Assembly (NCBI RefSeq): GCF_013364155.1
Contig: NZ_CP054916.1
Location: 5,205,001 to 5,269,000 of the forward strand
DNA: 64,000 bases
Direction of reading: 5' to 3'
From: Streptomyces sp. NA02950
GTDB lineage: Bacteria > Actinomycetota > Actinomycetes > Streptomycetales > Streptomycetaceae
Part shown: positions 1 to 64,000 of the stretch, piece after piece
Layout: each line of letters begins with the position of its first letter
How positions within the stretch are numbered: the stretch's first letter is position 1
Notes under the pieces: generated by a model
The model's input: only the letters and a program-made list of their open reading frames with translations
Told to the model about the DNA's origin: nothing
The model's database searches: none
Made by a program: the position numbers and the translations under genes

Positions 1-1
1 G

Positions 2-379
2 TGGCTCCAACAGGTGATCGACACGGTGGGGCTGAGCGAGCGGCTGGGCCACCGGCCGTCGGAGCTGTCCGGCGGGCAGCAGCAGCGGGTGGCGTGCGCG
101 CGGGCGCTGGTGTCCCAGCCCGAGGTGATCTTCGCCGATGAGCCGACCGGCAATCTGGACTCGCGGTCCGGTGCCGAGGTGCTGAGCTTCCTGCGCAACT
201 CCGTGCGGACGCTGGGCCAGACGATCGTGATGGTCACCCATGACCCGAACGCCGCCTCCTACGCGGACCGGGTGGTGTTCTTCGCCGACGGCCAGGTCGT
301 GGCCGAGATCACCGAACCGACCGCCGAGGCCGTGCTCGACATGATGAAGAAGATCGACACGCTGGAGAAGGTGGCCTGA
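2..379 (+). CDS. ABC transporter ATP-binding protein, MacB/LolD type (5' end outside window)
   Basis: This is the C-terminal part of an ABC ATPase that powers export together with the permease encoded next to it. The frame is open to the left edge, so the Walker A half lies upstream. Visible motifs are the ABC signature LSGGQQQR, Walker B VIFADEP with catalytic Glu, the D-loop region TGNLDS, and the switch histidine in MVTHD. The wording [15 protein letters not shown] and [10 protein letters not shown] is typical of the MacB/LolD/FtsE subfamily. Its stop codon overlaps the permease start (ATGA), so the two are translationally coupled. In an antibiotic cluster this pair probably exports the product or gives self-resistance, but the sequence does not show the substrate. 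Confidence 0.93.
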
Positions 380-2928
380 TGTTCAAGGCGACTCTCAAGA
401 GCGTGCTCTCGCGCAAGCTCAGACTGCTGCTGTCGGGGCTCGCGGTGGTGCTGGGCGTCACCTTCGTCTCCGGGGCGTTTGTCCTCCAGGACACCCTGGG
501 CCGGTCGTTCGACGCCCAGTTCGCCGGCGCGTACGACGACATCGACCTCCAGGTCGCCGCGAAACCGCGGGTCGACGCCGGGGTGGGCGACGCGGCCAGC
601 GCGCCGGTGGGGCTGGACGCGGGGACGATACGCGAGGTCGCGGGCGTCTCCGGGGTCGGCACGGCCCACGGGGAGGTGCGGGTCGAGGGCGCGCGGGCGC
701 TCGGCAAGGACGGCAAGGTGGTGCCGGGCACCGGCGGTCCCCGGTACGGCAAGAGCTGGACCGGCGAGACCTCGCTGCTGAAGCTGCGCGAGGGCAAGGC
801 GCCGGGCCAGGCGGGCGAGGTGGCGATCAACGCCGGACTCGCCGAAAAGGGCCACTTCTCCGTCGGCGACAGCATCGCGGTGCTGACCGGGGAGCCGAAG
901 CGGACGTTCACCGTCTCCGGCGTCTTCGGATACTCCGGTGACCGGGACTCCATCGGCGGTGAGCAGACCGTCGCGTTCACCGAACCGGTGGCGCAGCGGC
1001 TGATGCTGGGGAAGACGGGCGAGTACTCGGCCGTCACCGTGACCCTCGCCTCCGGCGCGAAGGCCGCCTCCGTGCAGACCGCGCTGAAGAAGGAGCTGGG
1101 CGGCGGCTTCGAGGTGCGCACCGGTGAGGAGCTGTCGAAGAAGTCGGCCGACCGGTCGCGGGACGTACTGGACCTGGTCACCCAGGTGCTGCTGGGCTTC
1201 GCCGCGGTCGCGGTGCTGGTGGGCGTCTTCCTGATCATCAACACCTTCTCCATCATCATCGCCCAGCGGATGCGGGAACTGGCGCTGCTGCGGGCGCTGG
1301 GCGCCAGCCGCCGCCAGATGATCGGGTCGGTGCTGCTGGAGTCGATGGTCATCGGGCTGGTCGCGGCGGTGGTCGGACTCGGGCTCGGGGTGGGGCTCGG
1401 GGCGCTGGGCGCCTCGCTGCTCGCGGACTCCATGGCGGGGCTGGAGGTCGCCGACCTCGCCGTGCCGGCGAGTGCCGTGATCGTGTCGCTGCTGGTCGGT
1501 GTCGGAGTGACGATGCTGGCCGCGCTGTTTCCGGCGCTGCGCGCGGCGAAGGTCCCGCCGATCGCGGTCATCCGCGCCGCCGCGGCCCCGGACCGCAAGC
1601 ACCGCAAGCAGACCTGGACCGGTTCGATCCTGCTGGTGGTGGGCGCGGGGCTGCTGCTGACGGGGCTCATGGGTTCGGGCGACGCCGCGGTGTCCGCCGT
1701 GCTGCCCGGGGTGCTGCTCGCGTTCATCGGGGTCGCGCTGCTCACCCCGCTGATCAGCCGGCCGGCCGTCTGGCTGCTGGGCGGGATGTTCTCCCGTTCG
1801 CTCCCGGGTCAGCTGGGGCGGCGCAACTCGGCGCGCAATCCGCGGCGTACCGCGATCACCGCATCGGCCCTGATGATCGGTGTCGCGCTGGTCACCACGC
1901 TCAGCACGGTGGCCGCGTCGGCGAAGGACAGCGTCAACAACGAGATCTCCGGCAAGCTGACGTCCGAACTGGTCGCCATGGGCGACATCGGCCAGGGCAT
2001 GTCGGCCTCCATCGACCCGGCGGCGCTGCGCGCGGTGCGCGGGATCGACGGGGTGGACGCGGTGGCGGCGGCGTCGTTCGACACCGCGAAGGTCGGTACG
2101 GCCACCCAGACCGTGTCCTCGTGGGAGGACTGGAAGGCGGCGCGCGGGCTGCTGAGCCTGCGGGCCGAGGCCGGGTCGATCGACGAACTCGCCCCCGGCT
2201 CGGTGCTGATGAACAAAAACACCGCCGAGGACCGCAAGGTGAAGGTCGGGGACAAGGTCACCCTCCAGCTCCAGCGCGGTGAGCGCCGCACCTACCGGCT
2301 GGCGGGCACCTTCGAGGAGATGGCGCTGGCCAACAGTGTGGTGGTGCCCTGGGCCGATGCCACCGAGGGCTTCCGCTACGCCCAGCCGTCGCAGGCGTAC
2401 ATCAAGCTGGCGCCGGGCGCGTCGGCCGCCTCGGTCCAGCCGCGGGTGGAGAAGGCGCTCCGGGACAGCCCCGAAGTGACCGTCCAGTCCAAGGAGAAGG
2501 TCGCGGAGAAGTTCAACGACGGCTTCGACATGATGCTGAACGTGGTGCAGGCGCTGCTCGCGGTCGCGATGATCATCGCGGTGCTCGGCATCGTCAACAC
2601 CCTGGCGCTGTCGGTGATGGAGCGGACGAAGGAGCTGGGCGCGCTGCGCGCGATCGGCCTCGGCCGGGGCCAGACGATCCGCATGATCATGGCGGAGTCG
2701 GTGGTGATCTCGCTCTTCGGCGCGGTGCTCGGGGTGGTGGTCGGTTCCGGATTCGGACTCGCGGTGGCGCGCTCGATGAAGTCCCAGGGCGTCAGCCGCC
2801 TGTCGCTGCCGTGGGCGCTGATCGCGGTCTATCTGGTGGGTGCGGCGCTGGTCGGGATGCTGGCCTCGCTGGGACCGGCCCGGCGGGGCGCCCGGCTCAA
2901 TGTGCTGAGGGCGGTCACCCAGGAGTGA
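379..2928 (+). CDS. ABC transporter permease, FtsX/MacB-like
   Basis: An 849-residue integral membrane permease. It has an N-terminal membrane segment (about residues 15-35), a large extracytoplasmic domain, and a first FtsX core with three helices at about 265-390. Further hydrophobic segments follow at about 415-460, then a second extracytoplasmic domain and a second FtsX core at about 720-840. Both cores carry the RMRELALLRALGASRRQM / RTKELGALRAIGLGRGQT type loop that contacts the ATPase. This duplicated FtsX layout is the normal actinobacterial form (about 850 residues). The start overlaps the ATPase stop as ATGA. A hairpin terminator follows 67 bp after the stop. Likely role: efflux of the peptide product or of membrane-active compounds. 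Confidence 0.93.
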   Translation: MFKATLKSVLSRKLRLLLSGLAVVLGVTFVSGAFVLQDTLGRSFDAQFAGAYDDIDLQVAAKPRVDAGVGDAASAPVGLDAGTIREVAGVSGVGTAHGEVRVEGARALGKDGKVVPGTGGPRYGKSWTGETSLLKLREGKAPGQAGEVAINAGLAEKGHFSVGDSIAVLTGEPKRTFTVSGVFGYSGDRDSIGGEQTVAFTEPVAQRLMLGKTGEYSAVTVTLASGAKAASVQTALKKELGGGFEVRTGEELSKKSADRSRDVLDLVTQVLLGFAAVAVLVGVFLIINTFSIIIAQRMRELALLRALGASRRQMIGSVLLESMVIGLVAAVVGLGLGVGLGALGASLLADSMAGLEVADLAVPASAVIVSLLVGVGVTMLAALFPALRAAKVPPIAVIRAAAAPDRKHRKQTWTGSILLVVGAGLLLTGLMGSGDAAVSAVLPGVLLAFIGVALLTPLISRPAVWLLGGMFSRSLPGQLGRRNSARNPRRTAITASALMIGVALVTTLSTVAASAKDSVNNEISGKLTSELVAMGDIGQGMSASIDPAALRAVRGIDGVDAVAAASFDTAKVGTATQTVSSWEDWKAARGLLSLRAEAGSIDELAPGSVLMNKNTAEDRKVKVGDKVTLQLQRGERRTYRLAGTFEEMALANSVVVPWADATEGFRYAQPSQAYIKLAPGASAASVQPRVEKALRDSPEVTVQSKEKVAEKFNDGFDMMLNVVQALLAVAMIIAVLGIVNTLALSVMERTKELGALRAIGLGRGQTIRMIMAESVVISLFGAVLGVVVGSGFGLAVARSMKSQGVSRLSLPWALIAVYLVGAALVGMLASLGPARRGARLNVLRAVTQE

Positions 2929-2995
2929 CGCTCCGGCCGTGACAGGCCGCGTGCCCCCCGCTTCCGGAACGTGTCGCGGAAACACCGAAAAGACT

Positions 2996-3036
2996 CCCGC
3001 GGTGCCTCGAAAATTCCCCCGACGAGGCACCGCGGG
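2996..3036 (+). terminator. Hairpin terminator after the MacB-type exporter
   Basis: Perfect 14-bp inverted repeat: CCCGCGGTGCCTCG at 2996-3009 and its complement at 3023-3036, with a 13-nt loop. There is no U-run, which is usual in Streptomyces. It lies 67 bp beyond the permease stop. Confidence 0.7.
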
Positions 3037-3088
3037 GCTGTCCTACCCATACCGCGGCGCACCGCATTGCAGCTTCCTGCACCGGCTG

Positions 3089-3117
3089 TTGCCTTTCGAG
3101 ATCAGTTACGTTGATAT
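3089..3117 (+). promoter_or_regulatory. Predicted promoter of the small LysR-type gene
   Basis: TTGCCT (3089-3094) and TGATAT (3112-3117) are separated by 17 bp and fit a SigA/HrdB-type promoter. Transcription would begin near 3124, giving a leader of about 75 nt before the ATG at 3199. The call rests on consensus match and position only. Confidence 0.4.
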
Positions 3118-3198
3118 GGGTTCGACGGATCGGATGACCGGTGCTGTGGAACCGGTTCTCGGCAGCCCAGAAGGCAGCCGAATCGGACAGGGGGCAAA

Positions 3199-3453
3199 AT
3201 GCACGAGCGGGAATTCCGCGCCTTCGTCTCTATAGCGGAGATAGGGCGGATGGATCAGGCGGCGAAGGTCCTCGGTTATTCACAGCCCGCCATCAGCTAT
3301 CAGATCAAGTGCCTGGAACAAATGCTGGGCACAAAGCTCTTCACCCGTGACTCCACCGGCGCCCAGCTCACCAGGGAAGGGCGCATGATCCTGCCGTCGG
3401 CCCGTGCCGTACTGGCTCTCATCGACAGTATGAAAGGCGTCTGCGCCGCCTGA
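3199..3453 (+). CDS. Small LysR-type HTH protein (DNA-binding domain only)
   Basis: An 84-residue protein consisting almost entirely of a LysR-family winged helix-turn-helix. Residues 4-62 give the classic pattern EFRAFVSIAEIG.MDQAAKVLGYSQPAISYQIKCLEQMLGTKLFTR. The helix is followed by a short segment (GRMILPSARAVLALIDSMK) that matches the start of the linker helix, and then the protein ends. Ordinary LysR proteins are about 300 residues long with an effector-binding domain that is missing here. It is not an obvious wreck: it has a good ribosome site (AGGGGGC, 3188-3194), a plausible promoter upstream, and a strong hairpin 17 bp after the stop. It could act as a stand-alone DNA-binding regulator of the cluster. 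Function is inferred. Confidence 0.8.
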   Translation: MHEREFRAFVSIAEIGRMDQAAKVLGYSQPAISYQIKCLEQMLGTKLFTRDSTGAQLTREGRMILPSARAVLALIDSMKGVCAA

Positions 3454-3470
3454 CCCCGCACCACCCCGAT

Positions 3471-3506
3471 GGGCCCGCGTCCCCCGCACAACGGGGGGCC
3501 GGGCCC
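3471..3506. terminator. Bidirectional terminator between convergent regulators
   Basis: Long interrupted hairpin. The outer arms are GGGCCC (3471-3476) and GGGCCC (3501-3506). The inner arms are CCCCCG (3481-3486) and CGGGGG (3492-3497), around a 5-nt loop. TTT follows. It lies between the LysR-type gene (+) and the response regulator (-), so it can serve both. Confidence 0.65.
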
Positions 3507-3621
3507 TTTGTCCGTCCCGTCGCGGGCGGGACGCCGCCGTCCGGGGCGGGGCAGGGCTGTCCACAGGGTGTGGATGGCAGGAACGTGCAGGGAACACAAC
3601 CACCGGTTACGTCACGGGGGT

Positions 3622-4281
3622 TCAGCCGACGCGGTCGCTGTCCCAGACCCAGGCGGCGATCCCCACCCGGTTCCGGACGTCCAGCTTCCGCTGGACGTTG
3701 GCGATATGGGTCTTGACCGTGCCGGCCGAGATGAACAGCTCGCCCGCGATCTCGGCGTTGGTCATCCCCTGGGCGACCAGCCCCGCGATCTCCACCTCGC
3801 GCTCGGTCAGCGCCTCGACCGGCTGTTTGGCCCGCGGCTTCTCCGGCTCCTGGAACTGGCGCAGCAGACGGACCGTCACCGAGGGACTGATCATGGCGTC
3901 CCCGGCCATCGCCGCCCGGATCGCCTCCACCAGCAGGGTGGGCCCGGAGCGTTTGAGGAGGAAGCCGCAGGCGCCGTTGCGCAGCGCGGTGTGGACGTAT
4001 TCGTCGAGGTCGAAGGTGGTCACCACGATCACCTTGACCGGGTCCTCGACATCGGGCCCGGTGAGCAGCCGGGTGACCTCGAGCCCGTTCATCCGCGGCA
4101 TCCGGATATCGGCGAGCACCACGTCGGGCCGCAGCTTGCGGGCGAGTTCGACGGCCTCCAGGCCGTCCCCGGCCTCGCCCACGACCTCCATGTCCGGTTG
4201 CGAGTCGAGGATCAGCCGGAAGCCGATCCGGACGGTGTCCTGGTCGTCGGCCAGCAGGATGCGGGTGGTCACGGCACTCAC
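3622..4281 (-). CDS. NarL/LuxR-family response regulator
   Basis: A 219-residue two-component response regulator. The receiver domain (about 5-125) has the acidic pair D12-D13, the phospho-acceptor D58 in VVLADIRMP, the switch Thr in VVTTF and the conserved Lys in LLKRS. The C-terminal LuxR helix-turn-helix (about 150-215) has LTEREVEIAGLVAQGMTNAEIA and GTVKTHIANVQRKL. The start is GTG at 4281, with no strong ribosome site, so a slightly later start is possible. It is divergent from the RHS-protein operon and probably controls that operon or itself. No kinase lies beside it. The HisKA_3 kinase at 51801-53045 is of the right type to be its partner, but that link is only inferred. Confidence 0.92.
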   Translation of the reverse strand: MSAVTTRILLADDQDTVRIGFRLILDSQPDMEVVGEAGDGLEAVELARKLRPDVVLADIRMPRMNGLEVTRLLTGPDVEDPVKVIVVTTFDLDEYVHTALRNGACGFLLKRSGPTLLVEAIRAAMAGDAMISPSVTVRLLRQFQEPEKPRAKQPVEALTEREVEIAGLVAQGMTNAEIAGELFISAGTVKTHIANVQRKLDVRNRVGIAAWVWDSDRVG

Positions 4282-4486
4282 CGTAGCCGGAAGGGCACAC
4301 CCTCCGCACCGGGACGGCCTCGGGGCCCGTATTCAAAGTTTCGTTAAGGGCTTTGGGGGCGTGGTGGCGGTTGGGAGCATTCGGCCAGGCCGTGTCCTGC
4401 GGATCAGCTCGGATCAGCCCGCGGCCCCCCTTCTCGACGCCGTGCGGCTCCGCGCGGTGCTTTTCAGGTTGGAGTGGTGACTGAGC

Positions 4487-7400
4487 ATGGCTCGCACCAG
4501 AACACTCAGAGTGGCGGCGGCGTGTGCGGCGTCCGTGACCGCCTCCGTGGCGTTGATCGCGAGCGGACCCCTGGCCTCGGCGGCCCCGGACTGGCTGGGC
4601 CGCGCCGCACACCGTTCCCCCTCGGACGTGGCCATGCTGTCCGCGAAGGCCGGGGATCCGGTGCGGCCCGCCTGGCCCGCCGGGGACTTCGACGGCACCG
4701 GCGCACCGGCGGGCACGTCCGGCAAGGACACCGCCGCGGCACCGAGGCCCGCCTCCCCGGCCGACGGAGCGACCACGGCCGCCCGCCGCCCGGTGCTGAG
4801 CGCCGCGCGCGCCGCGGGCGGTGCCGCGTACGAGTTCGTGATCGGCACCGGTGACACCCCGCGCAGCGGGCAGACCGTCTCCTCCGGCTGGCTGCGGACA
4901 CCGCGCTGGACGGTGCCGGACGGGGTGCTCAAGGACGGGGAACGGTACCGCTGGACCGTGCGGGCGCGGAACCGCGCGGGCGGCACGGTGACCGCCGACG
5001 CCCCGGCCCGCTCCCTCGCGGTGAACCTGCGGCTCGGAGCGCAGGCCCCCGGGGGGCCGGTGCCCGCCGACACCCTCGGCCCGGTGTCGGTGAACCTGGC
5101 CAACGGCAACGCCACGGCCTCCGTCGCCACCCCGCAGGCCGCCACCCCCGCCGGTCCGCAGGGCGCCACCTTCACCTACAACTCACTGGCCACCGCCGAA
5201 GTGGGGCTCACCGGCGCGTACTACACCGGCACCTCCGGCACCGGTATCGGCGACGACGAGGACCCGGCGGCCGTACGGACCGACACCCAGCCCTCGTTCG
5301 GCTGGGGCGGCGACAGCGCGCCGTGGCCGGACGCCACGCCCGGCGACCGGTTCCGGGCGCGCTGGACCGGACGCCTGCGGGTGCCCGACTCGGGCGGCTA
5401 CCGCCTGGGCGGCGTCTACGACGGCGGGGTGCGGATCTGGCTGGACGGCACCCCGGTCGTGGACGACTGGAAGGGCGACAAGGGCGGTACGGCGCCCGAG
5501 TTCGGAGCCGTACGCCAGTTGAAGGCCGGGCACACCTACCGGATCCGGATGGAGTACCAGCGGCCCGCGAAGGGCGGTCGGGTGGCCCTGTGGGTCCAGC
5601 GGTCCGGCAAGGGCAGCCTTCCGGTGCCCTCGTCGTGGCTGGCGCCCGCCGGTGCCGTACTGCCGCCCGGCTGGAGCGTGACCCCGGCCGCCACCGGGGC
5701 GGACGGCGCCAGCGCGGTCAAGGAGGGCACGGGCGACGGTGCGCCGGGCGCGGGGACGACGGGGAACACGGGCGCGGCCAATCCGCTGAGCCCCGGCGGA
5801 GCGGAGGAGAAGCCCTCCGCCGCGGCCTCCGGACGGCCCGCGTCGTTCGCCGAGCCCGGCGACAACGGCAAGGCCAACGGCAAGGCCAAGGGAACGTCCG
5901 ACGCCGCCCAGGTCAAGGCCGCCGAGGAGGCCGAGGACGCGGGTCTGAAGTTCTCCTACGCGGGCAGCCCGACCTGTGCCGACGACCACGCCCCGCGGGG
6001 CTTCGTCTGCGCCGTCACCGTGCCGGGCGTGGGCACCACCCAGCTGCACTACGCGGCCGGGAAGCTGGCCCGGATCGTCAACCCCGGTGACGAGACCACC
6101 GACTTCGGCTACACCGCCGACCACCGGCTCACCGATGTGCGCACCCCGCTGGTGATGGACTGGATCGCGGTCGACCCGGTCCGGCGGAACCACGCCACCG
6201 CCAACTACCGGCTGGCGTACGCGGATACGGACGCCCACCGGAACCGGGCCACGCTGCTGGCCGGTCCCGAGCCCACCGGCTTCGCCGGCGGCAAGCCCGC
6301 GCGCCCCGAGCACGCCTACCGCTACGGCTCCGGCTCCACCCGGATCGAGGTGGCCGGGCTGCGCGGGGTCCGCACCGTGGCGTACGACACCGCGGGCCGG
6401 GTCGGCGCCGACACCGACGCCACCGGCCGTACCGTACGCACCACCTGGACCGCGGGCGGCGAGCCCGCGACCGTCCTCGACGCCGCGGGCCTGCTGACCA
6501 CCACGGTCCACGACGGGGCGGGCCGCCCCGTCGGCACCTTCGGGCCCGGCCCCGAGAAGTGCTTCACCGCCGGCGGCAGGCTGATGGCCCCCGCCCCGGA
6601 CGGCTGCGCGAAGGTGCCGTCCGAGACCACGACCTACGGCGCCACGAGCATGACCACCGTCACCGCGGGCTCCGACGGGGTCCCGGACCGCACGGTGGAG
6701 ACCCGGCTCAACGAGATGGGTGTCCCGGTGGCGACGGTCACCGATCCGAAGGGGCTGAAGCTCAGGACCGGTTACACCTACGACGAGATGTTCCGGCCCA
6801 CCGCCAAGGTGATGCCCAGCGGCGCCCGGCAGACGTACGCGTACTACGGCGCGGACGAGAAGGCCGACAACCCCTGCACCGACAAGGACGATCCGCTGCC
6901 CCAGGCGGGGCTGCCGAAGTCGGTCACCTCGGCGGCACCGGCCAAGGGCGCCGCGCGGGCCGAGCGGTTCGTCTACAACACCCGGGGGCTGCCGGTCGCG
7001 GTGAACTTCGGCGGGCCGAAGTGGGCCTGTGTGGACTACGGGGAGCGCGGCCAGATCCTCGCCATGCACGTCCCCGGCACTGCCGACGCCCCGGCGCGCA
7101 CCATCGCCTACGACACCGCGCACGGCGGTGATCCGCTGACCACGAAGGCGTCCGAGCCCGGTGGCGATCTGGTGTACACGGTCGATCTGCTCGGCCGCAC
7201 CGTGCGGTTCACCGATGTCCACGGCATCCGTACCGACACCCGCTACGACCGGGCCGGGCGCGCGGTGCGCGAGACGTCCACGCCGCCCGGCGGCGGGGAC
7301 CGGACGCAGGTGAAGACGGTGGCGTACGACGACGCGGGCCGGGAGACCGGAGTCGCGCTGGACGGCAGGACGCTGGCCACGGTCGCGCTGGACGAGGGCG

Positions 7401-8542
7401 GCCGGATCGAGAAGGTGAGCTACGCCAACGGCAGCCGTCTCGCGGTGCGCCGGGACGCCGCGGGCCGGATCACCGCCAAGGACTGGGAGCTGGCCGACGG
7501 CCGGAAGCTGCCGAGCCGGGTCACCCGCGCCCGGTCCGGGGTGGTGACGGACGAGTCCACGGCGGGTGAGGATCCCCGTGAGGACGGGCCCGACTACCGC
7601 TACGACGCGGCGGGTCGGCTGGTCGACGCCTGGGTGACCGGACACCACTACGGCTACGACTTCACCGCCGCGCCGAAGGACTGCCCGGAGGGCACCGAGG
7701 CGGGCGCCGGGGACAACGGCAACCGGCTGCGGCTGACCGACCGCACGGCGGACGGGACCACCGAGACCGGCTACTGCTACGACGCCGCCGACCGGCTGCT
7801 GGCCACCACCGGCGACCACCCGGTGAGCGGGGTGACCTACGCCGAGAACGGCCATATGACCGGCTACCGGACCGGCGGTGCCACGGTGGTGCAGCGCCAC
7901 GACGCGGCCGAGCGCTACCTCGGTACGAAGATCACCGGGACGGACCCGGCCGAGGTGCGCTACGGCTCCGACATCGCCGACCACCTGGTGGAGCGCACCT
8001 CCACCGGCGCCGGTGACACCGGCCTGCTCTACGGTCACACTTCGCCGGCCGACGGGGACGTCGACTTCGTGCTCCGCGCCGACAAGCGGGTGCTGGCCCG
8101 GGTGGTGGCACTGCCCGGCGGGGTAATGGGGGTGCGCAAGGGCGCCGTGGACGGCGCGCGCACCAGCTGGAGCTATCCGACCGTGCGCGGCGATGTGTTC
8201 GCCGTCGCCGGGGACGACGGACAGCAGCGGGGCGGGGTGTACCGCTACGGCCCGTACGGCGAACCGCTCACCGCGAAGGGCACCGTGGACCCCGACCACG
8301 TCCCGGACAACCTGCCCGGTGACTACGACTACGGCTGGCTCGGCCAGTACCAGCGCGGGACCGAGCACGCGGGCGCGCAGTACGCCACGGTGCTGGACAC
8401 CCGGCTGCTCAACAACGCGCTCGGCCGCTTCACCCAGCCGGTCTCCAGTGGGCCGTTCCTGAACGCGTACGAGTACGCGGCCGGTGACCCGGTCAACCAC
8501 GTGAGCATCGACGGCTTCAGCCTGGAGGTGGAGAAGGAATGA
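4487..8542 (+). CDS. Secreted PA14-domain / RHS (YD)-repeat protein
   Basis: A 1351-residue exported protein. It has a Sec-type signal peptide (MARTRTLR, a hydrophobic stretch, cleavage near ASA/A at 32-33). A fibronectin-like segment lies near 100-180 and a PA14-like domain at about 238-371 (TGAYYTGTSG, GDRFRARWTGRLRVPDSGGY, YDGGVRIWLDG). A Gly/Ala/Lys-rich linker follows at about 405-490, then many YD/RHS repeats to the C-terminus (FGYTADHRLTDV, VAYDTAGRVGADTDATG, YRYDAAGRLVDA). It ends in a degenerate RHS core end (ALGRFTQP...NAYEYAAGDPVNHVSIDG) only about 8 residues before the stop, so there is no room for the usual variable C-terminal toxin. Its stop overlaps the hydroxylase start (ATGA), placing it in the biosynthetic operon. 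Role unknown: perhaps a surface or shell protein. Confidence 0.88.
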   Translation: MARTRTLRVAAACAASVTASVALIASGPLASAAPDWLGRAAHRSPSDVAMLSAKAGDPVRPAWPAGDFDGTGAPAGTSGKDTAAAPRPASPADGATTAARRPVLSAARAAGGAAYEFVIGTGDTPRSGQTVSSGWLRTPRWTVPDGVLKDGERYRWTVRARNRAGGTVTADAPARSLAVNLRLGAQAPGGPVPADTLGPVSVNLANGNATASVATPQAATPAGPQGATFTYNSLATAEVGLTGAYYTGTSGTGIGDDEDPAAVRTDTQPSFGWGGDSAPWPDATPGDRFRARWTGRLRVPDSGGYRLGGVYDGGVRIWLDGTPVVDDWKGDKGGTAPEFGAVRQLKAGHTYRIRMEYQRPAKGGRVALWVQRSGKGSLPVPSSWLAPAGAVLPPGWSVTPAATGADGASAVKEGTGDGAPGAGTTGNTGAANPLSPGGAEEKPSAAASGRPASFAEPGDNGKANGKAKGTSDAAQVKAAEEAEDAGLKFSYAGSPTCADDHAPRGFVCAVTVPGVGTTQLHYAAGKLARIVNPGDETTDFGYTADHRLTDVRTPLVMDWIAVDPVRRNHATANYRLAYADTDAHRNRATLLAGPEPTGFAGGKPARPEHAYRYGSGSTRIEVAGLRGVRTVAYDTAGRVGADTDATGRTVRTTWTAGGEPATVLDAAGLLTTTVHDGAGRPVGTFGPGPEKCFTAGGRLMAPAPDGCAKVPSETTTYGATSMTTVTAGSDGVPDRTVETRLNEMGVPVATVTDPKGLKLRTGYTYDEMFRPTAKVMPSGARQTYAYYGADEKADNPCTDKDDPLPQAGLPKSVTSAAPAKGAARAERFVYNTRGLPVAVNFGGPKWACVDYGERGQILAMHVPGTADAPARTIAYDTAHGGDPLTTKASEPGGDLVYTVDLLGRTVRFTDVHGIRTDTRYDRAGRAVRETSTPPGGGDRTQVKTVAYDDAGRETGVALDGRTLATVALDEGGRIEKVSYANGSRLAVRRDAAGRITAKDWELADGRKLPSRVTRARSGVVTDESTAGEDPREDGPDYRYDAAGRLVDAWVTGHHYGYDFTAAPKDCPEGTEAGAGDNGNRLRLTDRTADGTTETGYCYDAADRLLATTGDHPVSGVTYAENGHMTGYRTGGATVVQRHDAAERYLGTKITGTDPAEVRYGSDIADHLVERTSTGAGDTGLLYGHTSPADGDVDFVLRADKRVLARVVALPGGVMGVRKGAVDGARTSWSYPTVRGDVFAVAGDDGQQRGGVYRYGPYGEPLTAKGTVDPDHVPDNLPGDYDYGWLGQYQRGTEHAGAQYATVLDTRLLNNALGRFTQPVSSGPFLNAYEYAAGDPVNHVSIDGFSLEVEKE

Positions 8543-9507
8543 CGGAGAAGTATTTCACGGACGCCGAGGTCGACCTGCTGGAACACCACGGCACCCAACT
8601 GGTCCGGGTCACCCCGCGCCACGGGGGCGACGGACCGGGGTGGATCGCCGCCAACGTGGACGGGCTGCGGTCGGCGATGCTGGACCACGCCGCGGTGATG
8701 GTGAAGAACCTGGGCCTGGGCGAGCAGGACGAACTCGCGGGGCTCGCCGGGCTGATCGGCGGGCGGACGCTGGAGTACAACGAGCGCTCCACCCCGCGCA
8801 GCCGGGTCAAGGGGAACGTCTACACCTCCACCGAGTACCCGGCCGACCAGTCCATTCCGCAGCACAACGAGAGCGCGTACTCCCACAACTGGCCGCACAA
8901 CCTCTTCCTGTACTGCGCCAAGGCGGCGGCCACCGGCGGGGAGACCCCGGTGGCCGACAGCGGCGCGGTCCTGGACCGGCTGCCGGAGGACCTGGTGGCG
9001 CGGTTCGAGGAGCACGGGGTGCTCTACACCCGCACCTATCGCACCGGGATGGGCCTGTCCTGGCAGGAGGGGTTCCAGACCGAGGACAAGGCGCAGGTGG
9101 ACCGCTACTGCGCCGAGCACGGTATCGAGGCGGAGTGGGACGGCGAGGTGCTGCGCACCCGCCAGCGCCGTCCGGCGGTGGTGGAACACCCGCTCACCGG
9201 GCGCAGGGTGTGGTTCAACCAGGCGCATCTGTTCCATGTGCACGCGCTCCCGGAGGCGGTGCGCGAAGGGCTGCTGGAGATCTGCGGCGAGGACGGGCTG
9301 CCGCGGAACGCCTACGCCGGCGACGGCACCCCGATCACCGCGGAGGAGCTGGCCACGATCCTGGACGTGTACGCCACCACCACGCTCGCCGAGCGGTGGG
9401 AGGACGGCGATCTGATCATGATCGACAACATCCTCACCACGCACGGGCGGCGCCCTTTCACCGGGGACCGCAAGGTGCTGGTGTCGATGACCCGGCGCGA
9501 GGGGTAG
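8539..9507 (+). CDS. TauD/SyrP/AsnO-like Fe(II)/2-oxoglutarate hydroxylase
   Basis: A 322-residue non-haem iron dioxygenase of the TauD/TfdA fold, closest in motif pattern to AsnO and SyrP, which beta-hydroxylate asparagine or aspartate for peptide antibiotics. The proximal iron ligands are H109 and E111 in PQHNESAYS; this HxE form, rather than HxD, is shared with AsnO/SyrP. The distal ligand is H302 in ILTTHGRRPF. R306 or a nearby Arg would bind 2-oxoglutarate. Module 2 of the first NRPS reads as Asn-specific, so beta-hydroxylation of Asn, free or carrier-bound, is the simplest role. The gene overlaps the RHS gene by ATGA and is followed 7 bp later by the P450. Confidence 0.88.
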   Translation: MTEKYFTDAEVDLLEHHGTQLVRVTPRHGGDGPGWIAANVDGLRSAMLDHAAVMVKNLGLGEQDELAGLAGLIGGRTLEYNERSTPRSRVKGNVYTSTEYPADQSIPQHNESAYSHNWPHNLFLYCAKAAATGGETPVADSGAVLDRLPEDLVARFEEHGVLYTRTYRTGMGLSWQEGFQTEDKAQVDRYCAEHGIEAEWDGEVLRTRQRRPAVVEHPLTGRRVWFNQAHLFHVHALPEAVREGLLEICGEDGLPRNAYAGDGTPITAEELATILDVYATTTLAERWEDGDLIMIDNILTTHGRRPFTGDRKVLVSMTRREG

Positions 9508-9514
9508 GCGCGGG

Positions 9515-10801
9515 ATGTCCGGTCAGCCGCCGAACGCCCTCGATGAGCCGAACGCCCTCGACGGGCCGGAACCCGCCGAGGCCGATCTCACCGAGGCCGA
9601 TCTCACCGAGGTCGATCTCACCGATCCGCAGACCTTCCTGAACCGTGACCCGGCGCCCATGTGGCGGCGGTTCCGGGAGCACAGCCCGGTGCACTGGCAT
9701 CCCACCGAGGGGCTGATGCCCGGCTTCTGGGTGCTCTCCCGCTACCGGGACGTGATGTCGGTCTACCGCGACAACCGCGCCTTCACCTCGGAGAAGGGCA
9801 ACGTCCTCACCACCCTGCTCCAGGGCGGCGACTCGGCGAGCGGCAAGATGCTCGCCGTCACCGACGGGGTCCGCCACCGCGAGATCCGCAATCTGCTGCT
9901 CAAGGCGTTCGCGCCACGGGTGCTGGAGCGGGTGGTGGCGGGGGTGCGACGGCGCACCGAACGGCTGGTGCGCACCGCCGTCGAGCGCGGTGGCTGCGAC
10001 TTCGCCCAGGACGTGGCCGAGCACATCCCGATGGCCACCATCGCCGATCTGCTCGGTGTCCCGGAGTCCGACCGGGGCTATCTGCTCACCCTCACCAAAC
10101 AGGCGCTGAGCGCGGAGGAGGCCGGGCAGAGCGCCCAGGACTCCCTGGTGGCCCGCAACGAACTGCTGCTGTACTTCGCCGAGCTGGCCGAGGAGCGGCG
10201 CGAGGAGCCCACCGGGGACGTGGTCAGCGTGCTGGCCACGGCGACGGTCGACGGTGAGCCGCTCACCGAGGAAGAGATCGTCTTCAACTGCTACAGCCTG
10301 ATCCTCGGCGGCGACGAGACCAGCCGGCTGTCGATGATCTGCGGGATGCGGGAGCTGATCGAGCACCCGGTGCAGTGGAAGCGGCTGCGCGGCGGGGACG
10401 TCACGGTGGACAGCGCCGTGGAGGAGGTGCTGCGCTGGGTCACCCCGGCCATGCACTTCGGACGGCGGGCCGTGGTGGACACCGACATCGGCGGACAGCG
10501 GATCCGCGCCGGGGACATCGTCACCCTGTGGAACAGCTCCGCGAATTACGACGAGGAGGTGTTCGCCGCTCCGGAGGAATTCGATCTGGGCCGCACACCG
10601 AACAAGCACGTGTCGTTCGGATACGGACCGCACTTCTGTCTCGGCGCTTATCTGGGGCGTGCGGAAATCCACGCGATGCTCACCGCGCTGCGCACTTTTG
10701 TGGCCGAGGCGGAGTTGACCGGACCGGGCCGGCCGATCCACTCCAACTTTCTGCACGGCTACAGCAGTCTGCCGGTGTCCCTGACCCCGGCCACCGCCTG
10801 A
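9515..10801 (+). CDS. Cytochrome P450 hydroxylase
   Basis: A 428-residue soluble bacterial P450. The I-helix motif is LGGDETSR (264-271), replacing the more usual AGxxTT. The ExxR pair is E304/R307 and the haem-binding loop is FGYGPHFCLG with ligand C375. The N-terminus (about residues 5-38) is unusual, with repeated NALD(E/G)PE and E(A/V)DLT units encoded by short tandem DNA repeats. The start ATG has GAGGGG 10 bp upstream, inside the end of the hydroxylase gene. The protein likely hydroxylates an amino-acid side chain or oxidises the acyl chain. P450s of this size do both in related clusters, and the sequence does not decide. A strong hairpin after the stop ends the operon. Confidence 0.93.
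   Translation: MSGQPPNALDEPNALDGPEPAEADLTEADLTEVDLTDPQTFLNRDPAPMWRRFREHSPVHWHPTEGLMPGFWVLSRYRDVMSVYRDNRAFTSEKGNVLTTLLQGGDSASGKMLAVTDGVRHREIRNLLLKAFAPRVLERVVAGVRRRTERLVRTAVERGGCDFAQDVAEHIPMATIADLLGVPESDRGYLLTLTKQALSAEEAGQSAQDSLVARNELLLYFAELAEERREEPTGDVVSVLATATVDGEPLTEEEIVFNCYSLILGGDETSRLSMICGMRELIEHPVQWKRLRGGDVTVDSAVEEVLRWVTPAMHFGRRAVVDTDIGGQRIRAGDIVTLWNSSANYDEEVFAAPEEFDLGRTPNKHVSFGYGPHFCLGAYLGRAEIHAMLTALRTFVAEAELTGPGRPIHSNFLHGYSSLPVSLTPATA
9578..9622 (+). repeat. Three tandem 15-bp repeats in the P450 gene
   Basis: GAGGCCGATCTCACC occurs at 9578-9592 and 9593-9607, and with one change (GAGGTCGATCTCACC) at 9608-9622. It encodes EADLT, EADLT, EVDLT. Just upstream, a second short repeat (CCGAACGCCCTCGA) occurs twice, near 9529 and 9547. 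The repeats lengthen the N-terminus ahead of the P450 fold. Confidence 0.85.
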
Positions 10802-10814
10802 GCCACCGCATCCG

Positions 10815-10845
10815 ACTGCCCCGGCCGTCCCCAGGCCGGGGCAGT
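10815..10845 (+). terminator. Hairpin terminator after the P450 gene
   Basis: Perfect 12-bp arms ACTGCCCCGGCC (10815-10826) and GGCCGGGGCAGT (10834-10845) with a 7-nt loop, 14 bp beyond the P450 stop. It separates the P450 operon from the NRPS operon. Confidence 0.75.
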
Positions 10846-11062
10846 CTCCGTACCGGGCGGCCGTCGAGGTGCGGGGTGGCCGTCGAGGTGCGGAGCAGCC
10901 GTCGACGGTAGCCGTCCGGCGCGCATCCGGTACAGCGCGATACGCATTCTTCGATATGCGTTTCTCGGCGATTTCAAGTTTTTCATGCGCCCCTGGGGCC
11001 GTTCCCGAAGCTCCGTAGGGTTGGGCCCGATCGATGAGCCTACCCAATCGAGGTGAATGGCA
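10846..11062 (+). promoter_or_regulatory. Upstream region of the NRPS operon
   Basis: Non-coding stretch that must carry the NRPS promoter. It has two copies of GGCCGTCGAGGTGCGG (10859-10874 and 10878-10893) and a partial third copy near 10896. An inverted repeat ACGCAT-N8-ATGCGT lies at 10942-10961 and overlaps a GATATG that could be a -10 element (10953-10958). No good -35 is visible, which suits a promoter that needs an activator. The ribosome site GAGGTGA is at 11050-11056. Confidence 0.4.
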
Positions 11063-14000
11063 ATGGCCGATCAGAATGGTCCCCATGTGCCGCTGACGGC
11101 CGCCCAGTCCGGAATGTGGCTCGCCCAGCAGGTGAATCCGGACAACCCGATGTACAGCATCGCCGAATGCGTCGAGATATCCGGTCCGGTCGACACCGTG
11201 CTGTTCGAGGCCGCGCTGCGGCGCACCGTGGACGAGGCCGACACCCTGCGGCTGCGGTTCGTGCCCGGTGCCGAGGGTCCGCGCCAGATCGTCCAGGAGG
11301 CCGTGGACTGGCCGCTGCACACGCTCGATGTGAGCGGCGCTGCCGATCCCTCCGCGGAGGCGGAGGCGTGGATGCTCGCGCGGGTGGCGGCCCCGGTGGA
11401 TCTCTCCGCGGGGCCGCTGTTCACGTTCGGGCTGATCACCCTGGCCGAGGACCGGTACACCTGGTTCAGCCGGGTGCACCACGCCATCGTGGACGGCTAC
11501 AGCTGGTCGCTGATCGTGGCCCGGGTCGCCGAGGTGTACACCGCGCTGGTGGCCGGGGACGAGCCGTCGCCCGACCGGTTCGGGTCGGTGCGTGAGCTGG
11601 TGGCCCAGGACCTGGCCTACCGGGAGTCCGAACGGTTCGCCGAGGACCGGGAGTTCTGGACCGGCCGACTGGCGGGTCTCGGCGAGCCGGTCAGCCTGGC
11701 GCCGCGGCCGGACCGGGTGCCCACCGACCATGTGCGGCTGGCCGGGGAGGTGCCCGCCAAGACCGCCGACGGCCTGCGCGCGCTGGGCCGGGAGACCGGG
11801 GTGAGCTGGCCGGCCGTGACGGTCGCCGCCATCGCCGCCTATCTGCACCGGCTCACCGGCGCCACCGATGTGGTGCTGGGCCTTGCCGTGGCCGCCCGCC
11901 CCGACCCGGCCGCCCGGAGGACCCCCGGGATGGTCTCCAACGCGCTGCCGCTGCGGACCGAGGTCGGCCCGGACACCACCGTGGCCGCGCTGCTCACTTC
12001 GGTCAGCCGCGAACTCCACCAGGTGCTGCGCCATCAGCGCTACCGCTACGAGGACGTGCACCGCGATCTGCGCCGGGTGGGGACGCGCAAGCGGCTGTGG
12101 GGCCCGGAGATCAACCTCATCATGTACGGCACCCCGCTGACCTTCGCGGGCCGCCCCTCGACCGTGCGCGGCTTCTCCATCGGCCCGGAGGAGGATCTGT
12201 CGCTGGTGGTCGACAACCGGGAGCCGGGCGACGGCTTCCTCGTCGACTTCCACGCCAACGCCGATCTGTACGACCACGACGCGGTCGCGGACCACCGGCA
12301 GCGGCTGGTGGACTTCCTCGCCACCCTGGCCGACGCCGCGCCCGGGGACACCGTCGGCGCACTCGAACTGCCGCTGCCCGAGGGCTGGATCGCGCCGGTG
12401 GCCGCGTCCGCCCCGGCGCCCGCCGAGGAGGCCGTACGGGCGCCGTACCGCGCCCCGCGCACCCCGCGCGAACGGACCCTGTGCGCCCTGGTCGCCGAGG
12501 TGCTGAAGGCCGAACGCATCGGCCTGGACGACGACTTCTTCGAACGCGGCGGCCATTCGCTCTCCGCCATCCGGCTGCTCGGCCGGATCCGCGAGACCCT
12601 GGGCGCCGAGCTGTCGGTGCGCACCGTCTTCGAGGCGCCGACCGTGGCCCGGCTGGTGACCCGGATCGAGGGTGCCGACGGCGCCCGTACCGCCCTGGCG
12701 CCGATGGCGCGCCCCGCCGAGCTTCCGCTGTCGCTCACCCAGCAGCGGCTGTGGTTCATGAACCGGCTCCAAGCTCCCACCGGCGCCTACAACATGGGGC
12801 TCGCGCTGCGGCTGTCCGGGCGGCTGGACCGGCCGGCGCTGGGGCGGGCGCTGTCCGATGTGCTGGCCCGCCACGAGAGCCTGCGCACCTGTTTCCCGGA
12901 CACCGACGGGCGCCCGCGGCAGCACGTCCTCAGCCCCGCCGAGGCGGATGCCCGGGTGGTGCTGTCGGTCACCGAGGTGACCGAGGACGCGCTCGACGCC
13001 ACCGTGGCCGCCGTGGTGGCCGAGGGCTTCGACCTGGCGGCCGGACCGCCGGTACGGCCCCGGCTGCTGGTGCTCGGCCCCGAGGAGCACGTACTGCTGG
13101 TGGTGCTGCACCACATCGTCGCCGACGGGCTCTCGCTCGCCCCGCTCGCCCGCGATCTGGGCCGGGCGTACACCGCGCGGGCGGCGGGCGCCGCACCCGA
13201 TCTCCCGCCGCTCGCGGTCCAGTACGCCGACTACACCCTGTGGCAGCACACCGTGCTCGGCAGCGAGGACAGCACCGACAGCGCCGACAGCCCGCTCGGC
13301 CGCCAGCTCGCGTACTGGAAGCGGACCCTGGAGGGGCTGCCGGAGGAGCTGTCGCTGCCGGCCGACCGGCCCCGGCCGCCGGGCTTGAGCCAGCGCGGGG
13401 ACATCGTGCGGTTCGCCGTCGGCGCCGGACTCCGGACCCGGCTCGCGGAGCTCGCCCGCGCCCACGGCGCCAGTCTGTTCATGGTCTTCCAGAGCGCGGT
13501 GGCCGTGCTGCTGAACAAGCTGGGCGCGGGCGAGGACATCCCGCTGGGCAGCGCGGTGGCCGGGCGCACCGATCCGGCGCTGGACGATCTCATCGGCTGC
13601 TTCGTGAACACCGTGGTGTTCCGCAACGACCTCACCGGCGACCCGAGCTTCGCCGAACTCCTCGGCCGTTCCCGGGAGATGGCGCTCGCCGCCCACGCCC
13701 ATCAGGACGTGCCGTTCGAGCGGCTGGTGGAGGCGCTCAACCCGGAGCGCTCCCTGTCCCGGAACCCGCTGTTCCAGGTGATGATGGATGTGCAGACGCC
13801 GTCCGAATCCACCCTGGAACTCCCGGGGCTGACCGCCACCCCGCAGCAGGTCGACCCCGGAGTCACCAAGATCGACCTGCTGTTCGGCCTGGACGAACGG
13901 GCCGCCGACCAGGGCGCCGCCACCGGGATCGACGGACGGCTGGAGTACGCCACCGATCTGTTCGACCGCGACACCGTCGAGCGGATGGCCGACCGGTTCG

Positions 14001-17000
14001 TACGGCTGCTGGACGCGGTGACCGCCGACCCCGACCGCCCGCTCAGCGCCATCGGACTGCTCACCGCCGCCGAGCGCGAACGGCTGCTGTACGGCGTCAA
14101 CCAGGCGCCCACCGTGACGCCCCGCGCGCTGCTCCCCGAGCTGTTCCAGACGCAGGCCGCCCGCACCCCGGACGCGCCCGCCCTGACCGAGGGCGCGCTG
14201 ACGTATCGCTACGCCGAGCTGAACGTACGCGCCAACCGGCTGGCCCACGAGCTGATCGCGCGCGGCGCCGGACCCGAGCGGCTGGTGGGCGTGGTGCTGC
14301 CGCGCTCGGCCGATCTGGTGGTGGCGCTGCTCGCGGTGGTCAAGTCGGGCGCCGCGTACGTCCCGGTGGACCCCGACTACCCGGCCGAGCGCATCGCCTT
14401 CATGCTCGCGGACGCGGATCCGGCGCTGGTGCTCACCGCCCCCTCCGCCGCCGGAGCCGTACCCGACGGGCTGCCGGTGCTCGACATCACGCGCGCCGCG
14501 GGCACGGTGGAGCGGGACCCGACCGACACCGACCGCCGCGCCCCGCTGGCCGCCGACCACCCCGCGTACGTCATCTACACCTCCGGCTCCACCGGCCGCC
14601 CCAAGGGCGTGGTGGTGGCCCACCGCTCGGTGGCGGTGTACCTCGGCTACGCGCGCGAGCGGTACCCGTCGGTGGCGGAGAGCGCGCTGCTGCACTCACC
14701 GGTCTCCTTCGACCTGACCGTCACCGCGCTCTACGCGCCGCTGATCAGCGGCGGTTGTGTGCGGGTCGGCGCGCTGGAGGGGCCGGGCGACGGTGCGCCC
14801 CGGCCCGGCTTCCTCAAGGCCACCCCGTCCCACCTGGGGCTGCTCGGAGTGCTTCCCGAGGAGTTCTCGCCCACCGGTGAACTGGTCGTCGGCGGCGAGA
14901 TGCTGCTCGGCGAGGTGGTGGCGCGGTGGCGGGAGCAGCGGCCCGGCGCCACCGTCGTCAACGAGTACGGACCCACCGAGGCCACCGTCGGCTGTGTCGA
15001 GCACCGCATCGGTCCCGAGGAGGAGATACCCGCCGGACCGGTGCCGATCGGCCGCCCGATGTGGAACTCGGCGGTCTATGTGCTGGACGGGGCGCTGCGG
15101 CCGGTGCCGCCCGGGGTGCCCGGCGAGCTGTACATCGCGGGCGGCCAGCTCGCCCGCGGCTATCTGGGCCGGCCGGGGCTGACCGCCGAACGGTTCGTCG
15201 CCGACCCGTACGGCGCCCCCGGCGCCCGGATGTACCGCTCCGGCGATCTGGCCCGCAGGCGGCCGGACGGCGTGCTGGACTACCTCGGCCGCGTCGACGA
15301 CCAGGTGAAGCTGCGCGGCTTCCGGATCGAACTCGGCGAGGTCGAGGCGGTGCTGCGGCGCCACCCGGGAGTGGCGCGGGCCGCGGTGGTGGTCCGCGAG
15401 GACCAGCCGGGGCTGCGCAGGCTCGTCGGCTACACGGTGCCCGAACCGGGCGCGGCGGTGGACGGGACGGCCCTGCGCGCCCACACCGCCGGGCTGCTGC
15501 CCGACTACATGGTGCCCAGCGCGTTCGTCGCCCTGCCGGAGCTGCCGCTCACCCCCAACGGCAAGCTGGACGCGCGGGCGCTGCCCGCCCCGGACACCGG
15601 AGCCTTCGGCCCCGACGGCGCTGACACGGAGCACCGGGCGCCGCGCGACGCCCGGGAGGAAGCGCTCGCCGGGCTGTTCGCCGAGGTGCTGGGCGTGGCG
15701 CGGGTCGGCCTCGACGACTCCTTCTTCGAGCTGGGCGGCGACAGCATCGTCTCCATCCAGCTCGTCGCCCGCGCCCGCCGGATGGGCCTGGACCTCGCCC
15801 CCAAGGACGTCTTCGAGCACAAGACGGTGGCCCGGATCGCCGCCGCGCTGCCGGCGGCCGGACCCGCCGCGGCCACCGCGTTGGAGGCGGCCGTGAGCGC
15901 CACCGGCGACCTCCCGGCCACCCCGGTGATGCGCTGGCTGGAGGAACGCGGCGGCCCCGGCGGCCCGTTCGCCGCCTTCCACCAGACCACCCTGACCCGG
16001 GTGCCGCCCGGCGCGGGCCACGACGACCGGTTCACCACCGCCCTCGCGGCCGTCCTGGACCACCACGACGCGCTGCGGATGCGCGCCCGGCGCGACGGGC
16101 GCGGCTGGACGTACCGGATCGCCGAACGCGGCGCCGTGGCCGCGCGCGACCTGGTCCGGCGGATCGACATGACCGGTCAGGACCCGGACGCGGTACGCGC
16201 CACCGTGGCCGAACAGGCCCGCGCGGCCTGGCGGCGGCTCGACCCGGAGGCCGGGGTGATGGCCCAGCTCGTCTGGTGCGACGCCGGGCCCGGTGCCCCC
16301 GGACGGCTGCTGTTCGCCGTCCACCACCTCGCGGTGGACGGGGTGTCCTGGCAGATCCTGCTCGAGGACCTGCGCACCGCCTGGGAGGCGGCGGGCGAGG
16401 GCCGTGCGCCCCAACTGCCGCCCGTCGGCACCCCGCTGCGCCACTGGGCCACCGCCCTGCGCGCACGCGCCACCGACGCCGTCCGCGCGGCCGAGAGCGG
16501 GATCTGGGCCGGGATCCTGCGGCAGCCCGCCCCCGGACTGGTGGACACCCCGCTCGACCCGGCCACCGACACCGCCGGAGCCGCCCGGCGGCTGACCATG
16601 ACCCTGCCCGCCGACCGCACCGAGCCACTGCTGACCAGCGTGCCGGCCGCCCTCCGCGCCACCGTGCACGAGGTGCTGGTCACCGCCTTCGCCCTCGCCG
16701 TCGCCGACTGGCGGGCGCGGCGCGGGGCGCCCGGCGGCCCCGGCGCCCTGATCGACCTGGAGGGCCACGGCCGCCAGGACCTCGGCGACGGCCTCGACCT
16801 GTCCCGTACCGTCGGCTGGTTCACCGATGTCCACCCCGCCCGGCTCGACCCGGGCGTGGCCGACGGCGACTGGGCCGGACTGTGGTCCGGCGGCGCGGCG
16901 GCCGGTGCGGCGCTGCGCACCGTCAAGGAGCAGCTGCGCGCCCTGCCCGGCGAGGGCATCGGCTACGGGCTGCTGCGCCGTCTCGACCCCGCCGCGGGCG

Positions 17001-17410
17001 CCCGGCTCGCCGGACTCGCCACCCCGCAGCTGCTCTTCAACTACCTGGGCCGCGCCGACGCGCCCGGATCCGGTGCGGCGGGCCACTGGAGCCCCGCCGC
17101 CGAGTCCGACGCCGTGCTCGGCGACGGCGACCCGCGTCAGCCCCTGTCGCACGTGGTGGAGCTGAACGCGGTGGCCCACCGGCATCCGGACGGCCACCGG
17201 CTGCTGGCCTCCTGGACCTGGCCGGGACGGCTGCTGTCCGACGCCGACATGCGTGAGCTGGCCGACGGCTGGTTCCGGGCCCTGCGCGCGCTGGCCGACC
17301 ACGCCGAGCGGCCGGAGGCGGGCGGCTACGCGCCGTCGGACCTGGCGCTGGTGGAGCTATCCCAAGACGAGATCGACGGCCTGGAAGCCGAGTGGAGGAC
17401 GCTGCAATGA
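11063..17410 (+). CDS. NRPS 1: modules 1-2 (C-T / C-A-T-E)
   Basis: A 2115-residue peptide synthetase. The order is: C (about 10-435, HHAIVDG at H139), T (about 467-540, Ser499 in GGHS), C (about 553-980, HHIVADG at H683), A (about 1025-1510), T (Ser1561 in GGDS) and E (about 1615-2090, HHLAVDG at H1754, EGHGR present). The first module has no A domain: C passes to T through a linker of about 30 residues. The first C domain looks like the C domain of EntF ([15 protein letters not shown]), as expected for N-acylation from a separate carrier protein. I chose ATG 11063 because GAGGTGA sits 6 bp upstream; ATG 11057 would abut that site. The E-domain end and the C-terminal tail [12 protein letters not shown] form a docking-type donor. 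The stop overlaps NRPS 2 by ATGA. Confidence 0.95.
11090..12690 (+). other. NRPS module 1: C-T, no A domain
   Basis: The C domain (11090-12360) has an intact HHxxxDG motif and EntF-like wording, so it is the likely acyl-accepting starter C. The T domain (12460-12680) has Ser499 in ERGGHS, the type found before LCL condensation domains. No A-domain core motif (YTSGSTG, YGPTE, YRTGD, NGKLD) lies between them. Residue 1 must be loaded in trans. Confidence 0.9.
12715..17330 (+). other. NRPS module 2: C-A-T-E, predicted D-Asn
   Basis: The C domain is LCL type ([16 protein letters not shown]), correct after a module without E. The ten-residue A-domain code, which I read by aligning to GrsA, is D-L-T-K-V-G-E-V-G-K, an Asn-type code (Glu at position 7 rather than the His usual for Asp). 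The T domain is GGDS and the E domain is intact. Confidence 0.8.
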
Positions 17411-20400
17411 CGAAGTCGGGCCCCGAGGACATCCTTCCCCTGTCGCCCCTTCAGGAGGGGCTGCTCTTCCATGCGCTGTACGACGAGAAGGGCCACGACG
17501 TCTACACCGTGCAGGTGGTGCTGGACCTCGGCGGGGCGCTGGAGGTGGCCGCGCTGCGGGAGAGCGCCGCGGCCCTGCTGCGCCGCCACGCCAATCTGCG
17601 CGTCGGCTTCCTGCACCCCAAACAGAGCCGTCCGGTGCAGGTGGTCTCCCGCGAGGTGGAGCTGCCGTGGGCGGAGGCCGACCTCGGCGGGCTCGGCGCG
17701 GAGAAGCGCGCCGCGGAGCTGGAGCGGTTGCAGAACGCCGAGAAGGCCCACGGCTTCGATCTGTCCCGGCCGCCGCTGATGCGGTTCCTGCTGGTGCGGC
17801 TCGGCGAGGGTGCGTACCGCTTCCTGTGCACCTTCCACCACATCCTGCTGGACGGCTGGTCCACCTCGGTGCTGCTGGGCGAGCTGTTCGAGCTCTACGG
17901 CCGCGGGGGCGACACCGCCGCGCTGCCCGCGGTCACCCCGTTCCGCACCCATCTGGCGTGGCTGGCAGGACAGGACGGCACCCGCGCCGAGAAGGTGTGG
18001 AAGCAGGCCCTGGAGGGCATCGACGCGCCCACCCGGCTGGCCCCGGCCGACCCGGGGCGCGCGGTCGTCCACCCCGAACAGCTCGCGCTGGAGCTGACGG
18101 AGGCGGAGACCGAGGCGCTGTCGGCCCGGCTGCGCGGCCGTGACCTCACCTTCTCCACCGCCGTGCACGGCGCCTGGGCGCTGCTGCTGGCCGCCCTGAC
18201 CGGCCGGGACGACGTCACCTTCGGCACGGTCGTCTCCGGCCGTCCGCCGGAGGTCGCGGGCGTGGAGCGGATGGTCGGCATGCTGATCAACACGCTGCCG
18301 GTACGGATGCGGATCACCCCGGGCACCCCGCTGGCCGACGCCCTCGCCGGGCTCCAGCGCGAACACATGGAGCTGATGCCGTTCCAGCACCTGGGGATGA
18401 GCGAGATCCACCGGCTGGCCGGACACAGCGAACTGTTCGACACCTATGTGGCGTTCGAGAACTTCCCCTTCGACCTGGAGTCGCTGCGCGCGCTCGCGGG
18501 CGAGCTGCGGATCGACGGTTTCGACGTCCTGGACGCCAACCACTATCCGCTGTGCCTGGTGGCGCATGTCTTCGAGGGACGGCTGCGGCTGGTGCTCAAC
18601 TACCGGCCCGACCTCTTCGCACGGGCCGATGTGGCGGTCGCGGGCGAGCGGCTGGTCCGCATCCTGCGCACGCTGATCGACGAGCCGGACCGTCCGGCCG
18701 GGCGGATCGCGCTGCTGTCCGAGGACGAGCGGCGGGAGCTCGGTGGCGGACGCACCACGGGCCGTGCGGTGGAACCGGTGACCTTCTGTGAGCTGTTCGC
18801 GGCGCAGGTGGGGCGGTCGCCGGACGCGGTGGCGGTGGAGTCGGCGGATGTGGCGTTGTCGTACGCGGGGTTGGCGGCGCGGGCGGACGCGTTGGCGGGT
18901 CGGCTGTCGGCGGCGGGGGTGGGGCCGGAGGATGTGGTGGCCCTGGTGCTGGGGCGTTCGGTGGAGTCGGTGGTGGCTTCGCTCGCGGTGATGCGGGCGG
19001 GGGCGGCGTATCTGCCGGTGGATCCGGACTATCCGGCGGAGCGGGTGGCGTTCATGCTGGACGATGCCCGTCCGGTGGTGGTGCTGACCACGGAGGCGTA
19101 CGCGGAGGTGGTGCCCGGGGGCCGGGCCGTGCTGATGGTCGACGGCACCGAGGCATCATCGGCCGCGCCCGTGCCGGTCCCCGTCGCGCTCGACGGTCCG
19201 GCGTATGTGATCTACACGTCCGGTTCCACCGGTGTGCCGAAGGGTGTGGTGGTCTCCCACCGTGGCATCGCGGCGTTCGCGGCGGCCGAGCGGGAGCGGT
19301 TCGCGGTGTCGGCGGACAGTCGGGTGTTGCAGTTCTCCTCGCCCAGTTTCGATGCCTCGGTGCTGGAACTGTGCATGACGCTGACGTCCGGTGCCACGCT
19401 GGTCGTTCCGGCCCCTGGACCGCTGGCGGGGGAACCGCTCGCCGAGGTGATCTCCGGCCGATGGGTGACCCATGCCCTGATCCCGCCCGCCGCGCTGGCG
19501 AGTGTCCCCGCCGGGTCGCTGCCGGACTTCCGCTGTCTGGTCGTGGGCGGGGAGGCGTGCCCGGCGGAGCTGGTGGAGCGCTGGGCGCCGGGCCGCCGGA
19601 TGGTGAACGCCTACGGTCCGACCGAGTCCACCGTCGCCGTGTCGATGAGCGAGCCGCTGACCGCGGGGACCGGAACGCCCCCGATCGGCACCCCGGTGCC
19701 CGGGACCCGGGCGTATGTGCTGGACGGTTCGCTGCGGCTGGCCCCGCCCGGAGTGGCCGGTGAACTGTATGTGGCGGGGCCGGGGTTGGCGCGTGGCTAT
19801 CTGCGGCGTGCGGCGCTGACGGCCGAGCGGTTCACCGCCGATCCCTACGGTCCGCCCGGGTCGCGGATGTACCGCACCGGGGATGTGGTGCGCCGGCGGG
19901 CCGACGGCCAGCTGGAGTTCGTCGGGCGCGCCGACGACCAGGTGAAGATCCGCGGCTTCCGGATCGAACTCGGCGAGATCGAGGCGGTGCTCGCCCGCCA
20001 CGAGGAGCTGGACGGCGCCGCCGTGGTCGTCCACGAGTCCCAGCCGGGCGTACGGCAGCTCGTGGCGTACGTCGTGCCCGCGCCGGGCCGTACCCCCGGG
20101 GCCGAGGCGCTGCGCGACCATGTCGCCGGGCTGCTGCCCGCGTACATGGTCCCGGCGCTGTTCATCCCGCTGGCCGCGCTGCCGCTCATGGTCAACGGCA
20201 AGCTGGACCGCAAGGCCCTGCCCGCCCCCGACCTCGGCTCGGACGACACCGGCCGGGAACCGGCCACCGACCGCGAGAAGCTGCTGTGCGCGCTCTTCGC
20301 CGAGGTGCTGGGGGTGGAGAAGGTCGGCGCCGACCAGTCCTTCTTCGAGCTGGGCGGCGACAGCATCGGCTCGATCCAGCTGATCAGCCGGGCGCGCAAG

Positions 20401-23400
20401 GCCGGGCTGCGGTTCAGCCCCCGCGACGTCTTCAGCCACAAGACGGTCGAGGCGCTGGCCCGGGTCGCCACCGAGGGCAAGGCGCCCGCGCGGCGCACCG
20501 CGCCCTCGGACGGGATCGGCGGGGTGCCGCTCACCCCGATCATCCACTGGTTCAGCGAACACGGCGGCCCGGTCGACGAGTTCAACCAGTCCATGCCCGT
20601 CCCGGTGCCGGCCGGTCTCGACGCCGAGCGCGTCGGCCAGGTGCTCCAGACCCTGCTGGACCACCACGACGCGCTGCGGCTGCGGCTGCACCGGATCGAG
20701 GACATCGGCGAGTGGACCCTCGAGGTCGCCCCGCGCGGTGCGGTGCGCGCCGAGGACTGTCTGCGCCGGGTGGACACCGCCGGTCTCGGCGCAGACGCCC
20801 TGCCGGCGCTGACCGCCGAGGAGTTCGGCGCGGCGCAGGCCCGGCTGGCACCCGGCGAGGGCCGGATGGTGCAGGCCGTGTGGTGCGACGCGGGCCCGGC
20901 CGAGCCGGGGCGGCTGCTGCTGGTGATCCACCACTTGGCCGTGGACGGCGTTTCCTGGCGCATTCTGCTGCCCGAACTGACCGCCGCCCTGGAGGCCGCC
21001 GCCGCGGGCCGCCGCTTCGTCCCGGAGCCGGTGGGCACCTCGTTCCGCGCTTGGGCGCGGGCGCTGACGGCCGCCGCCTCCGAACCGGAGCGGATGCGTG
21101 AGATGCCGCTGTGGCGCGAGGTGCTGGGCGGCGGTGATCCGGCGCTGACCGCACGCCCGCTGGACCCGGCCCGGGACACCCTCGCCACCGCCGGACACCT
21201 CACCCTGCGGCTGCCCGCCGAGGTGACCGAACCGCTGCTGGGCCGGGTGCCGGCCGCGTTCCGCGCCGAGGTCAACGACGTACTGCTGACCGCGCTGGCG
21301 CTGGCCGTGGCCGACTGGCGGCGCCGCCACGGACGCGGTGACACTTCCTCGGTGCTGGTCGGCCTCGAGGGCCACGGCCGGGAGGAGATCGTGCCGGGCG
21401 TCGATCTGTCCCGTACGGTCGGCTGGTTCACCAGCCTCTATCCGGTGCGTCTCGACCCGGGGTCGCTGTCCCGCGAGCAGAGGGCGGCGGCGGGCCCGGA
21501 GCTGGCCGGGGCGCTGAAGCGGGTCAAGGAGCAGCTGCGGGCGGTTCCGGACCACGGGATCGGCTACGGACTGCTGCGCTATCTCAACCCGCGCACCGCC
21601 GTGACCCTGGCGAAGTACGCCGAACCGCAGATCGGCTTCAACTACCTCGGCCGGATCGGCACCGCCGACGGCGCGGACGGTTCCGGGGACGGCCTCGGCG
21701 GTGGCGCCGGCGCGGCCACCCCGCTGCCGTACGCGCTCACCGTCAACGCCGTCACCGAGACCCACCCCGACGGCCCCCGGCTGTCGGCCACCTGGACCTG
21801 GCCGGGCGAACTGCTCACCGAGGACGAGGTGGCGGAGGTGGCGCGGGCGTGGTTCGACGCGCTTCAGGCGCTGGTCGCGCACGCCGACCGGCCCGGTGGC
21901 GGTGGGCTCAGCCCGTCGGACCTGCCGCTGGTCGAGCTGGACCAGGAGGAGATCGACCGGCTCGCCGCCGCCCAGCCCGGCCTCGCCGATGTGCTGCCGC
22001 TCTCCCCGCTCCAGGAGGGGCTGCTCTTCCACACCGCGTACGACCAGGACGCCGAGGACGTCTACATCACCCGGCTCGCCGTCGATGTGACCGGCCGCCT
22101 GGACACCGGTGCGCTGCGCGCCGCGGTGAGCGGACTGCTGCGCCGCCATGACACCCTGCGCGCCGGTTTCCACCGCACCGCCGACGGACGGCCGCTCCAG
22201 CTGATCCCGCACGAGGCCGCACTGCCCTGGAACGAAATCGACCTGAGCGGGCTCGGCGAGGACGAACGCACCGCCGAACTGGACCGGCTGCTGCACGCCG
22301 AGCGGGCCCACCGCTTCGACCCGGAGCTGCCGCCACTGCTGCGCTTCACCCTGATCCGGCTGGCCGAGGACGCCCACCGGCTGCTGTTCGCCGCCCACCA
22401 TCTGCTGCTGGACGGCTGGTCGGCACCGGTGCTGGCGGGTGAGCTGTTCGCGCTGTACGGAAGCGGGGGCGAGGACACGGTGCTGCCGCCGGTCGTCCCG
22501 TACCGCGACTATCTGGCCTGGCTGGCTCGGCAGGACCGGGGCGCCGCCGAGGACGCCTGGCGTACCGCGCTGGCCGGGGTGGACGGGCCGACGCTGGTGG
22601 CGCCGGACGCCACGGGCCGGGCGGCGGTGCTGCCGGGACGGATCACCGATGAGCTGCCCGCGGAGCTGACCGCCGCGCTGGGCGCGCTCGCCCGCCGCCA
22701 CGGGCTGACCATGAACGCGGTGGTGCAGGGCGCCTGGGGGCTGGTGCTGGCCGGGCTGACCGGCCGGGACGATGTGCTGTTCGGCGAGACCGTCTCGGGC
22801 CGTCCGCCGGAGCTGCCGGGCGTGGAGTCCATGGTGGGGCTGTTCAGCAACACGGTGCCGGTGCGGGTGCGGGTCGACCCGGCCGCCTCGCTGCTGGACA
22901 CCCTGGTGCGGGTCCAGGAGGGGCGGGTCGGACTGCTGGCCCACCACTACCTGGGTCTTGCCGACCTCCAGCGGCTGACCGGCCTCGGCACGCTGTTCGA
23001 CACCGCCGTCGTCTTCGAGAACTATCCCTCAAACGGCGCGGACGGCGCGGACGGCGCCGGAGGACCGGTGCACGGGCTGACCCTGACCGAGGTCGACACC
23101 AAGGGCGACAACCACTATCCGCTGGGCGTGGTGGTGATGCGGGACGAGCGCCGGATGGCGCTGCACTGGTACCACCGTCCCGATCTGATCGAGGCGGACA
23201 CCGCCACCGCCATCACCGTGCGGATGCGGCGGCTGCTGGAGACGATCGCCGCCACCCCCGAACTGCCCGTCGGCCGCGTCGATCTGCTCGGTGAGGAGGA
23301 GCGGGCCCGGCTGGAGTCCCAGTGGGCCGGTCCTGAACTCCCGGCCTCCGACCGGACGCTGCCGGAGCTGTTCGAGGCGCAGGTGTCCCGTACCCCGGAC

Positions 23401-26400
23401 GCGCCCGCGCTCTTCCACGACGGCACCGAGCTGTCGTACGCCGAGGTCGAGACGCGCGCCAACCGGCTCGCCCGGCTGCTGGCCGAGCGCGGGGCCGGAC
23501 CCGAGCGGCTGGTGGCGGTGGCGATGGAGCGCTCCGCCGAACTGGTCGTCGCGCTGCTGGCGGTGGTGAAGTCCGGGGCCGCGTACGTCCCGGTGGACCC
23601 GGCGTACCCGGCCGAGCGGATCGGCTCCATGCTGGCCGACAGCGCCCCGGTGCTGCTGGTGACCACCGCGGAGCTCGCCGCCGGACTGCCCGGCGACGAC
23701 GTGGCGCGGGTGGTGGTGGACGACGCGGACACGGCCGCCGCCCTCGCCGCGCTGCCGTCCGGTGGGCTGACCGACGACGACCGGGCCGCGCCGCTGACGC
23801 CGGACCACCCCGCGTACGTCATCTACACCTCGGGATCGACCGGGCGCCCCAAGGGTGTGGTGGTCGCGCACCGTTCGGTCGCCGACTATCTGGCCTGGAC
23901 CGCGCGTACCTATCCGGGCGCGGCCGGGGCGGCGCTGCTGCACTCGCCGGTCTCCTTCGACCTCACCGTCACCGCCCTGTTCACCCCGCTGGTGACCGGT
24001 GGCGCGGTGCTCGTCGGGGCGCTGGAGGAGAACGACCCGGTGGCGGCCCGGCTCGCCGCCACCCCGGTGACGTTCATGAAGGCCACCCCCAGCCATCTGC
24101 CGCTGCTGGGCGCGCTGCCCGACGGCTTCTCACCCGCCCAGGAGCTGCTGCTCGGCGGGGAGGCGCTGGTCGGGGAGGCGCTGGCGGAGTGGCGGGCGCG
24201 CCATCCGGCGGCCACCGTGTGGAACGTGTACGGGCCCACCGAGGCCACCGTGAACTGCACCGAGTACCGCATCGCCCCGGGTGCCGAACTGCCCGGCGGT
24301 CCGGTGCCGATGGGCCGTCCGCAGGGCAATGTGCGGGCGTACGTCCTGGACGCGGCGCTGCGGCCGGTGCCCGCCGGGGTGGTGGGCGAGCTGTACATCG
24401 CCGGGACCGCGCTGGCCCGCGGATACCTGGGCCGGCCCGCGCTGACCGCCGAGCGGTTCACCGCCGACCCGTACGGCCCGGCCGGGACCCGGATGTACCG
24501 CACCGGCGATCTGGCGCGCCGACGGGCCGACGGGAACCTGGTGTTCGCCGGGCGCGCCGACGACCAGGTGAAGCTGCACGGCCACCGGATCGAACCGGGC
24601 GAGGTGGCCGCGGCCGTCGCCGCCCACCCGGACGTGGCCGCGCAGGCCGTGGTGGTCCGCGAGGACCGGCCCGGCACCCGGCGTCTGATCGCCTACGCCA
24701 CCGCCCGCCCGGGGCGGACCCTGGACGGTGCGGCGGTGCGCGAGCGGATGGCCGGGGCGCTGCCCGCGTACCTGGTCCCGGACGCGGTCGTGGTGCTGGA
24801 CGCGCTGCCGCTGACCGCGCACGGCAAGCTGGACCGCGCGGCGCTGCCGGAGCCGGAGTTCCGCTCCGGGACGGCGGCCGCGCGGACGCCGCGCACCCCG
24901 CAGGAGGAGATCCTGTGCGGGCTGTTCGCACGGGTCCTGGAGATCCCCGAGGCCGGGGTGGAGGACGACTTCTTCGCGCTCGGCGGCAACTCGCTCAGCG
25001 CCGTGCGGCTGCTGAGCCGGGTCCGGTCCGCCTTCGGCGCCGAGGTCGACGTGCGGGCGGTGTTCGAGGCCCCCACCGCGCGGCTGCTCGCCCGGCGGCT
25101 GGCGGACGCGGGCGGTGCCCGCCCGGCGCTCGTCCCGGCCGCCCGGCCCGATGAGATCCCGCTGTCCTTCGCGCAGTCGCGGCTGTGGTTCCTCGGCCGG
25201 CTGCACGGGCCGAGCGGCACCTACAACGTGCCGATCGCGATCCGGCTGCGCGGCACCCTGGACCGGGACGCGCTGCGCGCGGCGCTCGGCGATGTGCTCG
25301 CCCGCCACGAGAGCCTGCGGACGGTCTTCCACGACACCCAGGGGCGGCCCCGCCAGCACATCCTGGCCCCGGAGGAGATCACCGTCCCGCTGGAGACGGC
25401 CGACACCTCGGCCACCGGTCTCGCGGAGGCGCTGCGCGGGGCCGCCGCGCGCGGCTTCGACCTGGCGGCCGAACTTCCCCTGCGGGCCCATCTGTTCAGG
25501 GTGGCCGAGGACGAACACGTACTGCTGCTGACCGTCCACCACATCGCGAGCGACGGCTGGTCCAACGCGCCGCTGGCCCGCGATCTGTCCACCGCCTACG
25601 CCGCCCGGGTCCAGGGCCGCACCCCGGACCTCGCCCCGCTGCCCGTCCAGTACGCCGACTACACCCTGTGGCAGCGGACCGTGCTGGGCAGCGAGGACGA
25701 CCCGGACAGCCTGATCTCCCGGCAGCTGGACTTCTGGGCGGACGCGCTCGACGGCGCCCCCGCCGAACTGCCGCTGCCCACCGACCGGCCGCGCCCGGCC
25801 GAACCCGGCCACGAGGGCGGCACGGTGGAGTTCGGCTACGACCCCGACCTGCACGCACGCCTCGTCGAGCTGGCCCGGGAACACCAGGTCAGCCTGTTCA
25901 TGGTGGTGCAGGCCGGACTCGCCGTCCTGCTGCACCGGCTGGGCGCCGGGGACGACATCCCCATCGGCACGGCCGTGGCCGGACGCGCCGACGAGGCGCT
26001 GGAGGACCTCGTCGGGTTCTTCGTCAACACCCTGGTGCTGCGCACCGATCTCAGCGGCGACCCGGACTTCGGCGAGCTGCTGGGCCGGGTGCGGGCCGCG
26101 GACCTGGCGGCCTACGCCCACCAGGACGTGCCGTTCGAGCGGCTGGTCGACGCGCTCGGAACGGACCGGACGCGTGCGCACAGCCCGCTGTTCCAGGTGT
26201 TCCTGGCGTTCCAGAACAACGCGGCCCCGCGGCTGGAGCTGCCCGGTCTCACCGCCTCCCCGGCCGATTTCGCCCTGACGTCGGCCAAGGCCGACCTCGG
26301 TGTGGAGCTGGGCGAGGTGTTCGACGCGGACGGCGCGCCCGCCGGGCTGCGCGGGCAGATCACCTATCGCACCGAGCTGTTCGACCACACCACCGTGGAG

Positions 26401-29400
26401 GCGCTGGCGGCGCGGTTCCGCGCCGTGCTGGCCGCCGTCGCCGGGGATCCGCACCAGCCCGTGGGCCGGGTGGAGCTGCTCGGCGGCGAGGACCGGCGGC
26501 GGGTGCTCGTCGAGTGGAACGACACCGCGCGGGAGGCCGGACCGGCCACGTTCCCGGACCTGTTCGCGGCGCAGGCCGCCCGTACCCCCGACCGCACCGC
26601 CGTGGTCGCCGGTGCCCAGAGCCTGACGTACGCCGAGCTCAACGCCCGCGCCAACCGGTGGGCGCGGCTGCTGATCGCGCGGGGCGCGGGCCCCGAGCAC
26701 CTGGTCGCGGTGGCCGTGCCCCGGTCGCCGGACTGGCTCGCGGTCACCCTGGGCGTGCTCAAGGCCGGGGCGGCGTATCTGCCGGTGGACCCCGGCTACC
26801 CGGACGAGCGGATCGCGTTCATCGCCCGCGACGCCCGGCCCGCGCTGGTCCTCACCACCGCGGCCGAGGCCGGGCGGATCGGCGCGGCCACCGGAGCGCC
26901 ACCGCTGGTGGTCGACGGGGCGGAGACCGCTGCCGAGGCGGCCGCGGCCGCCACCGGCGATCCGGCGGACGCGGACCGGCTGCGGCCGCTGACCGTGGCC
27001 CACCCCGCGTACGTCATCTACACCTCCGGCTCCACCGGCCGCCCCAAGGGCGTGGTGGTCACCCACACCGGTATCGCGAGCATGGCCGGTGCCCACCGGG
27101 AGACCTTCGCCCTCGACGCCGACAGCCGGGTGCTGCAAGCCGTCTCGCCCAGTTTCGACGTCTCCATGGCCGACCTGGCGATGACGCTGCTCAGCGGGGC
27201 CGCGCTGGTGCTGCCCGAGGGCCACGGCGCACCCGTGGGGCCGGAGCTGGCCGCGCTCCTGCGCGACCAGGCCATCACCCACTTCCAGTTGACCGCGGGC
27301 GCGCTGGCCACCGTGCCCGACACCGAGCTGCCCTCCTTGCGCACCGTGGGCGTCGGCGGTGAGAGTTGCGCCCCGGACCAGGTGGCGCGATGGTCGGCCG
27401 GGCGACGGATGGTCAACGCCTACGGGCCCAGCGAGACCACCGTGGCGGCCACCATGAGCCGTCCGCTGACCGGGGCGGTGCGCGCGCCCATCGGCGGCCC
27501 GGTGTGGAACACCCGGGTCTACGTCCTGGACGACCGGCTGGCCCCGGTCCCGCCCGGGGTCGCGGGCGAGCTGTACATCGCCGGGGCCGGGCTGGCCCGT
27601 GGCTATCTCCACCGGCCGGTGCTGACCGCCGAGCGCTTCGTCGCCGACCCGTTCGGCGGGCCGGGCGAGCGGCTGTACCGCACCGGGGACGTCGTCCGCC
27701 ACCGCCAGGACGGTCAGCTGGAGTTCGTCGGCCGCGCCGACGACCAGGTGAAGATCCGCGGCTTCCGGATCGAACTCGGCGAGATCGAGGCGGCGTTGGC
27801 CGCCCACCCCAAGGTGGACCGCGCCGCGGTGGCCGTACGCCCCGACGAGCACGGCCGCGACCGGCTCATCGGCTACGCCGTCGCCAAGGGCGGCAGGCCG
27901 CCCGGCCCGGAGGCGCTGCGTGCCCATCTGGCGGCGCGGCTGCCCGCCTACATGGTGCCCGCCGCCCTGGTGACACTGGACGAACTGCCGCTGACCGCCC
28001 ACGGCAAGGTGGACCGCGCCGCGCTGCCCGAACCCGAGCTCGGGGCCGGGGGCGGCGGCCGGGAGCCGCGCGACGCCAAGGAACGGCTGCTGTGCGCGCT
28101 GATCGGCGAACTGCTCGGGGTGGAGCGGGTCGGTATCGACGACGGCTTCTTCGAGCTGGGCGGCGACAGCATCGTCTCCATCCAGCTCGTCAGCCGGGCG
28201 CTGGAAGCGGGCCTGGAGTTCACCGCCGCCGATGTGCTGCGCCACCGCACGGTCGAGGAGCTGGCCGCGGCGGCGGTGGCCGTCGGGGAGGCCGAGCGGA
28301 CCGCCCCGGACACCGGAGTCGGCGAGATCCCGCTGACCCCGGCGCTGCATGTGCTGCGCACCGGCGCTCCGGCCGATCACCTCGGCCGCGACGCTCTGGT
28401 GGAGCGGGCGGTGCGCGGCGGGGACGGACCGGCCGCGGCGCTCCAGGCGCTGCTGGACCACCACGACACCCTGCGGCTGCGGCTCACCCGCCGGGTCGGG
28501 GACCACGTGTGGAGCCTGGAGACGCTGCCGCGCGGCGCGGTGTCCGCCGGTGATCTGCTCACCCGGGTCGACGCCCGCGAGCTGACCGGCGAACCCCTCG
28601 ACGCCGCCGTACGGGAGGAGGCGGCCGCCGCCCGCGCCCGGCTCGCCCCGGAGAGCGGGGTGGTGGTCCGGGCCGTGTGGTTCGACGCCGGACCCGGTGC
28701 CGTCCACCGGCTGCTGCTGGTCGTCCACCAGCTCGCCGCCGACCCCGGCTCCTGGCCGGTGCTGCTGGGCGATCTGGACGAGGCGTGGCGGGCGGCGGAC
28801 GAGGGCCGGACCCCGGCGTTCACCCCCGTGGCCACCAGCTTCCGCGCCTGGGCCGAGCGGCTGGCCGCCGAGGCCGCCGACCCGGCCCGGATCGAGGAAG
28901 TGGCGGTGTGGACCGGTGTGCTGGGTGCGGGGGACACCCCGCTGGGTGACCGGGCCCTGGACGCCTCCCGCGATCTCGCCGCCACCGCCCGCACCCTGGA
29001 GGTGACCCTGCCGGCCGGAGCCCTCACCGAGGTGGCGCGGCGGTTCACCACCGACCCCGACACGGTGCTGCTGACCGCGCTGGCCCTCGCGGTGGCCGAG
29101 TGGCGCGACCGCCACGGCCGTCCGGCCCCCGCCGGGCTGCTGCTCGACGTCGCGGCGGACGGCCGGACCCGCGCCCCGGCGGAACTGTCCGGCACCGTGG
29201 GCCCGTTCACCGCCACCCGCCCGGTCCGCCTCGACACCGGGGACGCCCCGGAGCCGGGTGCCGCGCTCAAGCGGATCAAGGAGCGGCTGGCCGCGGTGCC
29301 CGACCACGGGGTCGGCTACGGGCTGCTGCGCCATCTCAACCCGCAGACCGCCGCCGTGTTCGCCGGATTCGCCGCACCCCAGATCCGGGTCACCCCCGGC

Positions 29401-32400
29401 GCGGCCGTTCCCACCCCGCCCGGCGCCCCGGACACCCCGCTGCCGTACGCGCTCGACATCGAGTGGGCGGTCACCGGCGGCGGGGAGCCGACCGCCCGCT
29501 GGACCTGGGCGGGCGAGCTGCTGGCCGGGACGGACGTCCGGGAGCTGGCCGACGGCTGGCGGGCCGCCCTGGCCGCGCTGGCCTCGGGCACCGGCGCCGG
29601 TGGCCGCACCCCGTCCGACTTCCCGCTGGTCTCCCTGACCCAGGCGGAGGTGGACACCCTGGAGCGCGACCACCCGGATCTGGTGGAGGTACTGCCGCTG
29701 GCCCCGCTCCAGGAGGGGCTGCTCTTCCACTCCCTCTACAGCGACACCGAACTGGACGTCTACACCGTGCAGTTCGGGCTGGACCTGGAGGGGGAGCCCG
29801 ACCCGGGCGCGCTGCGGGCGGCCGTGGCGGGCCTGCTGCGCCGCCATCCGAACCTGCGCGCCGGATTCGCCCACGACGGACTGGCCCAGCCGGTGCAGAT
29901 CGTCCTGGCCGAGGGCGAACTGCCCTGGTCCGAACGGGATCTGAGCGCGGTGCCCGAGGAGGAGCGCGGCGCCGAACTGGCCCGGGTGATGGCCGGGGAC
30001 CGCGCCCACCGCTTCGACCCGGCCCGGCCGCCGCTGTTGCGCTGCACCCTGGTGCGGCTGGCCACCGGCCGTCACCGGCTGGTGCTGACCTGGCACCATC
30101 TGCTGCTCGACGGCTGGTCCACCCCGGTGCTGCTGGACGAGCTGATGCGGCTGTACGCGGCGGAGGGCGACGGCTCGGGGCTGCCCCCGGCCCGCCCGTA
30201 CCGCGACTACCTGCGCTGGCTCACCGACCGGGACCGGGAGGCCACCCGGGCCGCCTGGCGCCGGGAGCTGTCGGGTCTCGCCGGGCCCACCCTGCTGGCG
30301 CCCGCCGACCCGGACCGGCCGCCGGTGATGACGGAGAAGGTCTCCGCCAACATGCCGCGCGCGCTGGTGTCCGCGCTCACCGCCACCGCCCAGCGGCACG
30401 GGGTCACGATGAACACCGTCGTCCAGGCCGCGTGGGGGCTGCTGCTCAGCCGGATCACCGGCTCCGGGGACGTGGTCTTCGGCACCACGGTGGCCGGACG
30501 GCCGCCCCAGGTGGCGGGCGTCGAGCGGATGGTGGGGCTGTTCATCAACACCGTCCCGGTGCGGGTCCGGATCGATCCGGCCGAACCGCTGGAGGCGCTG
30601 CTGCGCCGGCTGTGGGAGCGGCAGACCGAGCTGATGCCGCATGAGCACATCCGGCTGGTGGAGCTGCGCCGCGAGACCGGCCACGGCGAACTCTTCGACA
30701 CGTTGCTGGTGTTCCAGAACGTGCCCGCCGACGGCGCCGGGTTCGGCGGCGAGGACGACGGCCGGGTGCGCGCGGTGGACCTGGAGATGAACGACGCCAC
30801 CCACTACCCGCTCACCCTGGACGCCGGTCTCGACGGCACCGAGCTGCACTGCCGACTCGGCTACCGCCCCGACCTGTTCACCGCCACCGAGATCGCCGGA
30901 CTGATGGCCGCGCTGCGCGGGGTTCTGGCGGCCATGGCCGAGGCCCCCGGCAGCCCGGTCGGCGAGCTCGGCGACGACGCGCCCGCCCGCTGGTGGGCGT
31001 CGGTGCGCCCGGCGCTCGAAGCGCGCGCCCGCACCGGCGGCGACGACCCGGCCGGGGCCGGGGAGGGCACCGGCGGCTCCCGCGAGGAGCTGCTCACCAC
31101 GCTCTTCCGCGAGGTGCTGGGCGTCGAGGAGGTCGGTCCCGACGATGACTTCTTCGAGCTGGGCGGCGACAGCATCGTCTCCATCCAGCTCGCCGGCAAG
31201 GCCCGTAAGGCCGGGCTGCTGATCAGTCTGCGGGAGGTGTTCCGGCACAAGACGGTACGGGCGCTGGCGCGGGTCGCCCGCGAGGAGACGGCCGCCGCCC
31301 CCGCCGAGGCCCCCGAGGACGCCCTCGGCGAACTGCCGCTCACCCCGGTGATGCTGGACCTGTACGAGCGCGGCGGGCCCACCGGCACCGTGCACCAGGC
31401 CAGTCTGGTCCAGGTGCCCGCGGACTGCTCGGAGAGCCTGCTCGCCGCCGCCCTCCAGGCCGTCCTGGACCACCACGACATGCTGCGGGCGAAGCTGCTG
31501 CCCGCGGGTGGCGGGGCCGGGCCGCGGCTGGAGGTCGCCCCCAAGGGCGCGGTGGAGGCCGCCCGGCTGATCAGCCGGGCGGACATCGCCGGGGTGGCGC
31601 CGTCCGCGCTGATCGAGCGGGTGGCGGCGGAACAGGTCCGGGTCCAGGGCGAACTGTCGCCGGAGGACGGGGAGCTGGTGCGGGCCGTGTGGTTCGACGC
31701 CGGACGCGACCGCCCGGGCCGGCTGCTGCTCGTCGTGCACCACCTGGCCGTCGACGGGGTGTCCTGGCGGGTCCTCCAGGAGGACCTGGAGGCCGCCTGG
31801 CAGTCGGTGACCGCCGGTGAGGACGTCCGGCTCGCGCCGGTGGGCACCTCCTTCCGCCGCTGGGCGCGGCTGCTGGCCGAGGAGGCCACGGCCGGGAAGC
31901 GCGGCGGAGAGCCGGAGCTGTGGCGTTCGGTGCTGGCCACCGACGATCCGGCGCTCGCGGACCGCCCGCTGGACCCGGCCCGCGATGTGGTGGGCAGCGC
32001 CCGCAGCTTCACCGTGACCCTGCCGGGCGAGGTGGCCGAACCGCTGCTCGGCCGGGTGCCCGCCGCCTTCAACGCCGGAGTGGACGACGTCCTGCTGACC
32101 GGCCTGGCGCTGGCCGTCGCCCGCCGGCGGCGGGAACGCGGCCGCGGCGAGGGCTCGGCGCTGCTGGTCGGACTGGAGGGCCACGGCCGCGAGGAGATCG
32201 CGGACGGCGTCGATCTGTCCCGTACGGTCGGCTGGTTCACCAGCCTGTACCCGGTCGCCGTCGACCCCGGACCGGTGTCCGAGGAGGAGCTGCGCACCGG
32301 GGGACCGGCCCTGGGCACCGCGCTGAAGGCGGTCAAGGAGCAGCTGCGCGCCCTGCCCGACAAGGGCCTCGGCTACGGGCTGCTGCGCCATCTGCACCCG

Positions 32401-32817
32401 GAGCACGGCCCGGAGCTGGCCGCGCTCGCCGCACCGCAGATCGGGTTCAACTACCTCGGCCGGTTCGCGGCCGTGGACCCCGAAGAGGTGCGCGCCGAGG
32501 ACTGGGCGGCGCCCCCGGAGGCCGTCGAGACCCTGGGCTCCGGAGCCGATCCGGCCCTGCCCCTGGCCCACGCGATCGGCGTCAGCGCCGTCGCCCAGGA
32601 CCGCCCCGACGGGGTGCGTCTGGTGGCCATCTGGTCCTGGCCGGGCGAACTGCTGGCGGAGGACGAGGTCCGCCGGGTGGCCGACTACTGGTTCGAGGCG
32701 CTGAGCGCCCTGGTCACGCACGCCGAACGCCCCGAGGCGGGCGGCTTCACCCCGTCCGACCTCTCCCTGCTGTCGCTGTCGCAGGACGAGATCGACGCGT
32801 TCGAGAGTGGGCTTTAG
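17407..32817 (+). CDS. NRPS 2: modules 3-6 (C-A-T-E / C-A-T / C-A-T-E* / C-T-E)
   Basis: A 5136-residue synthetase. Module 3 is C (H144 in HHILLDG), A (Y603 in YTSGSTG), T (Ser986) and E. Module 4 is C, A, T (Ser2529, GGNS). Module 5 is C, A, T (Ser3588) and an E-like domain with its motif changed to HQLAADP (from H3774) and EGHGR changed to VAADGR. Module 6 is C, T (Ser4589) and E (H4778-H4779 intact), with no A domain. The T-domain type (GGDS before E, GGNS before LCL) and C-domain type ([13 protein letters not shown] after [13 protein letters not shown] after plain T) agree throughout. ATG 17407 overlaps the NRPS 1 stop and has GGAGG at 17394-17398. The C-terminal [18 protein letters not shown] is a typical post-E docking segment for NRPS 3. 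Confidence 0.95.
17431..21950 (+). other. NRPS module 3: C-A-T-E, unassigned hydrophobic D-residue
   Basis: DCL-type C domain following the module 2 E domain. The A code is D-A-L-L-V-G-A-V-A-K, which I cannot assign with confidence; a hydrophobic pocket is likely. The A domain is almost identical in DNA to that of module 9. The E domain is intact ([16 protein letters not shown]). Confidence 0.85.
18758..19983 (+). repeat. A-domain DNA repeat, copy 1 (module 3)
   Basis: About 1.2 kb, almost identical to 42005-43230 (constant offset of 23,247 bp). It covers the A domain from before [10 protein letters not shown] to IELGEIE. One clearly divergent patch lies at about 19449-19519, plus an isolated change near 19379. 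Flanking C and T domains are not identical, so the match is confined to the A core. Confidence 0.92.
21985..25110 (+). other. NRPS module 4: C-A-T, unassigned (Asx-like code)
   Basis: DCL-type C domain after an active E. The A code is D-L-T-K-L-G-V-V-N-K. The DLTK start and Lys at position 4 recall Asp/Asn activators, but V and N at positions 7 and 9 differ, so the residue may be a related polar amino acid. The T domain is GGNS, with no E. Confidence 0.8.
25150..29640 (+). other. NRPS module 5: C-A-T-E* with a degenerate epimerisation domain
   Basis: LCL-type C. The A code is D-V-A-Q-G-G-A-V-A-K, unassigned. The T domain is GGDS. The E-like domain (28318-29640) keeps the fold landmarks ([24 protein letters not shown]) but lost the His-His and Asp-Gly of HHxxxDG (now HQLAADP, 28726-28746) and the Glu-containing EGHGR (VAADGR at 29149). 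It should be inactive. Confidence 0.85.
29683..32770 (+). other. NRPS module 6: C-T-E, no A domain
   Basis: DCL-type C ([21 protein letters not shown]). It passes directly by a Gly/Ala-rich linker (about 30960-31075) to T (GGDS, Ser4589) and an intact E domain. No A-domain motif is present. The residue must be loaded in trans and then turned into the D form. Confidence 0.9.
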
Positions 32818-32838
32818 CTGATGAAAGGACACAGCGAA

Positions 32839-35800
32839 GTGACGAAGCCGGGCTTCGTGGACGTGTGGCCGCTGTCCCCGCTCCAGAAGGGCATGCTGTT
32901 CCACGCCCTGTACGAGGAGCACAGCGCGGATGTCTATGTCATCCAGATGGCTCTCGACCTGCGCCGGGACGTGGACGCCGGGCTGCTGCGCGGCGCCGTG
33001 GGGACGGTGCTCGCGCGCCATGACAACCTGCGGGCCAGTTTCCGCAACCGCACCAGCGGCGAACCGGTGCAGGTGATCCTGCGCGAGGCCGAACCCGACT
33101 GGGCCGAACACGATCTGCGCGGGGTGGCCGGGGCGGACCGGGAGGCGGAACTCGCCCGGCTGCTGGCGGACGACCGTACCCGGCGGTTCGACCTGGCCCG
33201 GCCGCCGCTGCGGTTCTCGCTGGTGCGGCTGGCCGACGCCGAGTACCGGTTTGTGTTCACCGCCCATCACATCCTGCTGGACGGCTGGTCCATGCCGCTG
33301 GTGCTGGGCGAACTGATGGCGCTGTACACCAGCGGCGGGGACGCCTCGGCGCTGCCGCCGGTCGCCCCGTACCGCGACTACCTGGCCTGGCTGGCCCGGC
33401 AGGACCGGGCCGAGGCGGAGGAGACGTGGCGGCGCGCGCTGGCCGGTCTGGACGGGCCTACGCTGGTGGCGCCGCCCGACCCGGCGCGCGGCCCCGCGCT
33501 GCCCGCGACGCTGATCGAGGAGGTGGACGCGGAGCTGGCGGCCGGACTGGCCCGCCGGGCCCGCGCCCACGGGCTGACGCTCAACAGCGTGGTGCAGACC
33601 GCGTGGGGGCTGGTGCTGGCCGGGCTGACCGGCCGGGACGACGTGGTGTTCGGCGAGACCGTCTCCGGCCGCCCGCCGGAGCTGCCGGGTGTGGAGTCCA
33701 TGGTCGGGCTGTTCATCAACACCCTGCCGGTGCGGCTGCGGATCGACCCGGAGCGTTCGCTCGCCGAGCTGGCGCGCGGGCTCCAGGACCAGCAGAGCGA
33801 ACTCATCGCCGCCAAGCACCTGGGGCTTGCCGAGATCCAGCAACTGGTGGGCGGCGGGGAGCTGTTCGACGCCATCACCATCTTCGCCAACTATCCGATC
33901 GACACCGACACCCTGAAGAACTCCGCCGAGGGCATCGGGGCCGTCGCCGCCACCACGGTGGACGCCACCCACTACACCCTCAACCTGGAGGGCACGGTCC
34001 GCGGGGAGCGGATGACGGTCCGGCTGGACCACCGGCCGGACCTGTTCGCGGACGGCGCCGGACGGGAGATCCTGGACCGCTTCCTCGCCGTCCTGGCCGC
34101 GTTCGCCGCCGACCCCGGGCGGCCCGCCGGATCGGTGCCCGCCTTCACCCCCGAGGACCGGGCCCGGCTGGTGACCGCGAGGCCCGCCACCACCCGGGAG
34201 CCCGTGGCGGAGGCGTCCGGCGGCGCGCCGCGCACCGAGCGCGAGACGGCGCTGTGCGCGCTCTTCGCCGAGGTGCTGGGTGTGGCCCCGGTCGGGGTCC
34301 ACGACAGCTTCTTCGAACTGGGCGGGGACAGCATCTCCTCCATCCAGCTCGCCCACCGCGCCCGCAAGGAGGGCGTCGAGATCACCCTGCGGGAGATCTT
34401 CGAGCACCGTACGGTGGCCCGGCTCGCCGCCCTCGACCACGGCCCCCGGCAGCCCGCCGTGACCGCCGAGGACGGGGTGGGCGCCGTCGTGCCCACTCCG
34501 ATCATGCGCTGGCAGCAGGCCAGGGGCGGCCCGGTCGACGCCTTCAACCAGACCATGACCCTGCCGGTGCCGGCCGGGCTCGCACTGGAACAGGTCCGGG
34601 CCGCCGTCCAGGCGCTGCTGGACCGGCACGACGCGCTGCGGCTGCGGCTGGCCCGCACCCCCGGCGCCGACTGGGCGCTCACCGTGGACCCGGTGGGCGC
34701 CGTCCGGGCCGAGGACTGCGTACGCCGCGCCGGGAACCCGGACGACGAGGAGGAGCTGCGGGTCGCGATGCGGCGGCTGGCGCCCGAGGACGGCCGGATG
34801 CTCCAGGCCGTCTGGTACGACGCCGGGGCCGCCCCGGGACGGCTCACCGTGATCGCCCACCACCTGGTGGTCGACGGGGTGTCCTGGCGGGTGCTGCTGC
34901 CCGATCTGGAGGCGGCTCTGGACGCGCTCACCGACGGCAAGACCCCCGAACTGGAGCCGGTGGGCACCTCGTTCCGCCGCTGGACGCAGCTGCTGGCCGA
35001 GAACGCCACCGCGCCCGGCCGCGTCGCCGAACTGGACCTGTGGCGCGCCATCGCCGCCACGGACGACCCCGCGCTCACCGACCGCCCGCTGGACCCGGCC
35101 CGCGATGTGGTGGGCGCCGCCCGGCAGTTGACGCTCACCCTGCCCGCCGAGGTGGCCGAACCGCTGCTGGGCCAGGTGCCCGCCGCGTACCACGCCGGGA
35201 TCAACGAGGTGCTGCTCACCGGTCTCGCACTGGCCGTCGCCCGCTGGCGGCGCGAACGCGGCCGGGGCGACGGCTCCGCGGTGCTGGTGGGCCTCGAGGG
35301 CCACGGCCGCGAGGAGATCGCCGAGGGCATCGACCTGTCCCGTACGGTCGGCTGGTTCACCAGCCTGTTCCCGGTGGCCCTCGACCCCGGCACGCTGCCG
35401 GAGGACGAGCTGTGGACCGGCGGCCGGGCGCTGGACACCGCGCTGAAGACCGTCAAGGAGCAGCTGCGCGCCATCCCCGACAAGGGCCTCGGCTACGGGC
35501 TGCTGCGCCATCTCAACCCCGCCACCGGACCGGAGCTGGCCGCCTTCGCCGAACCCCAGATCGGCTTCAACTACCTGGGCCGGATGGGCGAGGCCGACGC
35601 CGAGGACGCCGCCGCCGCCGACACCGTGGCGGTGCGCGACCTCACCGGCGCGGGCGACCCCGCCATGCCGCTCGGCTATCCCCTGGAGGTCAACGCCGCG
35701 GCCCTGGCCTACCCCGACGGGCAGCGGCTGGTGGCCTCCTGGACCTTCTCCGCGGAACTGCTCACCGAGGAGGAGGTCGGCGAGGTCGCCCGGATGTGGT

Positions 35801-38800
35801 TCGACGCGCTGCGCGCCCTGGCCACCGCCGCGACCCGGCCCGACGCGGGCGGGCTCACCCCCTCCGACCTGCCACTGGTGACCGTCGGCCAGGACGAGAT
35901 CGACCGGCTGGCGGCGGCGCCCGGCGGACTCGCCGACCTCCTGCCGCTCTCCCCGCTCCAGCAGGGGCTGCTGTTCCACTCCGTCTACGACGAGTCCGCG
36001 CCGGACGTCTACACCATCCAGTCCGCCCTGGAGCTCCACGGCCCCCTGGACGGCGCGCGGCTGCGCGCCGCCACCCGCACCTTGCTGCGCCGCCACGGCA
36101 ATCTGCGCGCCGCCTTCGTCACCTCCGCCTCCGGCATGTCCCTCCAGGTCGTGCCGCGCGAGGCCGAGGTGCCCTGGGCCGAGGTGGACCTGAGCGGGCT
36201 GGACGAGGAGGCGCGGCGGACCGAACTGGACCGGCTGCTGGCCGCCGACCGCGCCGAGCGGTTCGATCTCACCGCGCCGCCGCTGCTGCGCTGCACCCTG
36301 GTCCGGCTCGGCACCGACCGGCACCGCTTCGTGCTCACCGTGCACCACATCGCGGTGGACGGCTGGTCGATGCCGCTGCTCATCGGGGAGCTGTTCGAGC
36401 TGTACGGCCGGGGCGGCGACGACACCGCACTGCCCCCGGCCGTTCCGTACCGCGACTATCTGGCCTGGCTGGCCGCACAGGACCGGCAGGTGTCCGAGGA
36501 CGCCTGGCGGACCGCGCTCGACGGCGTCACCGAGCCGACCCTGCTGGTGTCCGGCGCCCCCGCGGACCGCGCCCCCGCCGCGCCCGAGCGGTGGACCCAG
36601 GAGCTGCCCGCGGAGCTGAGCCAGGGGCTGCTCGCCGCCGCCCGCGAACACGGGCTGACCGTCAACACCGTGGTGCAGGCCGCGTGGGGGGTGGTGCTCG
36701 GCGCGCTCACCGGCCGTGAGGACGTGGTGTTCGGCTCGACGGTCTCCGGGCGCCCGCCGGAGCTGCCCGGTGTGGAGTCCATGGTCGGGCTGTTCATCAA
36801 CACCCTGCCGGTGCGGGTGGACACCCGGCCCGGGGAGAACCTCGCCGGGATGGCCGGCCGGCTCCAGTCCCGGCAGTCGGGGTTGCTGGCCCACCAGTAC
36901 CTGGGCCTGGCCGACCTCCAGAGGCTCACCGGCACCGGGGAACTCTTCGACACCCTGGTGGTGTTCGAGAACTATCCGGTGGACGCCGAGACCCTGGAGT
37001 CCACCGCCCGCGACCTCGGGGTCGTCGACGCCGACGTCCGGGACGCGGTGCACTACCCGCTGGGGCTGCTGGCCGCCCAGCGCGGTGACGCGCTGTCGCT
37101 GACCTGGTCCCACCGCCCCGATCTGCTGGACGCGGCCGCCGTACGGACCCTGGCCGGGCGCTACCGGCGGGTGCTGGAGGCGTTCGCCGCCGACCCCACC
37201 ACACCCGTGGGCAGGCTCGATCTGAGCACCGAGGACGAGCGGGCGCCGCGGCGGGCCGCGGCCGACGCGGCGGACGGCGCGGCCGAGGACGAGCCGCACA
37301 CCCTCACCGAGGTCTTCGAGACCGCCGCCGCGGCCACCCCGGACGCCACCGCCGTGGTGTGCGGGGACACCGCGCTGAGCTACGCCGAACTGAACGCGCG
37401 CGCCAACCGGCTGGCCCACCAGCTGATCGACCGTGGCGCCGGGCCCGAGCGGCTGGTGGCGCTCGCGCTGCCGCGCTCGGCCGAGACGATCGTGGCGCTG
37501 CTGGCCGTCCTCAAGGCGGGCGCGGCCTATCTGCCGCTGGACCCGGACTACCCGGCCGACCGCCTCGCGTACATGGTCGGCGACGCGGCGCCCGCGCTGG
37601 TGCTCACCGCCACCGGAGCCGGCCCGGCCGCGGTACCCGAGGGGGTGCCGGTGCTGGCCCTGGACGACCCGGCCGTACGGGAGGAGCTGGCCGGGCGGCC
37701 GGAGACCGACCCCACCGACGCCGACCGGACGGCCGCGCTCACCCCCGACGCCCCGGCGTACGTCATCTACACCTCGGGCTCGACCGGCCGCCCCAAGGGC
37801 GTCGTGGTCCCGCACCGCAACGCCGTGCGGCTGTTCACCGCCACCGACCACTGGTTCGGCTTCGGCCCCGACGACGTGTGGACCATGTTCCACTCCTACG
37901 CCTTCGACTTCTCGGTGTGGGAGATCTGGGGCCCGCTGCTGCACGGCGGACGGCTGGTGGTGGTCGACCACACCGTCAGCCGTTCCCCCGAGGCGTTCCT
38001 CGAACTGCTGGTCCGCGAGCGGGTCACGGTGCTCAGCCAGACCCCGTCCGCCTTCTACCAGCTGATGGCCGCCGACCGGGAGCACCCCGGACTCGGCCGC
38101 CGACTGGCCCTGCGCACCGTCGTCTTCGGCGGTGAGGCACTGGACCCGTGGCGCCTGGCGGAGTGGTACGAGCGGCACGGCGACGACGCGCCGCGGCTGG
38201 TCAACATGTACGGGATCACCGAGACCACCGTGCACGTCAGCCATGCCGCCCTGGACCGGGCGGGCGCGGCCGCCGCGACCGGCAGTGTCATCGGCGAGGC
38301 CATCCCCGATCTGCGGGTGCAGGTCCTGGACCCGGCACTGCGGCCCGTACTGCCCGGCGCGCCCGGCGAGATGTACATCTCCGGCGCGGGTCTCGCCCGC
38401 GGCTACCTCGGGCGCCCGGCGCTCACCGCGGGCCGCTTCGTCGCCGACCCCTTCGGCCCGCCCGGCGGCCGGATGTACCGCTCGGGCGACCTGGCCCGCC
38501 GGGGCCCGGACGGACGGCTGGAGTACCTGGGGCGCGCCGACGACCAGGTGAAGATCCGCGGCTTCCGGATCGAACCGGGCGAGATCGAGGCCGTGCTCGC
38601 CGGGCATCCGGCGGTCGGGCAGGTGGCGGTGCGGGTCCGCGAGGACCGGCCGGGCCACCGGCTGCTGGCCGCCTATGTGGTGCCCGCGCCGGGCGCCGCG
38701 GCGGACGGGGGCGAGCTGCGCGAACACGCCGCCGCCGCGCTGCCGGACCATATGGTCCCCGCGGCCTTCGTCACCCTCGACGCGCTGCCGCTGACCGTCA

Positions 38801-41800
38801 ACGGCAAGCTGGACCACCGGGCGCTGCCCGCCCCGGCGTTCGGAGGCGGAAGCGGTGACGAGGGCGGTGGCGAGGGCGCGCGGGCGCCGCGCACCGCCGC
38901 CGAGGAGACGCTGTGCGCGCTCTTCGCCGAGGTGCTGGGGGTCGGGACGGTCGGTGTCGACGACAGCTTCTTCGAGCTGGGCGGCGACAGCATCATCTCG
39001 ATCCAGCTGGTCGGCCGGGCCCGTGCGGAGGGGCTGCGGTTCAGCCCGCGCGATGTGTTCGCCCACCGCACGGTGGCGGCCCTGGCCGCTGCCGTCGCCA
39101 CCGCTGACAGCACGGCGGAGACGGCCGCCGAGGAGGCGTCCTCCTCCGACGGCGTCGGCGAGATCCCGCTCACCCCGATCGTCCACTGGCTGCGGGAACG
39201 CGGCGGCACCATCGACCAGTTCAACCAGACCATGTCGATGCCCGTGCCGCCCGGCACCGACGCGGCCACCCTGCACGGCGCGCTCCAGGCCGTGCTGGAC
39301 CACCACGACGCGCTGCGGATGACCCTGTCCCGGATCGCCGAGGACATCGGGTGGTCGCTGGAGACCGCGCCGCCCGGCGCCGTACGGGCCGAGGACTGTC
39401 TGCGCCGGGTGGACGCGGCCGCGCTGGTGCGCACCGGGCTCACCGAGGACCGGCTCGACACGCTGGCCGCCGAGGAGATCGCCGCCGCACAGGCCGAACT
39501 CGACCCCGACCAGGGCCGGATGGTGCGGGCCGTGTGGTTCGACGCCGGATCCGACGCCCCCGGTCAGCTCGCCGTCGTCGCCCACCACCTGGTGGTCGAC
39601 GGGGTGTCCTGGCGGATTCTGCTGCCCGATCTCCAAGCCGCGATCGACGCGCTGCGCGCGGGGCGCCCGGTCGCCCTCGACCCCGTCGGCACCTCCTTCC
39701 GCCGCTGGTCCCGGCAGCTCACCGAGGCGGCCGGGGAGCCGGAGCGGATGCGGGAACTGGCGCTGTGGCGCGAGATGCTCACCGGCCCCGATCCACTGCT
39801 GACCGACGAACCGCTCGACCCGGCCCGCGACACCATGGGCACCGCGGCCATGCTGCGCTTCACCCTGCCCGCCGAGGTGACCGGGCCGCTGCTGGGCCGG
39901 GTGCCCGCCGCGTTCCGTGCCGGGGTCAACGACGTGCTGCTCACCGCGCTCGCCGTCGCCGTCGACGGTTGGCGCCGCGGCACCGGACGCACCGCCGGAC
40001 GCGGTGAGGGCTCGCAGGTGCTGATCGACCTCGAGGGCCACGGCCGCGAGGAGATCGTGCCCGGAGCCGATCTCTCCCGGACGGTCGGCTGGTTCACCAG
40101 CCTCTACCCGGTGCGGCTGGACGCGGGCGAGCTGACCGGACAGGACATCGCGGCCGCCGGTCCGGCCGTCGGCGCCGCCCTCAAGCGGATCAAGGAGCGG
40201 CTGCGCACCATCCCCGACAACGGCATCGGCTACGGGCTGCTGCGCCATCTCAACCCGCAGACCGCCCGTGCGCTGGGCCGCTGCGCCGAACCCCAGATCG
40301 GCTTCAACTACCTGGGACGGCTGGGCGAGGCACCCGACGCGGACGTCCCCGAGGAGCCGGTGGCCGCGGGCGATCTGTCGGCCGTCGCCGACGCCGCGAT
40401 GCCGCTGCCGCACACCCTCGACCTCACCGCGACCGCCGTCACCCACCCCGACGGACCGCGTCTGGTGGCCAACTGGGTCTACCCCACCCGGCTGCTGACC
40501 GAGGCCGACGTACGGGAGCTGGGCCGGGCCTGGTTCCGTGCGCTGCGCGCCCTGGTGGCCTACGCCGAACGCCCGGAGGGCGGCGGGCTCACTCCGTCCG
40601 ACCTTCCGCTGGTCGACCTCGGCCAGCAGGAGATCGACCGGCTGGAGGCCGCCCACCCCGGCGGTCTGGCCGATGTCCTCCCGCTCTCCCCGCTCCAGGA
40701 GGGGCTGCTCTTCCACGCCCTCTACGACGAGCGCGGAGCCGATGTCTACAACGTCCAGATGGCGCTGGACCTGCGCGGGGAACTGGACCCGGCCGTACTG
40801 CGCGACGCCGCCCGCACCGTGCTGCGCCGCCACGACAACCTGCGCGCCGCCTTCCGGACCGGCGCCCGCGGACAGTCCCTCCAGGCCATTCCGCGCGAGG
40901 TCGAACCGCCCTGGACGGAGGTGGACCTGAGCGGGCTGGACGAGGACGCGCGGCGGGCCGGGCTGGACCGGCTGCTCGCCGAGGACCTGGCCGCCCGGTT
41001 CGATCTGCGGCGGCCCCCGCTGCTGCGGTTCACCCTGATCCGGCTCGGCGAGGACCAGCACCGGCTGCTCTTCACCAACCACCACATCCTGCTCGACGGC
41101 TGGTCGGGGCCGCTTGTCATGGCCGAGCTGTTCGAGCTGTACGGGCGGGCGGGCGATGCCTCCGGGCTGCCGGAGGTGACCCCGTACCGCGACCATCTGG
41201 CGTGGCTGGCCGAACAGGACCGGCGGGCGGCCGAGGACGCCTGGCGCACCGCGCTGGCCGGGGTGGACGAGCCGACGCTCGTCGCCCCCGCCGACCCGGC
41301 CCGCCGTCCGGTGCGGCCCGAGGCGTGGGAGGGCGGGCTGTCGGCGGACGCCCTCGCGGCGCTCACCGCCCGCGCCCGCCGCCACGGCCTGACCAAGAAC
41401 ACCGTGGTGCAGGCCGCGTGGGGGCTGCTGCTGTGCGCCGCCACCGGCCGGGACGACGTGCTGTTCGGCGAGACCGTGAACGGACGCCCCGCCGAACTCC
41501 CCGGTGTCGAGACCATGGTGGGCCTGTTCATCAACACCCTCCCGGTGCGGGTGACCGTCGAACGCGGCGACACCCTGCTGGACGTGGTGACCCGGCTCCG
41601 GGACCGGCAGCTCGACCTGATGCCGCACAAGTACCTGGGGCTGACCGACATCCAGCGGCTGGCCGGGGCGGGCGGTGCGCTGTTCGACACCTCCACCGCA
41701 TTCGAGAACTTCCCGGTGGACTCCGGCGGCCTGGAGGAGGCCGCCCAGGGGCTCGGGGTCGTGGACGCCGAGATCCAGGACGGTACGCACTATCCGCTCC

Positions 41801-44800
41801 AGCTCGCCGTCACCGACACCGCCCGCGCGCTCACCCTCAAGCTGGACTACCGCCCCGACCTCTTCGACGCGGCCGCGGCACACGCCCTCGGGGAGCGGCT
41901 GGTGCGGCTGCTGGAGGCGTTCGCCGACGACCCGGCGCGGCCGGTGGCGGCGGTGGACCTGCTGTCGGTCACCGAGCGGGAACGGCTCGCGCGGTGGAAC
42001 ACCACCGGCCGTGCGGTGGAACCGGTGACCTTCTGTGAGCTGTTCGCGGCGCAGGTGGGGCGGTCGCCGGACGCGGTGGCGGTGGAGTCGGCGGATGTGG
42101 CGTTGTCGTACGCGGGGTTGGCGGCGCGGGCGGACGCGTTGGCGGGTCGGCTGTCGGCGGCGGGGGTGGGGCCGGAGGATGTGGTGGCCCTGGTGCTGGG
42201 GCGTTCGGTGGAGTCGGTGGTGGCTTCGCTCGCGGTGATGCGGGCGGGGGCGGCGTATCTGCCGGTGGATCCGGACTATCCGGCGGAGCGGGTGGCGTTC
42301 ATGCTGGACGATGCCCGTCCGGTGGTGGTGCTGACCACGGAGGCGTACGCGGAGGTGGTGCCCGGGGGCCGGGCCGTGCTGATGGTCGACGGCACCGAGG
42401 CATCATCGGCCGCGCCCGTGCCGGTCCCCGTCGCGCTCGACGGTCCGGCGTATGTGATCTACACGTCCGGTTCCACCGGTGTGCCGAAGGGTGTGGTGGT
42501 CTCCCACCGTGGCATCGCGGCGTTCGCGGCGGCCGAGCGGGAGCGGTTCGCGGTGTCGGCGGACAGTCGGGTGTTGCAGTTCTCCTCGCCCAGTTTCGAT
42601 GCCTCGGTGCTGGAACTGTGCATGACCCTGACGTCCGGTGCCACGCTGGTCGTTCCGGCCCCTGGACCGCTGGCGGGGGAACCGCTCGCCGAGGTCCTCG
42701 CGGAGCGCCGGGTGACCCACGCCCTGATTCCCCCGGCCGCCCTCGCGACCGTCCCGGCCACCGCGCTGCCGGACTTCCGCTGTCTGGTCGTGGGCGGGGA
42801 GGCGTGCCCGGCGGAGCTGGTGGAGCGCTGGGCGCCGGGCCGCCGGATGGTGAACGCCTACGGTCCGACCGAGTCCACCGTCGCCGTGTCGATGAGCGAG
42901 CCGCTGACCGCGGGGACCGGAACGCCCCCGATCGGCACCCCGGTGCCCGGGACCCGGGCGTATGTGCTGGACGGTTCGCTGCGGCTGGCCCCGCCCGGAG
43001 TGGCCGGTGAACTGTATGTGGCGGGGCCGGGGTTGGCGCGTGGCTATCTGCGGCGTGCGGCGCTGACGGCCGAGCGGTTCACCGCCGATCCCTACGGTCC
43101 GCCCGGGTCGCGGATGTACCGCACCGGGGATGTGGTGCGCCGGCGGGCCGACGGCCAGCTGGAGTTCGTCGGGCGCGCCGACGACCAGGTGAAGATCCGC
43201 GGCTTCCGGATCGAACTCGGCGAGATCGAGAACCGGTTCGCCGGACATCCGGCTGTCGCCCAGGCCGCCGTCGTGGTCCGGGAGGACCGTCCCGGGGACC
43301 GCAGGCTCGTCGGCTACGCCGTGGCCGACCCGTCCGTCACCCCCGCCGAACTGCGCGGGTACCTCGCGGGCGAACTGCCGGGCTATATGGTCCCCGCGGC
43401 CGTCGTGGTCCTGGCCGACGCCCTGCCGCTGACGTCGAACGGCAAGCTGGACCGCGCGGCGCTGCCGGTGCCCGAGTACGGCGCCGCCGGTGAGCGGCGC
43501 GCACCCCGCCACCCCCGCGAGGAGACCCTGTGCGGGCTGTTCGCCGAGGTCCTGGGGATCGACGCGCCCGGTATCGACGACGGCTTCTTCGACCTCGGCG
43601 GCCATTCGCTGCTGGCGACCCGGCTGGTCAACCGGATCCGTACCGAGCTGGGCGCCGAACTCCCGGTGCGGGCCGTCTTCGAGGCGCCGACCGTCGCCGC
43701 GCTGGCCGAGCGGCTGGCCGGGGCGGCCGGGGCCCGGGAGGGCCTGCGTCCGGTGGAGCGGCCGTCGGTGGTCCCGCTGTCGTACGCCCAGCGCCGGCTG
43801 TGGTTCATCAACCAGGTCGAGGGCGGCGGCACCTACAACATCCCGCTCGCCGTGACGCTGCGGGGCGAACTGGACACCGCCGCGCTGCGTGCCGCGCTCG
43901 CCGATGTGGTGGCCCGGCACGAGAGCCTGCGGACGGTCTTCCCGGTGTCCGACGGCGTACCGTCCCAGCACGTCCTGGCACCGGGGGAGGTGGCCCTCGC
44001 CCTGGAGGCGGCGGACATCGACCGGGCCGGGCTCGACCGGGCCCTGGAGGCCGAGGCGGGCCGGGACTTCGACCTCGCGGCCGACATCCCGCTGCGGGCC
44101 CGGCTGCTGCGGCTCGCCCCCGATGAGCATGTGCTGCTGCTGGTGCTGCACCACATCGCCGGGGACGGCGGTTCGCTGGCCCCGCTCGTCCGCGACCTCG
44201 GCACCGCCTACCGCGCGCGGTGCGAGGGGCTGGCGCCCGCGTTCGTGGCGCTGCCGGTCCAGTACGCCGACTACGCGCTGTGGCAGCGGCGGACCCTGGG
44301 CAGCGAGGACGACCCGGACAGCGCCGTCGGCCGTCAGCTCGACCACTGGCGCGGCGCCCTGCACGGGCTGCCGGAGGAGCTGAGCCTGCCGCTGGACCGG
44401 CAGCGCACCGCCGAGGCCGGGGTGAGCGGCGGCACGGTGCCGGTCGTCCTGCCGGAGGGGCTGGCGGAGGGGCTGACGGAGCTGGCGCGGCGCACCGGGG
44501 CCAGTCTGTTCATGGTGTTCCAGGCCGCCGTCGCCGCGCTGCTGACCCGGCTCGGCGGGGGGACGGACATCCCGCTGGGCACGGTGGTGGCGGGCCGCGG
44601 TGACGAGGCGCTGGAGGATCTGGTCGGCTTCTTCGTCAACACGCTGGTGCTGCGCACGGACACCTCGGGCGACCCCGGTTTCCTGGCCCTGGTGGAGCGG
44701 GTGAAGACGGCCGATCTTGCCGCCTTCGCCCACCAGGACGTGCCGTTCGAGCGGCTGGTGGAGGAGCTGAGCCCGGTCCGCTCACTGTCCCGCAACCCGC

Positions 44801-47784
44801 TGTTCCAGGTGGCGATCAGCTATCAGAACAACGAGCGGGCGGATCTGGAGCTGCCGGGGCTGACGGCGGAGCCGTATCCGCTGGACTCCGAACTCGCCAA
44901 GTTCGACCTGACCTTCGGCTTCAGCGAGGAGCCGGGGGAGGACGGCACCGGACCGGTGCTGGGCGCGGGTATCGAGTTCAACAGCGCGCTCTTCGACCGG
45001 GCGACGGTCGAGACGATGGCCGACCGGCTGGTGCGGCTGCTGACGGCGGCCGTCGCCGATCCCGAGCGGCCGCTGGCACGGCTTGAGCTGATGGCGGGCG
45101 AGGAGCGGGCGCGGCTGCTGCCCGGTGCCACCGAGGACGCGGTTCCGGCGGGCACGGTGGTCTCGCTGTTCGAGGCCCGCGCTGCGGACACCCCCGGGGC
45201 CACGGCCGTGGTCGCCGACGGGGTGACGCTGGGCTACGCCGAGCTGAACGCCCGCGCCAACGCCCTGGCGCACCGCCTCATCGCGCTGGGGGTGCGGCCC
45301 GACGACCGGGTGGCGATCCTCCAGGAGCGTTCGGTGGAGCTGGTGGTGGCCACGCTCGCCGTGCTCAAGGCGGGCGCGGCGTATGTGCCGCTGGACTCCC
45401 GGGCGCCCAGGGCGCGGCTGGAGACGATCGTCGCCGAGACGAACGCGGGCACCCTGCTCACCGACCGGGCGATGGCCGGAGTGGAGTTCGCGCACACCGC
45501 CCGGGTGCTGGTGGTGGACGAGGAGCGGCCGGACGGTGCGGCGGACCACGAGGCGGAGCACGAGGCGGACAATCCGGGGATCCCGCTGCTGGCGGGCCAG
45601 TTGGCGTACCTCATGTACACCTCCGGTTCGACGGGGCGGCCCAAGGGCATCGCCGTCACCCACGCGGACGTGGTGGCGCTGGCCGCCGACGGCCACTGGC
45701 GCGGCGGGGCGCACGACCGGGTGCTGATGCACTCGCCGCACGCCTTCGACGCCTCGACGTACGAGATGTGGGCGCCGCTGCTCGGCGGTGGCACCCTCGT
45801 GGTGGCCGCGCCCGGTCAGCTCGACGCGGCCCGGCTGCGCGGCCATGCCGATCGGGACGGACTGACCGCGGTGTTCCTCACCACCGCGCTGTTCAACCTG
45901 ATGGCCGAGGAGGACCCGGGCTGCTTCGCCGGTCTCGCGCAGGTGTGGACCGGCGGTGAGCAGGTGTCGCCGGGCGCGTTCCAGCGGGTTCTGGACGCCT
46001 GCCCGGACACCGGTCTGGTGCATGTCTACGGGCCCACCGAGACCACCACCTTCGCCACCTGCCATCCGATGCGCGCCCCGTACCGGGTGGGGACGACCGT
46101 GCCCATCGGCCGGGCCATGGACCGGATGCGGGCCTATGTCCTGGACGACCGGCTGGGGCTCGCCCTGCCGGGGGTGGTCGGCGAGCTGTACGTGGCGGGC
46201 GCCGGAGTGGCCCGCGGCTACGCGGATCTGCAGGGGCTCACCGCCGAGCGGTTCACCGCCGATCCGTACGGTCCGCCCGGGGCGCGGATGTACCGCACCG
46301 GGGACCTGGTGCGGTGGGACGCCGAGGGGCGGGTGGAGTTCGTCGGCCGGGCCGACCACCAGGTGAAGATCCGCGGCCTGCGGATCGAACTCGGCGAGAT
46401 CGAGAGCGCGGTGGCCGCCGGCCCGGGGGTCGCCCAGGTGACGGTGGTGGTCCACGAGGACCGGCCGGGAGCCAAGAAGCTGGTGGCCTATCTCGTCCCC
46501 GCCGCTGATCAGGGGGGCCGGGGGGAGCGATACGTCCAGGCGGTGCGTGACCGGGTGGCCGCGGCCCTGCCGGAGTACATGGTGCCCGCCGCGTTCGTCA
46601 CCCTCGACGCGCTGCCGCTCACGCCCAACGGCAAGGTGGACCGCACGGCGCTGCCCGCGCCCGACTTCGGGGCGGCCGCCGGTGGCGGCCGCGGTCCGCG
46701 CACCCCGCGCGAGGAACTGCTGTGCACGCTCTTCGCCGAGCTGCTGCGGCTGCCCAAGGTGGGTATCGACGACAACTTCTTCGAGCTGGGCGGGGACAGC
46801 ATCGTCTCCATCCAGCTGGTCAGCCGGATCCGTTCGGTGTTCGGCGCGGAGGTCTCCAACCGGGCCGTCTTCCAGGCGCCCACCGTCGCCCAGCTGATCG
46901 AGCTGATGGGACAGGAGGACCAGGGGGAGGGGACGGGGGACAGCGGTTTCGAGGTCGTCCTGCCGCTGCGCACCGCCGGGGACAAGCCACCGCTGTTCTG
47001 TGTGCACCCCGTCGGCGGGGTCAGCTGGATGTACGCGGGGCTGCTCCGCCATCTCCCGGCCGACCAGCCCGTCTACGGCGTCCAGGCGCGTGGCATCGCC
47101 CGCGAGGAGCCGCTGCCCGCCTCGATCCCCGAGATGGCGGCGGACTACGTCGAGCAGATCCGCAAGGTGCGCCCGCACGGCCCGTACCACCTGCTGGGCT
47201 GGTCAATGGGGGCGCTGGTCGCCCATGAGATGGCGGTCCAGCTGCGACTGAGCGGCGAGGAGGTCGGACTGCTGGCCAACCTCGACCAGCCGCCGGTGCC
47301 GGTCGAGGAGTTCGGCGACGCGTACGTGGCGGCGGACGAGCAGAAGGTGCTGGCGGTGCTGCTGGACTTCACCGGACACGACCCGAGGATGTTCGGGGAC
47401 GGCCCGCTGGAGTACGGCCGGGTCATGGAGGTGCTGCGGGCCGAGGGCAGTGCGCTGGCCACCTTCGAGGAGCGGGACATCCTCCGCATCGGCCGGGTCA
47501 ACAACAACAACTGGGAGCTGACGCTCGGTCATGTGCCCGGGGTCTACGACGGCGATGTGACGCTGTTCGTGGCCACCGAGTCCGAGGACTTCCCCGGTGA
47601 CCCCGCGGGCAAGGTGGCGAGCTGGTCCGGCCGGATCGCCCCGTACACCAGCGGGCGGGTGGCCACCCACGAGGTGGACTGCGAACACCGGCAGCTCCTC
47701 CGGCCCGGGCCGCTGGCCGAGGTCGCGCGGGTGGTACGGGACCTTCTGGACCGGCCCGTGGACCGGCCCGGCCACGGCGGCTGA
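32839..47784 (+). CDS. NRPS 3: modules 7-10 with thioesterase (C-T-E / C-A-T-E / C-A-T / C-A-T-TE)
   Basis: A 4981-residue synthetase that completes the chain. Module 7 is C (H143), T (Ser498) and E, without A. Module 8 is C, A, T (Ser2051), E. Module 9 is C, A, T (Ser3590, GGHS). Module 10 is C, A, T (Ser4654, GGDS). The C-terminal TE (about 4710-4975) has nucleophile Ser4789 in GWSMG and a likely catalytic His in EHRQLL. All C and E motifs are intact. GTG 32839 gives [16 protein letters not shown], parallel to NRPS 2 ([16 protein letters not shown]), and has AAAGGA 9 bp upstream. An in-frame ATG at 32821 is an alternative with no ribosome site. The TE most likely releases by macrocyclisation, although hydrolysis cannot be ruled out from sequence. 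Confidence 0.95.
32869..35920 (+). other. NRPS module 7: C-T-E, no A domain
   Basis: DCL-type C, then a linker that keeps the usual pre-A wording ([10 protein letters not shown]), then directly T (GGDS, Ser498) and an intact E ([16 protein letters not shown]). The A domain is cleanly absent. This is the second A-less module in a row, across a protein junction with module 6. Confidence 0.9.
35935..40640 (+). other. NRPS module 8: C-A-T-E, predicted D-allo-Thr
   Basis: DCL-type C. The A code is D-F-W-S-V-G-M-V-H-K, a threonine-type code (compare DFWNVGMVHK). The T domain is GGDS and the E domain is intact, so D-allo-Thr is expected. Confidence 0.85.
40672..43725 (+). other. NRPS module 9: C-A-T, same residue as module 3 but L
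   Basis: DCL-type C after the module 8 E. The A domain is nearly identical to that of module 3 and has the same code (D-A-L-L-V-G-A-V-A-K). The T domain is GGHS with no E, so the same amino acid should enter here in L form. Confidence 0.85.
42005..43230 (+). repeat. A-domain DNA repeat, copy 2 (module 9)
   Basis: Partner of 18758-19983. The divergent patch in this copy is at about 42696-42766 (encoding [24 protein letters not shown]). Identity stops abruptly at IELGEIE, where the flanking sequence switches to [10 protein letters not shown] here and [10 protein letters not shown] in copy 1. Confidence 0.92.
43768..47781 (+). other. NRPS module 10: C-A-T-TE, branched aliphatic residue and release
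   Basis: LCL-type C. The A code is D-A-Y-F-W-G-V-T-F-K, consistent with Val/Ile-type residues. The T domain is the GGDS form usually seen before E, but a TE follows. The TE (about 46960-47770) has GWSMG. Confidence 0.8.
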
Positions 47785-47803
47785 CCCCCCGGCCGCTCCG
47801 TAT

Positions 47804-47846
47804 CCCGGTGCTCCCGAGCCTCCGCGCCCGGGAGCACCGGGGTTTT
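47804..47846 (+). terminator. Intrinsic terminator after NRPS 3
   Basis: Perfect 13-bp arms CCCGGTGCTCCCG (47804-47816) and CGGGAGCACCGGG (47829-47841), 12-nt loop, followed by TTTT (47843-47846). It is 20 bp past the NRPS 3 stop and ends the NRPS operon. Confidence 0.85.
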
Positions 47847-48002
47847 CCCGGGGTGCGTCGCGGGGTTTCCAGGGGTGCCCCGCGGGGTGTTCCCGCCCCG
47901 AAATCTCCCATTCGGCAGATGTCCGGCGCGGGTCCGCTCGGAATGCTGAGCGGGAGGAACAGCGCTCGTCGCCGACGCGGTGACGAGGAGGAGAGGACAA
48001 CG

Positions 48003-49112
48003 ATGACGCAGCTCGCGGACAGTGAGCCCCAGCGGTCGCGGGAGGAGCGGAGGCAACCACTGAACGGGGCGGACGGGGCGGACGGGGCAGCACGGGGCTC
48101 CCGCCGGGGTCCCGGATGGCCGTCGTGGGTCGGCTACGCCGCCTTCGCCGCTCTGCTGCTGTACGGACTGGCCAACGTCCACTGGGCGCTGGGCGGCGAC
48201 GGTTTCCCGTTCGGCGCGGAGGACGCCAACCCGGAGTACTCGGCCTTCGAGCACACCCCGGCGTCCACCCTGGCCCCGGCGCTGGCAGCGCTGCTGCTGC
48301 CCAGCGCGGCCGTCGCGCTGCTGATGGCGCTCCCGGGCCACCGCCGGGTACCGCGGAATCTGCTGCTGGGCTACACCTGGTGCTTCGTCGCCGTGGCGCT
48401 CGCGGCGTTCGCCGACTTCCGGCTGCTGGGCAATCTCGCCTATGCGCTGCTGCTCCGCTTCGGCGCCATCAACTGGACGGTGCTCAACCAGTTCTTCCTG
48501 GTCCTGGGCGTCGGGCTGATGGCGCTCACGGCGCTGGCGTACCAGCGCCGGCTGCGGGACGCCTGCGGCGCTTGCGGCCGCACGGACGGCGAACCGGGCT
48601 GGACCGGCCCGGAGGCGGCGGCGCAGTGGGGCCGCAAGGCCGTGCGGATCGCCGTCGTCATCCCGTTCGTCTACGCCAGCACCCGCTGGGCCTGGGCGCT
48701 GGGCATCCCCCTGGGCATCTCCGACAAGCTGTGGGAGGAGGGCAAGGAGGACCACCTCTGGTACTGGGGAGCCGGTCTCGCCACCCTCGGCGCCCTCGGC
48801 GCGCTGCTGACCCTCGGCCTGGTCCAGCGCTGGGGCGAGGTCTTCCCGCGCTGGATGGTGGGGCTGCGGGGGAAGCGGGTGCCGCCGCCGCTGGCCATCA
48901 TCCCGGCCTCGCTGGTGGCACTGCTGATCACGATCGCCGGGGTGATGTACATCCGGCTGGAGATCCAGGGCAGGTTCGACAACCAGAGCGAGGACTGGGG
49001 CACCACGGTGCCGGAGATGTTCTGGCCGCTGTGGGGGGCCGCGCTGGCCGCGGCCACCCTCGCCTACCATCTGCGCCGCCGGGGCCGCTGCAAGCGCTGC
49101 GGACGGCGGTGA
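48003..49112 (+). CDS. Polytopic membrane protein, function unknown (paralogue of 51266-51883)
   Basis: A 369-residue membrane protein with about eight hydrophobic segments. It starts with a charged, Gly/Asp-rich tail of about 45 residues, then WVGYAAFAALLLYGLANVHWALGG. Two short Cys pairs (CGACG near residue 185 and CKRCG at the C-terminus) could bind metal. The start ATG at 48003 has GAGGAGAGG just upstream; the open frame runs further left, but that part has no ribosome site. The second half (LGLVQRWGEVFPRWM...PASLVALLITIAGV) resembles the protein at 51266-51883 (LGLIQPWGEVVPRWI...PASLGALAVTLITI). I recognise no catalytic motif. It meets the ABC permease tail to tail with a gap of about 19 bp. 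Confidence 0.85.
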   Translation: MTQLADSEPQRSREERRQPLNGADGADGAARGSRRGPGWPSWVGYAAFAALLLYGLANVHWALGGDGFPFGAEDANPEYSAFEHTPASTLAPALAALLLPSAAVALLMALPGHRRVPRNLLLGYTWCFVAVALAAFADFRLLGNLAYALLLRFGAINWTVLNQFFLVLGVGLMALTALAYQRRLRDACGACGRTDGEPGWTGPEAAAQWGRKAVRIAVVIPFVYASTRWAWALGIPLGISDKLWEEGKEDHLWYWGAGLATLGALGALLTLGLVQRWGEVFPRWMVGLRGKRVPPPLAIIPASLVALLITIAGVMYIRLEIQGRFDNQSEDWGTTVPEMFWPLWGAALAAATLAYHLRRRGRCKRCGRR

Positions 49113-49131
49113 GACCCCGTCGGCGGGCGGT

Positions 49132-49986
49132 TCAGCTCGCGCGGCGGAAGTTGCGGATGGCCAGCGGGGCGATGACGGCCACGACCACGCCGCAGATGCC
49201 GAACGTGGCCAGCACCGTCCCGGCGTCCGGGTCGCCCAGGGCCAGGTCGCGCGCCGCGGTGATGGCGTGGGACATCGGGTTCACCTCCGCGAACGCCCGC
49301 AGCCAGGACGGCAGTCCGTCGGTCGGGACGAACGCGTTGGAGGCGAACAGCAGCACCATGTTGACCATGCCGCCCACCGGCTGCATCGCCTCCGGCTTGC
49401 GCAGCCACGCGGACAGCGCCATGAACACCCAGCCCAGCGACCAGCCGAGGACCATCGCCACCAGCAGCGCCCCCAGGGAGCCCAGCACCCCGCCCTGCGG
49501 GCCGTAGCCGAAGACCAGGGCACCTGCCACCAGCATCACCACCATGTTCACCGCGTTGAGCACGGTGTCGGCGATGCTGCGGCCGATGAGGATGGTGCCG
49601 GTGTGGATCGGCATGGACTTGAAGCGGGAGATGATCCCGTTGTTCAGCTCGGTGGTCAGCGCCACACCCGACTTCAGCCCCGCGCTGATCGCGCTGGTGA
49701 TGAGGAAGGCGGGCAGCAGATAGTCGATGTAGCTGACGCCCGCCGGGAACGACTGTGTCTGCGACACGCTTTTGAAGACCTGGCTGAAGACGGTCAGCAT
49801 CAGGATCGGCTCCAGGATGCCCGGCAGCACCAGGGCCGGTTCGCGCAGCGCCCGCAGCGACCGTCCGGAGAGCACCTGGATCTGCCGCAGCGGGCCAGAA
49901 CCGCGGAAGCGCGGCGGGGTGACCGGGGCGGTCGGGCCGGCGGTCTCCGGCTCCGGGGAGTGCGGGCGGTCGGCGATGATGCTCAT
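49132..49986 (-). CDS. ABC-2 type permease, DrrB-like
   Basis: A 284-residue transmembrane subunit of a daunorubicin-resistance type (DrrAB) exporter. It has about six hydrophobic segments after a cytoplasmic N-terminus of about 45 residues. The typical ABC-2 block ELNNGIISRFKSMPIHTGTIL lies in the middle (about residues 112-132), followed by GRSIADTVLNAVNMVVMLV. The start ATG overlaps the stop of the ATPase gene (ATGA), so the two are coupled. It probably forms the pore for export of the peptide or another cluster product. Confidence 0.92.
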   Translation of the reverse strand: MSIIADRPHSPEPETAGPTAPVTPPRFRGSGPLRQIQVLSGRSLRALREPALVLPGILEPILMLTVFSQVFKSVSQTQSFPAGVSYIDYLLPAFLITSAISAGLKSGVALTTELNNGIISRFKSMPIHTGTILIGRSIADTVLNAVNMVVMLVAGALVFGYGPQGGVLGSLGALLVAMVLGWSLGWVFMALSAWLRKPEAMQPVGGMVNMVLLFASNAFVPTDGLPSWLRAFAEVNPMSHAITAARDLALGDPDAGTVLATFGICGVVVAVIAPLAIRNFRRAS

Positions 49987-50960
49987 GAGGACGTCCCTGC
50001 CTCGGTCGGGTTACCGGCGTTGGTGGCGTGGTGCGCTGCCGTGGGGTGGTTCAGGGCCATGTACACGTCGTCGAGGGTCGGTTCGGAGAACGCGAGCCCC
50101 GCCATGTCCGTAGCGGCCTCGTCCACGGCCCGGACCACCACCGCGATGTCCGTGGAGTCGGCCACCGGCACGGTGAGGACGAGCCCGTCCTCGTCATGGG
50201 CCGGAACCAGGGCGGCCCGGCGCAGCGCCTGGACCGTACGGGCCCGGTCCTCGGCCCGGCGCAGGGTGACGGAGACACTGCGCCGCCCCACCCGCTCCTT
50301 CAGCTCGGCGGCGGTGCCCGAGGCGATGACCCGGCCCGCGGCGAGCACCGTGATGGAGTCGGCCAGCGTGTCGGCCTCCTCCAGGTACTGCGTGGTCAGC
50401 AGGACCGTGGTGCCGTCCTGCACCAACCGCTCCACGATCTCCCACAGTCCGCGCCGGGCCACCGGGTCCAGTCCGGTGGTCGGCTCGTCGAGGAAGATCA
50501 CCTCGGGGCGGCCGACCAGACTGGCCGCCAGATCGAGCCGCCGCCGCATCCCGCCGGAGTAGTTCTTGGCGTTGCGGCGTCCGGCTCCGGTCAGATCGAA
50601 CAGCTCCAGCAACTCGTCGGCCCGTTCCGCCGCCTCCGTGCGCGTGGCGCCCAGCAGCCGGGCCAGCAGGATCAGATTGGCGCGCCCGGGGAGCGTCTCG
50701 TCCACCGCCGCGTACTGGCCGGTGAGCCCGATGAGCCGGCGCACCTCCTCGGCCCGGGCGGTGACATCGAGCCCGGCGACCCGGGCCCGTCCGGAGGAGG
50801 GGCGGGTCAGCGTGCTCAGAATGCTGACCAGGGTGGTCTTTCCGGCGCCGTTGTGGCCGAGCAGACCCAGGACCGAGCCCCGCGGCACCGCGAGGCTCAC
50901 ATCGTCGAGCGCGGTCATCGTCCCGAATCGCTTCGAGATATGCGAGACGTCGATCATCAT
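49983..50960 (-). CDS. ABC transporter ATP-binding protein, DrrA-like
   Basis: A 325-residue ATPase partner of the ABC-2 permease. Walker A is GHNGAGKTT, the signature is YSGGMRRRLDLAASL, Walker B is VIFLDEPTTGLD and the switch residue is in LLTTQYLEEAD. The DrrA subfamily normally has Gln, not His, at that switch, as here. The C-terminal extension of about 90 residues is also usual for DrrA. I chose the ATG at 50960 (MMIDVSHISKRFG) because GGTGGA lies just upstream and the length is standard. An in-frame ATG at 50990 adds ten residues, and the open frame beyond it is not supported. Confidence 0.92.
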   Translation of the reverse strand: MMIDVSHISKRFGTMTALDDVSLAVPRGSVLGLLGHNGAGKTTLVSILSTLTRPSSGRARVAGLDVTARAEEVRRLIGLTGQYAAVDETLPGRANLILLARLLGATRTEAAERADELLELFDLTGAGRRNAKNYSGGMRRRLDLAASLVGRPEVIFLDEPTTGLDPVARRGLWEIVERLVQDGTTVLLTTQYLEEADTLADSITVLAAGRVIASGTAAELKERVGRRSVSVTLRRAEDRARTVQALRRAALVPAHDEDGLVLTVPVADSTDIAVVVRAVDEAATDMAGLAFSEPTLDDVYMALNHPTAAHHATNAGNPTEAGTSS

Positions 50961-51265
50961 CGTGTCCACCGGATATACGGTAGGTGGCATTGTCCGCCGT
51001 GGGGCCGGGCTATCAGCAACGTCGAAGTGGAATTGCCGCTTGGTGAAAGCCGTGCTATTTCCGCCGGGGCGGCGGGCCGGAAACGCGGGCCGGAATGCGC
51101 GGGGAAAACCGGCGGCCGAATCCGCTCCGGGGGCCGGTCCGGGCTCTGCCGAACGGCACATTCCCCGCCGGATCAGGACCCATGACGACCTGCCGATCGG
51201 TGGATGTGCCGACCCGTCCCGTTCCGTCACGCTGGCAGCGGACCGGCGGACCGACGGAGGACACC
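50961..51265. promoter_or_regulatory. Divergent intergenic region, DrrAB-like exporter / membrane protein
   Basis: About 305 bp between divergent genes, so it should hold promoters for both. I see no convincing -35/-10 pair. The membrane-protein side has a clear ribosome site, GGAGG at 51256-51260. No coding sequence or repeat is supported here. Confidence 0.35.
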
Positions 51266-51883
51266 ATGACCATGAGCGCCGAACGGGACCTGGCGTCCCC
51301 GCCGCCCCGCACCGACGCCGACGACGCACCGTCCCCCCGCCCCTCGTGGCTCGCCCGCCGGGCGGCGCACACCGTGCCGTTCACCCTGCTGCCCACCGGG
51401 CTGTGGCGGTGCGCGATGGGCTTCGGTGTGCCGCTGGGCTTCGCCACCACCTCGGATCTGCACGAGAGCCACTTCCCGGGCTGGATGACGCTGTACGTCA
51501 TCGCGCTCAGCCTCTTCGCGGAGGCACTGGGGCTGCTCACACTGGGGCTGATCCAGCCGTGGGGCGAAGTGGTGCCGCGCTGGATCCCGTTCCTGGGCGG
51601 CAGGCGGATTCCGGTGCTGTGCGCGGTGATCCCGGCGTCCCTCGGCGCGCTCGCCGTCACCCTCATCACCATCGTCGGCGCGTTCACCTGGAACGCCCCG
51701 GAGAACCTGGCGGAGATCAGCGATCCGTACGGCCCGCTCTACTGGCTCCAGACCGCCTGTTACGCGCCCCTGCTGGCCTGGGGCCCGCTGCTGGGCGTGG
51801 TCACCGTGGCGTACTACCGGCGTCGGCGAGCGGCAGAACGGCGGCCGTCCGCCAGCCGCCCCCCGCGTCCGGGCCCGCGCTGA
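51266..51883 (+). CDS. Small polytopic membrane protein (paralogue of the C-terminal half of 48003-49112)
   Basis: A 205-residue protein with four or five membrane segments. It starts at ATG 51266 behind GGAGG. After a polar N-terminus of about 30 residues come LPTGLWRCAMGFGVPLGF and YVIALSLFAEALGLLTLGLIQPWGEVVPRWIPFLGGRRIP. This order of a hydrophobic segment, then Q.WGEV.PRW, then G.R.P and IPAS matches the C-terminal half of the membrane protein at 48003-49112. No enzymatic motif is visible. The last 83 bp overlap the end of the convergent sensor-kinase gene. Role unknown; perhaps a membrane partner in export or immunity. Confidence 0.82.
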   Translation: MTMSAERDLASPPPRTDADDAPSPRPSWLARRAAHTVPFTLLPTGLWRCAMGFGVPLGFATTSDLHESHFPGWMTLYVIALSLFAEALGLLTLGLIQPWGEVVPRWIPFLGGRRIPVLCAVIPASLGALAVTLITIVGAFTWNAPENLAEISDPYGPLYWLQTACYAPLLAWGPLLGVVTVAYYRRRRAAERRPSASRPPRPGPR

Positions 51884-53045
51884 GCGTGCCGCCCAGCGCC
51901 TCGATGCGCTCGGTCAGCCCCAGCAGCCCGGTGCCGCCCCGGCGGCCGTCCTCGCCGACATGGCCGCCGGAGCCCGAGCTGAGGGCCTCGACGCCGTTGA
52001 CCACGCTCACGGCCAGCGCGTTGCCGCGGCGCTCCAGCGCCACCCGCACCCGTACGGTGGCCGCCGTGCGGGCGTGACGGCGGACGTTGGTGAGCGCCTC
52101 CACCACCATCCGGTGCGCGGTGCTCGCCACCTCGCGCGGCACCCGCGCGATCGCCTCGGCGGTCAGCTCCAGTTCGAGCCGTACCTCGGCCCGCCCCGAG
52201 GAGCGGAACCGCTCCACCACATCGGTGATGTCCTCCAGCCCGTACGTCCGCGGCCGGTCCTCCGCCTCGCCGCCCCCGGTGTCGGCGTCACCGAGCATGC
52301 GCACCGTACGGTCCATCGAACGCAGCGCCTGCTGTCCGGCCGCCTCGATCTGCCGCAGCAGCGGCATCAGCCGCTCCGGCTGCTCGGCCCCCACCAGCTG
52401 CGCGGCCTGGGCGAGCACCACGATGCCGGAGACGTCGTGGGCGACGAAGTCATGCAGGTCCCGGGCGAGTTCCAGCCGCTGGCTGCGGCGCGCGGCCCGC
52501 ACCGAGTTCAGCCGCCGCGCGTCCAGCGCCCGTAAGTACCCGCCGACCAGCGTCGCGCCGATGGCCCCGAGCCCCATGAACGCGCACTGCCCGAACGCCT
52601 CGAGGAACGATTCGTATGCCCCCACCCGCAGGATCACCGTGGACCCGGCGGCCGACAGCAGCAGCACCAGCGGCACCCCCTGCGGCGCGGGCGCGAACCG
52701 GGTCACCACGAACACCAGCGCCGTGACCGCCGCGAACTCCACCAGCATCAGTACCCCGAGCGGCGAGTCCTCCCCGGCGTCCCCCGTGAGCACGGTCGCC
52801 ACCGCGGAGACCACGGCCACCACCGCCGCCGTCGCCCCGAGCCGCGCCCGGGTGCGCGGCCACCACCCGACCGTCACCAGCGTGGCCCCCACCGCCACCA
52901 CCATCGACACGGCCGCAACCCACCCGGCCGCGGACCCCACCGCGAGCCCGCCCACCACGGCCAGCCCCGCCGCGCCCCCGCACACGGCCCGGACGGCGGT
53001 GCGCCAGGAGCCGTACCGGTTTCCGTGTCCGCTCTCCCTGCCCAA
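51801..53045 (-). CDS. Sensor histidine kinase (HisKA_3, DesK/NarX-like)
   Basis: A two-component sensor of about 414 residues. The N-terminal half has six or so membrane segments. The dimerisation/phosphoacceptor segment is ELARDLHDFVAHDVSGI, with the phosphorylated His expected in DLHD. The HATPase domain has the N box VVEALTNVRRHA and the G box GTGLLGLTERIEALGGTL. I placed the start at TTG 53045, near a GAGGGGAAG; the true start is uncertain and could be internal. The type fits a NarL-family regulator, so the response regulator at 3622-4281 is a candidate partner, but none is adjacent. The stop region overlaps the convergent membrane-protein gene by 83 bp. Confidence 0.85.
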   Translation of the reverse strand: MGRESGHGNRYGSWRTAVRAVCGGAAGLAVVGGLAVGSAAGWVAAVSMVVAVGATLVTVGWWPRTRARLGATAAVVAVVSAVATVLTGDAGEDSPLGVLMLVEFAAVTALVFVVTRFAPAPQGVPLVLLLSAAGSTVILRVGAYESFLEAFGQCAFMGLGAIGATLVGGYLRALDARRLNSVRAARRSQRLELARDLHDFVAHDVSGIVVLAQAAQLVGAEQPERLMPLLRQIEAAGQQALRSMDRTVRMLGDADTGGGEAEDRPRTYGLEDITDVVERFRSSGRAEVRLELELTAEAIARVPREVASTAHRMVVEALTNVRRHARTAATVRVRVALERRGNALAVSVVNGVEALSSGSGGHVGEDGRRGGTGLLGLTERIEALGGTLSAGPDAGGGWRTAAVLPLADAGSTPR

Positions 53046-53114
53046 TGACTTCCCCTCGCCGTCCGTTTGCCGTCGACCCGTTTCGCGCCACTGCCGCGCG
53101 AATTCTAAAGGGAG

Positions 53115-53142
53115 TTGACGGGCTTTCGAAGAATTCGATATG
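53115..53142 (+). promoter_or_regulatory. Promoter with palindromic operator-like site
   Basis: TTGACG (53115-53120) and GATATG (53137-53142) are spaced 16 bp apart. The interrupted palindrome TCGAA-GAA-TTCGA (53126-53138) lies between them, as an operator might. The same 11 bp GAAGAATTCGA recurs in the opposite orientation at 55194-55204, upstream of the MbtH gene. Confidence 0.45.
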
Positions 53143-53212
53143 GCGTGGACAGGAATGCGGATCCCATGGGAGGACTGCCGGGAAGCCGTATCGCTGTCCC
53201 CGGGAGATGCCG

Positions 53213-53791
53213 ATGGATGCGCAGGACCATGACGGCCGGGCGGAATTGGATCGACTGCTCCCGCGATGGCACTTCCGGGAAGTCCACCGGGTGTGTGTGA
53301 CGGCGTCCGCCGAAGCGGTGATGCGGGCGGTGTGGGAGACCACCTGGGCCGAGGCCCCGATGGCACGGGCGCTGGTGGCGCTGACGCGGGCCGATGTGGG
53401 CAGGGAGCGGCGGATCGTCGGGGACTTCCTCGGCGCAATGGGGGAGACGGTGCGCGCCGGGGAGCGGGAGGTGCTGTTCGTCGGCGTGGACACGCTGGAG
53501 GAGGGCAGGGCGCGGCCCGAGGGGAGCGCGCTGGACGTGGTCCGGGGGTGTGCGGAGCCGGGGCTGCTGAAGGTGGTGATGAACGTGCGCTTCGGCGGGG
53601 GTGTGCTCAGCACGGAGACCCGGGTGTACGCCACCGACGACCGCACCCGGCGCCGGTTCCGGCCGTACTGGCTGGCCATCCGGGCCGGGAGCGGCCTCAC
53701 CCGGACGTCGATGCTGCGCGCGATCCGCCGCCGGGCGCTCGGCACCGGTCAGGGCCAGGGCCCGGCGCTGCCCGGAAACCGTTTGCCGTGA
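53213..53791 (+). CDS. Uncharacterised 192-residue protein
   Basis: A soluble protein of unknown function, with no signal peptide or membrane segment. Its composition and spacing (VHRVCVTASAEAVMRAVWE near the start, FRPYWLAIRAGSGLTRTSMLRAIRRRAL at the end) recall small actinobacterial proteins of the SRPBCC/DUF2867 sort, but I cannot assign it firmly. The ATG at 53213 has GGGAG 6 bp upstream; an in-frame ATG at 53207 is too close to it. It has its own promoter and is divergent from the sensor-kinase gene. It is probably outside the core pathway. Confidence 0.75.
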   Translation: MDAQDHDGRAELDRLLPRWHFREVHRVCVTASAEAVMRAVWETTWAEAPMARALVALTRADVGRERRIVGDFLGAMGETVRAGEREVLFVGVDTLEEGRARPEGSALDVVRGCAEPGLLKVVMNVRFGGGVLSTETRVYATDDRTRRRFRPYWLAIRAGSGLTRTSMLRAIRRRALGTGQGQGPALPGNRLP

Positions 53792-53819
53792 TCGTCGCCG
53801 GTGATGAGGATGGCGCCAT

Positions 53820-54203
53820 GCCCACGCTCACCGCCGTGCCGAGGTCGGACGGACCGATGAGCCGGCGGCGGACATCTACGCATCCTCCGGCGCCATCGAC
53901 CCCGCCGCGGCCCGCGCCGCCATCGCGAACTTGGCCGCCCCGGTGCTGGTACTCGCAGGTGAACTGGACAGCGGCCCGCGCCCCCGGGTCGCCGCCGGCA
54001 TCGCGTCGTTGTTCCGCCATGCCGAACTGACCGTCCAGCCGGGCGCCGGCCACCACCCACGGCTGGACGTCCCCGTCCGCTTCACACGGACCGTCGCCGC
54101 CTTCCTCACCCGCTGGGCCCTGGTGGGGATCCGCGGTGCGGGGCACGGCGAGAGCGGCGAGGGCCGCCGTGGCCGGGGGCCGTGCCCGCGGTCAGGCGGA
54201 TGA
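53820..54203 (+). pseudogene. C-terminal remnant of an alpha/beta hydrolase
   Basis: One frame reads GAIDPAAARAAIANLAAPVLVLAGELD and then GAGHHPRLDVPVRFTRTVAAFL. This is the usual end of an alpha/beta hydrolase: the acid residue in AGELD and the catalytic His in GHHP. The N-terminal half with the nucleophile elbow is absent, and stop codons precede the piece at about 53808. No credible start is present, so I read it as a decayed gene. Only the sequence pattern supports this. Confidence 0.5.
54141..54187. terminator. Possible hairpin terminator next to the type II TE gene
   Basis: Arms GGGCACGGC (54141-54149) and GCCGTGCCC (54179-54187) with an internal GC-rich stem. It begins 5 bp beyond the stop of the leftward TE gene. 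Confidence 0.35.
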
Positions 54204-54959
54204 CCGGTGGCCCCCGGCCGGGGCGGGGTGCAGCGCCGCGATGCACTCGGGCAGGCGTGCCCACACCGGCGGGGTGTAGAAATGGCCTCCCGGCAGTTCG
54301 TCGGCGCGGAACTCCCCGGTGGCCAGCGGCCGCCAGCGCGCGGCCGGGGCGTCGAGGTCGTCGTCCGCGCCGTACAGCACCTGGAGCGGGGTGCGGACCG
54401 TGACGCCCTCGCGGTAGCGGTAACCGTCGGAGACCAGCAGATCGGCGCGGAACACCTCGACCGCCATCGACCGCAGTTCGGGTTCGGCGAGCACCACGTC
54501 GGACAGCTGGCCCACCGTGCTCATCCAGGTGAGGAGTTCGTCGTCGGTGTCGCGCGGGGTGGGGGTCTCCCGGCGCTTCTCGGCCCAGCGGACCGGGGAG
54601 TCGGCGCCGGAGGCGATCAGCGCGCGCGGCGGGGCGCCCGCGCCCGCCTCCAGCCGGCAGGTGAGGTCGAAGGCGACCCAGGCGCCCATGCTGTGGCCCA
54701 GCAGGAGGTAGGGGCGTTCGGCCGCGACCGTGCGGACGGCCTCCAGCGCGTCCGCGATGAGCGCGTTCCAGTCGGCCGCGAAAGGAACCGTGTATCGGCC
54801 TTCCCGTCCGGGGTAGCAGTACAGCACCAGCTCCACATCCGGCGGCAGGGCCTCGGCCCAGGGCCGGAAGGAAGCCGTACCGCCGCCGCAGAAGCTCAGG
54901 CACAGCAGGGTCCGGGTCGCGCCGGGGCGGGGGAGCGGACGGAGCAGCGACCGCGACAT
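54192..54959 (-). CDS. Type II thioesterase (editing thioesterase)
   Basis: A 255-residue alpha/beta hydrolase of the GrsT/RifR type that removes wrong or stalled acyl groups from carrier proteins. Visible features are FCGGGTASFRPWAEALP at the N-terminus, the nucleophile Ser90 in LLGHSMGAWVAFDL, an acid residue in YGADDDLD (about 199-202) and the catalytic His226 in PGGHFY. Length and motifs are standard. It is transcribed away from the MbtH/PKS operon and shares an upstream region of about 360 bp with it. With ten carrier domains, three of them loaded in trans, an editing enzyme is expected. Confidence 0.93.
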   Translation of the reverse strand: MSRSLLRPLPRPGATRTLLCLSFCGGGTASFRPWAEALPPDVELVLYCYPGREGRYTVPFAADWNALIADALEAVRTVAAERPYLLLGHSMGAWVAFDLTCRLEAGAGAPPRALIASGADSPVRWAEKRRETPTPRDTDDELLTWMSTVGQLSDVVLAEPELRSMAVEVFRADLLVSDGYRYREGVTVRTPLQVLYGADDDLDAPAARWRPLATGEFRADELPGGHFYTPPVWARLPECIAALHPAPAGGHRSSA

Positions 54960-55319
54960 CGGTGGACTCCCGTGCGGTGGACGGCGGTTGGCGCGGTCAC
55001 GGTACCGCGCGGCACACGGCCGACGGCCCGGGAACGAGAATTTCTTGATGGCCCGAGGTGACCGTGTGTGGTGGAGCGGGCGGGCTGGGTGACGGCCGGA
55101 CGGGCCGTGCCGGGGCCGTACCGCGGCAAACGCCCCTTTTCCCGTGTTCCCGCACCGGCGGAAACCACCGGCCGGTTCGTTGGCAACGCTTTATCGAATT
55201 CTTCTCATTGGAATCTCTGACGCCCTTCGCTCCGCTCGTTCCCGACAACGCTTGTGGCCAAGAATCACGGCTGCCTATGGTCGACCCGAAATGGGCGAGC
55301 GCCCTGGAAGGGGAAGCAG
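54960..55319. promoter_or_regulatory. Divergent control region: type II TE / MbtH-PKS operon
   Basis: About 360 bp without a gene. A weak rightward promoter is possible: TTGGCA (55180-55185), 17 bp, TCTCAT (55203-55208). TCGAATTCTTC (55194-55204), between those elements, is the reverse complement of an 11-bp motif in the promoter at 53115-53142. GGAAGGGGAAG precedes the MbtH start. Confidence 0.4.
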
Positions 55320-55538
55320 ATGGCTAATCCATTCGAGGACGACGAGGCCACCTACTACGTGCTGGTGAACGACGAGGGCCAGCATTCTCTGTGGCCCGCC
55401 TTCGCCGAGATCCCGGCCGGCTGGAAGTCCGTCCACGGACTGGCGGCCCGGCAGGAATGCCTCGACTACATCAACGAGAACTGGACCGATATGCGTCCGC
55501 GCAGCCTCGCCGAGGCCATGGCCGCCAACGCGTCCTGA
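55320..55538 (+). CDS. MbtH-like protein
   Basis: A 72-residue MbtH-family partner that binds A domains and is often needed for their activity. It has the family marks [24 protein letters not shown], then PAGW, and W.DMRP near the C-terminus. ATG 55320 has AAGGGGAAG a few bases upstream. It is the first gene of the rightward PKS operon rather than part of the NRPS operon. It should act on A domains of the three NRPSs, or on any A domain acting in trans. Confidence 0.95.
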
Positions 55539-55598
55539 ACGCCGTCCCGCGCACCTGATGTCACCCGCATCGTCAAACGTCACAAGGAGAAAACCGGT

Positions 55599-55850
55599 AT
55601 GGCCACGATCACCACGGAGCGCCAGGCAGCGATCAAGGAGATCGTCTGCGACATTCTCGAACTGGAAGAGGACGAGGTGACCGACACCAGCCTCTTCATC
55701 GACGACCACGGTGCCGACTCCCTCCGCGCGATCGAGATCCTCGCCTCGCTGGAGAAGGAATTCAAGATCACCATCGATCAGTCCGAACTGAGCGAGATGG
55801 TGAATCTGGAGAAGGTCTACCAGGTCGTGGCGGAGGCCCCCAGCCGGTAA
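55599..55850 (+). CDS. Acyl carrier protein (type II PKS/FAS-like)
   Basis: An 83-residue acidic ACP with the phosphopantetheine site Ser41 in HGADSLRAIEIL. It is not fused to anything and sits 61 bp after MbtH and 36 bp before the first ketosynthase. It is likely the carrier on which the unsaturated acyl starter is built and from which the first NRPS C domain takes it. CACAAGGAG provides the ribosome site. Confidence 0.94.
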   Translation: MATITTERQAAIKEIVCDILELEEDEVTDTSLFIDDHGADSLRAIEILASLEKEFKITIDQSELSEMVNLEKVYQVVAEAPSR

Positions 55851-55886
55851 CCGGCCCGTGGCCGCCGAGTCAAAAGGGAAGTCACC

Positions 55887-57185
55887 ATGTCCGAGTCACG
55901 TCCCGGTGCCGCGGCGGTGAAACGCCGTGTGGTGCTCACCGGTTTCGGCGTCATTTCCAGTATCGGTATCGGCGCCGCCGAGTTCACCCGGAGCCTTCGG
56001 GAGGGACGCAGCGGAGTCAGCCCCATCTCGGTGTTCGACACCGAGGGTTTCGCGCATGTCAACGGATGCGAGGTCAGGGGATTCGACCCGCAGGAGTGGA
56101 TCACCCGTACCCCGGTCCAGGAGCTCGGACGGGCCAGCCGGTTCGCCGTCGCGGCGGCCCGGATGGCCGTGACGGACGCGGGCCTCGACCCCGAATGGCT
56201 CGCCGACCGGCGCGGCCTGATCTCCGTGGGCACCACCGACGGTGAGTCCTTCGAGCTCGACCGGCTGGTGGAGACCGAACTCGCCGACGGGCCCGAGGGG
56301 ATGGACCGGCAGACCGTACGCCGGGTCCCGGCCGCCCGGCTGTCCACCACCATCGCGCAGGAGCTCCAGCTCACCGACGTCGAGGCGCTGACCATCGCGA
56401 CCGCCTGCTCCGCGGGCAACTACGCGATCGGCTACGGCTTCGACGCGGTGAGCTCCGGCGAGGTGGAGTTCGCGCTGTGCGGGGGCGCGGACGCCATGTG
56501 CCGCAAGACCTTCACCGGTTTCTACCGGCTGGGCACCATCGCCCCCGAGTGCTGCCGGCCGTTCGACATCGACCGCAAGGGCATCCTCACCGGCGAGGGC
56601 GCCGGGGTGCTGGTGCTGGAGAGCCTGGAATCGGCGCTGGCGCGCGGTGCCCGGATCTACGCCGAGGTGCTGGGCTACGGCCTCAACTGCGACGCCTACC
56701 ACCAGGTCGCGCCGAACGGGGCGAGCGTCGCCGCCTGTATGGGGATCGCCCTGGAGAACGCCGGGGTCAAACCGGACGAGGTCGATCTGATCTCCGCCCA
56801 CGGCACCGGCACCAAGGCCAACGACATCACCGAATCGCGGGCCATCCGCGACGTGTTCGGGAACGCCACCCCGCGCACCATCTCGCTGAAGTCGATGCTG
56901 GGCCACACCATGGGCGCGGCCAGCGCGCTGGGCGCCATCGCCTGCGGGCTCGCCATCACCCACGGCTTCATCCCGCCGACCATCAACCACACCACCACCG
57001 ACCCGGCCTGCGAGATCGACTGTGTGCCCAACCGGGCCGTGGACGCCGATCTGCGGGTGGTGCAGAACAACGGGCTCGCGTTCGGCGGCAACAACGCCAT
57101 CGTGATCCTCGGAAGATACGAGGAGAGCGAGAGCGAGAGCGCCCCGGGCGCCGTGGACCGCCCGCTCGCCGGGAGCGTGTCATGA
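55887..57185 (+). CDS. Ketosynthase (KAS II / KS-alpha-like), catalytic triad complete
   Basis: A 432-residue beta-ketoacyl synthase. Catalytic residues are visible: C174 in TACSAGN, H305 in HGTGTKAND and H340 in LGHTMGAAS, with the Lys of SLKSMLGHT. Length and motifs match FabF and the KS of highly reducing type II PKSs. It should extend the ACP-bound chain with malonyl units. Its stop overlaps the next ketosynthase start by ATGA, so equimolar expression of a KS pair is likely. Confidence 0.93.
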   Translation: MSESRPGAAAVKRRVVLTGFGVISSIGIGAAEFTRSLREGRSGVSPISVFDTEGFAHVNGCEVRGFDPQEWITRTPVQELGRASRFAVAAARMAVTDAGLDPEWLADRRGLISVGTTDGESFELDRLVETELADGPEGMDRQTVRRVPAARLSTTIAQELQLTDVEALTIATACSAGNYAIGYGFDAVSSGEVEFALCGGADAMCRKTFTGFYRLGTIAPECCRPFDIDRKGILTGEGAGVLVLESLESALARGARIYAEVLGYGLNCDAYHQVAPNGASVAACMGIALENAGVKPDEVDLISAHGTGTKANDITESRAIRDVFGNATPRTISLKSMLGHTMGAASALGAIACGLAITHGFIPPTINHTTTDPACEIDCVPNRAVDADLRVVQNNGLAFGGNNAIVILGRYEESESESAPGAVDRPLAGSVS

Positions 57186-58315
57186 GCTATCCGATCACCG
57201 GCGTCGGCGCGGTCGCCAGCATCGGGGACGACCCCGGGCAGATCTTCACCGCGCTGTGCGAGGGCCGCAGCGGGCTCGGCCCGCTGCGCGGTTTCGACCG
57301 CGGACGGTTCACCGCCCAGCAGCTCTTCGAGATCGACGACCGCTCCGGCGACGACGGCACCGACGAACCCGGCCGCGCCACCCGCTTCCTGCTGGAGGCC
57401 GTCCGGCAGGCCGCCGCCGACGCAGGGCTCCCCGACGACCTCGGCGGCACACCGGTGCTGGTCGGCACCGGACTGCGCGAACTGCGCTCGCTGGAGCTGT
57501 GGTGGCGCGACGGCGTCCCGTTCGACGCCGGGGGCCTCGACTTCGGCCCGGCGCTGCGCCGCCGCTTCGGCGCGTACGACACCCACACCTTCGCGGGCGC
57601 CTGTTCGGCCTCGCTCTACGCGCTCGCACTCGGCTGGGACCTGCTGGAACAGGGCGAGAGCGACACGGTGATCGTGGCGGGCTGCGACACGGTGACGGAG
57701 TCCATGTTCGGCCTGGCCGACCGGGTGCAGTTCGATCCGCCCGACGTCGTCCGCCCCTTCGACCGCGCCCGCCGGGGCACCATCCTCGGCGAGGGCGCCG
57801 CGGCCGTCGTGCTGCGCCGGGAGCAGGTGGCGGACCGCCCGGTGCGCGGCTGGCTGCGCTCGGTCGCGGTCAACTGCGACGCCCACCACCAGACCGCGCC
57901 GGACGCGGACGGAGTCAGGGCCTCGGTCGAGCGGGCACAGCGGGCGGCGGGCAGCCGCCCCGAGGACATCGACCTGGTGGTGCTGCACGCCACCGGAACA
58001 CCGCTCAACGACCGTACCGAGGCGGAGGTGATGGCCGGGGTGTTCGGCGGCCCAGGCCCCGCCCTCACCGGGATCAAGTCGCTGACCGGCCACACCTCCG
58101 GCTCCGCCGGGCTGATGAGCCTGATCGTGGCGCTGGCGTCGGTGGAGAGCGGCCGGGTGCCGCCGATCGCCCATCTCACCGATCCGCTGCCTGAAGGCGC
58201 GGGGCTGCGGCTGGTCCGCGACGTCCCGCTCACCACCCCGGTGCGGATGGCGCAGATCAACGGATTCGGCTTCGGCGGGGTCAACGCCGTCGCGATCGTG
58301 GCGGGTGCGGCATGA
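57182..58315 (+). CDS. Ketosynthase-fold protein 2, catalytic Cys retained
   Basis: A 377-residue KS homologue, shorter than the first. It follows by ATGA overlap, where a chain-length factor is usual. It nevertheless keeps C141 (GACSAS), H269 (HATGTPLND) and H304 (GHTSGS), so it may be catalytic and not a classic chain-length factor, in which Cys is usually Gln. FGFGGVNAV near the end is normal. It could be a second elongating or an initiating KS. Confidence 0.9.
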   Translation: MSYPITGVGAVASIGDDPGQIFTALCEGRSGLGPLRGFDRGRFTAQQLFEIDDRSGDDGTDEPGRATRFLLEAVRQAAADAGLPDDLGGTPVLVGTGLRELRSLELWWRDGVPFDAGGLDFGPALRRRFGAYDTHTFAGACSASLYALALGWDLLEQGESDTVIVAGCDTVTESMFGLADRVQFDPPDVVRPFDRARRGTILGEGAAAVVLRREQVADRPVRGWLRSVAVNCDAHHQTAPDADGVRASVERAQRAAGSRPEDIDLVVLHATGTPLNDRTEAEVMAGVFGGPGPALTGIKSLTGHTSGSAGLMSLIVALASVESGRVPPIAHLTDPLPEGAGLRLVRDVPLTTPVRMAQINGFGFGGVNAVAIVAGAA

Positions 58316-59289
58316 CGGGGACGGCGATCACGGGCACGGGCGTGGTGCTGCCCGGGGTGAACGACCCGGCGGGGCTGCTGCGCGGCCCCGTGGCCGGTGC
58401 CGAGCCGGTGCGGCCCGCCGACCTCATCGGCAGGAAGGGGCTGCGCTTCAGCGACCGGGCCACCCAGCTCGGCCTGTGCGCGGCGGCCGCCGCGCTGACC
58501 GACGCCGGACTGCTCGGCCAGGACGGCCCGCGGCTCCCCGGCGACCGGGTGGGGGTGGTGGTCAGCTCCAACCTGGGCAACGCCGACACCGTCTGCCGGG
58601 CGGTGGAGACCATCGCCCGGGAGACCACCGGCGGGCTGAGCCCCATGGACACCCCCAACGCCTCCAGCAACATCATCGCCTCCGAGACCGCGATCCGCTT
58701 CGGGCTGCGCGGACCCAACCTGACGGTGTGCAACGGCATCACCTCCGGGCTGGACGCCCTGCGCTGGGCCGGGCTGACGCTGCGGTCCGGGCGCGCCGAT
58801 CACATGCTGGTGATCGGGGTCGAACCGGACAACGAGATCACCCGGCGGCTGACCGGCGGACCGGTGGTCGACGGCGGCGCGGCCGTGGTGGTGAGCCGTA
58901 CGGACGCGGTGGACCGTACGGACGCGGTGGGCGTGGCCGCTCCCCGGCTGCTGCTCGGCCCCTCGGTGCGGACCGGGAAACTGCCCGACGCCGCCGCCCG
59001 GTTGACCGGTGCCGTACCGGACGAGGGCGCGCTGTGGCTGTGCCCCGATCCGGCGCTCGTCCCGTCCGGCGCGGCGACGGCCGGGCTGTCCGGCTGGGGC
59101 GAGTGCTCCGGCGCGCTGGGGCTGCTCCAGTGCGCGGCCGCCGTCGGCTGGGCCGACTCCGGCCGGACCGGACCGGTGTACGCGCTGCTGGGCGGGGCCG
59201 GTACCGAGGCGACCGGTACGGCCTTCCTCCCGGTGGAGCCTCCGGCCCGCCCCGCGGATCCGGCTCTCGCGGCGGAGCGTGCGGCGTGA
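58312..59289 (+). CDS. Ketosynthase-like protein 3, active-site Cys lost (CLF-like)
   Basis: A 325-residue protein with the KS fold (PNASSNIIASETAIRFGLRGPNLTV, GLDALRWAG). In the nucleophile loop it reads CNGITSG, which puts Ile143 where the Cys should be. The C-terminal half is short and lacks the two His motifs. It is therefore probably a chain-length-factor-like partner of KS 1 or KS 2. ATGA overlaps link it to the gene before, and GTGA to the gene after. Confidence 0.85.
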   Translation: MTGTAITGTGVVLPGVNDPAGLLRGPVAGAEPVRPADLIGRKGLRFSDRATQLGLCAAAAALTDAGLLGQDGPRLPGDRVGVVVSSNLGNADTVCRAVETIARETTGGLSPMDTPNASSNIIASETAIRFGLRGPNLTVCNGITSGLDALRWAGLTLRSGRADHMLVIGVEPDNEITRRLTGGPVVDGGAAVVVSRTDAVDRTDAVGVAAPRLLLGPSVRTGKLPDAAARLTGAVPDEGALWLCPDPALVPSGAATAGLSGWGECSGALGLLQCAAAVGWADSGRTGPVYALLGGAGTEATGTAFLPVEPPARPADPALAAERAA

Positions 59290-60056
59290 AACGGGTCGTC
59301 CTGCTGCACGGACTGGGCAACAGCGGCGGCATCTGGTCCGCGTGCGCCGCCCACTGGCGTCCCGACACGGAGATCCACGCGCCCGAACTCCCCTGGAGCG
59401 GGGCCGGGATCACCGGATGGCGGCACGAGCGGGACTCGGCCCGGCTGCTGGAGGAGGTGCTCGCGGCGGTGCCCGGTGGCGCCGATCTGGTGGTCGCCCA
59501 CTCCTTCGCCTCGATGCCGCTGCTGGAGCTGCTCGGCCGCCGCGCGCTGGCCGGGGACCCGCTGGAGGTGTCCGGAGCGGTGCTGGTGAACCCCTTCTAC
59601 CGGCCGTCGGCGGACGATTTCCCCTGGGCCGTGATCGCGCCGCTGCTGGAGTCCTTCCCGGCCACCATGGCCGAGGGCGTCCGGCTCCAGTCCGGTGACC
59701 GGCCGATCGACCCGGAGCTGCGGGCCGATATCGCCCAGCGGCTCTGCGAGTTCGTCGGCCCCTACGGCTGGCTGCGCTTCCTGGACGCCTACTTGAGCAC
59801 CCCGCTGGTCCCGGTGCACACCATCGGCACCCCGTGTCTGGTCATCGGCGGCGGCCGGGACGCCACCGTCGATGTCGCCGAGGCCCGCGCGCTGGGCGCC
59901 GCCCTGCCGCGCGGCCGGGCCCGGATCCTGCCCGGTGGCGGCCACTTCCCGATGCTGGAGGGCCCCGGGTGGTTCACCGGCGCCGTACACGACTTCCTCG
60001 ACGGACTCGCCCGGCGCGCCCGGAGCGACAGCGGTGCGTACCCCGTCGGCACCTGA
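59286..60056 (+). CDS. Alpha/beta hydrolase
   Basis: A 256-residue alpha/beta hydrolase starting at GTG 59286, which overlaps the previous stop (GTGA). It has the oxyanion region LLHGLGNSGG, nucleophile Ser73 in VVAHSFASMP and a catalytic His in GGGHFPMLEGP. It belongs to the general hydrolase group that includes editing thioesterases of type II PKSs. A role in removing faulty acyl chains or assisting transfer from the ACP is plausible, but unproven. Confidence 0.88.
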   Translation: MKRVVLLHGLGNSGGIWSACAAHWRPDTEIHAPELPWSGAGITGWRHERDSARLLEEVLAAVPGGADLVVAHSFASMPLLELLGRRALAGDPLEVSGAVLVNPFYRPSADDFPWAVIAPLLESFPATMAEGVRLQSGDRPIDPELRADIAQRLCEFVGPYGWLRFLDAYLSTPLVPVHTIGTPCLVIGGGRDATVDVAEARALGAALPRGRARILPGGGHFPMLEGPGWFTGAVHDFLDGLARRARSDSGAYPVGT

Positions 60057-60092
60057 ATCCGGAAACGACCCCTGGAACCGAAGGAGACTGCG

Positions 60093-61106
60093 ATGGGCCC
60101 GGTGTCAGATCCGGCCGTGTCGGCTCTGCTGGACGCCCCGACCACCGTGCGGCTGCGGCCGGTGTTCGAAGGCAACAACATCAGCTACGCCATCGGCTTC
60201 AAGCACATCAACTATGTCGCCGAGGCGGCGGTGCTGCACCACTTCCGCACGGCCGGGCTCCCGGTGGGCGAGCTGTACCAGCGGTATGGGCTCGGCTTCG
60301 AGGTGGTGGAGCTGCGCTCCCGGCTCGGCGCGCTGCTGGCGGTGGACGACGAGGTGGAGGCGGAGGTGGTCCCCGCCACCAAGGCCGAGGCGGCTGAACT
60401 CACCTTCACCGTGCGCCAGTTCGTCCAGCGCGACGGCCGGCGGGTCACATGCGCGAGCTCCACGGTGCGGGTGGCGCTGCGCGTCGACGGCCACATCGCC
60501 CCGTCCGGGGAGTACCCCGCCGGGCTCGGCCGGTTCGCCGTACCGCGGCTCGGCACCGGGGACCGCCGCGAACTGGCCGTCACCCCGCGCCCGTACGGCG
60601 GCCTCGCCGAGGGCCGGGGGACCACGGGCACCGCCGACCCGGTGCTGGCCCAGCTGATCGGCGAGGAGAACGCGTTCGGGTGGCGCTGGCGGATGCCGTA
60701 CTTCTACTGCCACTTCAACGAGCGCGTGCAGATGTCGGGCTTCCTGCGGGTGATGGAGGAGGCCGAGGACCTGTTCCTCGCCGACCGGGGGCTGCCCATC
60801 AAGGAGGTCCTGGACTCGCGCGGCTGGATCCCGGTCGTCACCCGGTCCCGGATCCGGCTGCTGGACGAGACGGTGATGGAGGAGGAGCTCTACACCGTCT
60901 ACACCATCGAGGACATCTTCAAGAGCCTGCTCTACACCGCCCGGATGGACTGCTACGTCATCCGCGGCGGGGAGCTGGTGCACACCGCCACCGGCACCAT
61001 CACCCATGGCTACCTCCGTGAACACGCCCCCAACCAGTGGGCGATGGCCACCCTCGACGAGGCCACCGTCGCCGCGCTCAGCAGCCCCAAGCGAGCGTCC
61101 GTATGA
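60093..61106 (+). CDS. Double-hotdog protein (acyl-thioesterase/dehydratase-like)
   Basis: A 337-residue protein that appears to contain two hotdog folds. The first (about 15-150) has the helix YAIGFKHINYVAEAAVLHHF and the strand pair with LGFEVVELRSRLGALLAVDDEV. The second (about 205-330) has FYCHFNERVQMSGFLRVMEEAE and WIPVVTRSRIRLLDETVMEEEL. This pattern is like 4-hydroxybenzoyl-CoA thioesterase and FabZ relatives. In this operon it might act as a dehydratase partner or thioesterase on polyene intermediates. AAGGAG precedes the ATG. The stop overlaps the next gene (ATGA). Confidence 0.8.
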   Translation: MGPVSDPAVSALLDAPTTVRLRPVFEGNNISYAIGFKHINYVAEAAVLHHFRTAGLPVGELYQRYGLGFEVVELRSRLGALLAVDDEVEAEVVPATKAEAAELTFTVRQFVQRDGRRVTCASSTVRVALRVDGHIAPSGEYPAGLGRFAVPRLGTGDRRELAVTPRPYGGLAEGRGTTGTADPVLAQLIGEENAFGWRWRMPYFYCHFNERVQMSGFLRVMEEAEDLFLADRGLPIKEVLDSRGWIPVVTRSRIRLLDETVMEEELYTVYTIEDIFKSLLYTARMDCYVIRGGELVHTATGTITHGYLREHAPNQWAMATLDEATVAALSSPKRASV

Positions 61107-62212
61107 GCGGCGGGACAAGCGCACCGGCGGCCGCGCCACCGGTGATCTCCGCGTGGTCGGCGGTCTCCCCGTACGGCCTGGGCGCCCCGGCGCTGGTGGA
61201 CGGGCTCCGCTCGGGCCGGCCGACCGGCGCCCCGGTGGACACCGCCCGCTGGCGGGTGCCCGGGGGAACCGCCCATCTGGTGCCCGGTTTCGAGACCCGC
61301 CAGGTGCTCGGCAAGAAGGGCACCCGCTCCATGGACCGGGTGACCGGTCTCGCGGTCAGCGCGGTCGGCGGGCTGCTGGACCAGCCGGAGGCGGACCGGG
61401 AGCGGGAGACCGGGGAACGGGCCGGGCTGGTACTCGGCACCACCACCGGAAGCGCCGAGTCGATGATGGACTTCACCCGCACCTCCCTGGAGGGCGAGGC
61501 GCCGTTCGACGTGGACCCGGCCGTGATGCCCAACGCGGTGATGAACTGCGCGGCCGGACAGTGCTCCATCTGGTACGGCATCCGGGGCCCCAACACCACG
61601 CTCGCCGGGGGCCGTACGGCCGGGCTCGCCGCCCTCCACTACTCGGCCCGGCTGCTGGCGTCGGGGCGCGCCGGATCGGTGCTGTGCGCCGCGGCCGAGG
61701 AGTTCTCCCGGGCCCGCTACTGGCTGGAGCGGCACAGCCGCGGGGATCAGGACGTGGCGCTGGGCGAGGGCGCGGCGGTGCTGCTGGTCCAGCGACCGGA
61801 CGCGGTCAGCCCCGGCCGGCCCCCACTCGCCGAGATCCTGTCCGTGCGCACCCGGGTGGCCACCGGCGACCGGGTGCGGCCGGTGCTGGAGGCGTGTGTG
61901 GCCTCGGCCCTGGAGGCGGCCGGCGCCCGGCCCCGGGACGTCTGGGCCGCGAGCCCCGGCGACGCCCCCGGGCGGCTCGGACGGGACGAACGCGACGCGC
62001 TGACCGCGCTGTTCGGCGCCGAGGCGCTGGAGCGGGTGCCCGGGGTGGGGCGGCTGGGCGACGTCTCGGCCGCCTCGGCCACCTTCCAGATCGCCTTTCT
62101 GCTGGCCACCGCCGCGCTGTCGGACGAGGCGGCCGGCCGGCTCGCGGTGGTGACCTCCGCCGACCGGGACGGTTCACTGGTCTGTGCCGTACTGCGGCTG
62201 GTGGCGGCGTGA
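61103..62212 (+). CDS. Ketosynthase-like protein 4, active-site Cys replaced by Arg (CLF-like)
   Basis: A 369-residue KS homologue. The region before the nucleophile is kept (VMPNAVMNCAAGQCSIWYGI, RGPNTT), but the loop reads LAGGRTAGL with Arg171 in place of Cys. The later His motifs are not recognisable. It is probably a second chain-length-factor-like subunit, giving the operon two active-type and two inactive-type KS proteins. It overlaps its neighbours by ATGA (upstream) and GTGA (downstream). Confidence 0.85.
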   Translation: MSGGTSAPAAAPPVISAWSAVSPYGLGAPALVDGLRSGRPTGAPVDTARWRVPGGTAHLVPGFETRQVLGKKGTRSMDRVTGLAVSAVGGLLDQPEADRERETGERAGLVLGTTTGSAESMMDFTRTSLEGEAPFDVDPAVMPNAVMNCAAGQCSIWYGIRGPNTTLAGGRTAGLAALHYSARLLASGRAGSVLCAAAEEFSRARYWLERHSRGDQDVALGEGAAVLLVQRPDAVSPGRPPLAEILSVRTRVATGDRVRPVLEACVASALEAAGARPRDVWAASPGDAPGRLGRDERDALTALFGAEALERVPGVGRLGDVSAASATFQIAFLLATAALSDEAAGRLAVVTSADRDGSLVCAVLRLVAA

Positions 62213-63054
62213 ACGGCGTGAGCCCGGTCGCCGCCGGGGTGAGCGTCGTGGCGCCGCCGGCCGGCGGGAAGGCGGCCGCGCGGGTGCACATCGACGCCGC
62301 CGAGCCGGTGTTCGCGGGCCACTACCCCGACTTCCCGATCTTCCCCGGCGTCTGTGTGGTGGAGTGCGCCCACCGCGCGGCGCTCGCCACCGCCCCCGAG
62401 CCGGTCGCCCTGGCGGCCGTGGGCTCGGCGCGGTTCGGCGGCGCGGTCTACCCGGGCGACGTCCTCGACCTCGAGCTGACCTGGCGCCGCCGGGACGACG
62501 GCTGGCGCTGCTCGGCCTCCGCCGTCACCCCGCGCGGTGACGCCGCCTCCGTACGGCTGCGCTACCGGCCCGCGGACGGTACCGGCGCCCCGGACCGGGA
62601 CGGCCCCGCGGTGGCCGGGCTGTTGCCGCACCGCTATCCGATGCTGCTGGTGGACCGGGTGGTGGAGCTGGTGCCCGGGGAGCGGGTGACGGCGGTCAAG
62701 GCCGTGACCCTCAACGAGCCCTGGTACGCCGGGATCGCCGCGGGCACCGGCCTGGCCTACCCCGCCTCGCTGGTGGTCGAGTCCTGGGGGCAGACCGCCG
62801 GGCTGCTGGCCTCGGCCGGGGCCCCGGAGACCCGCGGTCAGGTGATGCTGTTCGGCTCGGTCGCCGACGCGGAGTTCCACAGCCCCGTCCACCCCGGTGA
62901 GCTGATCGAGCACCGGGTCACGGTGGCGCGCTCGCTCGGCGACTCGGTGATCTTCGAGGGCGAGAGCCGCTGCGGCGGCCGCCCGGTGATGTCCGTGGCG
63001 CGCATGGTGATGGCCTTCCGGCCGGCCGGCGCGCTGAAGGAGGCGACTTCATGA
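62209..63054 (+). CDS. Tandem FabA/FabZ-like hotdog dehydratase
   Basis: A 281-residue protein with two FabZ-like hotdogs. The first has the complete FabZ site: H38 in AGHYPDFPIFPGV and E52 in VVECAHRAA. The second starts like FabZ (LLPHRYPMLLVDRVVELVPG, NEPWY), but the GHFP His segment is changed to AGIAAGTGLAYP while ESWGQTAG keeps the Glu. So one half is probably catalytic and the other structural or substrate-binding. It should dehydrate 3-hydroxyacyl-ACP to give the double bonds. It starts at GTG overlapping the previous stop and ends overlapping the reductase start. Confidence 0.87.
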   Translation: MNGVSPVAAGVSVVAPPAGGKAAARVHIDAAEPVFAGHYPDFPIFPGVCVVECAHRAALATAPEPVALAAVGSARFGGAVYPGDVLDLELTWRRRDDGWRCSASAVTPRGDAASVRLRYRPADGTGAPDRDGPAVAGLLPHRYPMLLVDRVVELVPGERVTAVKAVTLNEPWYAGIAAGTGLAYPASLVVESWGQTAGLLASAGAPETRGQVMLFGSVADAEFHSPVHPGELIEHRVTVARSLGDSVIFEGESRCGGRPVMSVARMVMAFRPAGALKEATS

Positions 63055-63815
63055 CACAGGATGTGCGACGGCAGGCCGACGACCGGCCGGTGGCGCTGAT
63101 CAGCGGCGGATCGCGGGGCATCGGCCGGGCCACGGTGCTGAAGCTGGCCGAGGACGGCTACGACATCGGCTTCTGTTACCACTCCCGGCCCGAGGCCGCC
63201 GAACTCCTCGCCAAGGAGGCCGAGGCGCTGGGCGCCCGGGTGCTGGCCGAGCGGGTGGACGTGTCCGACCCGGATGCCGTCCGGGTGTGGGTGGCGCGCA
63301 CCGAACGCGAGCTGGGCCCGGTGGACGTCGGGGTCACCTCCGCCGGAATCACCCGTGACAAGGCGATGGTGATGATGAGCGACGACGACTGGCGCTCGGT
63401 GGTGGGCACCAATCTCGACGGGGTCTTCCACGTCTGCCGCTCGGTCGCCTTCTCCATGATGAAGCGCCGCTCCGGATCCCTGGTCAACATCTCCTCGGTG
63501 GCCGGGGTGCACGGCAATGCCACCCAGACCAACTACTCCGCCTCCAAGGCCGGGATCATCGGCTTCTCCCGTTCGCTGGCCAAGGAGATCGGCCGCTACG
63601 GCGTACGCGTCAACGTCGTGGCGCCCGGCTTCATCGACACCGACATGGTGGCGGCCGTCGGCGACACCGCGCGCGACAAGGCGCTCGGCAACGTGACGCT
63701 CGGCCGGATGGGCACCCCGGAGGAAGTCGCCGACCTGGTGGCCTTCCTCGCCGGGGCCCGCGCCGGATACATCACCGGATCCGTAGTCCACATCGACGGG
63801 GGGATCGTGCTGTGA
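63051..63815 (+). CDS. 3-oxoacyl-ACP reductase (FabG-like ketoreductase)
   Basis: A 254-residue short-chain dehydrogenase. The NADPH-binding motif is SGGSRGIG (18-25). The catalytic residues are S149 (NISSVAG), Y162 and K166 (YSASK), with N121 in TNLDG. Length and sequence are typical of FabG. It should reduce the beta-keto group of each chain intermediate before the hotdog dehydratase acts. ATGA overlap upstream and GTGA downstream tie it into the operon. Confidence 0.94.
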   Translation: MTQDVRRQADDRPVALISGGSRGIGRATVLKLAEDGYDIGFCYHSRPEAAELLAKEAEALGARVLAERVDVSDPDAVRVWVARTERELGPVDVGVTSAGITRDKAMVMMSDDDWRSVVGTNLDGVFHVCRSVAFSMMKRRSGSLVNISSVAGVHGNATQTNYSASKAGIIGFSRSLAKEIGRYGVRVNVVAPGFIDTDMVAAVGDTARDKALGNVTLGRMGTPEEVADLVAFLAGARAGYITGSVVHIDGGIVL

Positions 63816-64000
63816 GCCGCCGGAACAAACAGCCCCGCTGGTACTTCTCGCTGCGCAGCCCGTACTCGTGGTTCGCGTACCGGGACCTGAGCGAGCGCTA
63901 CCCGGACGTCCTGGACGCGATCCAGTGGATCCCGTACTGGGAGCCCGACGCCGCGTCCGAGAAGCTGCTCGCCGACGAGGGCATCACCCTGCCCGTGGTC
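63812..64000 (+). CDS. DsbA-family (HCCA-isomerase-like) protein, 5' part only
   Basis: Only the first 63 residues are in the window; the frame is open to the right edge. WYFSLRSPYSWFAYRDLSERYP matches the N-terminus of 2-hydroxychromene-2-carboxylate isomerase-type proteins of the DsbA fold, where the Ser of SPYS replaces the redox Cys. A thioredoxin-fold isomerase in a reducing type II PKS operon suggests cis/trans isomerisation of polyene double bonds, which would prepare ring closure to a benzene ring. That role is inferred from context. GTG 63812 overlaps the reductase stop. Confidence 0.75.
   Translation, partial: MSRRNKQPRWYFSLRSPYSWFAYRDLSERYPDVLDAIQWIPYWEPDAASEKLLADEGITLPVV

Follow-up and report, generated by a model that had tools for sequence, protein, structure and literature searches.

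The locus

The window, a stretch of 64 000 nucleotides of the Streptomyces sp. NA02950 genome, carries on its plus strand an assembly line of ten modules spread over three proteins. NRPS 1 (11057..17410; 2117 aa) consists of C1-T1, module 1 being without an A domain, and C2-A2-T2-E2, the residue predicted for module 2 being Asn. NRPS 2 (17392..32817, plus strand; 5141 aa) has C3-A3-T3-E3 and C4-A4-T4 in its first part, and C5-A5-T5-E5 and the A-less module 6, C6-T6-E6, in its second. NRPS 3 (32821..47784, plus strand; 4987 aa) opens with the A-less module 7, C7-T7-E7, and C8-A8-T8-E8, and closes with C9-A9-T9 and C10-A10-T10-TE, the TE being assigned from sequence and a GWSMG motif only. The original prediction that ten modules share seven A domains, with none in modules 1, 6 and 7, is thus borne out. 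A genome search with the A-domain family finds seven places within the window, all inside NRPS 1-3, and a motif scan gives one A3 motif for NRPS 1 and three for each of the other two proteins. By the same scan the C motifs of modules 1, 6 and 7 are intact, C1 having HHxxxDG, and the E domains claimed for modules 6 and 7 are both there with HHxxxDG kept; module 5 also has an E-like domain, with E5 lacking HHxxxDG in this line.

In each gapped module C runs into T through a linker on the plus strand with no A domain: 12371..12478 in module 1 (NRPS 1 residues 439-474), 30970..31092 in module 6 (NRPS 2 residues 4527-4567) and 34162..34251 in module 7 (NRPS 3 residues 448-477), the nucleotide coordinates being computed from the residue numbers. 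From border to border these measure 36, 41 and 30 residues, in keeping with the roughly 25-60 first given, and their counterparts in nine relatives measure 29-65. When all 30 linkers of the ten lines were checked for a concealed A domain, the unfiltered A-domain HMM gave at most 1.2 bits, and these scores together with the A3 motif counts rule out a hidden or frame-shifted one. The attachment serines are intact as predicted, with the positions first given for them (499, 4589 and 498) off by 2-6: counted from the ORF starts used here, they are residue 501 of NRPS 1 (T1), 4594 of NRPS 2 (T6) and 504 of NRPS 3 (T7).

Ahead of the line lie the non-haem iron dioxygenase gene TauD1 (8539..9507, plus; Pfam PF02668), which is upstream of the line in 9/9 relatives (partly pieced together from two sequence stretches), and a cytochrome P450 gene (9515..10801, plus; Pfam PF00067), found at 75-90% identity in all nine. 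Beyond the line are the alpha/beta hydrolase gene TEII_a (54192..54959, minus), an MbtH-like helper gene (ORF bounds 55254..55538, plus, with the MbtH motif at about 55.37 kb) and, at 55887..63815 on the plus strand, ketosynthase, 4HBT, FabA-like and SDR genes of cinnamoyl type. A DsbA-like gene (63812-64528) extends beyond the window end, and its product we take to be the isomerase of the cinnamoyl set. The NRPS genes are thus accompanied by a type II PKS set of ketosynthases, dehydratase, SDR and isomerase-like protein. Its interpretation as cinnamoyl type follows an excerpt of PMC9381841, and the cluster is predicted to be of the cinnamoyl-peptide (CCNP) type.

A stand-alone A protein and its company

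A stand-alone A gene, which the original prediction had proposed to look for outside the window, is found directly past its end. This gene, SA (64525-66909 in window coordinates, L002:1525-3909, plus strand), lies 525 bases beyond the window end and encodes 794 aa, in which part of a C domain is followed by an A and a T domain, the catalytic motifs reading FTSGSTGEPKG (A3), NGKID (A10) and GGTS (T). About 210 residues precede the A domain and include two C-domain pieces (37.9 and 42.6 bits). Setting aside the protein from this genome, 99 of the 102 distinct homologs have the same pocket code, DIWQSTADDK; a literature search found no publication on it. The nearest other A domains in the genome are some 96 kb further downstream and, upstream of the line, more than 250 kb away. 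In the relatives read the SA gene sits inside the cluster as well.

Downstream of SA come the dioxygenase gene TauD2 and then the SbnB/SbnA genes for 2,3-diaminopropionate, SbnA and SbnB exceeding the NCBI curated cut-offs (TIGR03944, 412.9 bits against 326.9; TIGR03945, 378.5 against 349.95). These genes mostly keep together: of the best 80 SA loci retained, 60 span 21 kb or more, and among these TauD2 occurs in 58, SbnB in 58 and SbnA in 56. SA and TauD2 are fused into one protein in 29 of the 43 listed homologs at 67% identity or more. Within SA's own clade the 43 listed proteins are all without a thioesterase domain; among the 77 listed relatives at greater distance, 45 have one. Line L037 has SA and TauD2, with SbnA and SbnB not found, and the covered stretches of L036 and G254 did not show the full pair. 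It is from gene company that diaminopropionate would be assigned; the literature search found no work joining SbnA/SbnB with adenylation, dioxygenase and thiolation in Streptomyces.

An iron site of the halogenase type is without the acidic ligand. TauD2 reads HHE and TauD1 reads HNE, which are HxE iron sites and not of the halogenase type. SyrC, the syringomycin shuttle, has an active-site cysteine; the two alpha/beta hydrolases examined, TEII_a and TEII_b, have the nucleophile motif GHSMG, with the usual serine in TEII_a, and a SyrC-like cysteine is absent from both. All nine three-gap relatives have TEII_a, as does S. griseus NCTC 13033 (its line fell outside the reading); the enzyme did not turn up in the covered stretches of G254, L036, L037, G226 and Saccharothrix, and it may act as a shuttle or in editing. 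For TEII_b, a shuttle role confined to gapped lines is not supported: G164, with no visible A-less module, has it too, and so, as far as these are covered, do G092, G095 and G037.

The gaps in other lines

Modules 1, 6 and 7 are A-less in 9/9 further Streptomyces lines covered in full, some of these being closely related to each other. The gaps are therefore not a sequencing artefact, as had been argued, and recent decay is likewise ruled out. Mean T-domain identity to eight relatives (A012304 excluded) is 76% for T1, 73% for T6 and 77% for T7, the other T domains having 75-84%. A Saccharothrix line also has no A domain in modules 6 and 7 and retains only a broken A remnant in module 1; its E7 is without HHxxxDG, which would speak against two identical D residues in that line.

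Elsewhere, G254 has one gap, in its last module, G226 has one plus an A remnant in module 4, and in the partly covered lines L036 and L037 the last module is A-less. The number of gaps thus varies (three versus one) while the loader clade remains constant, and in Saccharothrix module 1 and G226 module 4 the loss of an A domain is seen midway. Every gapped line read also had a stand-alone A-T protein; as most of these lines came from a search based on SA (six did not), the presence of SA in them is partly a product of selection. In G092, a control line covered in part, an A-T-like protein is present and no gap is visible.

What the C and T domains suggest

C2 clusters with C5 and C10 (54-58% identity), all three coming after modules without E, while C7 and C8, which follow E6 and E7, are in the other C group and C1 stands apart. 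The C domains would thus fit working modules. From the grouping of C2, T1 should carry an L-aminoacyl group and not an acyl starter alone; a role as mere acyl carrier is unlikely from the C-domain types. T6 and T7 share two columns that separate them from the other E-linked T domains (the remaining 14 pairs share 0-1), in a test devised after the feature had been noticed. A mark common to T1, T6 and T7 was sought among the T-domain columns and not found. A single A domain is likely to supply both module 6 and module 7, and probably module 1 as well.

Loading in trans and its alternatives

The explanation towards which we lean is that SA replaces the missing A domain of modules 1, 6 and 7 in a cinnamoyl-capped, ten-residue line and supplies a residue of diaminopropionate type. 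Phosphoglycerate dehydrogenase would lead to O-phosphoserine, from which SbnA and SbnB would make L-2,3-diaminopropionate; SA would activate this and load it onto its own T domain, where TauD2 would oxidize it. Since beta-hydroxy-diaminopropionate is a labile hemiaminal, the TauD2 product is uncertain. The oxidized residue would pass to T1, T6 and T7, directly from SA or through a transferase, SA's having its own T domain making a transfer step necessary and the enzyme for it being a candidate only. E6 and E7 would then convert the residues at modules 6 and 7 to D, and the product would be a cinnamoyl-capped peptide of ten residues. Of what was originally proposed, trans-loading is well supported by the conserved A-T gene in the cluster; the analogy with SyrE/SyrB1 has turned out loose, given the HxE site of TauD2 and the lack of a SyrC-like cysteine in the two hydrolases.

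Supply could instead be mixed, with SA loading some modules and a neighbouring in-line A domain used twice to charge another. There is precedent, the second A domain of mannopeptimycin serving the following C-T-E module (excerpt of PMC8949500) and CmnA-A1, of capreomycin, charging CmnI (excerpt of PMC12400406), with yersiniabactin as a further case. Moreover, none of the separating columns links T1 with T6 and T7, so module 1 may have a different supply. However, the three-gap lines read retain SA, and the sole gap of G254 is its last module, so that SA would have no other use there; we regard mixed supply as unlikely, if the most serious of the alternatives. Less probable again is that an A domain elsewhere in the genome, which has 121 matches to the family, loads at least one module while SA makes a separate free amino acid. 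The thioesterase of 45/77 listed distant SA relatives is what release of a free product would look like, yet it is missing from all 43 listed proteins of SA's clade, and in the relatives examined the SA gene is part of the cluster.

That the gapped modules are skipped, giving seven residues, has the gaps themselves as sole point in its favour, and is hardly credible with C, T and E motifs intact and conserved about as well as in full modules, and with C-domain types fitting residues that pass through modules 1, 6 and 7. Scarcely more is to be expected of a cinnamoyl group on T1 with module 1 adding no residue: module 1 does have no A domain, but it is C1 that is odd and starter-like, with HHxxxDG, and C2 is ordinary like C5 and C10.

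How SA would have come to replace the resident A domains can be envisaged more tentatively. A self-contained unit of loader, dioxygenase and SbnA/B, supplying an oxidized diaminopropionate residue, may have been captured by peptide lines, whose own A domains then became dispensable stepwise until one loader served three positions; in other bacteria the unit often ends in a thioesterase, which would release the product, and the A-domain remnants of Saccharothrix (module 1) and G226 (module 4) may be loss in progress. Such a course, with an external supplier acquired first and A domains shed afterwards step by step, is directly testable, because full, broken and absent A domains exist in related lines. 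If one loader does charge three stations, changing its pocket once could alter the residue at every one of them, and SA's choice among T-domain surfaces would amount to a natural code for trans-loading. For this family of lines, residue counts taken from A domains would fall short of the actual number.

Relation to known systems

Loaders of A-T type acting in trans are already known, also among cinnamoyl peptides; one loader for three modules would be new. The literature on cinnamoyl with diaminopropionate and on A-less modules yielded no title matching this architecture. Syringomycin, in which SyrB1/SyrC supply SyrE module 9, likewise has an A-T protein supplying an A-less module after modification on the loader (excerpt of PMC8949500), but there the modification is chlorination and one module is served, whereas here TauD2 has HxE and the two hydrolases have no cysteine of the shuttle kind. 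For capreomycin, mass spectrometry had CmnA-A1 charging the CmnI T domain with diaminopropionate (excerpt of PMC12400406), the difference being that this A domain belongs to the line itself and has two T domains to serve. Yersiniabactin HMWP2 also has one A domain for three carriers (as cited in the part of PMC7539972 consulted), in that case an in-line cysteine A domain without a separate loader protein. In ramoplanin, enduracidin and albicidin, stand-alone A-T modules act in trans in place of an absent or inactive A domain; the ramoplanin loader requires an N-terminal extension, which that excerpt of PMC8949500 describes as without known homology and from which SA's C-domain piece is set apart by description.

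The nearest relative in kind is WS9326A, which, in the part of PMC7539972 consulted, shares with the present line the cinnamoyl-peptide family, an A-less C-T module and stand-alone A-T proteins. These, Cal22Thr and Cal23Asn, are encoded downstream, act in trans and are essential as judged by gene disruption, the loader mutants yielding shortened products; two A-T proteins there go with one A-less module, in contrast to one with three here. Lines of the WS9326A plan occur in 4/10 control clusters, with the loader codes DFWSVGMVHK and DLTKVGEVGK, whereas SA has another code and the diaminopropionate/dioxygenase cassette.

Three modules without an adenylation domain

Domain searches of the peptide assembly line read NRPS 1 (11057-17410, +) as C-T / C-A-T-E, NRPS 2 (17392-32817, +) as C-A-T-E / C-A-T / C-A-T-E / C-T-E and NRPS 3 (32821-47784, +) as C-T-E / C-A-T-E / C-A-T / C-A-T with a thioesterase-like end, so that modules 1, 6 and 7 are without an A domain, as originally predicted. 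Their C-T linkers have 36, 41 and 30 residues, and in the 30 such linkers of ten lines an unfiltered A-domain HMM scores at most 1.2 bits, so that the hidden A-domain structure named as a refutation of the prediction was not found. Carrier serines are indeed present in T1, T6 and T7, at residues 501, 4594 and 504 and not at the 499, 4589 and 498 first given. HHxxxDG is kept in 10/10 C domains and in E2, E3, E6, E7 and E8, and is missing from E5.

Near full-length matches to module 1 (C1-T1; 66-93%) occur in ten distinct genomes of the 18 searched, which were chosen for holding relatives of SA, the stand-alone protein described below, and in which two pairs of handles are one genome each. Nine lines were read whole (NEAU-Y11, S465, S. 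antioxidans, S. sindenensis, S. parvus, G-G2, A012304, McG3 and CB03234), the tenth match, S. griseus NCTC 13033, being left out as located at a contig end. A-less modules 1, 6 and 7 stand in the same order in all nine; the nine do not count as independent lines, those of S. sindenensis and S. parvus, for instance, being near copies. A frame break in E7 splits NRPS 3 of A012304. Within a genus sample of 295 genomes, C1-T1 is found at 67% or more in three, the window's own included, with SA at 75-76% in the other two, and an A-less module 1 at 45-46% in three more (G018, G166 and G177). The three-module A-less pattern is real and conserved.

A Saccharothrix line, 54-61% identical to NRPS 1-3 in the best alignments of the three proteins, also has modules 6 and 7 without A; its module 1 holds an A-like stretch from which the A3 motif is missing and in which, on sequence reading, nothing resembles A8 or A10. 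Among other loci with SA relatives, G226 has an A-less last module and, in module 4, a 195-residue A remnant with the first part of the domain missing and VGR in place of NGK; the sole A-less module of G254 is the last of five, and L036 and L037, whose line ends rather than middles were read, have an A-less last module. Identity of the SA relatives is 74% in G226, 70-71% in G254, L036 and L037, and 59% in Saccharothrix.

E5 (about 28435-29586, in NRPS 2) is without HHxxxDG in 9/10 Streptomyces lines, while CB03234 and Saccharothrix keep the motif; the C domain that follows groups with those after E domains despite this. The A domains of modules 3 (18796-19803) and 9 (42043-43050) are 91% identical, long stretches letter for letter, and A9 codes are not constant across relatives; it looks as if A3 was recently copied over A9 in the window's lineage.

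A stand-alone protein just past the window

The suggestion that a stand-alone A or A-T gene be sought just outside the window led to SA (64525-66909, +; 794 residues), which starts 525 bases past the window's end and consists of two C-domain pieces, A and T. A genome search places its A domain at C1:5270164, with the next downstream A domain about 96 kb off. After SA come a TauD-type dioxygenase (TauD2), SbnB, SbnA and phosphoglycerate dehydrogenase, SbnA and SbnB scoring above the NCBI cut-offs set for making 2,3-diaminopropionate; the dehydrogenase likewise scores above its own. Ketosynthase, 4HBT, FabA-like, SDR and DsbA-like genes at 55887-64528 mark a cinnamoyl-peptide cluster, by comparison with the gene set in PMC9381841. 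A second cinnamoyl-type ketosynthase, 71% identical to the window's, lies about 675 kb away in the same genome (G000:C1:5935330-5936538).

Among 60 SA loci of at least 21 kb from the best 80 fetched, TauD2 accompanies SA in 58, SbnB in 58 and SbnA in 56, each at no less than 50% identity, and the cinnamoyl ketosynthase in 11. The SA pocket code reads DIWQSTADDK in 108 of 111 rows; once duplicates and the two rows of the window itself are removed, it stands in 99 of 102 distinct sequences, among them one Rokuibacteriota and two Acidobacteria records. Of the best 120 of 4127 SA homologs, 43 are at least 67% identical, with a fused TauD domain in 29; the other 77 show no such fusion, and 45 of the 77 carry a thioesterase domain. 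The fusion implies that TauD2 would work on the residue held by SA. Because of SbnA and SbnB and the two aspartates in the pocket code, we infer that this residue would be diaminopropionate. Coprisamides C and D are reportedly cinnamoyl peptides with diaminopropionate.

Loaders in other lines

Ten other clusters with a window-like ketosynthase, which has a match in 71 of the 295 genomes, served as controls; over the 80 kb read in each, an SA-clade protein, SbnA, SbnB and TauD2 are found in none. Four (G210, G169, G273 and G019) follow the plan of the cinnamoyl-peptide system WS9326A, one A-less C-T module with two stand-alone A-T proteins, whose codes DFWSVGMVHK and DLTKVGEVGK (the second from three of four proteins) fit the Thr and Asn loaders of that system. 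Neither an A-less module nor a separate A-T was seen in G164, nor an A-less module in the covered part of G092, G095 and G037, yet an A-T-like protein, 1012 aa long, is encoded in G092; no NRPS line was seen in G126, where a lone A-domain protein is present, or in G088.

A stand-alone A-T is present in 21/21 lines with an A-less C-T or broken A (the window, its nine Streptomyces relatives, Saccharothrix, G254, L036, L037, G226, G018, G177 and the four built like WS9326A), a co-occurrence that is partly by selection, 14 of the 20 non-window lines having been reached through SA itself. All six reached otherwise (G018, G177, G210, G169, G273 and G019) have one. G018, G177 and G166 hold a further line of cinnamoyl type in which module 1 lacks A (L154-L156, L161-L165); beside it, G018 and G177 encode an A-T loader other than SA, with a Thr-type code, and G166 is cut off. 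The loaders of the four WS9326A-plan lines have N-terminal extensions of about 390 aa, with weak matches to a C-domain profile (1.7 to 20.5 bits for the later piece), so a decayed C domain may be a feature that trans loaders have in common.

How the line may work

SA is a candidate trans-loader of modules 1, 6 and 7: it would supply its residue to all three, passing it from its own T domain to the line. Two columns (A versus I/V; L versus A/P) distinguish T6 and T7 from T2, T3, T5 and T8 across nine lines, any other T pair having at most one separating column; T1 does not have the two in common with them. C2, C5 and C10, each placed after an E-less module, are 54-58% alike, C3, C4, C6, C7, C8 and C9 form a second group (47-62%) and C1 stands apart, C-domain types that fit a ten-residue chain. 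Identity of their codes with those of the WS9326A-plan loaders suggests Asn for module 2 and Thr for module 8, and the module 4 code we take to be that of Asp. Across the ten Streptomyces lines the code is constant at modules 2 and 4, almost constant at module 3, and variable at modules 5, 8, 9 and 10. Positions 1, 6 and 7, if supplied by SA, would thus fall within the constant part.

Syringomycin, albicidin and ramoplanin (PMC8949500) and WS9326A (PMC7539972) are known cases of A-T proteins that load in trans, and one A domain serves two or three carriers in capreomycin (PMC12400406), mannopeptimycin (PMC8949500) and yersiniabactin (PMC7539972). The N-terminal extension of the ramoplanin loader is needed in trans (PMC8949500), and the C-domain pieces at the N-terminus of SA recall it as described there. 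No report of three A-less modules with one stand-alone putative loader, or of the SA-TauD2-SbnB-SbnA cassette, was found in the open-licence papers searched.

Two further genes accompany the line. A YD/RHS-repeat protein of 1351 residues that includes a PA14 domain (4487-8542, +), an odd member of a peptide cluster, overlaps by 4 bases the start of TauD1, a dioxygenase gene upstream of the line, and has homologs in 9/9 relatives (54-84%; A012304 matched in part only) and Saccharothrix (41%). Adjoining NRPS 3 is a 434-residue ORF (47808-49112, +), membrane-protein-like by eye and with no match in Pfam or NCBIfam, which has counterparts in the same place in each of the nine relatives (36-87%) and in Saccharothrix (42%).
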